DNA of 39,086 nt from an uncultured Bacteroidales bacterium (GTDB lineage: Bacteria > Bacteroidota > Bacteroidia > Bacteroidales > Bacteroidaceae). A model generated the notes under the pieces. That model was not told the DNA's origin and did not search any database. It was given only the letters and a program-made list of their open reading frames with translations. Made by a program: the position numbers and the translations under genes. Of this stretch, positions 1-39,086 are shown in pieces (the first letter of the stretch is position 1; each line of letters starts with the position of its first letter). Location: contig CACZAN010000025.1 of assembly GCA_902779165.1 (NCBI GenBank), forward strand, positions 12,885 to 51,970, written 5' to 3'.

Positions 1-10
1 TGCCATTATG

Positions 11-384
11 TACCAGCCAATGAATTGGCTGGCTACCTCTATCAAGCCCCGCTGGGGCTTTGTCTTCCAGGGCTTTAGCATAACTTCCGAAACTTCAATC
101 ACCTAATTTCTTGGCTATGCCTACCTTGTTGAAGTAAGTATATTCTCAAGTTTTGCAAGTGATGCCGTAGGCATCAGACAATGGTAACCAGCCATTTCAA
201 TGGCTGGTAATGAAGATGTTAACGGATAGCGTGCCGTAGGTACCCAACAAGGATTTGGTGTCGCGTACCTAAAGGCACGCTTTTTCCGGGCCGCTTTATA
301 CCAGCCGTTCTTCAAGCGTGAAGCGTCGCAGAGCGCCGAGCGAAAACGGCTGGCTACCATTGTCACGCCCCGCTGGGGCTTTGT
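11..384. repeat. Palindromic (REP-like) repeat cluster 1
   Basis: A chain of short perfect or near-perfect hairpins with no supported gene. They are CCAGCCAAT/ATTGGCTGG (13-32), AAGCCCC-GCT-GGGGCTT (44-60), GATGCC-GTA-GGCATC (161-175), ACCAGCCATT-TC-AATGGCTGGT (187-208), GCGTGCC (229-235) with GGCACGC (274-280), CCAGCCGTT (301-309) with AACGGCTGG (345-353), and GCCCC-GCT-GGGGC (367-379). The block from about 178 to 363 is bounded by ACAATGGTA and TACCATTGT. Most of it recurs at 38319-38580, and parts recur in opposite orientation at 34071-34291. The arrangement resembles REP/BIME-type elements; mobilisation by a RAYT-type transposase is only inference, as none is in the window. Confidence 0.8.
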
Positions 385-443
385 ATTACAGTTGGTTCTT
401 CTTCGAAGCGAACAAAGTTCGAGCGAGCATACTGCGAAACTTG

Positions 444-509
444 AGTAAGTATAGTTACCCGCACGACAAACTATAGTTCCTTCGACGAGGAACTATACTT
501 TGTTTGACT
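444..509. repeat. 22-bp tandem array F (AACTATAGTT family)
   Basis: Three consecutive 22-bp units start at 444, 466 and 488. The central unit carries ACAAACTATAGTTCC; the third is partly inverted (GGAACTATACTTTG), so units two and three also form an inverted repeat. The same ACAAACTATAG core recurs with exactly 22-bp spacing at 38913-38978, at the other end of the window. Confidence 0.65.
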
Positions 510-556
510 GCGATGTTTAAACGTTGGGAATGCTACCTGCTGACGCAAAGACAGAT

Positions 557-644
557 ACGTATGGTCAGTTTTGCGGCTACGTATGGTCAGCTTTGCGGCT
601 ATGTCTGGCCAGTTTTGCTGCTATGCCTGGCCAGTTTTGCTGCT
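557..644. repeat. 22-bp tandem array A
   Basis: Four head-to-tail 22-bp units at 557-578, 579-600, 601-622 and 623-644. Each is a variant of a unit ending in GGTCAGTTTTGCGGCT or GGCCAGTTTTGCTGCT. Units 1 and 2 are nearly identical, as are units 3 and 4, which suggests stepwise duplication. The array is intergenic; I see no gene that uses this reading. Confidence 0.85.
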
Positions 645-721
645 ATGTAAGGCTGTGTTCTCCCCTACTTCCTGTTACAACAGAGCCTTTTGATGGAGGA
701 AAAGCTGTCGCCGACATCATC

Positions 722-848
722 AAAAGGGAGAGGTTTCGCCACGAAAAGGAGAGGTTTCGCCACGAAAGGGAGAGGTTTCGCCACGAAAGGGGGAGGTTTC
801 GCCACGAAAGGGGGAGGTTTCGCCACGAAAGGGAGAGACTACGCCATG
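722..848. repeat. 21-bp tandem array B
   Basis: Six head-to-tail units of 21 bp (the first is 22), starting at 722, 744, 765, 786, 807 and 828, with the core GGGAGAGGTTTCGCCACGAA. The last unit is the most diverged. The array ends 13 bp before the Nudix stop codon region at 862, so it lies immediately downstream of the rhaB-nudix transcription unit. Because 21 is a multiple of three, the array is open in several frames and produces a spurious RERFRHE-type repeat ORF. Confidence 0.9.
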
Positions 849-861
849 AAGAAGGGAGGGG

Positions 862-1413
862 TCACTCTACGTTTCCGAGGCCAGAGAAGAACTTGTAGAG
901 GGCAGCAAGCATCGAGGCTTGCATGAACTCGCCGTTGAGGAGCATCTCGCGGACTTTCTCCTGAGAGAAGGTGTAGACCTCGATGTCCTCCGTAGGGTCG
1001 AGATGCTGGGTGCCGGTTTTCTCTACGCCGATGGCCACATAGCTGTGGGTGATGTTATTCATGGCGCTGGCGTTGCAGGTGAACTGCATGGCCTCGTGCC
1101 ACTCGCCGCCGCTGTAGCCTGTCTCTTCGAGGAGTTCGCGCTTGGCGGCAACCAGCGGGTCTTCGCCCTCCTCCACACAGCCAGCTACGATTTCGAAGCA
1201 GGTGCGACCAAGGCCGTGGCGATACTGGCGTATGATGACCATGTCGCCTTCCTTGGTGAGGGCAACGACATGCACCCACGTGGGATACTCGAGGACGTAG
1301 TATTCCTCGTTGATGCGGCCGTCGGGCAGCTGGCAGGTGTCACGACGGGCGGTAAGCCAAGGACGGCGGAAGAGGTATTCGCTCTTCAGGGTTTTCCAGT
1401 CGAGATTCTTCAT
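862..1413 (-). CDS. Nudix hydrolase, ADP-sugar pyrophosphatase-like
   Basis: A protein of 183 residues starting at MKNLDWKTLK. The ATG overlaps the TGA of the upstream rhamnulokinase (ATGA overlap at 1410-1413), which fixes this start over longer open-frame alternatives and implies translational coupling. A canonical Nudix box is visible: G-CVEEG-E-DPLVAAK-RELLEETGY, in the middle of the protein and preceded by the EIVAGCVEEGE context typical of ADP-ribose/ADP-sugar pyrophosphatases. The family hydrolyses a nucleoside diphosphate linked to another moiety, using divalent metal bound by the REXXEE glutamates. The actual substrate cannot be read from sequence; the sugar-kinase partner makes a nucleotide-sugar or ADP-ribose substrate plausible. 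Tandem array B lies directly downstream. It is cytosolic, with no signal peptide or membrane segment. Confidence 0.85.
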   Translation of the reverse strand: MKNLDWKTLKSEYLFRRPWLTARRDTCQLPDGRINEEYYVLEYPTWVHVVALTKEGDMVIIRQYRHGLGRTCFEIVAGCVEEGEDPLVAAKRELLEETGYSGGEWHEAMQFTCNASAMNNITHSYVAIGVEKTGTQHLDPTEDIEVYTFSQEKVREMLLNGEFMQASMLAALYKFFSGLGNVE

Positions 1414-2825
1414 TGGGGGAGATAGGTTTTGAGTTCTATGCTGCGGGCGATGATTGCACGCATCTCGGCAAGGGAACCGACGAGGCCGGCAGCACGAACC
1501 TGCACAAGGGCATTGCCGAGAGCTGTACCTTCCTGAGGGCCTGCGATGACAGGCATCTGAAGGGCATCGGCGGCAAACTGCATGAGGTGCTGGTTGCGCG
1601 AGCCACCGCCAATGACATGCAGGCGCTGGATATCCACCGAAGTAAGGCGACGCAGGATATCCACGACCTCTGCATAACGGGCAGCAAGGGAGCGGAAGAT
1701 GATGCGTACGTAGTCGGCAGGCTGCTCGGGCAACGGCTGACGGGTCTCGGTGAGGTAGTCGCAGATGGCGGCAGTCATCGAGGCGGGATGCGCAAAGCGG
1801 GGATCGTCCGGCTGAATCAGACTTTGGCACGTGGACTGAAGGCAGAGGGCATTCAGGGCGTTAACATCGGAGGGAACTTCTCCAGCCTTCCATTCCTTGC
1901 GGCACTGCTCGTAGATCCATAGACCTGTAATGTTCTTGAGGAAACGGATGGTGTGGTCCAAGCCTCCTTCGTTGGTGAAGTTCTCTGCAAAGCTGTCTGC
2001 ATTGATGATGGGTGCCGGCGATTCCACTCCCAACAGAGACCAGGTGCCACAGCTGAGGTAGGCGAAGTTGGCATCCTCAGCAGGCACGGCAGCAACGGCG
2101 GAGGCGGTGTCGTGGGAGCCCACGGCCACAATGGGCACAGCGCCAAGGCCTGTGGCGGCCTGCACTTGTGAAGTGAGCGAACCCACCTGCTCTCCTGGCT
2201 GTACGAGACGACCGAACTGGTTGCGCGAGAGGCCAAGGGTTTTCAACAATGCGGAATCGAGGTCGCCGGAGCGAGGATTCAACATCTGAGAAGTGGATGC
2301 TACCGTATATTCACATACAGCCTCACCCGTGAGCATGTAGATCAGCGCGTCGGGGATAAAAAGAATCTTATCGACATGCTGGAGGGCAATACTGCCGTTG
2401 CGGCGTAGGGTATCGAGCTGGAACAGCGAATTGAAAGGCATGAGCTGAATGCCCGTGCGGTCATAGACTTCCTGCTGCGGCATGCGGTCGGCAAAGTAGC
2501 GCTCCATGGCACCATCCGTGTGAGGATCGCGATAGCAATAAGGCAGTCCGAGGAGTTGACCGTCGGCACCGAAGAAGGCGAAGTCACAACCCCAAGTGTC
2601 GATGCCAATACTCTGCAAGGTGATGCCTTCGGCTTTCACTTGCCGCAGAGCCCTCAAGACCTCGTTATAGAGGTGTGGCAGGTCCCAGAAGATATGGCCG
2701 CCAAGGGGCAGTTGAGGATTCTCAAAACGAGTGAACTCACGCATCTCTATGCGTTGTCCGTCGAAGGAGGCCAGTACTGTGCGGCCGCTGGTGGCGCCGA
2801 GATCTACGGCAAGATAGGAGGACAT
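1410..2825 (-). CDS. rhaB: Rhamnulokinase
   Basis: A FGGY-family sugar kinase of 471 residues, the usual length. It begins MSSYLAVDLGATSGR, the nucleotide-binding motif of the FGGY/actin fold. It contains IGIDTWGCDF and GSHDTASAVAAVP, both typical of L-rhamnulose kinase, and a C-terminal phosphate/adenosine segment HVIGGGSRN followed by AGPQEGTALGNAL. The enzyme phosphorylates L-rhamnulose to L-rhamnulose 1-phosphate in the cytosol. The usual partners (rhaA isomerase, rhaD aldolase, rhaT/fucP transporter, AraC-type regulator) are not next to it. Instead the gene is coupled to a Nudix hydrolase by a 4-base overlap. No clear TAnnTTTG promoter is visible in the 94-bp gap to the ABC permease upstream, so read-through from the export operon is possible. 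L-fuculose specificity is a less likely alternative. Confidence 0.88.
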   Translation of the reverse strand: MSSYLAVDLGATSGRTVLASFDGQRIEMREFTRFENPQLPLGGHIFWDLPHLYNEVLRALRQVKAEGITLQSIGIDTWGCDFAFFGADGQLLGLPYCYRDPHTDGAMERYFADRMPQQEVYDRTGIQLMPFNSLFQLDTLRRNGSIALQHVDKILFIPDALIYMLTGEAVCEYTVASTSQMLNPRSGDLDSALLKTLGLSRNQFGRLVQPGEQVGSLTSQVQAATGLGAVPIVAVGSHDTASAVAAVPAEDANFAYLSCGTWSLLGVESPAPIINADSFAENFTNEGGLDHTIRFLKNITGLWIYEQCRKEWKAGEVPSDVNALNALCLQSTCQSLIQPDDPRFAHPASMTAAICDYLTETRQPLPEQPADYVRIIFRSLAARYAEVVDILRRLTSVDIQRLHVIGGGSRNQHLMQFAADALQMPVIAGPQEGTALGNALVQVRAAGLVGSLAEMRAIIARSIELKTYLPQ

Positions 2826-2919
2826 GGGAAGGTGAACGTTGAAGAATTGAAAAATGCTATTGATAATCTATTGTCCGTTGAATGTCAGTGTTTTTTGTTT
2901 GTCTATCAATCATCAATTA

Positions 2920-4104
2920 TTAATTGAGAAGCGAGCGTCCCACAGACTTTCGGATTTCGAACATATAAAGGAAACAGGTAAGGAGAAAATAGATGCCAGC
3001 GAGAATCCAGAGCATCTTTATCTCCTGATAACAATCGCCCAATGAGGCCCCCATACCTTGAATACGGACGTAAGCGTTTGAACCCCAAGTAGAGGGGAAT
3101 ACTGTGCCTACAGCTTTCCAAAGAGGCGGTATAGAGGCTCCGGGCCAACTGACTCCCGTGAGGAACAGTAGAGGAATGGACATGAAAACGAAAAGCAAGA
3201 TGCAGTCCTCCCTGCGGAAGATGAAATGAGACCAGAACATGGCCATGAAAGTGCAGGCCGCCAAGTATGGCACAAGCAGTCCAAAAATCTCGCTCAGATG
3301 ACCCAGCTGCGGAAGACCGAACCAGCGCGTCACGCAGAGGGTCATATAGAGCCCCATAAGCAGGAATATGAGGAAATGGACAAGTCCCTTTCCAAGGACT
3401 ATGGCCAAGGTGTTCTTGTAGTGCTTGGTGGGCGGGATGACGAGACCACGGAAACGTTCGCGCGAGCGACCCATAGACATTCCTACACCCAAGCACAGCG
3501 CCTGCTGCAGTATCAGCATCAGCACTGGAGGTATCAGGAAAGCTGCAAATCCACCTGCAGAATTGTACATCTTCACCTCCTCGAAGCGGATAGGCCAGCG
3601 CGCGACATCCTCTTCACGAGCCGTAGTGTTCGTCTGGCGTTCCTTCACCTTGATGTTGCGATTCATCTCCTGTGCCACATTGATGACTGCAAGATACTCT
3701 ACCTTATAATAAAGCATAGACGTGAGGTCGCTGTAGAGACCGATAACGGTCTGCTCGCCTCGCCACAAATGCAAGTCAAACTCACGTGGAATGCGCATGA
3801 TACCAAAAACGTCTCGGCGGCGCATGAGTTCTTGTGCCTCATCCATACTGACGCAGCTGGCAGCAATCTTCACCTCCGGGGTGGCATCGACACGCCTTAT
3901 AAACTCACGGCTACGGTCGCTCATGCAGTCATCAACGACACATATCGGCAACTGGCGCTGAGTCTCGGTATTATAAATCATCGCGTATAGCAGCGGATAA
4001 GCCAACGGAAGGAGGATGACGAAGATCAGTATGCCCTCGTCCTTCACAATCTCGCAGAGCTCGTCCCACCATACGTGGAGGATAGGAAACATTGGCTTTT
4101 TCAT
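2920..4104 (-). CDS. ABC-2 type transporter permease (second of pair)
   Basis: A membrane protein of 394 residues. It has one N-terminal membrane segment (about residues 22-42), a periplasmic region of roughly 130 residues (VVDDCMSDRSREF onward), then about five clustered membrane segments in the C-terminal half, and ends in a short cytosolic tail. This is the ABC-2 permease topology of the YhhJ/YbhR type, which in other bacteria exports drugs or envelope components together with an HlyD adaptor and TolC. Its ATG overlaps the stop of the preceding permease by 4 bases (4101-4104). It is the last gene of the TolC-HlyD-permease-permease operon. No ATP-binding cassette gene accompanies it here, so the energising subunit must be encoded elsewhere or be fused in relatives; substrate unknown. 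Confidence 0.85.
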   Translation of the reverse strand: MKKPMFPILHVWWDELCEIVKDEGILIFVILLPLAYPLLYAMIYNTETQRQLPICVVDDCMSDRSREFIRRVDATPEVKIAASCVSMDEAQELMRRRDVFGIMRIPREFDLHLWRGEQTVIGLYSDLTSMLYYKVEYLAVINVAQEMNRNIKVKERQTNTTAREEDVARWPIRFEEVKMYNSAGGFAAFLIPPVLMLILQQALCLGVGMSMGRSRERFRGLVIPPTKHYKNTLAIVLGKGLVHFLIFLLMGLYMTLCVTRWFGLPQLGHLSEIFGLLVPYLAACTFMAMFWSHFIFRREDCILLFVFMSIPLLFLTGVSWPGASIPPLWKAVGTVFPSTWGSNAYVRIQGMGASLGDCYQEIKMLWILAGIYFLLTCFLYMFEIRKSVGRSLLN

Positions 4105-5276
4105 TCGCGGTATTCTTTATAGAGCATGGCGTCTCTCAGACGGAAAGAGAAGAGCTGCGGCAGCAGGAAAATCGCCACCAGAGCTACGACACTCGTCCAG
4201 ACATAACTGATGCTGTAGCCATTCAGGCACTGATTGACGTAGATGAGGAAATAATGGTGCAAAGGAAAGATGTTGGAAAGCCACTGAAAGGGCTCGTCCA
4301 TCGCGGATACGGGGAAGGAGAAGCCCGCCAGAGAAAATTGCATCACACCCAACAGTGAACAGGCAGACATAGCCATACGCAGCTGACTGGGAAACGCCTC
4401 GAACATCAATAATCCGAAGCCCTGCGATGACAATACAGCCAGAAATCCCCAAAGCATCATGCGCGAAACACCACACTGACAGGGGAACTGAAGGTAGCTA
4501 TAGAAGATGAGGTCTATGAGCCAGAAAATGATGGTATAGAGCACGGTCTGGGGCAGCAGCTTTCCGATGAGAATGACTCCTATTCTACCTTTTCCCAAAT
4601 CATAGAGGTACTTCTGTCGTCCCCGTTTCCATTCGTTACCAAGTGAATAGCAGGTAGTGAGCATGATGACCAGCATCAGCAGTCCAGGGACGATGAGGTT
4701 CGAGAGAACCACGGAGTAATTCAGATGCGGGTTTCCGAGAGGGTGACTCTCGATGACTATCGGCTGTAGGGTTCCCATGATCTGATCATCGCGGAAGCCA
4801 CGGGCACGCATGGTAGCACGTGTCATTGCCAGACCTGCCATCTCGCTCATTTTGCGCATATCCTTCATCAGCAACGAGGCTGCAACGTAGTATGTGTCGT
4901 TGGTATAGAAGGAGATGACGGGCTGGCGCTGCGTAAGCGCTGCCTCTGTCGTCCCTTTGGGGATTCGGAAGATGGCATATATCTCGCCTCGCTGCATGGC
5001 CTGACGTGCCTCTGTGAAACTCTTCGTCTGCATGACAAAGTGTGTCTCCTCCATGACACCGAGAATGCGGGTCAGCTGACGAGTGACATGGGTATCGTCC
5101 TCATCGACGAGAGCTGCTGGCAACTTCGTAGGCAACCCCGACTGCATCAGGCTCGTGAACATCCACAGGAATCCCAGTGGTGCCAAGAACATGATGACCA
5201 AGAAAATCGGTCTCTTGGCAAAAGCCCTCATCTCACGTCGAGTGATAAACCATATATCCTTTAATGGGGTTAGCAT
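4101..5276 (-). CDS. ABC-2 type transporter permease (first of pair)
   Basis: A protein of 391 residues starting MLTPLKDIWFITRREMRAFAKRP, the amphipathic coupling helix and first membrane segment typical of ABC-2 permeases. A periplasmic domain follows (about residues 50-190, including VDEDDTHVTRQLTRILG). The C-terminal half contains five to six hydrophobic segments, and the protein ends RLRDAMLYKEYRE. It is a paralogue in layout of the downstream permease, so the two probably form a heterodimeric channel in the inner membrane. The gene begins 49 bp after the HlyD-like gene and overlaps the next permease by 4 bases. Its place between an adaptor and an outer-membrane channel suggests tripartite efflux. 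The substrate cannot be inferred. Confidence 0.85.
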   Translation of the reverse strand: MLTPLKDIWFITRREMRAFAKRPIFLVIMFLAPLGFLWMFTSLMQSGLPTKLPAALVDEDDTHVTRQLTRILGVMEETHFVMQTKSFTEARQAMQRGEIYAIFRIPKGTTEAALTQRQPVISFYTNDTYYVAASLLMKDMRKMSEMAGLAMTRATMRARGFRDDQIMGTLQPIVIESHPLGNPHLNYSVVLSNLIVPGLLMLVIMLTTCYSLGNEWKRGRQKYLYDLGKGRIGVILIGKLLPQTVLYTIIFWLIDLIFYSYLQFPCQCGVSRMMLWGFLAVLSSQGFGLLMFEAFPSQLRMAMSACSLLGVMQFSLAGFSFPVSAMDEPFQWLSNIFPLHHYFLIYVNQCLNGYSISYVWTSVVALVAIFLLPQLFSFRLRDAMLYKEYRE

Positions 5277-5325
5277 TGAAGAATGTTTAAAGTTTTATGC
5301 TTGAAGTTCCAAGGGGGACTTAAGC

Positions 5326-6312
5326 TTATCTAATTATTACAGTCATTCCTGCCAGCACATCCTTGACATCAGCCTGATTCACGGGATAGGCGGTGACCTC
5401 AAAGGTCTTGAGGTCATACTGATCCAAAGCTTTAGTAGCCTTCCAGGTGGCATAGCTGCCCATCACATTGATGGTGGCCACTTTCACCTTCATTTCGCGG
5501 TCGACCGCCGGAACGTAGATGTTGAGTTCCGTATCGAGTGTCATTCCAGGAAGATAGTCCTCACGCACATTGAAGATGAAGCGGACGTCATCGGTGCGAG
5601 CAATATTCATAATCGGTGCACCTTGTCCTACGAGTTCTCCCACCTTGGGGAAGACCTCAGTAACAGTACCGTCTGCCGTAGCCAACAGCACGGTTTCCTG
5701 CTGGTAGCCCCGGACCTCGGTGACAGCACCCTGAGCGCGGGCCACCTGTGCGGCAGCAGCGGCCTTATCCTCCCGACGCGCGCCCTCACGTGCCATTTCA
5801 TACTGGCTGTGAGCCGCCTTCTCTGTGGCTTGCATGGCTTTCAGCTGCGCCTCGGCCTCATCACGTTTCTGGGCGGGGATGACCCCCTCATCAAAGAGCC
5901 TGCTGACACGGCTATAGGTCTTTTCTGCCACTTCGAGACCAGCCTGAGCCTTCTGCCAAAGTTCGTAGGCTCCCTGAATTTCCTGCTGACGAGCACCATT
6001 CTGTGCTTTCTGTTCGATGGCCCTGGCGGCAGCCTCGGCAGCCTCGGCCTGCATCATCTTTGCCTCCACTTCGGGCGAGTCCATGATGACGAGCGTGTCG
6101 CCGGCCTTCACCTTATCGCCCGACTTCACACGCAGTTCCTTCACTCGGCTGGGCACCTTGCTCGAAATGCGATAGTCGCTGGTTTCGGCCTGCCCCTGCA
6201 GCACCTCCTGCGGCTTGGGTAGGAAGATGCCAACAAGAATTACTACTGCCATCACAGCCACGAGCACGAGGGCAATGATGAGCAGGTTGTTTATTTTACT
6301 TCTTTTTGCCAT
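5326..6312 (-). CDS. HlyD/EmrA-family membrane fusion protein
   Basis: A periplasmic adaptor of 328 residues. The N-terminus has one membrane anchor (about residues 9-30, NLLIIALVLVAVMAVVILVG). A half biotinyl-lipoyl domain follows (SSKVPSRVKELRVKSGDKV, then GDTLVIMDSPEVEAKM). An Ala/Glu-rich coiled-coil hairpin spans about residues 75-190, then comes the second lipoyl half (LLATADGTVTEVFPKVGELV) and a C-terminal beta-barrel. It bridges the inner-membrane permeases and the TolC-like channel. It starts 19 bp after the TolC-like gene and is followed by two ABC-2 permeases. The start at MAKRSKINN puts positive residues before the anchor, as expected. Confidence 0.9.
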   Translation of the reverse strand: MAKRSKINNLLIIALVLVAVMAVVILVGIFLPKPQEVLQGQAETSDYRISSKVPSRVKELRVKSGDKVKAGDTLVIMDSPEVEAKMMQAEAAEAAARAIEQKAQNGARQQEIQGAYELWQKAQAGLEVAEKTYSRVSRLFDEGVIPAQKRDEAEAQLKAMQATEKAAHSQYEMAREGARREDKAAAAAQVARAQGAVTEVRGYQQETVLLATADGTVTEVFPKVGELVGQGAPIMNIARTDDVRFIFNVREDYLPGMTLDTELNIYVPAVDREMKVKVATINVMGSYATWKATKALDQYDLKTFEVTAYPVNQADVKDVLAGMTVIIR

Positions 6313-6331
6313 AGTATTTTGTTTTTATTCA

Positions 6332-7960
6332 TTATCTTAAAGTTCCCAGCGCACGCAACATATAAAGGTGGGCAAGGCGGGTATCGATTTCGGCTTCCAC
6401 AAGAGTGGAGTGTGCCGAGAGCCAGGCTGTCTGTGCCTGCAGCACATTACTAACCGGGATGACACCTTCCTTCATGCCTAGATTGGCAATGCGCAAGTTC
6501 TCGTCGGCCTGTTCCTGTGAGCGTTTGGCAGTCACCAAACGTTCCTTAGCCTCCTGCAGTTTCTGCTGATTCTGGTTCACCTGCAAGGTTATCTTCTCCC
6601 GCACTTCATCCACACGGGTCTCGGCAATAGCAGCTTCGGCTTTCGCCTGACGCACCTTGTAGATGCGGTCGCCCCAAGTGAGGATGGGCACTTTCAGCAT
6701 CACGCCTGCAGTCCACATACCTCCGAACTTCTTCTCAAAGCCATTGTATAAATTAGGATTCGAGACAAGGTATCCAGCGGTCAAAGCCAGGTTAGGCAGA
6801 TATTCCGAACGAGCGACTTTCACCTGTTCGCGCTTCACCTGTGCTGCTACATTCAGAGCCATGATTTCTGCACGATTGCCCATAGCAGTCTCCACGGCTC
6901 CTGTCAAATCTGCATTAGGATCTACCCAAGTCGTGATGTCGTCTACTGTCAGGTCGCGGGACTCATCGGTGAGTGTAAATTCTGCATCGAGCGGCAATCC
7001 GCAAATCTGAGCCAACGCCATTCGTGAGAGTGAAAGTCCATTGTTCACCTGAATCATGGCGACCTCTGCTTCGTTCAATTTCACCTTCACGCTGAGTCCG
7101 TCGGCCTTCGTTGCCATACCCTCAGCAATAATCTTTTCGACATCGGAATCCAGTTTTTTCACGGTCTCGAGGAAACTCTCTGCCAGCTGCTTCTTACTCT
7201 GGAGGGCGATGATACGCCAATAAGCCTCATCAACACTGACGAGCAGATCCTGTTCCTCCATCGTATACTGCAAGCCTGCTGCTTCCTCAGCCAGACGCGT
7301 GATGCGGTCGTAGGCACGAATCTTACCACCCATGTACAAAGGCTGGGTGAGCATCACGGCAGCACCCGTCATGTTACGGGTATCTGTACGGAATGCATCA
7401 ACGATGTTCTGTCCTGCGGCATCAACCATGGATGCCATATTTGTCAGCATACCATTGAAAACTGTGGAAGCCTGCTGCATAAGGGGAGCAGCCAGCTGTT
7501 GTGCCATCGTGGGGTTCGACAACAGTTGCATCAATAAAGGACTTTGGGAAAGCACTGCAGCCACCTGCGGATTCTGCATCATGGCCGCAAATTCAGGACT
7601 CTGCATAAGTGAGGAGAGTCCCTGCTGGAACGACGCCATGCTCTGCTGTGCTCCTTGTCCGATGGCACCCGCCATCTTGGTCCCCATTGTAGAAAGGGAA
7701 TTTTTCTGTTCATCGTTGAGCAGAGAAATTTCCCTCGATGTCCGCTGATAGGAACCTACTGCCGAAATCCTCGGGAAGTAGTTCGTCAGCGCAGACTTAC
7801 GTTGCCAGTGGGCCGCCTCTTGCTTGAGGGAACTCATCTGCAACGCCTTGTTGTTCCGAATGGCCAGTGCACGACAACTGTCAAGACTCAAGGGCTGTCC
7901 GGCAACAGTCATCACGCCCGTAACGGCGAGCACCACAACCATAAAAAATCGTCTTTTCAT
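6332..7960 (-). CDS. TolC-family outer membrane efflux protein with Met/Gln-rich insertion
   Basis: A protein of 542 residues, longer than typical TolC-family members (about 430-480). The N-terminal signal peptide is MKRRFFMVVVLAVTGVMTVAGQ. The mature protein begins PLSLDSCRALAIRNNKALQ, the first OEP helix. Paired OEP coiled-coil domains follow, including VSVDEAYWRIIALQSKKQLAES and KVARSEYLPNLALTAGY. Between about residues 85 and 185 there is an unusual helical stretch rich in Met, Gln and Ala (GQGAQQSMASFQQGLSS; MMQNPQVAAVLSQSP) that accounts for the extra length. It is the first gene of the export operon, preceded by a possible promoter at 7996-8028. It is expected to form the trimeric outer-membrane duct. 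Confidence 0.9.
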   Translation of the reverse strand: MKRRFFMVVVLAVTGVMTVAGQPLSLDSCRALAIRNNKALQMSSLKQEAAHWQRKSALTNYFPRISAVGSYQRTSREISLLNDEQKNSLSTMGTKMAGAIGQGAQQSMASFQQGLSSLMQSPEFAAMMQNPQVAAVLSQSPLLMQLLSNPTMAQQLAAPLMQQASTVFNGMLTNMASMVDAAGQNIVDAFRTDTRNMTGAAVMLTQPLYMGGKIRAYDRITRLAEEAAGLQYTMEEQDLLVSVDEAYWRIIALQSKKQLAESFLETVKKLDSDVEKIIAEGMATKADGLSVKVKLNEAEVAMIQVNNGLSLSRMALAQICGLPLDAEFTLTDESRDLTVDDITTWVDPNADLTGAVETAMGNRAEIMALNVAAQVKREQVKVARSEYLPNLALTAGYLVSNPNLYNGFEKKFGGMWTAGVMLKVPILTWGDRIYKVRQAKAEAAIAETRVDEVREKITLQVNQNQQKLQEAKERLVTAKRSQEQADENLRIANLGMKEGVIPVSNVLQAQTAWLSAHSTLVEAEIDTRLAHLYMLRALGTLR

Positions 7961-7995
7961 ATACCTTATTTTATATATGCTTTAGTTTGCGGGTG

Positions 7996-8028
7996 CAAAG
8001 GTCGGGGTTTTTCGCCATACAAGCAAGA
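7996..8028 (-). promoter_or_regulatory. Possible promoter of the tolC-hlyD-permease operon
   Basis: On the minus strand GACCTTTG (7996-8003) matches the TAnnTTTG -7 box at seven of eight positions counting the free positions, and TCTTG (8024-8028) lies 20 nt upstream as a -33 element. The expected start leaves a leader of about 30-40 nt before the ATG at 7960. The mismatch at the first T lowers confidence. Confidence 0.45.
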
Positions 8029-8103
8029 GATATCGAACATTTTTTTTGGTCAAAAGGGCTTTTTATTTCGCAAAAACGCGATATTTGCCCTTTTATCCAA
8101 GTT

Positions 8104-8132
8104 AAAAAGTCCGATTCTCGCCTCCTCAGGCG
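8104..8132 (-). terminator. Possible weak terminator at the hisS stop
   Basis: On the minus strand CGCCT-GAGG-AGGCG (8119-8132) forms a short GC stem that includes the hisS TGA. ACTTTTTAAC follows about 9 nt later. The stem is short and the T run is displaced, so this is only a candidate. Confidence 0.3.
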
Positions 8133-9610
8133 GTCACAATTGCAATAATTTGCGCTGTTGTTGCAGCCTGCTGCTCACCCGTCTGCATATTCTTAAGAGT
8201 GAAAATTCCTGCAGCCATTTCACTCTCACCAGCCAGTGCCACGAAAGGTATCTCGCGAGCGTTGGCATACTGCATCTGCTTCTTCATCTTCGCAGCATCA
8301 GGATAAATCTCGGTGCGGATTCCAGCCTTGCGGCACTCGGCGACAGCAGGGAATGCATACGCGGCCTCTGCCTTGCCAAAGTTCACGAAGAGCAGTTGCG
8401 TGGCCGTACTCACCTCCTTGGGATAGAGATCCAACTGGTTCAGAACGTCATAGATACGATCGGCACCGAAGGAGATACCCACGCCTGAGAGTCCTGGCAT
8501 TCCAAAGATGCCAGTGAGGTTATCGTAGCGACCACCGCCTGTGATGCTTCCGATTTCCACATCCAGTGCCTTTACCTCGAAAATGCATCCCGTGTAATAA
8601 TTCAGGCCACGTGCTAAAGTGAGATCCAGCTCCATTTCGGCATTCAAGCCGCCGCCAACAGGGCCTTCTCCAAGAGCGCCAAGCATCTTCAGCACGAATG
8701 CCACTTCGTCACAGCCCTTCAAGCCTGTCTCTGAATCCGCCAGCACTTCCCTCATCGTTGCCAACTTCTCTTCGTTGGTGCCGTTGAGCTTGATGATTGG
8801 TTGCAGTTTCTCTATTGCTTCTTCAGGAATTCCGTCTTCTGCCAACTCGGCGTTGACAGCGTCTAATCCAATCTTATCCAATTTGTCTATTGCGACCGTG
8901 ATATCCACAATCTTATCGGCCTGCCCTATCATCTCGGCAATACCCGTCAGTATCTTGCGGTTATTGATTTTAATGCAAACCCGGATTCCAAAACGGCGGA
9001 ACACCTCGTCCACAATCTGCATCAATTCCACCTCGTTGAGCAGCGAATCGCTGCCAACCACATCGGCATCACACTGATAGAACTCACGGTAGCGGCCTTT
9101 CTGCGGACGGTCGGCACGCCAAACGGGTTGGATCTGGAAACGGCGGAAGGGCAATGTCAGTTCCTCGCGGTGCTGCACCACATAGCGGGCAAAGGGGACT
9201 GTAAGGTCATAGCGGAGACCTTTCTCACAGATCTGAGCTGCCAAGCGGAGGAGACCAGACTCTCCCCCCGCCCTCCCTGTTAGGGAGGGAGCAGAATCTA
9301 TTGAAGGCTGTGTACTTCCAGAGTCATTGGTAATCGCCCCCTCCCTAACAGGGAGGGCGGGGGGAGAGTCCGGGAGCTTCACCCCTTTCAGGAAATCACC
9401 ACTATTTAGTATCTTGAAAAGCAGCTTGTCGCCTTCCTCTCCATACTTGCCCATCAGTGTGTTGAGATTCTCCATCGCTGGTGTTTCAATTTGGCGGAAG
9501 CCATAGAGAGCATAGACGCTGCGGATGGTGTCAAAGATATAATTACGGCGCGCCATCTCGGACGGACCGAAGTCACGCGTTCCTTTGGGAATACTGGGTT
9601 TCTGTGCCAT
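8126..9610 (-). CDS. hisS: Histidyl-tRNA synthetase with in-frame repeat insertion
   Basis: A class II aminoacyl-tRNA synthetase of 494 residues. It charges tRNA-His with histidine in the cytosol. Motif 1 surroundings ([18 protein letters not shown]), motif 2 ([14 protein letters not shown] then [13 protein letters not shown]), the histidine-binding [14 protein letters not shown], and motif 3 (GGGRYDNL and [15 protein letters not shown]) are all present, followed by a C-terminal anticodon-binding domain. Residues about 81-118 (9258-9370) are an insertion not expected in the family. They replace the normal short link between KILNSGD and the [18 protein letters not shown] strand and are encoded by a perfect 32-bp inverted repeat. 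The frame stays open and the catalytic motifs on both sides are intact, so the protein is probably functional. A -7 box lies 30 bp upstream. Confidence 0.95.
9258..9370. repeat. Palindromic element inserted in hisS
   Basis: A perfect 32-bp inverted repeat, with arms at 9258-9289 and 9339-9370 and a 49-nt loop. Each arm contains an internal palindrome, CCCTCCCTGTTAGGGAGGG, flanked by GACTCTCCCCCC. It adds about 38 codons in frame to hisS ([10 protein letters not shown] and [11 protein letters not shown] are its translated arms). Related copies lie at 11510-11611, 20272-20314 and 21412-21448. Confidence 0.92.
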
Positions 9611-9639
9611 TATTATTAGAGTTTTTGCTTTTTCGGGTG

Positions 9640-9647
9640 CAAAAGTA
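9640..9647 (-). promoter_or_regulatory. hisS -7 promoter box
   Basis: TACTTTTG on the minus strand matches the Bacteroidetes TAnnTTTG -7 consensus and lies 30 bp before the hisS ATG. No good -33 TTTG is found at the usual 20-nt spacing, so only the -7 half is claimed. Confidence 0.55.
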
Positions 9648-9689
9648 CAACTTTTTCTGCAAACTTTATGCTATTTAGTCGGAAAAGTG

Positions 9690-9722
9690 CAAAAAGCAAG
9701 GCTCCGAAGGTCGTTCGGAGCC
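9690..9722 (-). terminator. Terminator of the padR-pspC operon
   Basis: A perfect 9-bp stem, GGCTCCGAA (9700-9708) and TTCGGAGCC (9714-9722), has a 5-nt loop. Read on the minus strand it is followed by TTGCTTTTTGC. It lies about 80 bp beyond the PspC/LysM stop codon and before the hisS promoter. Confidence 0.75.
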
Positions 9723-9802
9723 CCTTTTATGACATTCTTGTACTAATCTGCCGTGTTTAGGTATTATGATCTCTCTTTGTACGTAGAACAAAAGACACCC
9801 AT

Positions 9803-11872
9803 TTACCTCACCCTCAACCTCTGCCCAACGCGGACATGATTGTTATGGAGATGATTCAGCTGACGCAAACGGCCAACTGTTGTGTGGTTACGCCGAGCGA
9901 TGGTGGCCAGCGTTTCGCCACGACGAACAATTACCATCCGACCGTCTTGAACGCTACTGCTGTCCTGACTTGCAACTTCGCTTGTTTGGGGTGTCGGATT
10001 CTTTGCCTCTCGCCGGCGGGTAGCATCTTCAAAAAGGCTGACCTCGAAGTCGGTGGCAGAGAAGTACTGGCCGAGCCAAGTCTTGCCAGTGAAGGCATCG
10101 TCAGAAGTAAGACCGTAGCGCAGGGCTGTAGGCTTGGTGATATGAATGGGCTCGATAGCGATGCGGTTCCAGCCAAAACCTTTGCCATTGTTTACGTCAA
10201 TCAATTCACATAACTTATTTCCATACTCCACAGAATCAGGCGCAATGTTTGGATGACTTTGCACAAACTGGTTTGCTTCTTCCCAAATGCTTCCACCTTC
10301 ATTGCCTGTAGCTGGAATCTCTATGAACTGCGGCTTCTCGTCGCCCACGATAACGTAGACGCAGGCTCCTGTGCCGTTGGCACGAGCTGCACACGTAAGA
10401 CGGTAGGTGCCAGGCCGGAGGGTGTCAGTTCGCTCCACGCGATAACGCTGGCGATGATGGTCGTCCCAGCAGTCGAGGTAGCGGACACTATAGTCGCCCG
10501 TCATGTATTCGCCGTGGGCCGTGAAGCGGTCGTTGCAGCCCTCAGCATTAAGAATCTTCCAACCGTTGTCTTGCAGCCACTCCCACTCATCATCCGGCAC
10601 AAAGATGCCATCATGTGTGTGCTCTTCACGGTATTGGGCATCGAGTTCTTGCCACCTCTCCCTGTCATATTTTCCCTGAACCTCAATGAATTTAGGTACG
10701 CCATAGCCGAAGGCAACACCAGCCACGATGAGTCCCATAATCCAGCTGACAAGCAGAACAATACGCTGACGATATGGCATTGATTGCATTTGCTTGAACT
10801 CATTCAAGAGGCTGTGGATAATAGCGTATGCTGTGATGGCAAGCACAAGGACGGCGGCAACAACGAAAATGTAGAAAGGAGCGGTCAACGAAGGAACAAG
10901 TGCCGCAAACTCCGGTGTCTTGAAGAAATCACTTCCTTTCTCAAGCAGTTCGTAAGGATTCACGGCAAAAGCCGTCAGGCAAACGATGCCCACCAAACAC
11001 ATTACAGCAACGAACGCGCCAAAGGCATAGAGACACCAACGGAAGAGAGTGGCGATGACAGTCCACAAAGCCACAAAGAAGCCTCCTATACAACCAAAGG
11101 TAGAGGAAACGCAGCCTGATGGACCTTTGTGTCCTGGGGTTGTTGTGGCATATTGCTGAGTGGAAGCCTCGGCAGTATTATTCTGTTCCACAATCTCCTC
11201 TGCCAGATTCTGCGGATTCACCTCCTTACCCTTCATGCGCAGGCGATCCTCTGGCGTCTCGGCCACTGGCATCAGAACAGCAAGCAGGACGTAGGCTATG
11301 ATGAGAGCGATGCCCCAGAAATAAACATGGAAATAGAGATATTGCCCAGGCAGGAACCATAGGAAATTGAACGACGACCCCACGAAAGAGAGCAACATAC
11401 AAGCCACATAGCCCAGCCGCCACCACAGCACATCGCCGCCGAAGTAGGCTGCAAAGCCAGATAGCACACCAAACAGTTTCTTGTCGTTGGGGTTGCGGTA
11501 GAGGCGCTTTGCACCTCCTCCAGCCCCTCCCCTGTTAGGGAAGGGTGATTCTTGGCTGTCTTTGGGTGGTACTTCTCCCTCTCTAACAAGGGAGGAGTCA
11601 GGCGAGGGGCTTTCTTCCATTTCTTCCGGCTTACCGATCCGATGAATGACTTCTGTCACATGTTCGATGGTGATGGCTTCGGTTCCCTGTGCTTTCAGTT
11701 CATCAAGGAGCTCCGCGATGCGCTCTTCTATGTCATTGGCGATTTCTTCGCCGCCCTCGCGTGTGCGGAAATAATTGCGGAGCGACTGCTCGTAGGTCGA
11801 AAGCATCTCGTAGGCATCCTCATCGATGGCAAAGAGGCGTCCGCAAAGGTTGATGGTAATATTCTTTTTCAT
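9803..11872 (-). CDS. PspC-domain membrane protein with C-terminal LysM domain
   Basis: A protein of 689 residues with several modules. Residues 1-87 are a soluble N-terminal domain (MKKNITINLCGRLFAIDEDAYE) common to Bacteroidetes PspC proteins. Residues 88-121 are a repeat-derived linker (VREGEVPPKDS and NRGGAGGG). The PspC domain follows from 122 (KRLYRNPNDKKLFGVLSGFA), with hydrophobic segments, then more membrane segments to about 410. An extracytoplasmic region of unknown fold follows (about 425-625). A LysM domain ends the protein (IVRRGETLATIARRNHTTVGRLRQLN). LysM binds peptidoglycan, so the protein probably links membrane stress sensing to the wall; this role is inference. The ATG overlaps the PadR stop by 4 bases, placing it under the same regulator. 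Confidence 0.85.
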   Translation of the reverse strand: MKKNITINLCGRLFAIDEDAYEMLSTYEQSLRNYFRTREGGEEIANDIEERIAELLDELKAQGTEAITIEHVTEVIHRIGKPEEMEESPSPDSSLVREGEVPPKDSQESPFPNRGGAGGGAKRLYRNPNDKKLFGVLSGFAAYFGGDVLWWRLGYVACMLLSFVGSSFNFLWFLPGQYLYFHVYFWGIALIIAYVLLAVLMPVAETPEDRLRMKGKEVNPQNLAEEIVEQNNTAEASTQQYATTTPGHKGPSGCVSSTFGCIGGFFVALWTVIATLFRWCLYAFGAFVAVMCLVGIVCLTAFAVNPYELLEKGSDFFKTPEFAALVPSLTAPFYIFVVAAVLVLAITAYAIIHSLLNEFKQMQSMPYRQRIVLLVSWIMGLIVAGVAFGYGVPKFIEVQGKYDRERWQELDAQYREEHTHDGIFVPDDEWEWLQDNGWKILNAEGCNDRFTAHGEYMTGDYSVRYLDCWDDHHRQRYRVERTDTLRPGTYRLTCAARANGTGACVYVIVGDEKPQFIEIPATGNEGGSIWEEANQFVQSHPNIAPDSVEYGNKLCELIDVNNGKGFGWNRIAIEPIHITKPTALRYGLTSDDAFTGKTWLGQYFSATDFEVSLFEDATRRREAKNPTPQTSEVASQDSSSVQDGRMVIVRRGETLATIARRNHTTVGRLRQLNHLHNNHVRVGQRLRVR
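11510..11611. repeat. Palindromic element within the pspC gene linker
   Basis: An imperfect inverted repeat. CCTCCCCTGTTAGGGAAGGG on the left faces TCCCTCTCTAACAAGGGAGGAG on the right, about 40 nt apart. It belongs to the same family as the hisS insertion and encodes residues 88-121 in frame. It separates the N-terminal domain from the PspC domain, where length changes should be tolerated. Confidence 0.8.
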
Positions 11873-12231
11873 TGTTGTGTGAGGTCTTTAGGTTTTGAGG
11901 ATTGTGAGGATTTGAGGACGGAAACCGTTCTTTCTATTTCTCCCCACGCGAGGTCGAGTTCATCAAGGAACTGCAGACCAGTAGCGGTGAGGGTGTAGTA
12001 CTTGCGTGGCGGTCCTTGCGTGCTCTCCTGCCATTCGTAGGCGAGCAGGCCGTCCTTCTTCAGGCGAGTAAGCAACGGATAGAGGGTGCCTTCAACCACC
12101 AGCAAGTCAGCTTCCTTCAGTTGCTGGATGATATCGGAGGCGTAGGCCGCTTGCCGCTTCAGAAGCAGAAGTATGCAGTACTCCAGCATTCCTTTTCGCA
12201 TCTGGGATTTGGCATTGTTGACGTCCACCAT
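11869..12231 (-). CDS. PadR-family transcriptional regulator
   Basis: A winged-helix regulator of 120 residues starting MVDVNNAKSQMRKG. A TTG four codons upstream would give MSNP first, but the ATG at 12231 is the better start. The PadR signature runs MLEYCILLLLKRQAAYASDIIQQLKEADLLVVEGTLYPLLTRLKKDGLL, with the wing segment GPPRKYYTLTATG. It is predicted to be a dimeric repressor, usually released by a ligand or by stress. It overlaps the PspC/LysM gene by 4 bases, an arrangement typical of PadR-PspC pairs. An inverted repeat overlapping the -33 region (12351-12381) is a likely operator, implying autoregulation. Confidence 0.9.
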   Translation of the reverse strand: MVDVNNAKSQMRKGMLEYCILLLLKRQAAYASDIIQQLKEADLLVVEGTLYPLLTRLKKDGLLAYEWQESTQGPPRKYYTLTATGLQFLDELDLAWGEIERTVSVLKSSQSSKPKDLTQQ

Positions 12232-12335
12232 AGGATTTGACAAATTGCATTAATAGTTTAACATTCAATAAGTTCATTGCATCCTCATACAAGCGGGCGT
12301 CCCCTACTCGATGAGAACCTTTGCTTAAGCGGGGG

Positions 12336-12368
12336 CAAAGGTAGGCAAAATATTAGTACCTTGCAATA
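12336..12368 (-). promoter_or_regulatory. Promoter of the padR-pspC operon
   Basis: On the minus strand TACCTTTG (12336-12343) fits the TAnnTTTG -7 box. TATTG (12364-12368) is 20 nt upstream as a -33 element. The predicted leader to the ATG at 12231 is about 100 nt. Confidence 0.65.
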
Positions 12369-12381
12369 CATAGTACTAATA
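12351..12381. promoter_or_regulatory. Candidate PadR operator
   Basis: A perfect 9-bp inverted repeat, TATTAGTAC (12351-12359) and GTACTAATA (12373-12381), with a 13-nt spacer covers the -33 box of the padR promoter. PadR regulators commonly bind dyads with AGTAC/GTACT-type half sites, so autorepression is the simplest reading. Confidence 0.6.
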
Positions 12382-12477
12382 AAATGCACGAATATAACAT
12401 TATTTAACGAATACACCTCCTGTGCTTCGTCTCCTTACATAGCATGACAAACTCCATTCAGATAGGGCGTGACGCCG

Positions 12478-12587
12478 AGTTCCATCTATGGTATTCCACA
12501 GTTCCACCTATGGAACTCTCGAGTTCCACTGCTGGAATTCAGAAGTTCCACTGCTGGAATTCAGGAGTTCCACCTTTGGAATTACGT
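12478..12587. repeat. 22-bp tandem array C downstream of cimA
   Basis: Five exact-length 22-bp units start at 12478, 12500, 12522, 12544 and 12566, each beginning AGTTCCA. Most units are internally palindromic (GTTCCACCTATGGAAC; the middle units pair TTCCA with TGGAA). The array ends 37 bp after the cimA stop codon, which is on the minus strand at 12625. The rest of the 12244-12624 gap holds the padR promoter and operator; I see no gene in it. Confidence 0.9.
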
Positions 12588-12624
12588 GGAACTTGTAAGG
12601 ATAAAAAGAAATAAGATGGGAAAG

Positions 12625-14154
12625 CTATTGCTTCACGTAAAGAGGCTCTATGATATTCAGCAGTTTTATGGTGGCTTTGATGGCAGCCTCGGTCTGGTCG
12701 GCATCGAGAGCGTGGGTGCGATAGGTCTTTTCCTCGAAGACCCACTCGATGGTGGTCTGTACGAGGGCGTCAGTTCGTCCGCCTGGCGGGATGGTGACGG
12801 TGTAGTTCGAGAGCCAAGGGAAGTGGCGGTCGAGACGGTCGCGATAGATATGGCGCACGGCACGCACAAAGGCATCGTACTGACCGTCGCCTTGGGCACT
12901 CTCCTCGTAGATCTCTTCGTTGACTTGCAGCCGCACCTGGGCCATTGGACGCAGGCCATAAGCCGTAGATACCATGTAAGATAACAACTGTACACATTCA
13001 TCGTCCTCGCTATGTTTCAGCACATCACGGATGATAAACGGGAGATCTTCCTGGGTAACGAGTTCCTTTTTGTCGCCCAGTTCGATGATGCGGTCGGTAA
13101 CTTTCTTCATGTCCTCTTCGCTGAGGTCCAGCCCCAGTTCTTCGAGATTCATGCGCAAGCTGGCTTTGCCGCTGCTCTTGCCGAGGGCATACTCACGACG
13201 GCGTCCGAAACGTTCTGGCTTCAAGGCGTTCTGATAGAGCCCCTGCTTGCTGTCGCCATCAGCATGTACTCCTGCCACCTGGGTGAAGACTGCCGAACCC
13301 GTGATGGGTTTGTTCGGTGGGATAGCGATGCCACTATAGCTCTCCACCATGTGAGCCACCTTGTTAAGTTCCACTTCATTGATGTTCGTATGAGCATTGA
13401 AGTGGTCTTTCAGAATAGCTTGAACGCTCGCCAAAGGGGCATTGCCAGCACGTTCTCCGAGCCCATTGATGCAGGTATGCAATCCACGCGCTCCACTGAG
13501 GACTGCAGCAAGAACATTAGACACGGCAAGGTCGTAGTCGTTATGGGCGTGGAAGTCGAAGTGTACTTTCGGATATCGCCTAACCATCTTGCGAACAAAG
13601 GAAAGGACTTCCAGAGGATTAAGGATGCCGAGAGTGTCGGGGAGCATCACGCGCGCGACAGGAAGATCAACGAGAGAATCCATGAGTCGGAAGACATAGT
13701 GGTCTTCTTTCATTCCATTACTCCAGTCTTCAAGATAGATATTAACGGCTATTTCGCGTTGGGCAGCAAGCAGAACATTATGTCGTATATCTGCGATGTG
13801 CTCTTCCAGCGTCTTTCCCAGCTGTCCCTCGCAATGACGACGAGAACCCTTACATAATAAATTAATGGTACGCGCGCCCGCGCGTTGTATCCAATCGAGG
13901 CTTTTGCCGTCGTCCACGAATCCGAGGACTTCCACCCTGTCGAGCAAGTTCTTCTGTGCCGCCCAACGTGTGATACGTTGCACAGCTTCTAATTCTCCTT
14001 CACTGACACGTGCCGATGCCACCTCCACGCGGTCCACATGCAGATCCTCGAGCAGCGCACGGCAAATCATCAACTTCTCATGAGGCATAAAGCTGACGCC
14101 ACTTGTCTGTTCACCATCGCGCAGCGTGGTGTCCATGATCTCAATGCTTCTCAT
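12625..14154 (-). CDS. cimA: (R)-citramalate synthase, CimA-type
   Basis: A DRE-TIM metallolyase of 509 residues with a C-terminal LeuA-type regulatory domain. It starts [22 protein letters not shown]. Motifs seen are TLRDGEQ, YLEDWSNG, the metal-binding FHAHNDYDLAVSN, and NGLGERAGN. Compared from memory with Leptospira CimA, the pyruvate-pocket residues map with a constant offset: Asp13, Leu77, Leu100 and Tyr140 here for Asp17, Leu81, Leu104 and Tyr144 there. This supports condensation of acetyl-CoA with pyruvate to citramalate, the first step of threonine-independent isoleucine synthesis, rather than isopropylmalate synthesis. The regulatory domain (IPPGGRTDALVQT) suggests isoleucine feedback control. 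Its start overlaps the leuD end by 14 bp. General annotation would call it 2-isopropylmalate synthase. Confidence 0.8.
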   Translation of the reverse strand: MRSIEIMDTTLRDGEQTSGVSFMPHEKLMICRALLEDLHVDRVEVASARVSEGELEAVQRITRWAAQKNLLDRVEVLGFVDDGKSLDWIQRAGARTINLLCKGSRRHCEGQLGKTLEEHIADIRHNVLLAAQREIAVNIYLEDWSNGMKEDHYVFRLMDSLVDLPVARVMLPDTLGILNPLEVLSFVRKMVRRYPKVHFDFHAHNDYDLAVSNVLAAVLSGARGLHTCINGLGERAGNAPLASVQAILKDHFNAHTNINEVELNKVAHMVESYSGIAIPPNKPITGSAVFTQVAGVHADGDSKQGLYQNALKPERFGRRREYALGKSSGKASLRMNLEELGLDLSEEDMKKVTDRIIELGDKKELVTQEDLPFIIRDVLKHSEDDECVQLLSYMVSTAYGLRPMAQVRLQVNEEIYEESAQGDGQYDAFVRAVRHIYRDRLDRHFPWLSNYTVTIPPGGRTDALVQTTIEWVFEEKTYRTHALDADQTEAAIKATIKLLNIIEPLYVKQ

Positions 14155-14752
14155 AAGCTTCTATCTTATCTTTACTCTTCAACAGAAAGTCTATATCATC
14201 CAGCCCGTTCATCAGACAATATTTCTTGTAGCCATTGATGTCGAAGGACTCAAAGTGCCCCGTAGCAAGATTCGTTACTGTCTGATTCGGGAGGTCCACA
14301 CGTACCTGAGTCAGCGGGTCGGCAGCGATACTTTCAAAGAGTTCCTGCTGGAAGGCGGAAGAAACCACAACAGGGAGGACAAAGCAGTTGAGGAGGTTGT
14401 TGCGATGGATATCAGCAAAAGAACTGCTGATGACCACACGCACTCCGTAACCTGCAATAGCCCAAGCCGCATGCTCACGACTGCTGCCACTTCCCCAATT
14501 TTCTCCTGCTACTATAATCTCATGCACTCCCTCCCGAGGAGCCTCGGAGAAGGCGCTTTGGTTCATCACGAAATCAGCAACAGGCTGACCATCTGCCGCA
14601 TAACGAAGATCATGCATAAATGCATCGCCAAAGAATTTAGGGTCGCGGGTGGTACTGGCCAGATAACGTGCAGGGATAATGAGATCGGTATTGCAGTTAT
14701 CTATAGCAATGGGGATGCAGGTGGACGTTATAACATCAAATATCTGTTTCAT
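14141..14752 (-). CDS. leuD: 3-isopropylmalate dehydratase small subunit
   Basis: A swivel-domain subunit of 203 residues, the usual length. It begins MKQIFDVITSTCIPIAIDNCNTDLIIPARYL and carries the substrate-binding GSGSSREHAAWAIAGYGVRVV. With LeuC it isomerises 2-isopropylmalate to 3-isopropylmalate and, in bacteria with CimA, citramalate to erythro-3-methylmalate. It starts 6 bp after leuC ends and overlaps cimA by 14 bp, so all are co-translated in one operon. Confidence 0.95.
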   Translation of the reverse strand: MKQIFDVITSTCIPIAIDNCNTDLIIPARYLASTTRDPKFFGDAFMHDLRYAADGQPVADFVMNQSAFSEAPREGVHEIIVAGENWGSGSSREHAAWAIAGYGVRVVISSSFADIHRNNLLNCFVLPVVVSSAFQQELFESIAADPLTQVRVDLPNQTVTNLATGHFESFDINGYKKYCLMNGLDDIDFLLKSKDKIEAYEKH

Positions 14753-14758
14753 AATGAG

Positions 14759-16129
14759 TTACTTGACAAAGGTTCTTGGATCTGTAATGACACCTGTAAC
14801 GGCACTTGCGGCTACCGTCAGGGGACTCGCCAAAATGGTACGGGCACCAGGACCCTGTCGTCCCACAAAATTGCGATTCGAAGTACTGATGCTTAGTTTA
14901 CCTGCCGGCACTTTGTCGGCATTCATGGCGAGGCACGCGGAGCAGGAGGGCAGACGGAGTTCAAAGCCTGCGTCCTCAAGGACTTTGTCAATTCCTTCGT
15001 CGATGATTTGACGGCGTACTGCCCACGAACCGGGCACGAGCCAAGCGACCACGTTTGCAGCCTTCTTGCGGCCTTTCACCACAGAAGCGAAAGCTCGGAA
15101 GTCCTCAATGCGACCATTCGTACAAGCTCCGAGAAACACATAATCCACAGGTGCACCGAGCAGTCGCTGTCCGGGCTTAAACTGCATGTATGCCAACTCT
15201 TCTGCCGAGAATGGCCCTGTCTCGGGAATCTGTTCGTCAATAGCAATCCCCGCTCCAGGATTAGTACCGTATGTGATGCGGGGGGCGATATCTTCAGCAC
15301 GGAAAGAGACCTCCTTGTCGAAGACCGCATCAGCATCGCTATGCAGTTGTTTCCATGCTGCCACAGCCTTTTCCCATGCTTCACCTTTGGGAGCATATTC
15401 ACGTCCTTTCAGATAAGCAAAGGTAACCTCATCGGGAGCTATCAAGCCAGCACGGGATCCCATCTCAATGCTGAGATTTGAGAGTGTCAGGCGACCCTCC
15501 ATCGACAAAGAGCGTATGGTGCTTCCGGCATACTCCACAGCGTATCCTGTGGCTCCGCTGGTAGTCATCCGGGCCATGATATAAAGGGCGACATCTTTAG
15601 CCGTTGTGCCCTTGGGCAGAGTACCCTCGATGTTGATGCGCATGGTCTTGGGCTTCTGTTGAAGGATGCACTGCGAAGCCAGCACCTGCGCCACTTCGCT
15701 GGTACCGATTCCCATTGCCAGCGCACCAACAGCGCCGTGCGTTGAGGTGTGACTATCGCCACAGACGATTGTCATCCCCGGCAGCGAAAGTCCTTTCTCA
15801 GGACCTACCACATGGATGATACCATTGTCCTGTGAGCCCATATCAAAGTGCGTGATGCCGAACTCTGCACAGTTCATTTTCAGAGCCTCCATCTGCTTGG
15901 CACCCACAGGCAGTGGTGCATCAGAGGTACTGGGTGTGTTGTGGTCCGGCATCGCAAAGATCTGCTGGGGACGCAGCACGCCAATGCCCTTGTCACGCAA
16001 GGTATCGAAGGCCTGGGGCGAGGTCACTTCATGACAATAAAGGCGGTCTATATACAGTTGTGTGGGGCCATCAGGCACGTCCTGTACCACATGGGCATCC
16101 CATATCTTGTCGAAAAGCGTCTTTCCCAT
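14759..16129 (-). CDS. leuC: 3-isopropylmalate dehydratase large subunit
   Basis: An aconitase-family catalytic subunit of 456 residues. It begins [15 protein letters not shown] and has [22 protein letters not shown] (the first cluster cysteine is in CGDSHT). The remaining [4Fe-4S] ligands lie in [14 protein letters not shown] and [13 protein letters not shown]. It works with LeuD in leucine synthesis and, given the neighbouring cimA, probably also in the citramalate route to 2-oxobutanoate. It begins one base after the leuA stop codon. Confidence 0.96.
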
Positions 16130-16130
16130 A

Positions 16131-17633
16131 CTACTTCTTGAACTTATTTATACAATCAATGTAAGCCTCTACAGAAGCCGTCACAATATCCGTGTTGGCA
16201 CCAAAGCCATAATATAGGTGACCGTCGTACTCCACTTGCATGTGTACCTTTCCCACATCGTCAGAGCCTTTCGAGATGGCCTGAATGGTAAACTCCTTCA
16301 GGGTCATCTTTCGACGGATGATAACCTTCAGTGCTTTGATGGCAGCATCTACCGGCCCATTCCCTGAAGCCGAAGCCTCGAATCTCTCGCCGCTGATATT
16401 CAATCCAATAGCGGCCACGCTACGAACGCCCTTTCCCGTAGTGACCTGCAAGTAGTCAAGCTTGATGGCATGAGATGCCGTGCGGTCAGCACCCGCCAGC
16501 ATGAGGATATCATCATCTGTGATTTCTTTCTTCTGATCAGCCAGCTGGAGGAAGGCCTCATAAGTCTTGTCTAATGCCTCATCACGAAGGTCAATACCCA
16601 ATGACTGAAGGCGATGCTTCAGTGCGGCATGTCCACTTCGGGCTGTAAGCACGATGCTGTTGTCATCGATACCCACATCTTTCGGGTCTATAATCTCATA
16701 GGTCTGTGCGTTCTTCAGCACGCCATCCTGATGAATGCCACTACTATGTGCAAAGGCATTGCGGCCCACGATGGCCTTGTTAGGCTGCACAGGCATATTC
16801 ATCAACGAGCTCACGAGCCTCGAAGTAGGATAGATTTTCTGGGTGTTGATATTGGTGTCGATACCGATTCCCTTGTGACACTTCAGAATCATTGCTATCT
16901 CTTCGAGGCTGGTATTGCCAGCGCGTTCACCGATTCCGTTAATAGTCACCTCTACCTGCCGCGCGCCATTCAGAACGCCAGCCATCGTATTCGCTGTCGC
17001 CATTCCGAGGTCGTTGTGGCAGTGAGTACTGAGGATGGCTTTGCCACTGCTGAGGCCGTCGACATGTTCCATCAGGTACTTAATCTTCTCACCGAACTCC
17101 TGCGGCAGACAGTACCCCGTCGTATCGGGGATGTTGCATACAGTGGCGCCGGCCTTCACTACGGCCTCGATAACGCGAGCCAGGTACTCGTTGTCCGTGC
17201 GTCCTGCATCCTCTGCGTAGAACTCCACGTCCTCCACAAAGCGTCGTGCATATTTGACAGCTGCTACAGCCCGCTCGATGATTTCTTCGCGTGTAGCGTT
17301 AAACTTATATTTAATGTGTGACTCGCTGGTGCCAATGCCCGTATGAATGCGCTTGTGCTTGGCATATTGCAATGCCTCCACGGCCACATCAATATCTTTC
17401 TCCACGGCTCGTGTGAGGGCACAGATTGTGGGCCATGTCACGGCCTTCGATATTTCAATAACGCTATTGAAATCGCCAGGCGAACTGATAGGGAAACCAG
17501 CCTCGATGACGTCCACGCCCAGCGCCTCCAGTTGCTTGGCAACCTGAATCTTCTCAATCGTGTTCAGCTGACAGCCAGGCACCTGTTCGCCGTCGCGCAG
17601 GGTGGTGTCGAAAATAAATAGTCTGTCGTTCAT
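16131..17633 (-). CDS. leuA: 2-isopropylmalate synthase
   Basis: A protein of 500 residues with a catalytic TIM barrel (about 1-290), a linker, and a C-terminal allosteric domain (from about 380). It starts [24 protein letters not shown]. The metal-binding [14 protein letters not shown] and the [19 protein letters not shown] motif identify true LeuA rather than homocitrate synthase. It condenses 2-oxoisovalerate with acetyl-CoA, the committed step of leucine synthesis. The domain containing [15 protein letters not shown] is the leucine-binding regulatory region in the family. It follows ilvD by 21 bp and directly precedes leuC. It differs from the second family member cimA at the substrate pocket. 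Confidence 0.95.
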
Positions 17634-17654
17634 TTATGTGTTTGATTTAATGGT

Positions 17655-19475
17655 TCAATCGATGATGCGCACTCCGCCTTTATCAGCGCTGGCCACGCTT
17701 TGAGCGTAAGCGCGGAGAGCCTTGGACACTACGCGATTACGGCGCAAGGGCTGCTGGGGACGAGCTGCCAGTTCCTCATCGCTGAGGCGTACGTTGATAC
17801 TCCGGGCAGGGATATCGATATCTATGATATCGCCATCCACGATTTTTCCGATATTGCCCCCGTTGGCAGCCTCGGGCGAGATGTGACCGATAGAAAGGCC
17901 ACTGGTGCCGCCACTGAAACGGCCGTCGGTGATGAGGGCGCATTCCTTGCCTAAATGCATACTCTTAATATAGGAAGTAGGATAGAGCATCTCCTGCATT
18001 CCCGGTCCTCCCTTAGGACCTTCGTGGGTGATGACAACGACATCTCCAGCCTTCACACGTCCGCCGAGTATACCCTCGCAAGCATCTTCCTGAGAGTCGA
18101 AGACCACAGCAGGGCCGGAGAACTTCCAGATACTCTCATCCACGCCTGCCGTCTTGACCACACAGCCGTCCTGTGCAATATTTCCGAAAAGAACGGCCAT
18201 ACCGCCATCCTTTGTGTAGGCGTGTTCTATATCGCGGATACAGCCACTCGTGCGGTCTGTATCAAAGCTATCATAATAAGTCTCTTGGGCGCCCAACTGA
18301 TTGCAGAACCTGCCCGCAGGTGCAGAAAGATAAATCGTTGCCGGATTATCTATATCACCCAGAGTACCTGGTTTTTCTATCGAATCTACCGCGTATTTCT
18401 CGATGTCTTCCTGTAAGGTTGCCCCGTTCACGCGTTTTAGGCTCGTGTTGATAAGTCCACCCTTGGCCAACTCATTCAGCAGAGACAGCACTCCTCCGGC
18501 CCGTCCGAACTCCTGTACAGAATACTTCTGGCTATTAGGAGCCAACTTGCTGAGGAACGGAGTCTTACGGGAGAGTGTATCGATATCCTTCATCGTGAAG
18601 TCTACCCCACCCTCCTGCGCTATCGCCAGCAGATGAAGTACCGTGTTCGTGGATGCGCCCATTGCGATGTCCAATGTCATCGCATTGAGGAAAGCCTGAC
18701 GGGTAGCAATACTGCAGGGCAGCACACTCTCATCATCGTCTTCGTAGTACGCCAAGGCGTTCTTGACAATCTGTCGCGCCGCCTGTTGCAAAAGGCGCAC
18801 ACGGTTCTTGTGGGTAGCAAGAATCGTACCATTTCCCGGCAGCGAAAGTCCAATAGCTTCCGTGAGATTATTCATCGAGTTGGCTGTGAACATTCCGGAG
18901 CAGCATCCACAGCCAGGACAAGCGCGGTTCTCGACCTCTGCCAGTTCCTCATCTGAAACAGTCGGATCGGCACCCTTGACCATCGCAGCAATGAGGTCCA
19001 GGTTCTCACCTTTATATTTACCGGCCTCCATCGGTCCGCCACTCACAAAGACAGCGGGGATATTCAGACGCATGGCAGCCATAAGCATTCCTGGAGTGAT
19101 TTTATCGCAATTGGAGATACAAATCATCGCATCGGCCTTGTGGGCATTCACCATATATTCCACAGAATCTGCGATGATGTCGCGCGACGGCAAGGAATAA
19201 AGCATACCGTCGTGACCCATTGCAATTCCATCGTCAATGGCGATGGTGTCAAACTCAGCAGCATAGCAGCCGAGGCGCTCTATTTCGCGCTTGACAATCT
19301 GTCCCGCCTCGTGCAGGTGAGTGTGACCCGGCACGAACTGGGTAAAGCTATTAACGATGGCAATAATGGGTTTGCCGAACTGTTCGCGTTTCATACCGTT
19401 GGCCACCCACAGAGCGCGGGCTCCTGCCATACGGCGACCTTCTGTGCAGACTGCGCTGCGAAGTTTATGGGGCAT
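17655..19475 (-). CDS. ilvD: Dihydroxy-acid dehydratase
   Basis: A protein of 606 residues in the usual size range. It starts [23 protein letters not shown]. It contains [18 protein letters not shown] and [19 protein letters not shown], both with iron-sulfur cysteine ligands, and the substrate-side [20 protein letters not shown]. It dehydrates 2,3-dihydroxyisovalerate and 2,3-dihydroxy-3-methylvalerate to the oxoacid precursors of valine, leucine and isoleucine. It is the first gene of the ilvD-leuACD-cimA operon, with a well-formed promoter at 19528-19559. The region between promoter and ATG is short and AT-rich (TTTAAAGTTTAAAGTTTGAG), with no attenuator or leader peptide seen. Confidence 0.97.
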
Positions 19476-19527
19476 CGTTTTTGAGTTTAAAGTTTAAAGT
19501 TTGAGTCTATAGATGCAATTTTGGCGG

Positions 19528-19559
19528 CAAAATTACGTCAAAGCAGACTCAAAAGCAAA
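19528..19559 (-). promoter_or_regulatory. Promoter of the ilvD-leu-cimA operon
   Basis: On the minus strand TAATTTTG (19528-19535) is a perfect TAnnTTTG -7 box. TTTG (19556-19559) is exactly 20 nt upstream as the -33 box. It gives a leader of about 45 nt. Confidence 0.75.
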
Positions 19560-19571
19560 TTTATATGCCCT

Positions 19572-19607
19572 TTTGTGTGTCAGGATGAATAAAAAAGTGT
19601 AACTTTG
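19572..19607 (+). promoter_or_regulatory. Promoter of slyD
   Basis: TAACTTTG (19600-19607) is a perfect -7 box, 55 bp before the slyD ATG. The nearest TTTG (19572-19575) is 24 nt upstream, a little far for a -33 box. It diverges from the ilvD promoter. Confidence 0.6.
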
Positions 19608-19662
19608 CACGCAAAATGACAACATTTATTCGCTAAACATAATTTTTTAACTCAACAATACA

Positions 19663-20253
19663 ATGCCCCAAAGATACGTTGTAGTATCCTACAAGATGCT
19701 GACTCACTCCCCTGTCAGCCACAAGTTGCTCTACGAAACTCCAGCCGAACAACCCGTAGCCTTCGTGACAGGAATGGGCTTGATGATCGATGCTTTCGAG
19801 CAACATCTGACAGCCCTCAATCCCGGCGATGACTTTGACTTTGTCCTCAAGGCAGCCGACGCTTTCGGAGAGCGCGACGAAGAGTTGGTGCGCGCCTTAC
19901 CTCGCAAGGTCTTTGAAATCAGAGGTAAATTCATGGAAGAAGAGGTTTATCCGGGTGCCGAAGTGCCCCTTATGGACAACGAGGGTAACCACTTCATGGG
20001 CACCATCGTGAAGGTTACAGATACGGAAGTCACCGTGGACCTGAACAGCCCGCTGGCTGGTCGCGACCTACAGTTCACCGGTCGTTTACTGGAGAACCGC
20101 GAGGCCTCGCTACAAGAAATCGAACAAACCGCCAAAATCCTCTCTGGCGAGGGAGGCTGCGGAGGATGTGGAGGATGCGGAGGATGTGGAAGCGAAGAAG
20201 GCGGATGCGGCGGATGCGGCAACGAAGGAGGTTGCGGCGGTTGCAACGCCTAA
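19663..20253 (+). CDS. slyD: FKBP-type peptidyl-prolyl isomerase, SlyD family, with Cys-Gly metal-binding tail
   Basis: A protein of 196 residues. The FKBP part (HKLLYETPAEQPVAFVTGMGLMIDAFEQHLTALNPGD) encloses the IF chaperone flap (about 70-125: AADAFGERDEELVRALPRKVF to VTDTEVTVDLNSPLAGRDLQF). This is the SlyD architecture: a cytosolic folding helper and prolyl isomerase. The last 35 residues are almost only Gly and Cys, with eight Cys in GGCGGCG-type repeats interrupted by SEEGG and NEGG. In Escherichia coli the SlyD tail is His/Cys-rich and delivers nickel to hydrogenase; here His is absent, so soft-metal binding by thiols is inferred. A terminator-like palindrome follows, then aroC. Confidence 0.93.
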   Translation: MPQRYVVVSYKMLTHSPVSHKLLYETPAEQPVAFVTGMGLMIDAFEQHLTALNPGDDFDFVLKAADAFGERDEELVRALPRKVFEIRGKFMEEEVYPGAEVPLMDNEGNHFMGTIVKVTDTEVTVDLNSPLAGRDLQFTGRLLENREASLQEIEQTAKILSGEGGCGGCGGCGGCGSEEGGCGGCGNEGGCGGCNA

Positions 20254-20271
20254 CCCTTCAATAACTTTCAA

Positions 20272-20314
20272 CCCCTACTCCCCTCCCCGAGGAGGGGTCG
20301 GGGATGGGCTTTTT
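20272..20314 (+). terminator. Terminator-like palindromic element after slyD
   Basis: CCCCTCC (20280-20286) pairs with GGAGGGG (20291-20297) and outer CCCC (20272-20275) with GGGG (20300-20303), followed by GGGCTTTTT. It has the shape of an intrinsic terminator and resembles the G/C palindrome family found in hisS and aroC. Confidence 0.6.
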
Positions 20315-20343
20315 CAACGTTTCAACATTTCAACCTTTCAACC

Positions 20344-21435
20344 TTGAACACCTTCGGCACTCTTTTCCGTCTCACCTCTTTCGGCGAAAGTCACGGCGCA
20401 GCCATCGGCGGCGTCATCGACGGCTGTCCTGCTGGTCTGGAACTGGACCTCGACTTCATTCAGTCTGAACTCGATCGCCGTCGTCCTGGTCAGAGCCGTC
20501 TCACCACAGCCCGCAAGGAAGGCGACCGCGTGGAACTTCTCTCCGGAGTGATGCCTGCTCCCGAGGGCTCTTCTAAGGGACTGATCACCACCGGCACTCC
20601 CATCGGCTTCATCGTCCGCAACGAAAACCAACATTCCTCAGACTACGACGACCTGCGCGATATCTTCCGCCCCTCCCACGCCGACTACACCTATTATATG
20701 AAATATGGTGTGCGCGATCATCGCGGCGGCGGGCGTTCCTCTGCTCGCGAGACCATCAGCCGCGTCGTGGCAGGAGCCATCGCCAAGCAAGTTTTAAGCA
20801 AGCTCGGCATGGAGGTGAAAGCGTGGACCCAACAAGTAGGCGACATCGCCTGCGACCCCGACTGGACCCGCCTCGACCTCAGCCTCATCGAAACCAACGA
20901 TGTGCGTTGTCCCGACCCGGGCACCGCTCAACAAATGGAAGACCTCATCCTGCAGGTAAAAGGCGAGGGCGACACCATTGGGGGCATCATCGCTGGTGTC
21001 ATCACCGGCTGTCCTGTGGGACTCGGCGAACCGGTCTTCGGCAAGCTCCACGCCCAACTCGGAGCTGCCATGCTCTCTATCAATGCCGTCAAAGGCTTTG
21101 AGTACGGCGAAGGCTTTGCAGGAGTGAGTCAGCGCGGCAGCGAGCAGAACGACGCGTTTCCCCTCACCACCAACCATTCCGGCGGCATCCAAGGAGGTAT
21201 CAGCAATGGTCAGCCCATTCCCTTCCGTGTAGCCTTCAAGCCCGTTGCCACCCTGCTGCGTCCCCAGCAGACCATTGATATTCACGGCAACCCCGTCACC
21301 ATCAACCCTCGTGGTCGCCACGACCCCTGTGTTCTCCCCCGCGCCGTGCCTATCGTAGAAGCCATGGCCGCTATGACCATTCTCGATGCTTGGCTTGTGA
21401 ATCAAAAAAAGGCCCTCCCCTCACCCTCCCTGTAA
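20344..21435 (+). CDS. aroC: Chorismate synthase
   Basis: A protein of 363 residues starting at a TTG codon: the family N-terminus is [27 protein letters not shown] and no ATG is available. The signatures [43 protein letters not shown] and [10 protein letters not shown] are present. It converts EPSP to chorismate using reduced FMN, the last shared step of aromatic amino acid synthesis. The last residues (KKALPSPSL) and the TAA stop come from a CCCTCCCT/AGGGAGGG palindrome, so the normal C-terminus appears replaced by repeat sequence. Upstream lie CAAC-TTTC repeats rather than a Shine-Dalgarno site. Confidence 0.95.
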
Positions 21436-21448
21436 GGGAGGGAGTAGT
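21412..21448. repeat. Palindromic element at the aroC stop
   Basis: CCCTCCCT (21424-21431) and AGGGAGGG (21435-21442) form a perfect 8-bp stem with a 3-nt loop. The aroC TAA (21433-21435) sits in the loop. A diverged copy of the same kind, CCACCCTC/GAGGGGTGG, lies at 21485-21505 just before cstA. Confidence 0.8.
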
Positions 21449-21516
21449 TACCCAACAAGTAAACTTCAACCTCTCAAATACATTCCACCCTCTCAATGAG
21501 GGGTGGATACTTAATT

Positions 21517-22995
21517 ATGTTAACATTTTCTATTGCACTCATCTTATTGGTTTTAGGCTATCTCATTTACGGAGCCTTCGTTGAACGCGTTTTCGGTATT
21601 CAGCCCGAACGCGAAACCCCTTCCTACCGCCTGAAGGACGGCGTGGACTACATTCCCATGCCCACTTGGCGCGTCTATCTCATTCAGTTCCTGAATATTG
21701 CGGGAACAGGTCCCATCTTCGGTGCCATCATGGGCATCCTCTTCGGTCCTGCCGCCTACCTTTGGATTGTCTTTGGTTGCATCTTCATGGGAGCCGTCCA
21801 CGACTACCTGTGCGGCATGATCTCGCTGCGCCAGGATGGCGCCTCGCTGCCCGAGATGGTGGGCAATGAGCTGGGTAGCGTTGCCCGTCAGGGAATGCGC
21901 ATCCTCTCTATTGTCCTTCTCGTTCTCGTAGGCACCGTCTTTGTCACCACCTCTGCAGGATTGCTTGCCACCATGACCAACGGCGCATGGGGTATGGACA
22001 TGGCAGCGTGGAAATGGCTATGGATAGGCTTCGTGTTCCTTTACTGCGTACTGGCGACATTGTTGCCCATCGACACGCTCATCGGACGCCTTTATCCTCT
22101 CTTCGGCGCTGCCCTGCTCATCATGGCCGTCGGTGTAGGTTTCGGCATCTTTGCGCAGGAGGGTTGGATTCCGGAACTCACCGACGCTCCCTTCGTCAGC
22201 CACCACCCTAAGGGACTGCCCATCTTCCCCTTCCTCTGTATCACCATCGCCTGTGGAGCCATCAGCGGTTTCCACGGCACGCAGTCGCCCCTGATGTCAC
22301 GTTGCCTCGAGAACGAGCGTCGCGGTCGCATCGTCTTCTACGGTGCCATGATTACTGAGGGTATCGTGGCACTCATCTGGGCTGCCGCCGCGATTAAGTT
22401 CGCAGCCTCTGCAGCTCCCGAGGGAGCTCCTGAGAACGCCTACGCCTCCCTCTCCTCCATCCTGACGAATGGCGGCTTAAGCTCGTCATCCAATCCTGCC
22501 CTGCTCGTCAATATGATTTGTTCGACATGGATGGGCCGCATTGGTGCCATCTTGGCCGTCCTTGGAGTCATAGCAGCCCCCATCACTTCGGGCGACACCG
22601 CCTACCGTAGTGCCCGCCTTATCGTTGCGGACTTCATGCATCTCAGCCAAAAGAAGATTGCCAACCGCCTGGCCCTCGCCCTCCCCCTCTTCGCCATCTC
22701 GGCAGCCCTCGTCTTCGTGGACTTCGACGTGCTCTGGCGCTACTTCGCGTGGACGAATCAGACGCTGGCCACCTGCTTCCTGTGGACTGCTGCCGTATGG
22801 CTCCTGCGCCGAGGCCGCAACTGCTGGATAGCCTTCCTCCCCGCCGTCTTCATGACTGTGGTCGTGACCAGCTACATCCTTGCTGCTCCCGAAGGCTTCC
22901 AAATTCCCCACACACCCAGCCTCATCGCCGGCTTCGTCCTTGCCTTCGCTCTTGCCGTATGGTTCCTTCGCTACAGGAAAAAACAAAGGATATAA
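21517..22995 (+). CDS. cstA: Carbon starvation protein A family transporter
   Basis: A polytopic membrane protein of 492 residues starting MLTFSIALILLVLGYLIYGAFVERVFG. An ATG seven codons earlier (21496) lies inside a palindromic remnant and is unlikely to be used. About 13-14 hydrophobic segments are visible. Family motifs include FLNIAGTGPIFGAIMGILFGPAAYLWIVFGCIFMGAVHDY and GAISGFHGTQSPLMSRCLENE. CstA proteins take up peptides or pyruvate into the cytosol under carbon limitation. The length is shorter than the roughly 700 residues of the Escherichia coli protein, as usual for the short CstA subfamily. The SGNH esterase follows after 19 bp, so the two are probably co-transcribed. Confidence 0.9.
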   Translation: MLTFSIALILLVLGYLIYGAFVERVFGIQPERETPSYRLKDGVDYIPMPTWRVYLIQFLNIAGTGPIFGAIMGILFGPAAYLWIVFGCIFMGAVHDYLCGMISLRQDGASLPEMVGNELGSVARQGMRILSIVLLVLVGTVFVTTSAGLLATMTNGAWGMDMAAWKWLWIGFVFLYCVLATLLPIDTLIGRLYPLFGAALLIMAVGVGFGIFAQEGWIPELTDAPFVSHHPKGLPIFPFLCITIACGAISGFHGTQSPLMSRCLENERRGRIVFYGAMITEGIVALIWAAAAIKFAASAAPEGAPENAYASLSSILTNGGLSSSSNPALLVNMICSTWMGRIGAILAVLGVIAAPITSGDTAYRSARLIVADFMHLSQKKIANRLALALPLFAISAALVFVDFDVLWRYFAWTNQTLATCFLWTAAVWLLRRGRNCWIAFLPAVFMTVVVTSYILAAPEGFQIPHTPSLIAGFVLAFALAVWFLRYRKKQRI

Positions 22996-23014
22996 GGGCA
23001 AAAAGCAGTCCGCG

Positions 23015-24112
23015 ATGAAAAAAGTGATCTTGGCTTGCCTTTTGGCAGTAGTCTGTGGAGTGAACATCACTGCACAGACGAAATGGATGAATCCTCTGGA
23101 GCAGGGCGACAACATCGTCCATGGTCGCTGGTGGAACAGCGAACTGAAGGACAACTACCACCGCCTGACACCGAGAGCCGAGGGTAAGGTGCGGAGTGCC
23201 GTTTGGAACCTCTCGCAGCAATCGGCAGGACTGTCGGTCTGCTTCCACACGAACGCGCCAAGTGTGAAAGTGCGCTACAAGGTCACGCGCGGTCTGAATA
23301 TGTTCCACATGCCAACGACGGGTGTCTCGGGAGTGGACCTCTACGCCACCGATGCCAACGGCCAACTGCGCTGGTGTGCCAGCAAGTTCAACCTTTCGTA
23401 CAAGGACACTATCAACTACGAGTTCAAAGACCTGACCTATTTCACAGGTGAAGAGCAGGGGTATGACTACGAACTGTTCCTGCCCCTGTACAACGAGGTG
23501 GCATGGATGGAGATTGGAGTGGCAGAAGACCGTGAACTGCGCTTCCTGCCCGCGTCCTCCGACCAGCCCATCGTTGTCTATGGAACGTCCATCACCCAGG
23601 GAGCCTGTGCCTCACGACCGGGTATGGCCTGGACGAATATCCTGCACCGTGAGTCGCGCCATCCAGTCATCAATCTGGGCTTCTCGGGCAACGCCCTGAT
23701 CGAGGAAGAGATGTTCCGTTTCCTGGCAGAGATTCCAGCCCGACTCTTCATCATCGACTGTCTGCCCAATATGGCCACCGAACGCACGGAACTCATCTAC
23801 GACCGCCTGCTCAAGGGCATCGCCATTCTTCGCGAGAAGAGCGCAGCTCCCATCCTGCTGGTAGAGCACAACTACGCCAACGGCGGCAGTTCCCAGCAGT
23901 CTGTGGACTGGTACACTCATTCCAACGAGGAGCAGCAACGAGCCTACAAAGCCCTCCGAAAGCAGGGCGTCAAGAATCTCTTTCTCCTGACTCACAAAGA
24001 ACTGGGTTTCACACAAGATTCCATGGTCGAGGGCATTCATCCCAACGACATCGGCATGCGCCAATATGCCAACGCCTATCTCAAGAAGATTCGTAAGATC
24101 CTGAGAAGGTGA
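23015..24112 (+). CDS. Secreted SGNH/GDSL hydrolase (esterase)
   Basis: A protein of 365 residues. The start at MKKVILACLLAVVCGVNITAQ gives a clean signal peptide; upstream in-frame codons lie inside cstA. The N-terminal half carries the GxDLY jelly-roll domain (TGVSGVDLYATDANGQLRW). The catalytic part has block I VVYGTSITQGACASRPG (Ser nucleophile), block II GFSGNA (Gly and Asn oxyanion positions), IIDCLPNM, and block V GIHPNDIGMRQYA (Asp and His not adjacent in the classical spacing, but family-typical). Such enzymes deacetylate sugars or cleave esters in the periplasm. Co-transcription with cstA is likely. The substrate is unknown. Confidence 0.88.
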   Translation: MKKVILACLLAVVCGVNITAQTKWMNPLEQGDNIVHGRWWNSELKDNYHRLTPRAEGKVRSAVWNLSQQSAGLSVCFHTNAPSVKVRYKVTRGLNMFHMPTTGVSGVDLYATDANGQLRWCASKFNLSYKDTINYEFKDLTYFTGEEQGYDYELFLPLYNEVAWMEIGVAEDRELRFLPASSDQPIVVYGTSITQGACASRPGMAWTNILHRESRHPVINLGFSGNALIEEEMFRFLAEIPARLFIIDCLPNMATERTELIYDRLLKGIAILREKSAAPILLVEHNYANGGSSQQSVDWYTHSNEEQQRAYKALRKQGVKNLFLLTHKELGFTQDSMVEGIHPNDIGMRQYANAYLKKIRKILRR

Positions 24113-24136
24113 CGTCATTTCCGGGTGAGACACGAT

Positions 24137-24201
24137 GAGACATATATACGTGAGGGCGAATACATATATACGTGAGGGCCGAGACATATATATGTAAAGA
24201 C
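24137..24201. repeat. 21-22 bp tandem array D1
   Basis: Three units (24137-24157, 24158-24179, 24180-24201) share ACATATATACGTGAGGG. The third is diverged and contains the palindrome ACATATATATGT. The array begins 25 bp after the esterase stop codon. Confidence 0.8.
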
Positions 24202-24209
24202 GGATACGG

Positions 24210-24341
24210 CCTTTCGCGGAGGACGTGACGGATGATCGTGGAGGACGTGACGGCCTTTCGCAGAGGACGTGACGGATGATCGTGGAAGACGTGACGGCTT
24301 ATCGCGGAGGACGTGAGGGATGATCGCGGAGGACGTGAGGG
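24210..24341. repeat. 22-bp tandem array D2
   Basis: Six exact 22-bp units start at 24210, 24232, 24254, 24276, 24298 and 24320. They alternate between a CCTTTCG-type and an ATGATCG-type 5' part, and all share GGAGGACGTGACGG with minor changes, so the higher-order repeat is 44 bp. The array lies between the convergent esterase and CotH genes. With D1 and the hairpin at 24378-24407 it fills the 24113-24448 gap; no gene is seen. Confidence 0.9.
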
Positions 24342-24377
24342 ATGATGGAGTTTCCGGTTACAAGGCTATAAACGAAT

Positions 24378-24407
24378 CCGAGGGTGCGGCGAGAACCACA
24401 CCCTCGG
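24378..24407. terminator. Bidirectional terminator between convergent genes
   Basis: A perfect 9-bp stem, CCGAGGGTG (24378-24386) and CACCCTCGG (24399-24407), has a 12-nt loop. On the plus strand it is followed by TTATTTGTG, on the minus strand by ATTCGTTTATAG. It can serve both the esterase (plus) and the CotH gene (minus). Confidence 0.65.
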
Positions 24408-24410
24408 TTA

Positions 24411-24451
24411 TTTGTGATGAATCGGATTTTGTTTGTGATGAATCGGATTTA
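24411..24451. repeat. 21-bp direct repeat at the CotH stop codon
   Basis: TTTGTGATGAATCGGATTT occurs twice, at 24411 and 24432, with a period of 21 bp. The second copy runs into the CotH TAA codon (24449-24451). Confidence 0.75.
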
Positions 24452-27400
24452 CTTCACGATGAGCTTGCGGACGGTGCCATCGGTCATCCGGAGGACATTG
24501 ACGCCGCGCTGCAGGCGAGCGAGCTTGCGGCCTGCGGCATCGTAGATAGCTTCGACTCCGGGCAGTTCCTCGAGTTCAAGACCTCGGATGCCGTCGGCAA
24601 TGTTGGCGTAGTATTCGAGGTCACGGGCAGGCATGGTCTCATACTTCTCGCCCTCCCATCCGAGGAAGGTATAGCGGGCAGGATCGGCAGGAGTGTAGTC
24701 GCGCAAGACGAGCTGAGTGCCATAATCCACCTTGTCCTCGGCGAAGAGTTCCCGAGCGACATAGTAGCGGACGGAGTAGGTGTTCACGGTGAACGTTCCG
24801 GTTACGGTCACGTCGTGATCGGGCATCGTTGCCGGAATCTCGCTCCAGCCGCTGAAAGTGTAGCCTTCTTTCTGGGGCGCGGCCTCGGGAGTGATGGAGG
24901 TGTTGACTTCAATGTCCTGCTTCTTATAGACTTCTCCGTCAACGAGGTAGGTGAGGACAAATATCGACGGTTCGCGCACTTCTTCAAGTTCCCAGAGGAA
25001 GTAGGGATCCCAGCTGTAGCCGGCCTCGGGCACGCCTTCGTTTGCGATGTTCTCCACGAACCAGTAGGTGTTGGAACCCCAAGAGCCTGCAGGAGCGTTG
25101 GTGGCACGCACGGCATAGCGGTCGCCCTCCTTATACCATACCTGTCCTTCCCAGTTGTCGCGTGCCATCTGAGTGTTGGTGCTGATACTGCCGCGGGGCA
25201 CGATGTCGCCTGTGCTTTCGCCACTGAGGGTAGGATTGGTGAAATAGGCATCGGTGCTCCATCCGGGGCTGACGAAGAGGTCGTTGTTGCCGGTGCCCAC
25301 GTTGCCCTCAACGAGGGTGAAGGTGAAGATGTCTTGGTCGTACTTATCTACGGTGAGGACTCCCTCGCGGGTGAGGTAGTGCCGGGTGTCGGTGAACTGC
25401 TTGCCGTCGTAGGTGGTGAAGATACGGTACTTCTTACCCGAATGAATGGCGGCGAGGGCTGCCTTGTACTGGCTGTCGTTGACGGTGGGTTTCACGGGCT
25501 TGCCGACCATCACGAGGTGGAAGTCCGACCATACGGTCCAGTGGTCTCCGTGGGTCAGGTCTGCCCTGATACCGAGTTCTATGTCGCCGGCCTCAGTGAG
25601 ACTGAAGGCGAGGCTGTTCTGTCCGTTGCCCTGATCGAACCATGCGCGAGCCTGATCCAGGTCACTGGCTGTGCTTCTGGTGACGCGCACCAACCGTTCT
25701 GTCTGTTCGCCGGCAAAGATATGCGAAGTATAGTTCGAGCGTGTGAGGGCGGTGGCGTTGAAGAGGTAGTCCCCCGCAGGAAGTGCCACCTTCTGTGAGA
25801 GTTGCGCTTCGGGCTGGTCGATGAACTCTGCCACGCGGTTCTTGGCATCGAAGGTAGCGGGTTCATCGCTGAAGGTCCATCCGTCGGCATTCGCCACGGG
25901 AGAGGGGTTGTTGAGCAGGATGTTTGTGAGGTCGAGCGCCTTCAAGATAACCAGTTCCTCGGTTGCGAGGAATTCAACAAAGGCAGCACGCAGGTCCTCA
26001 GTAGCCTGAGTGACGACATCCATCGTCTTGGCCTGTGCCACGATGCCGTTCTGTTCCTGAATCGTATTCTTTATGCTGTTGAGGTCGAGTGGATTGCAGG
26101 TGTAGGATGTGGCGTCGGCCAGTAGGTTCTGTATGGCGTTGCGGACGTTGATGTAGGGTGAGATATCCACTGGATCAGGCTGCCCTTCGATGGAATATGG
26201 TGTCCACAACGGGTCTTCGGGCAGTTCCACGCTGAGGTCGTATGGCGTCAGTCGCTTATAGATGTACTGTGCACGCTTCTTGAGCCACGACTGCTGCTGG
26301 GCGATTTGGCTGGAATAGTTACGTCCGTCGCCCCAGTAGTTGGCATTCTCCAAGAAAGAGGAGTTGGCATAGTCGAAGTATTCCTGGCAGTAGTCCATCA
26401 GTTCTTCGACACTCTTCAGACGCATGAATCGTGTCCAGGCCTTATAGTAGGCACGATCCAGTGTTTCGCCAGCATTGCGCAGGGCAGTCCAAAGATCATT
26501 GCACTCCATTCTTTTGGCGGAGATGTAGTCGCTGGTGGCCCCTGTAGTGAAGTATCCGCCGTTCATCTCGTGGCCGAAGGACCAGTCGAGGTCCCAAACG
26601 GGTCCGAACTTCCAGAGGCTCTTATTATCGCCTATGCGTTCCTTATAAAGATAGGTGCTCTTGGGGTGCATCAGCTCCTGATTCATGATAAACTCATTGG
26701 TGAGGTAGAAGGCCGAGAATGTGTCGACCTCCACCCAGCGGGAAATATCCTCGCCCCAGGCGGCCGCATCGAGCATATCGTTGAAGTCGTTCATGATGTC
26801 TTCAGGAGTCAACGGGGTGTCTGCTCCGGGATCGTCGAATTCGGGCTCATGAATCTTCACGGGTACATCATAATAATAGGCGCGGTAGATGACCTCGTCG
26901 CTATAGGTGTCCAACTCGAGCATGGAAGCGTAGGTCTCGTCGTCAAGATCGATGCTATTGTTGTGGAAACCTATCTTCTCGGTGAAGTTATAGCTGCCAC
27001 GATACTCGCCGTTGATATAAAGGTTCACGGGCACGATATGATTGGCTCCGGCGGCTCCGGCGAGCTGCGCCACTTTCATACCGATAGCATTGGTCATCAT
27101 GGAACCTCCAATCTTGTTGGCCAGCAGAATCCAGCTTTTGCCCTTGGTCATTCCGAAAGGCTTCACGGAGCTCTCGAACTTCAGGCGATAGGGACTCTTG
27201 CCCCACATGCCATCCCAGCTGCTGTTGCCTCGTCCCTTGATTTGCATGGGTGTTTCTTCCATATCGGGGAAGACGCCGGCACCATCAACCTCGAAGGTGC
27301 CGTTGATGTAAGTGGTCTTACTGCCCGGAGGGGTGCCGGTCTCGGTCGTGATGTAAATCGTAGGAACACTCACGGCGCGGTCGGTGGGCCAGTCCACACT

Positions 27401-29023
27401 GACGGTGTAGCAGGTGCCGTAGGGCTGGAAGGCCATCGAGGAAGCGGGCTGCGGTTCCACGCCGGGATCAGGATCTCCGCCGTCGTCCACTCCAGCAATC
27501 TTCAGTGCCTCGGCAGGATCGAAGTCGGCTACGGGCTCGATGATGAATCGGTTGCCATCGTCAGGCTTATCCCATGAGTTGATAACAATCGTGGTGCCGT
27601 TGTTATTGAACCACCATGTCTGACTGTCATCGCTCTTTGTCTGCAGCATATAAAGGTATTCGCCATCGGGGTGGGTGTCGTCGAACGTGATGGGAGAACC
27701 CAACTCACTCACGAAAGAATTGCTGCTGTGGAGGAACTGCTTGTTGACGGGGCTGTAGAGATAATACGCCCCGTTGATGTCGAGGATAGCGAAGCGTTTC
27801 TCTTCCTCTTTAGCCTCGGGGCGATTTTGCCCTGCAGTGATGCCGGATTCGCTGTCGTTGAGCACGATTCCACCACGTTTGCAGGTCAGCGTGTAGAGTT
27901 TATTGTTGCTGAAGAGGCCAGACACCTTAAAGAGTTCCAGCTCTGAAAGGCAAAGGTAGTTCTTGTAAGCGGCTCGGGTACAAACAAGGCGGAAGTAGCT
28001 GTAGTCATCCTTCAGGTCTACAACGGGCGATGTCCACCAGGCCAACGTAGTCTGGGGCAGTCCGTCGTCCTCTGCGTTGAACTCCTTGATTTGCGTCCAT
28101 TTCTCACCGTCCTTGCTGACGTCAATGCGCAGTGCCGACGGCCAGCGTTCGTTGGCCGAACGGGTCTCGTAGCGGAACTGCAGGCGGTGCACGGCTTCAG
28201 GCAGCTTCACCTCCACCCAGGGACAGCTGTCGAGGGGCAAGGTGGGATAGCCACTGCCGCTCCATGTGGAATGGAAGAAGGTGTTCTCATCGCCATCGAG
28301 AATCATCGGAAGGTCCTCATTCTGAATGGTCGTGGGAGCATTCGTGGAAAGCATTTCTGCGGTAAGTGCCAGCTTCACGGCATTCTTATCCAGCCCTTCG
28401 TTCTCAGGATACGGATCCGAAACGGCAGGTTCCCTGACTGCTGAAGCCACCGTCGAAGCAGCCACACTTTCCTCGTCGGCAAGCGTCAATACCTGCCAAC
28501 CTTCGCGAGTGACGACATAGTCCACCGGCTCTGCAAAGCTGCGACGGGTGACCTTGCTGCGCTGGAGTTCGCGCCCCACATAGACCTTCGCCTCCTTGTC
28601 TGAAAGTTGGAAGCTGGGTGCCAGCCACTTGCCAATTCCCGGCACACTGGCGGTGATGAGTCCATTGGCACCGAACTCACAAGTGACATCGGTAAACACC
28701 TGACCGTTGAACTTGTTGTTGAATTTGAAGGACGTGATATAAGGCTTGTCCTTCGGGGAAAAGTGGCTCACGGAGTCCACCTTGGATGGATCGTAGGAAC
28801 GAATGCGACCATCAGTTGTTGTCACAGCCACTTGCATCTCGTCGACAACGTAGCTCTTGACGAGCGCTGGCGGATAGACGTCCAAGCGGCCATTAGGGAG
28901 ATAGACGAAAATGGTGTCTGCAGGAGCAGACTGCATCACGTCGGTGGCAGGTGCCTTCTGGGCACTGAGGCCTCCGATGAAAGTCATTAAGACAACAGCT
29001 AAAACTGTCAGGTAGCGGGTCAT
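24449..29023 (-). CDS. Secreted CotH-family multidomain protein
   Basis: A protein of 1524 residues. The start MTRYLTVLAVVLMTFIGGLSAQ gives a signal peptide. An ATG 14 codons upstream is excluded because it overlaps the promoter -7 box. Approximate domains: N-terminal Bacteroidetes module (25-200); F5/8 type C-like sugar-binding domain (225-360, LDGDENTFFHSTWSGSG); a ricin-like or glycan-contact module (365-480); CotH kinase-like domain (555-930, MQIKGRGNSSWDGMWGKSPYRLK and VWDLDWSFGHE); helical and jelly-roll regions; InlB-type repeats (1354-1430, EGYTFSGW and RYTFLGW); and a C-terminal type IX secretion-like tail (DAAGRKLARLQRGVNVLRM). In spore-formers and fungi CotH phosphorylates or decorates surface proteins; here surface display and carbohydrate binding are inferred. 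It follows the GH43 gene. Confidence 0.85.
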   Translation of the reverse strand: MTRYLTVLAVVLMTFIGGLSAQKAPATDVMQSAPADTIFVYLPNGRLDVYPPALVKSYVVDEMQVAVTTTDGRIRSYDPSKVDSVSHFSPKDKPYITSFKFNNKFNGQVFTDVTCEFGANGLITASVPGIGKWLAPSFQLSDKEAKVYVGRELQRSKVTRRSFAEPVDYVVTREGWQVLTLADEESVAASTVASAVREPAVSDPYPENEGLDKNAVKLALTAEMLSTNAPTTIQNEDLPMILDGDENTFFHSTWSGSGYPTLPLDSCPWVEVKLPEAVHRLQFRYETRSANERWPSALRIDVSKDGEKWTQIKEFNAEDDGLPQTTLAWWTSPVVDLKDDYSYFRLVCTRAAYKNYLCLSELELFKVSGLFSNNKLYTLTCKRGGIVLNDSESGITAGQNRPEAKEEEKRFAILDINGAYYLYSPVNKQFLHSSNSFVSELGSPITFDDTHPDGEYLYMLQTKSDDSQTWWFNNNGTTIVINSWDKPDDGNRFIIEPVADFDPAEALKIAGVDDGGDPDPGVEPQPASSMAFQPYGTCYTVSVDWPTDRAVSVPTIYITTETGTPPGSKTTYINGTFEVDGAGVFPDMEETPMQIKGRGNSSWDGMWGKSPYRLKFESSVKPFGMTKGKSWILLANKIGGSMMTNAIGMKVAQLAGAAGANHIVPVNLYINGEYRGSYNFTEKIGFHNNSIDLDDETYASMLELDTYSDEVIYRAYYYDVPVKIHEPEFDDPGADTPLTPEDIMNDFNDMLDAAAWGEDISRWVEVDTFSAFYLTNEFIMNQELMHPKSTYLYKERIGDNKSLWKFGPVWDLDWSFGHEMNGGYFTTGATSDYISAKRMECNDLWTALRNAGETLDRAYYKAWTRFMRLKSVEELMDYCQEYFDYANSSFLENANYWGDGRNYSSQIAQQQSWLKKRAQYIYKRLTPYDLSVELPEDPLWTPYSIEGQPDPVDISPYINVRNAIQNLLADATSYTCNPLDLNSIKNTIQEQNGIVAQAKTMDVVTQATEDLRAAFVEFLATEELVILKALDLTNILLNNPSPVANADGWTFSDEPATFDAKNRVAEFIDQPEAQLSQKVALPAGDYLFNATALTRSNYTSHIFAGEQTERLVRVTRSTASDLDQARAWFDQGNGQNSLAFSLTEAGDIELGIRADLTHGDHWTVWSDFHLVMVGKPVKPTVNDSQYKAALAAIHSGKKYRIFTTYDGKQFTDTRHYLTREGVLTVDKYDQDIFTFTLVEGNVGTGNNDLFVSPGWSTDAYFTNPTLSGESTGDIVPRGSISTNTQMARDNWEGQVWYKEGDRYAVRATNAPAGSWGSNTYWFVENIANEGVPEAGYSWDPYFLWELEEVREPSIFVLTYLVDGEVYKKQDIEVNTSITPEAAPQKEGYTFSGWSEIPATMPDHDVTVTGTFTVNTYSVRYYVARELFAEDKVDYGTQLVLRDYTPADPARYTFLGWEGEKYETMPARDLEYYANIADGIRGLELEELPGVEAIYDAAGRKLARLQRGVNVLRMTDGTVRKLIVK

Positions 29024-29052
29024 AATTGTTACGGTTTCTGCATATTTCGGGG

Positions 29053-29084
29053 CAAAAGTATGCATAAATCAGACTCGCGCCAAA
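29053..29084 (-). promoter_or_regulatory. Promoter of the CotH-family gene
   Basis: On the minus strand TACTTTTG (29053-29060) is the -7 box and TTTG (29081-29084) the -33 box, with exactly 20 nt between them. It gives a leader of about 25 nt to the ATG at 29023 and lies in the gap after the GH43 gene, so CotH can be expressed separately. Confidence 0.75.
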
Positions 29085-29131
29085 CTTTTTGTGTTAAAAA
29101 AAGGTTTACGGGCGCCCGCGAGCGTAGTTTT

Positions 29132-31738
29132 TTACCGCCTGATGGTTTTGCGCACACTTCCATCAGGATAACGAAGCAGCAGAATTCCGCGTTGAGAGGC
29201 CGAAACACGCTGTCCGAGAAGATTGAAGCGCACAGCCTGCGCAGCAGCACCCTTGGAATTGGCTTCCGGTTCGGAAATGCCATCGAACTCAACGGTGAAT
29301 TCCGCAGTGGAAAAACGCGAAGCTTCCATTCGGCCATTGAGGCGCTGAACGCCCCAGGTGTAATGTCCGGCAGGCAACTTCATTACCGCTTCCGTAGCTG
29401 TTCCGCAGTTACCGGGAGCCAGCACTTTGCGGCGTCCGGCGAAGTCACCGTCGACGAACGAACGCACATTGCCATAAAGACGGCCCTGGTCATCGCGCAC
29501 AAAAATCTCGTATGTGTGATTCTTCAGACCGCGATTCCACGTCAGATACACCATGCTTCCCTCCACATGGCTCTCAAGACCGGTGGGGGGCTGCAGCGTG
29601 CTTGATGATGTGTAGGGATTATAGGACACCGACAGCAGATAACCCGACTCTCGGGGGAAGAGATGACTGTCGTCCACCTTGCCAGTAGTGACGAGGTCAG
29701 GCAGACCATCGACATTCCAGTCAAGGAAGGTTGTAGCGGCAGAGGCGCCAGCACCATAACGGCGACGATGCGTGAACGAGCCCTTCGAAGAGCCTTGCCA
29801 GACGGCACCTGTAGCAGCCGCAAACGCCTCGTTCTGACCTTGATAGAGGAAGTCGGCATTGCCGTCGCCATTCAGGTCGAAGAGGTTGGCGGCAGAGGGC
29901 GAGAAGTTCCCATTCCTACCATCCAGCTCCAAGCCCGAGGACACAGAGGGGGCAAAATGACCTTCTCCGTCGTTCAGGCACAATGTGCCCTGATCCCCCA
30001 CACAAATAATGTCGAGTGCGCTGTCGTTGTTCACGTCGGCAACAGCAACTCCGCCGTCCGTGGGAACCGGGCATGTGGTCATCCAATTCACAGGAATGAA
30101 AGCCCCCGTGGCAAAGTCCTGCAGGAACAGTTCGGCCGACGCAGCGGAGTAAGTAAAGATATCAGGATGACCATCAGCATTGAAGTCTGCCGTAAGAACC
30201 TGGGAATAAGAGACGTCAGCACCGGCAAAGGGTACCTGTCGGAAAGTGAGTGGAGAGCCTTCGAACGGCTTCGCAGAACGTTGGGAATAGAGGATGACAT
30301 TCTTCCCATGGGGGCCGACGGCGATGATGTCTGTATGGCCGTCGCCATTCACATCCGCCACAGCGGCTGCCGTGAGGTCAGCCAGCGCCTCGCCTTCAAG
30401 CCGAAGGGTGCTGTCGGGCTGGACGTAATAAACGCCATTGGCGGCCCCATCGGGGTTGTAGGTCGGGTCGGCTTCGCTGAGCACCACCAGTTCCAAGCTC
30501 CCATCGCCATCGAAATCTGCGGGAACGACAGCAGGGTGAACGCCTGTTTGCAAACCATTGGGAGCTGTTGTCCACTGGCCGTCGTCACCTCTGCGAAGGA
30601 CAGCATTCCAAGGAGTTACGGTTCCTTCCTTATTCGTCCGATGACCCGCCACAACGAGACCGAGTTGTCCCTCATTGTTAAGGTCTACAGGCACCAGCGT
30701 TCCCTCTTCCACGCCCCACGAGGCGTACACCTTATCCACATCCAGGCTGAAGGGTGCCACGACAGGTGCTTTCAGTTCCGTGCTCGAGGCTCCCGTTCCT
30801 TCGATATAGGGCCAGCCATTGCTCGTCCATTTCACTTCGTCAAGCCAAGCTACACGGCCTTTGTCAGGATTCGAGCGCATATATCCATGATATGTCATCC
30901 AGGTCCTGCCCGTCTCGTCCTCGAGTATTCGCGAGTTATGTCCAGGGGCGATGCAAGGGTCGTTGCTGGTGAGGAACAAGGTGTATTCATTATCCAGCAT
31001 TCTCTTTCCGTTTCTGGTCGTATAGGGCCCCATGATCGAGGTAGAACGCCCTACGACAGTCTCGTAGGTGCTGCGTTCGCCCTCGCAACAAGCTCCGATG
31101 CTGCAGAAAAGATAGTAGTACCGGCCACGTTTATAAATATAAGGTGCTTCGAAGCGGGTGCCGGCTATCTCACGCTTGCGACTGGCGTTCTTTACGGCAA
31201 GCCCGTCGGCAGTCAGTTCCACGAGCCAGATGCCGTTCCAACTACCCCAGACAAGGTACTTTCGGCCATTGTCCTCGATGTAATTGGGATCGATGCTGTT
31301 CTCCACGCCGATTTCTGCGCTGGTGAAGAGCTTGCCCTCCTCACCCGCGATGAAGTAGGGCCCTTCAGGTTTCGCAGCTGTAGCGACTCCAATGCTGGCG
31401 GTTTTTCCCCCACCCCATTTCGAGAGGGCAAAGTACATCACATAGCGCCCATCCTGCTTGGTCACACATGGTGCCCAATAGACATCAACACCTTCCACGA
31501 AAGTGGGACGCTTGCCGCCGTCGAACACCTGCCGGAGATACTTCCAGTGAACCATATCCGTCGAGCGGTAGACATGCTCGGCGGTGGAGAAAAGATAATA
31601 GTAGCCGTCATTGCCCTTGATGATGGAAGGGTCGGGCGCATCCTCGGCGATAATGGGATTCTTGTATTTGGCCGCTTGAAGATGAGCTATCGCGGAGACC
31701 GCGAACAACATCAACATTGTAAAAAGAGTTTTACGCAT
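29132..31738 (-). CDS. Secreted GH43-like glycosidase with VCBS/FG-GAP repeats
   Basis: A protein of 868 residues. The start MRKTLFTMLMLFAVSAIAHLQA gives a signal peptide (an ATG nine codons upstream is less good). A GH43-type five-bladed propeller (about 23-320) shows the three acidic positions: DAPDPSII, NSIDPNYIED and FEAPYIYKR. It most resembles arabinanase or arabinofuranosidase members acting on plant arabinan or arabinoxylan. About 330-690 is a second propeller of VCBS/FG-GAP calcium-binding repeats (DFDGDGSLELVV, DVNGDGHTDIIAVG, DFNADGHPDIFTYS, DLNGDGNADFLYQG). A fibronectin III-like domain follows (PPTGLESHVEGSMVYLTWNRG), then a type IX-like tail (NLLGQRVSASQRGILLLRYPDG). No SusCD pair is adjacent. 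The substrate is inferred. Confidence 0.85.
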   Translation of the reverse strand: MRKTLFTMLMLFAVSAIAHLQAAKYKNPIIAEDAPDPSIIKGNDGYYYLFSTAEHVYRSTDMVHWKYLRQVFDGGKRPTFVEGVDVYWAPCVTKQDGRYVMYFALSKWGGGKTASIGVATAAKPEGPYFIAGEEGKLFTSAEIGVENSIDPNYIEDNGRKYLVWGSWNGIWLVELTADGLAVKNASRKREIAGTRFEAPYIYKRGRYYYLFCSIGACCEGERSTYETVVGRSTSIMGPYTTRNGKRMLDNEYTLFLTSNDPCIAPGHNSRILEDETGRTWMTYHGYMRSNPDKGRVAWLDEVKWTSNGWPYIEGTGASSTELKAPVVAPFSLDVDKVYASWGVEEGTLVPVDLNNEGQLGLVVAGHRTNKEGTVTPWNAVLRRGDDGQWTTAPNGLQTGVHPAVVPADFDGDGSLELVVLSEADPTYNPDGAANGVYYVQPDSTLRLEGEALADLTAAAVADVNGDGHTDIIAVGPHGKNVILYSQRSAKPFEGSPLTFRQVPFAGADVSYSQVLTADFNADGHPDIFTYSAASAELFLQDFATGAFIPVNWMTTCPVPTDGGVAVADVNNDSALDIICVGDQGTLCLNDGEGHFAPSVSSGLELDGRNGNFSPSAANLFDLNGDGNADFLYQGQNEAFAAATGAVWQGSSKGSFTHRRRYGAGASAATTFLDWNVDGLPDLVTTGKVDDSHLFPRESGYLLSVSYNPYTSSSTLQPPTGLESHVEGSMVYLTWNRGLKNHTYEIFVRDDQGRLYGNVRSFVDGDFAGRRKVLAPGNCGTATEAVMKLPAGHYTWGVQRLNGRMEASRFSTAEFTVEFDGISEPEANSKGAAAQAVRFNLLGQRVSASQRGILLLRYPDGSVRKTIRR

Positions 31739-31891
31739 AGTATTTGTCTTATACCTTATATTCAATATAAAAATGAGCCGTTGGGTGCTGTTTTTTTAGT
31801 CGTTAGAGGACGTTTTTCAGCTTTTTGCTACACAAACATAGGTATTTTATTTCACTTTCGATACTTTTTTCTTATTTTTTTGCTTCTTTTC

Positions 31892-31922
31892 TTGTCCATT
31901 GGCGGGAAAATATCTATTTTTG
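31892..31922 (+). promoter_or_regulatory. Promoter of resB-ccsA
   Basis: TATTTTTG (31915-31922) matches the -7 box and TTG (31892-31894) lies 20 nt upstream. The leader to the GTG start is about 125 nt and contains an inverted repeat (ATTCGGAT 31930-31937, ATCCGAAT 31987-31994). Confidence 0.65.
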
Positions 31923-32053
31923 CACAGAGATTCGGATAAATCTATGATTCTGTGTCCCAACCTTCGTACTTCCGACATTATAAATCATCCGAATACTCTA
32001 AACTATTAACATTAAACTTTAAACTAAAAACTTTAAACTAAAAATAACTCACC

Positions 32054-33142
32054 GTGTGGAATAAACCTTGGACAATGAAAGAGGGCTTCGTCATAGGCGG
32101 AGGCTTCATCGTGGCAGGTCTGCTTCTGGAGTTGCTGGTCGGTTCTGTCAACTGGGCGGCTTTTGTCTGGCCCATCAACCTTTTCATTCTGGCGGCCTTC
32201 CTGCTGATTATCTGCGTCGCCGCCATCATTCGTAAGAATAACTACCCCCTGCATTTTCTTACCACGCATCGCGCCGCAGTACCCGCTTTGGTTTATGCCG
32301 TAGGGCTCACCATCATCATGGGCCTGACGCGACAGACGGACGATGGTGGCTGGTTCAGCGATATGCTGACGTTCTGGCCCTTCGTGCTCATCTATACATA
32401 CATCGAATTCCTTCTGGGGCTGATTATCATCCGTCGCCTCAGCCACATGTTCCGTCACAAGAAACATCACCACTCCACCACCCGTCGCAGCTGGCGCCAC
32501 GATATAGCGTTCCTGCTGAACCACGTCGGCCTTTTCATCACCCTGCTTTGTGCCACACTCGGAAATCCTGACATGCACCGGATGAGACTCGTGGCCAATC
32601 AGGGCGAGACGCAGTGGCAAGGCATTGACGATGAGATGCGAACCGTGGAACTGCCGGTGGGTATCAAGCTCCAGCACTTCATCCTTGAGGAATATCCCGA
32701 TGGTTCGCCGCGCCGCTTCGCCTCGGAGATACAGATCTTCACCCGCAACGGAAAGAAATACGCCGCCACGGTCGACGTCAACAAGCCCGTGAAATTCGCC
32801 GGATGGAAAATCTATCAGTATGGCTACGATGTGGAACGTATCGCACAATCCGAGTACAGCATCCTCGAAGTCGTCAGCGACCCGTGGCTGCCAGCTGTCT
32901 ATGTGGGTATCTTTATGATGCTCGCCGGCGCCCTCAGCCTCTTCCTCATCCGCAGTACGGCTGCTGCCGGCATCAGCAGGGAGGAACTGGAGAAGGAGCG
33001 CAAAGCGCGTCGGGAGAAGAAAGCACGCGAGGCCGAGAAGCGCAAACTCGCAGAAGAGTTCCGAGGAGAGCACCATCACCACCACCATCACCATCATGGA
33101 GGCGACAGCGACTCCCACTCCCACTATCACACTGAACGATAG
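32054..33142 (+). CDS. resB: ResB-like cytochrome c biogenesis protein with His-rich tail
   Basis: A protein of 362 residues starting at GTG (MWNKPWTMKEGFVIGGG, the conserved start in relatives). It has four N-terminal membrane segments (about 15-30, 38-58, 76-92, 110-130), a further segment near 172, an extracytoplasmic ResB domain (MRTVELPVGIKLQHFILEEYPDG; KPVKFAGWKIYQYGYD) and a final membrane helix (about 283-303). It belongs to system II cytochrome c maturation, delivering reduced apocytochrome and haem with CcsA. The end is Lys/Arg/Glu-rich, followed by nine consecutive His and DSDSHSHYH, which could bind metal or haem. ccsA follows after 97 bp of TTTCGA-type repeats. In many Bacteroidetes nrfHA lies upstream of this pair; here it does not. 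Confidence 0.88.
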   Translation: MWNKPWTMKEGFVIGGGFIVAGLLLELLVGSVNWAAFVWPINLFILAAFLLIICVAAIIRKNNYPLHFLTTHRAAVPALVYAVGLTIIMGLTRQTDDGGWFSDMLTFWPFVLIYTYIEFLLGLIIIRRLSHMFRHKKHHHSTTRRSWRHDIAFLLNHVGLFITLLCATLGNPDMHRMRLVANQGETQWQGIDDEMRTVELPVGIKLQHFILEEYPDGSPRRFASEIQIFTRNGKKYAATVDVNKPVKFAGWKIYQYGYDVERIAQSEYSILEVVSDPWLPAVYVGIFMMLAGALSLFLIRSTAAAGISREELEKERKARREKKAREAEKRKLAEEFRGEHHHHHHHHHGGDSDSHSHYHTER

Positions 33143-33239
33143 GTCTTATTTCGAGATTTCGAGTTTTTTCCTTTTCGACATTTCGATATTTCGATATTTC
33201 GACATTCCAAATAATAATTTCAACATTTCAACTTCCAAT

Positions 33240-34010
33240 ATGTCTTGGTCATCATTTATCATCTTTGCTATCATCGCTGTCCTGCTGTGGGCGGTAGGTG
33301 CTTTCTTTGCCCTTAGAGGAAAGAGGAAGGGAGCGGTCGGCACCACGCTTGCCGGTCTGGTAGTCTTCTTCGCATTCATCATAGGAATGTGGATATCCCT
33401 GCAACGTCCACCCCTCCGCACCTTAGGCGAGACCCGCCTGTGGTACTCCTTTTTCTTATCGCTGGTGGGGCTCATCGTGTATGTCCGCTGGCGCTACAAC
33501 TGGATACTCTCCTTCTCCACCATCCTCTCCACCGTCTTCATCTGTGTGAACCTCTTCAAGCCCGAGATTCACGACCAGACACTGATGCCCGCCCTTCAGA
33601 GCCCCTGGTTCGCGCCCCACGTCATTGTCTATATGTTCGCCTACGCGATGCTTGGCGCAGCCACCCTCATGGCCATCTATTATCTGGTGCATCCCCGCAC
33701 GGCCATCGCACGCTCCCTCGACGACCTTGTCCGCGTGGGCCTCGCGTTCCTCACCTTCGGCATGCTTTTCGGAGCCCTGTGGGCGAAGGAGGCATGGGGG
33801 CACTACTGGTCATGGGACCCCAAGGAGACATGGGCCGCCATCACCTGGCTCGCCTACCTCGTCTTCATCCATTACCGACAGCTCCCCAAACATCGTCCGC
33901 AGCTCGCCCTCTGGATGCTCGTCGTCTGCTTCATCCTGCTGCAAGTCTGCTGGTGGGGCATCAACTACCTCCCCTCCGCCCAAGGAGGTGCCAGCGTACA
34001 CGTTTATTAA
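33240..34010 (+). CDS. ccsA: Cytochrome c assembly protein, CcsA/CcmC-type haem handling
   Basis: A protein of 256 residues starting MSWSSFIIFAIIAVLLWAVGAFF. The long open frame upstream belongs to the resB end and intergenic repeats. Eight or so membrane segments are visible. The tryptophan-rich haem-handling motif WGHYWSWDPKETWAAITW is near residue 178-195, with conserved His residues at FAPHVIVYMFAY and VFIHYR. Together with ResB it forms the system II haem lyase that attaches haem to CXXCH cytochromes on the outer face of the inner membrane. Confidence 0.92.
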   Translation: MSWSSFIIFAIIAVLLWAVGAFFALRGKRKGAVGTTLAGLVVFFAFIIGMWISLQRPPLRTLGETRLWYSFFLSLVGLIVYVRWRYNWILSFSTILSTVFICVNLFKPEIHDQTLMPALQSPWFAPHVIVYMFAYAMLGAATLMAIYYLVHPRTAIARSLDDLVRVGLAFLTFGMLFGALWAKEAWGHYWSWDPKETWAAITWLAYLVFIHYRQLPKHRPQLALWMLVVCFILLQVCWWGINYLPSAQGGASVHVY

Positions 34011-34070
34011 ATCTACCAATTGGTTGAATTAATTTGTTATTTAGACATTTGTCTAATCAGTTGGAATAGA

Positions 34071-34291
34071 AAGCCCCAGCGGGGCTTAATAGAGGTAGCC
34101 AGCCATTTCAATGGCTGGTAAGATATCAGCAATAAATATGCGTGCCTTTAGGTACGCAACATCAAATCCCTATCGCGTACCTACGGCACGCAATCTTTTT
34201 ACGTCTTCTTTACCAGCCAATGAATTGGCTGGCCGCTCGGCGCTTGCGACGCTTGACACTTCAAGAACCTTTATCAGATGCCTACGGCATC
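34071..34291. repeat. Palindromic (REP-like) repeat cluster 2
   Basis: The same modules as cluster 1, largely in opposite orientation: AAGCCCC-AGC-GGGGCTT (34071-34087), CCAGCCATT-TC-AATGGCTGG (about 34099-34118), GCGTGCC-TTTA-GGTACGC (34140-34157), GCGTACC-TAC-GGCACGC (34175-34191), CCAGCCAAT-GA-ATTGGCTGG (34213-34232) and GATGCC-TAC-GGCATC (34277-34291). A separate hairpin TTAGACA/TGTCTAA is at 34041-34056. The 34011-34427 gap holds these plus the gdhA terminator; no gene is seen. Confidence 0.85.
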
Positions 34292-34341
34292 AATCGTGAG
34301 AACATTACATTATTTCATCCAACAGGTTAAATCTTCCTCGT

Positions 34342-34387
34342 TAAAAAGAAATGCCCCGCTCGTCCTTGGTTGCGACGTAGCGGGGGC
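34342..34387 (-). terminator. Intrinsic terminator of gdhA
   Basis: On the minus strand GCCCCCGCT (34379-34387) pairs with AGCGGGGC (34353-34360) and is followed by ATTTCTTTTT. It lies about 40 bp after the gdhA stop. Confidence 0.8.
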
Positions 34388-34427
34388 TATTGGTTGATGG
34401 GGTTGCCTCGGAGCAGACAACGGGCAT

Positions 34428-35765
34428 CTAAACAATGCCCTGTGCCATCATGGCCTTGGCCACCTTCATGAATCCGGCGATGTTGGCGCCCTTCACGTAG
34501 TTGACATATCCGTCGGGCTCCGTACCATACTTCACACACTGGGCGTGGATAGCGTGCATGATCTGATGCAGGCGCTGATCCACTTCCTGAGCACTCCAGC
34601 TGAGATGCATGGCATTCTGACTCATCTCCAGTCCACTGGTAGCAACGCCACCTGCATTGACCGCCTTGCCGGGAGCAAAAATCATCTTGGCCTCGATGAA
34701 CGCATCGATAGCTTCGGGAGTGCAACCCATATTAGAGATTTCGCCTACGCACTGCACACCATTAGCTATCAGCTGCTTGGCATCCTCGCCGTTGAGCTCG
34801 TTCTGAGTGGCGCAAGGCAGGGCGATGTCGCACTTCACCTCCCACGGCTTCTTGCCAGCATAGAAGGTGGCCTCTGGGAACTCCTCGGCATAAGGTGCAC
34901 AAATGTCATTGCCTGAACTGCGGAGTTCGAGCATATAGTCAATCTTCTCGCCGCTGATGCCTTCGGGATCATAGATGTAGCCATCGGGACCGCTGATGGT
35001 GATGACCTTGGCACCGAGCTGTGTGGCCTTGGTGGCAGCACCCCAGGCAACGTTGCCGAATCCGCTGATGGCCACCGTCTTGCCCTTGATATCCTTGCCG
35101 TGGGTGGTCAGCATTTCGTTGACGAAGTAGAGGCCTCCGAAGCCAGTAGCCTCGGGGCGTACCAGCGAGCCGCCGTATTCCAGGCCCTTGCCCGTGAGCA
35201 CACCACTCCAGTCGCGGGTGAGTTTCTTGTACTGTCCGAAGAGGTATCCGATTTCGCGGGCGCCCACACCGATGTCACCTGCCGGCACATCGATTTCAGG
35301 ACCGATGTAGCGATAGAGCTCGTTCATGAAAGCCTGGCAGAAGCGCATCACCTCGGCATCACTCTTGCCGCGGATGCTGAAGTCACTGCCGCCCTTGCCG
35401 CCGCCCATCGGCAGCGTGGTGAGCGCGTTCTTGAAGGTCTGTTCAAAGCCCAGGAACTTCAGTATCGAGAGGTTCACGCTGGCGTGGAAGCGCAACCCAC
35501 CCTTATAGGGGCCTATGGCGCTGTTGAACTGCACGCGGTAGCCAAGGTTCACCTGCACCTCGCCCTTGTCGTCGACCCAGGGCACACGGAAGGTGATGAT
35601 ACGCTCGGGCTCCACCAGCCGCTCAATGAGCTTGGCGCGCTCGAATTCAGGGTGCTGGTTGTAGACTTCTTCAATGCTCATGAGCACCTCGCGCACGGCT
35701 TGCAGGTACTCTTTTTCGCCCGGATGTTTGGCCTCCAGGTTGGCCATGATAGTTTCAATTTTCAT
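34428..35765 (-). CDS. gdhA: Glutamate dehydrogenase (NADP-type, hexameric)
   Basis: A protein of 445 residues, the standard length of the small hexameric class. It starts MKIETIMANLEAKHPGEKEYLQAVREV. Catalytic motifs are seen: GPYKGGLRFHASVNLSILKFLGFEQ, LPMGGGKGGSDF (substrate-site lysine), PAGDIGVGAREIGYLFGQYK, and the coenzyme fold GKTVAISGFGNVAWGAATKA with ISGPDGYIY. It interconverts 2-oxoglutarate plus ammonia and glutamate in the cytosol, the main ammonia-assimilation route in Prevotella-type anaerobes. It is monocistronic, with its own promoter and terminator, and divergent from the dipeptidyl peptidase gene. Confidence 0.97.
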   Translation of the reverse strand: MKIETIMANLEAKHPGEKEYLQAVREVLMSIEEVYNQHPEFERAKLIERLVEPERIITFRVPWVDDKGEVQVNLGYRVQFNSAIGPYKGGLRFHASVNLSILKFLGFEQTFKNALTTLPMGGGKGGSDFSIRGKSDAEVMRFCQAFMNELYRYIGPEIDVPAGDIGVGAREIGYLFGQYKKLTRDWSGVLTGKGLEYGGSLVRPEATGFGGLYFVNEMLTTHGKDIKGKTVAISGFGNVAWGAATKATQLGAKVITISGPDGYIYDPEGISGEKIDYMLELRSSGNDICAPYAEEFPEATFYAGKKPWEVKCDIALPCATQNELNGEDAKQLIANGVQCVGEISNMGCTPEAIDAFIEAKMIFAPGKAVNAGGVATSGLEMSQNAMHLSWSAQEVDQRLHQIMHAIHAQCVKYGTEPDGYVNYVKGANIAGFMKVAKAMMAQGIV

Positions 35766-35818
35766 CGTTCTTCAAAAGTTTATAGGGTTCAAAGCGTTGT
35801 TTTCTTCGTTTGACGCTG

Positions 35819-35851
35819 CAAATATAGTCTTTAATTACATACGAACCAAAA
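35819..35851 (-). promoter_or_regulatory. Promoter of gdhA
   Basis: On the minus strand TATATTTG (35819-35826) is a perfect -7 box and TTTTG (35847-35851) is 20 nt upstream. The leader is about 45 nt. Confidence 0.75.
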
Positions 35852-35941
35852 CTTTTGGGCATTTTTTTTGCAGACTTCGGGCGATTCGGGCTGCCCTTAT
35901 GGTGCTTTTTTCGAAAAAAAGTGCATCAAATGACCCGAAAG

Positions 35942-35973
35942 TTTGGAGAATTGGAAAACAAACGCTACTTTTG
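35942..35973 (+). promoter_or_regulatory. Promoter of the dipeptidyl peptidase gene
   Basis: TTTG (35942-35945) and TACTTTTG (35966-35973) are separated by 20 nt, a textbook -33/-7 pair. The leader to the ATG at 36008 is about 28 nt. This supports the start at 36008 and excludes the longer open frame from 35855. Confidence 0.78.
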
Positions 35974-36007
35974 TGGCAGAAAACGCATATTAAAGACATT
36001 TTTCACT

Positions 36008-38236
36008 ATGAAAAAAATTATCCTTTCCATCCTCGCAACAATGCTGTTTTTCGCCCCTGTCGTGGCCGAAAACCTACGTTTGGAAGACCTCACACGCGGC
36101 GTCTACTCCTCGCGCGGCATCTATGGGGTGCACCCCCTGAACGACGGCGAACGCTACTCCCAGATTTCCGCCGACGGCCGGCAGATCATTGCCCGCAGCT
36201 TCCGCACCGGCGAACAGACCGACGTGCTCTTCGATGTGGCCAACACCAAGGGCGACCAACGCCTCGACCATTTCAGCGGCTACATCATGAGCCCCGACGA
36301 GCAGACCATCCTCATCCAGACACAGCGCCAGAGCATCTATCGCCACTCCTTCACCGCCGTGTACTATATATATAATGTACGCAACCGCACGCTCGCACGC
36401 CTGAGCGACGGCGGCCCCCAGGAACAGCCCGCCTTCTCGCGCGACGGGACGATGATAGCCTTCGTGCGCGAGGGCAACCTCTTCCTCGTAAAACTGCTGT
36501 TCAACAACAGCGAGAGCCAGGTGACCAAGGACGGCGAGTTCAACAAGATCATCAACGGCAAGCCCGACTGGGTCAATGAAGAAGAGTTCTCCTTCGCACG
36601 CGCTTTTGACTTCAACGCCGATGGAACCATGCTCGCCTGGATACGCTACGACGAGAGCGCCGTGAAGCAGTACTCCTTCCCACTCTATCGCGGCTCACAC
36701 CCAGACCGCGACGAGTTCGCCACCTACCCCGGAGCCTACACCTATAAATACCCCATGGCCGGAGAGCAGAACGCCACCGTCACCGTCCACAGCTTCGACA
36801 TCAAGAGCCACCGCATCCAGCAGATGAAACTGCCCCTGGACAAGGACGGCTACATTCCCCGCATCCAGTTCACCGACGACCCCGAGAAACTGCTGGTGCT
36901 CACGCAAAACCGCCATCAGGACCGCCTCGACATCTACATCGCCAATCCGCGCTCCACAGAATGCAAGCTCATCGTGCGCGACCAGATCGACAAGTACATC
37001 ACCGAGGAACCCTACAAATCGCTGCAGCTCTTCCCCGGAGGATTCGTACTCATGAGCGAGCGCAGCGGATGGAACCACGCCTACCTCTATGACTTCAACG
37101 GCACCATGAAGCGGCAGCTCACCAGCGGGCAGTTCGTCGTCAAGGACTTCTACGGCTACAACCCGCAGACACAGGAGTGCTACTATGCCGCCAATGAGGA
37201 AGGCACTCAGTATCAGGCCGTCTACCGCGCCGATGCCAAGGGCCGTGTGACCAAGCTCAGCCAGCAGCGAGGCACCAATGGCGCCACCTTCAGCAAGACC
37301 TACAAATACTACATGAACGTCTACTCCAACGTCACCACCCCTCCCGTGACCACCCTCAACGCCGTGGGAGGCAAGGAGCCGCTGAAGACCCTGGAGGACA
37401 ACGCCGCTTTAAACCAGAAACTCGAGACCTTAAACTTATCCAAGCCCGAGTTCTTCACCTTCCGCACCAGCGAAGGCGTGGAGCTCAACGGCTACATGGT
37501 GAAGCCCGCCGACTTCTCGGCACAGAAGCGCTATCCCGTGGTGATGTTCCAGTACAGCGGCCCCGGCTCGCAACAAGTCCTCGACTCCTGGAGCGCAGGC
37601 AATATGGGAGGCTGCCTCTATGAACACTACCTCGCACAGCAAGGCTTCATCTGCGTCTGCGTCGACGGCCGCGGCACGGGTGGCCGGGGTGCCGCCTTCG
37701 AGAAACAGACCTACCAGAACCTCGGGCTCCTCGAAGCCCGCGACCAGGTCGAGACCGCACTCTACCTCGGCACCCTGCCCTACGTCGACAAGGAACATAT
37801 CGGCATCTGGGGATGGAGCTACGGCGGATTCATGACCCTCATGGCAATGACCGAGGGCCGTCCTGCCTTCGCCGCAGGAGTCTCCGTAGCACCCGTCACC
37901 AACTACCGCTTCTACGACACCGTCTACACCGAACGCTTCATGCGCACCCCACAGGAGAACCCCACAGGCTACGACCGCAACCCCATGACCCGTGCCTCAC
38001 AGCTCCACGGAGCCCTGCTCCTCTGCCACGGATCGGCCGACGACAACGTCCATTTCCGCAACACCGCCGAACTGACCGAGGCCCTCGTGCAGGCCGACAA
38101 GCCCTTCATGCAGCTCGTCTACACCAACCGCAACCACGGCATCTACGGCGGCAACACCCGCCTCCACCTCTTCCGCAGCATCACCCGCTGGTTTGAGGAG
38201 CACCTGAAGAACGGTAGCCAGCAAGTGATGCCATAG
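36008..38236 (+). CDS. Dipeptidyl peptidase IV (S9B family)
   Basis: A protein of 742 residues with signal peptide MKKIILSILATMLFFAPVVA. The N-terminal eight-bladed propeller contains the Glu pair that binds the substrate amino terminus (KPDWVNEEEFSFARAF). The C-terminal alpha/beta hydrolase has GWSYGG with the nucleophile Ser at about residue 604, GSADDNVHF with Asp about 678, and NHGIYGG with His about 710. It removes X-Pro or X-Ala dipeptides from peptides in the periplasm, feeding amino-acid fermentation; the neighbour gdhA fits this. The last residues (NGSQQVMP) and the TAG stop come from a repeat unit (GGTAGCCAGCAAGTGATGCC), repeated 36 bp further on, so the end appears altered by repeat insertion. 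Confidence 0.94.
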   Translation: MKKIILSILATMLFFAPVVAENLRLEDLTRGVYSSRGIYGVHPLNDGERYSQISADGRQIIARSFRTGEQTDVLFDVANTKGDQRLDHFSGYIMSPDEQTILIQTQRQSIYRHSFTAVYYIYNVRNRTLARLSDGGPQEQPAFSRDGTMIAFVREGNLFLVKLLFNNSESQVTKDGEFNKIINGKPDWVNEEEFSFARAFDFNADGTMLAWIRYDESAVKQYSFPLYRGSHPDRDEFATYPGAYTYKYPMAGEQNATVTVHSFDIKSHRIQQMKLPLDKDGYIPRIQFTDDPEKLLVLTQNRHQDRLDIYIANPRSTECKLIVRDQIDKYITEEPYKSLQLFPGGFVLMSERSGWNHAYLYDFNGTMKRQLTSGQFVVKDFYGYNPQTQECYYAANEEGTQYQAVYRADAKGRVTKLSQQRGTNGATFSKTYKYYMNVYSNVTTPPVTTLNAVGGKEPLKTLEDNAALNQKLETLNLSKPEFFTFRTSEGVELNGYMVKPADFSAQKRYPVVMFQYSGPGSQQVLDSWSAGNMGGCLYEHYLAQQGFICVCVDGRGTGGRGAAFEKQTYQNLGLLEARDQVETALYLGTLPYVDKEHIGIWGWSYGGFMTLMAMTEGRPAFAAGVSVAPVTNYRFYDTVYTERFMRTPQENPTGYDRNPMTRASQLHGALLLCHGSADDNVHFRNTAELTEALVQADKPFMQLVYTNRNHGIYGGNTRLHLFRSITRWFEEHLKNGSQQVMP

Positions 38237-38580
38237 GCATCTGACAATGGTAGCCAGCAAGTGATGCAGTAGGCATCTGACGATGGTTCTTCAGGTATGA
38301 AGCGACCAAGGTCGAGCGGCCAGCCATTTCAATGGCTGGTAATGAGGATATTGACGGATAGCGTGCCGTAGGTACGCGACAGGAATTTGATGTCGCGTAT
38401 CTAAAGGCACGCTTTTTCCTGGCTGCTTTATACCAGCCGTTCTTCAAGCGTGAAGCGTCGCAGAGCGCCGAGCGGAAACGGCTGGCCGCTCGGCCCAAAG
38501 GGACGCTTGACACTTCAAGCGCTCGACCTTGGTCGCTTCATACCTGAAGAACCATTGTCACGCCCCGCTGGGGCTTCGCA
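38213..38580. repeat. Palindromic (REP-like) repeat cluster 3 with 36-bp terminal inverted repeats
   Basis: It begins with a 36-bp direct repeat (38213 and 38249, GGTAGCCAGCAAGTGATGC). It then has perfect 36-bp inverted arms, 38283-38318 and 38520-38555 (core CAGGTATGAAGCGACCAAGG). Between them are the cluster 1 modules in the same order: CCAGCCATT hairpin, GCGTGCC...GGCACGC, CCAGCCGTT...AACGGCTGG. It ends with GCCCC-GCT-GGGGC (about 38562-38574). In cluster 1 the arms are only ACAATGGTA/TACCATTGT, so this copy has gained matched extensions at both ends. Confidence 0.88.
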
Positions 38581-38700
38581 TTACAGCTGGTTGGCATACA
38601 TGCGAAACTTGAGGAAGTACCATTTCTCCTGCTCATCATCCCATACGGTGCGCACCTTGCGCTCTTCAAACGAAATAGAGGCAATAATGGGTGTGTGCAT
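38581..38700 (-). pseudogene. Remnant of a Bro-N (BRO family) antirepressor-like gene
   Basis: A 39-codon open frame beginning MHTPIIASISFEERKVRTVW and continuing DDEQEKWYF. This matches the start of Bro-N domain proteins (KIRTVWDEEQEKWYFSVVDV type). After WYF the reading changes to LKFRMYANQL and stops. That tail lies in sequence (CAAGTTTCGCATGTATGCC on the minus strand) that is also found next to the GCCCCGCTGGGGC hairpin at about 380-445, so the repeat cluster seems to have cut the gene. Full Bro-N proteins are DNA-binding phage or mobile-element regulators; this fragment is almost certainly not functional. Confidence 0.6.
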
Positions 38701-38741
38701 TACGCCGCTAACCCTGAAAAAAGACAATGACACATTAAGAA

Positions 38742-38890
38742 CTGTTGCACTTGTTGCAGTGTTGCAGTTCCAAAATAGATTCTACGAAAACCGATATTTA
38801 ACTCTATATTTATATATATATAAATATAGAAATATTTTTTGGGAATGGAAATACCCTTAAGAGAACTGCAACACTGCAACACTGCAACAG
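38742..38890. repeat. Compound inverted repeat with central AT palindrome
   Basis: The left arm (38742-38770) and right arm (38863-38890) consist of tandem TGTTGCAG / CTGCAACA units and are complementary apart from one small bulge. Between them lies a perfect 26-bp AT-only-core palindrome (38804-38829, CTATATTT... ...AAATATAG). It precedes the HU-like gene by about 135 bp and includes no gene. Confidence 0.88.
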
Positions 38891-38912
38891 CGAGTGCAGA
38901 GCCTCGGCGAAA

Positions 38913-38978
38913 ACAAACTATAGTCTCTGCGACGACAAACTATAGTTACTCGTGCAACAAACTATAGTTCCCGCGCCC
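38913..38978. repeat. 22-bp tandem array E upstream of the HU-like gene
   Basis: Three units start at 38913, 38935 and 38957, exactly 22 bp apart, each beginning ACAAACTATAGT and then diverging. The same core occurs in array F (444-509). It lies 46 bp before the HU-like start codon. Together with the compound inverted repeat it occupies most of 38701-39024. Confidence 0.85.
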
Positions 38979-39024
38979 GACGACCATTAACCCCTTTTAT
39001 TAACCTTAAAAAACGAAAAACACT

Positions 39025-39086
39025 ATGCTTGACTATTCTGTAGCACTACTCGTGAACCCCGCCCATGAGGGCGACCCCAAGAAGGC
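39025..39086 (+). CDS. HU-like DNA-binding protein, N-terminal fragment (runs off window)
   Basis: Only 20 codons are present: MLDYSVALLVNPAHEGDPKK. The pattern Y-S-V...NP...PKK is the start of the Bacteroidetes HU-like (viral histone-like) family, which begins with a short strand and NPANP-APKK before the HU fold. Members bind DNA and often sit in a cassette with a VapE/primase-type gene and an N-acetylmuramoyl-L-alanine amidase. The rest is outside the window. No TAnnTTTG promoter is visible; the 22-bp array and AT palindrome are directly upstream. Confidence 0.7.
   Translation, partial: MLDYSVALLVNPAHEGDPKK

Follow-up and report, generated by a model that had tools for sequence, protein, structure and literature searches.

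Intergenic tandem arrays with a 22-bp period in an uncultured Bacteroidales bacterium and their possible role as rows of protein-binding sites

Arrays of the window and their motif families

The stretch of DNA investigated here (the window; 39,086 nucleotides of contig CACZAN010000025.1, assembly GCA_902779165.1) belongs to an uncultured Bacteroidales bacterium, and the genes around its tandem arrays look ordinary: Nudix, carbohydrate kinase, HMGL-like/LeuA-dimer, CstA, GDSL esterase, CotH, GH43, glutamate dehydrogenase and DPP IV. The glutamate dehydrogenase has its best named matches, at 96 and 95% protein identity, in MAGs that carry the labels uncultured Prevotellaceae and uncultured Bacteroidales. 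A first-pass annotation, made from the letters of the window, had listed eight stretches with tandem repeats of 21-22 bp, and such arrays do exist: TRF, run on the window, called seven of the eight, and the remaining one (444-509), which stays under the TRF score, carries three cores exactly 22 bp apart (Table 1).

Table 1. Tandem arrays of the window, with the cores recognised in them and their surroundings
Feature	Position	Strand	TRF	Cores or unit	Surroundings and relations
Family A array	447-500	.		AAGTATAGTT at 447, AACTATAGTT at 469, AACTATACTT at 491; spacing 22	
22-bp array	559-653	.	4.3 copies	unit GTATGGCCAGTTTTGCGGCTAT	singleton when the arrays of the genome were clustered
21-bp array	723-859 (TRF 723-837)	.	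5.5 copies	dyad TTTCG-CCA-CGAAA in unit, p=0.086 against shuffles	3' of Nudix gene, stop at 862
Family D array	12476-12583	.	22 bp, 4.9 copies	TTCCA-N4-TGGAA at 12502, 12524, 12546, 12568; 22 apart	3' of minus-strand gene 12625-14154 with HMGL-like and LeuA-dimer domains
Family B array	24138-24195 (TRF 24138-24192)	.	22 bp, 2.5 copies	ACATATATACGT at 24140 and 24162, ACATATATATGT at 24184; 22 apart	gap of convergent GDSL-esterase and CotH genes
C-type array	24206-24346	.	22/44, 6.0 copies	six 22-bp units with GGAGGACGTGACGG	columns run on from the preceding B array at 24138 (by eye)
Two-copy 21-bp repeat	24411-24450	.	1.9 copies		at end of CotH reading frame
Family A array	38907-38969	.	22 bp, 2.9 copies	cores at 38916 (AACTATAGTC), 38938, 38960	near-copies elsewhere in the same genome

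Clustering 44 unit consensuses of this genome by their best circular identity yielded groups of 12, 11, 9 and 7 and five singletons. The core of family B is ACGTATATACGT and that of family A is AACTATAGTT; family D has TTCCA-N4-TGGAA, often with GAG..CTC outside, and family C is of a GACGT type, some members showing GACGT(G/C)ACGTC. The short sequences kept within the repeats are AACTATAGTT, GTATATAC and TTCCA-N4-TGGAA. Across the whole genome, pairs of cores 22 bp apart were found 19 times for A, 55 times for the B core GTATATAC and 81 times for D, and in the sampled part of the genome (see below) the same core recurs 22 or 44 bp away at 40 of 45 A, 37 of 38 D, 30 of 47 B and four of eight C sites. 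The description of the units of the window as almost unrelated to each other can therefore not be upheld: the arrays at 444 and 38913 belong to one family (A), the one at 12478 to another with numerous members (D), and those at 24137 and 24210 stand in one register (by eye), so that only the units at 559, 723 and 24411 were left without a family in our analysis. The two-copy repeat at 24411-24450 may be unrelated to the other arrays.

Dyads are clear in this genome, where 17 of 56 units with a period of 20-23 bp are dyad-symmetric at p<0.05, many of these coming from the same families. As a general rule, dyad symmetry has to be rejected, because the units of other Bacteroidales (4/25) do no better than random intergenic 22-mers (8/60). 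The composition of the cores also bears on the idea that TpA-rich cores repeated every two turns curve the DNA, so that the curve would be under selection rather than the site of a specific protein. TpA steps do occur in the A and B cores, and 22 bp corresponds to two turns at ~11 bp per turn in vivo; however, the D core and the 723 unit as a rule have no TpA at the dyad centre, and exact cores are kept between species, which is more specific than bending needs. We regard phased intrinsic bends as very improbable.

Period, spacing and register

The genome (3.59 Mb in 75 contigs) was sampled over 1,206,898 bases, comprising 60 stretches and the window, and genes were called by our own simple codon-model caller. 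Among intergenic arrays with a period of at least 10 bp and at least 2.5 copies in these 1.21 Mb, 44 of 71 have a period of 22 bp, two of 21 and one of 23, and the same filter gave 18 of 30 at 22 bp in another genome of the genus (G016, 556,918 bases). When periods are plotted for the intergenic DNA of this genome and its relatives, a sharp peak thus results, as had been proposed, and it lies at 22 bp: of the two periods given in the first-pass annotation, 22 stands and 21 falls for the source genome (44 versus 2 arrays), whereas the 1.33 Mb sampled from other Bacteroidales (80 loci) also contain period 21, with six intergenic arrays versus 21 at 22 bp. At a TRF score of at least 50 the source genome has 205 intergenic arrays, 49 of them at 22 bp, seven each at 21 and 20 and three at 23; shorter arrays of 7-9 bp outnumber those at 22 bp (95 of the 205) and were left out of the count starting at 10 bp. 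By our simple gene caller, the period-22 arrays of the sample are intergenic in 49 cases and genic in two. In 431 kb of the genome 103 arrays of all periods were counted, versus two in one order-1 Markov simulation, both, as it happened, of period 22.

The arrays are real and are present beyond the window. It should also be noted that the sampling was biased, as 14 of the 60 stretches had been picked for a match to family A and a further 16 come from the same contigs; the 27 stretches from other contigs (540 kb), taken by themselves, have ten of 21 intergenic arrays (period at least 10 bp, at least 2.5 copies) at period 22 and none at 21. Small samples were taken from other bacteria: in ten more distant Bacteroidota (400 kb) there was no 22-bp peak, with one array at 22 and one at 21 among 11 intergenic ones; in 13 genomes of other Bacteroidales families (256 kb) none of 12 arrays had a period of 21-22 bp, and 50 kb of E. 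coli contained one array in this range, of period 21.

While the linkers vary, the core and the exact centre-to-centre distance stay the same inside an array, from one array of the source genome to the next and across some species of the genus. This is best seen in core searches in which the gap was left free, periods from 15 to 45 being allowed for D and from 12 to 42 for B, and which were set against a search fixed at 22. With the gap free, 141 of 143 D pairs in four genomes are exactly 22 bp apart (81/82 in the source genome, 54/55 in G054, 4/4 in G056, 2/2 in G074), the odd pair of G054 measuring 44 with a damaged unit in the middle; no D pair was found in G003 and G058. For B, 91 of 93 pairs in five genomes are exactly 22 bp apart (12/12 in G003, 64/65 in G058, 11/12 in G056 and 2/2 each in G054 and G064), and the odd distances are 23 in G058 and 21 in G056. 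These counts include two B and two D pairs on one G054 contig (C266), whose arrays are identical to those of the source genome through transfer or contamination; leaving it out, G054 has no B pair and 52/53 D pairs at 22. In 807 kb of the source genome, 36 exact A cores give 17 neighbour distances below 120 bp, all of them 22. When the B core was relaxed to five bases, 22 accounted for 53 of 127 distances between neighbours, and the next peak, at 14, arises at least partly because the two ACGT halves of one palindrome are met separately. A B column profile was also walked, with an ACGT core required, so that core conservation in it is not independent and the free-gap searches are the better guide.

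The A linkers differ on average by 4.7 of 12 bases, and the distinct B linkers among those listed (31 from the source genome, 37 from G058, 12 from G003, 9 from G056) by 5.3-5.8 of 14 within each genome. Set against those of the source genome, the B linkers of G058 and G003 differ by about 4.5 and 4.6 of 14 (7.4 for shuffled G058 linkers) and are thus partly related to them, those of G056 differ by 6.3, near the shuffled value of 7.6, and those of G003 and G058 differ little from one another (2.0). Since the linkers of G058 and G003 are nearer to those of the source genome than shuffled ones, part of the agreement in spacing can be put down to common descent in the genus. At least 33 substitutions are needed to connect 17 A linkers, and adjacent D linkers add 34; these 67 changes in the sample are accompanied by no indel. 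The A linkers were collected at a fixed length, and the absence of other lengths rests on free-distance counts, in which 22 of 22 A and 27 of 27 D distances equal 22. From other dispersed repeats of the genome, which show 111 gap openings per 1331 mismatches (99 alignments) and are composite and palindromic, so that their gap count may be raised, about 5.6 indels would be expected in the A and D linkers versus none seen (P(0) = 0.004).

Three unlike cores (B, C and D) can follow one another in one 22-bp register; A does not join them. Locus L183 (14901-15033), printed in lines of 22, reads D D D B B B with columns kept; three B units, degenerate units and four D units lie on one 22-bp lattice in L176, as do one B unit, degenerate units and three D units in L193, and in L021 and L116 the array passes from C to B with columns kept. 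Among 12 neighbouring unlike pairs within 160 bp, the B-D centre distances are 22, 110, 110 and 45, the last of them slightly shifted, and the B-C offset is 15.5 mod 22 in three of three, up to strand. None of the five pairs that include A revealed a register common with the others (A-B offsets of 20, 16 and 6, 19 mod 22 in the order B-A, and one D-A pair at 19), and a common register of A and B was looked for but not found. By eye, TGCCTTGA and its reverse complement TCAAGGCA occupy the same columns of one lattice in another species (L028), and G016 (L200) has a similar look in other motifs.

A replication or repair process that duplicates 21-22 bp, with the arrays as a functionless by-product, would account for the same period over unlike sequences and in several species, and two-copy arrays do occur. 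Such a process sets the period at birth, however, and leaves unexplained that the core is kept and the linker length held while the linkers change, and that unlike cores with degenerate units between them share one register (L176, L193). It is further confronted with the scarcity of period-22 arrays in genes, although selection against frameshifts would have the same effect. A mutational ruler of this kind is in our opinion improbable. More generally, tandem duplication can account for the constant period of a single array, and descent for that of a single family; neither explains that families with unlike cores agree on 22 bp, that linkers change without indels or that the register is shared. 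A requirement for sites two helical turns apart does explain these observations, and we infer that a protein makes this requirement. The arrays may thus be rows of phased putative sites for dimeric sequence-specific DNA-binding proteins, 22 bp and hence two turns apart on the same face of the helix, a reading that we prefer tentatively and to which we would grant slightly less than an even chance. The sites are dyad-symmetric in the best-studied families, and the protein would probably be dimeric. Two turns at about 11 bp per turn are near the values reported for in vivo repression experiments. The phased protein-binding array, or selection for two helical turns, which the first-pass annotation had listed among its possibilities, accordingly fits best and is partly supported, the core and spacing being kept while linkers vary; the mechanism copying a set length that was named beside it explains less.

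Gene context, spread and movement

Most arrays are intergenic, and few of them lie in divergent gaps of the source genome. Its arrays of 21-22 bp with both neighbours known (n=46) fall into 22 co-oriented, 21 convergent and three divergent gaps, where 60, 18 and 22% would be expected by length; the probabilities for the convergent excess (P = 1.5e-5) and the divergent deficit (P = 0.005) are too small, because several arrays share a gap. The 540-kb subset gave four co-oriented, seven convergent and no divergent cases, and G016 gave 21, two and two (n=25), the convergent excess being seen in the source genome only. Most arrays had also been said to lie within 15-40 bp downstream of a stop codon, which does not hold: in the window three of eight, which stand 3' of the genes with ends at 862, 12625 and 24112, have the stop at most about 42 bp away, one of the others overlaps a gene end and the rest are farther from stops; 10 of 43 arrays in the source genome and five of 23 in G016 are at most 40 bp from a stop, with median distances to the nearest stop of 121 and 116 bp, respectively.

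These positions are relevant to a role at the RNA level, in which transcribed arrays would form rows of hairpins at transcript ends and serve stability, termination or small RNAs. Judged from their sequence, D units can form a hairpin of 8-9 bp; in co-oriented gaps the arrays are nearer to the stop of the upstream gene in 18 of 22 cases in the source genome and 13 of 21 in G016, and small RNAs are considered for the Bacillus class in the part of PMC8161180 available to us. On the other hand, AACTATAGTT and GTATATAC lack the loop that a useful hairpin requires, the share of arrays close to a stop (10/43) is low, and the exact 22-bp centre spacing would have no reason. We accordingly assign little probability to an RNA-level role.

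D pairs were found in four of 61 genomes of the genus (57 without) and B pairs in eight (53 without); A pairs were found in none of 40 relatives, and the motifs of G016 are other than those of the source genome. Viral contigs had A pairs in two cases and D pairs in none, and TRF called no 22-bp array on the two with A pairs. Conservation of array position was rejected as well: 61 genomes were searched, and of the 29 best-matching loci from the same genus a single one (L171, with another unit) carries a 22-bp array on the 3' side of the HMGL-like gene. The gdhA locus of four named relatives offers too little synteny for a comparison of positions.

The arrays seem to be copied as short blocks, because seven of eight A elements picked for alignment have the array and degenerate edge units in common while most flanks differ, and because 22 of 28 listed D places in G054 hold exactly three exact cores. 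Both observations speak for a process like that of REP or MITE elements, in which a trans-acting enzyme places copies of arrays of a few units in further gaps between genes, and in which the founders of each family and of the genus passed on the 22-bp period; so do the turnover of array positions and the presence of a ~160-bp palindromic dispersed element in some clusters. The partial relatedness of the B linkers of G003 and G058 to those of the source genome strengthens this alternative and weakens the reading as phased sites. It leaves unexplained, however, the period common to unlike-core families of several species, the common register of B, C and D and the missing linker indels, and the eight aligned A elements have no shared ends outside the array, save part of a 3' flank common to three. 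A Y1 transposase as the mover found no support, since no A, B or D core is present in the loci of ~3 kb around the three Y1_Tnp places of the source genome, two of which are over the cut-off. All in all, we consider copying of the REP or MITE type unlikely, though by no means negligible. Other 21- and 22-bp arrays are found near one of the Y1_Tnp places.

If the arrays are rows of phased protein sites, a candidate protein would bind each core, neighbouring dimers might touch each other in a cooperative, filament-like manner, and at the ends of genes the complex could form a boundary, block transcription or organise the nucleoid. The cores would differ between species since the protein and its sites change together, and short arrays would spread to new places by copying. 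It is also conceivable, though rather unlikely, that related DNA-binding subunits of different specificities build a chromatin-like lattice, i.e. a nucleoprotein filament of fixed two-turn pitch between genes; unlike palindromes would then be interchangeable within one 22-bp register, and each species would have its own set of subunit-site pairs.

Comparison with known repeats

Enterobacterial REP/BIME sequences are palindromic units dispersed in small groups between genes, with units that are longer and a spacing that is not known to be fixed at 22 bp. The present arrays are likewise palindromic, dispersed, intergenic and grouped, but differ in their fixed 22-bp spacing and in that no A, B or D core lies beside a Y1 transposase in the ~3-kb loci of the three Y1_Tnp places. 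Plasmid-type iterons form an array beside the replication initiator at one origin, whereas the spaced pairs described here are distributed over many contigs (A over 15, B and D over many).

Constant-size tandem repeats of bacteria, which Subirana and Messeguer reportedly surveyed in 1241 genomes, have been called enigmatic, their size being kept and their sequence not. The pattern found here can be broken down into a core and a centre-to-centre distance that are both kept, a variable linker and unlike cores in one register, and with this resolution the question of why there is one size becomes testable. If a filament-forming protein exists, a major group of gut bacteria would have a novel type of nucleoid or boundary element that recognises specific sequences.

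The statement that no named family fits was half right, as tandem repeats of 20-23 nt with constant size and variable sequence, in species-specific families that keep a short sequence, are already in print (PMC8161180, Subirana and Messeguer). According to the available part of that paper, the groups named are Bacillus, Cyanobacteria and Actinobacteria, Bacillus units measure 20-21 nt, close species have families in common, and a protein polymerising on DNA at a fixed repeat size is already suggested by its authors. The stems 'palindrom' and 'bacteroid' do not occur in its main text. As far as this text allows a comparison, the present arrays agree with those repeats in the dominance of one size (44/71 in the source genome and 18/30 in G016 at 22 bp), in having several species-specific families (four main groups in the source genome, others in G016), in being non-coding (49 intergenic versus two genic) and in keeping a short sequence. 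Not found in that text are the period of exactly 22 bp, the palindromic cores of the main families and unlike motifs on one lattice; linker change and the lack of indels were measured in addition.

In literature listings on Prevotella and Bacteroides we recognised no report of such arrays beyond BrickBuilt, a MITE of Porphyromonas gingivalis that contains a 23-nt minisatellite and has 19 copies in one strain, according to the portion of PMC4596501 at hand. BrickBuilt likewise belongs to the Bacteroidales, is intergenic and has head-to-tail units of about two helical turns. It differs, as described in that portion, in its unit of 23 nt compared with 22 here, in forming one sequence family and in having a leader and tail with terminal inverted repeats, for which the eight aligned A elements, the comparison covering family A, have no counterpart in shared ends other than the 3' flank mentioned above. 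Many arrays of the source genome are below the four-unit minimum used in PMC8161180, whose search setting, in the text available, was at least four repeats, and 14 of 46 period-22 arrays have at least 4.0 copies by TRF.

Short-period and inverted arrays

Arrays with a period of 7-9 bp account for 95 of the 205 intergenic arrays (TRF score of at least 50) in the sampled 1,206,898 bases of the window's own genome, where they are more numerous than the 22-bp arrays, and 7 bp is the commonest array period in 80 loci of other Bacteroidales. The 8-bp arrays TGTTGCAG and ACTGCAAC are mutually reverse complements with an AT-rich stretch between them, and could possibly form a long hairpin (window 38743-38889). 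An imperfect 9/18/30-bp repeat, GGAGGATGC, spans the end of an FKBP-like gene.

22-bp arrays in related species

On contig C266 of G054, a same-genus genome of another species, the array pairs of core-motif families D and B are identical to those of the own genome (G000:C3:54905-55025), on the opposite strand, which reflects either transfer or bin contamination. In a related species, gdhA is adjoined by a lattice of about nine 22-bp units, in which, by eye, the same columns hold the motif in both orientations.

Dispersed elements

A dispersed palindromic element of ~160 bp containing GACGCAAAAACACTCCGAACACTCC adjoins arrays of families A or C. A dispersed composite repeat, with pieces such as CCAGCCATTTCAATGGCTGG, gave 113 BLAST matches from three queries in 807 kb of the own genome, self hits included.

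Coordinates of the repeat features
Feature	Location	Positions
7-9 bp arrays	window	20312-20345; 31995-32039; 33148-33206
8-bp array TGTTGCAG	window	38743-38768
8-bp array ACTGCAAC	window	38865-38889
9/18/30-bp repeat	window	20152-20231
22-bp lattice	L028	9810-10020
Palindromic element	L021	~6256-6400
Palindromic element	L127	~5655-5835
Palindromic element	L023, L024, L116	
Composite repeat	window	1-420; 34060-34330; 38206-38620
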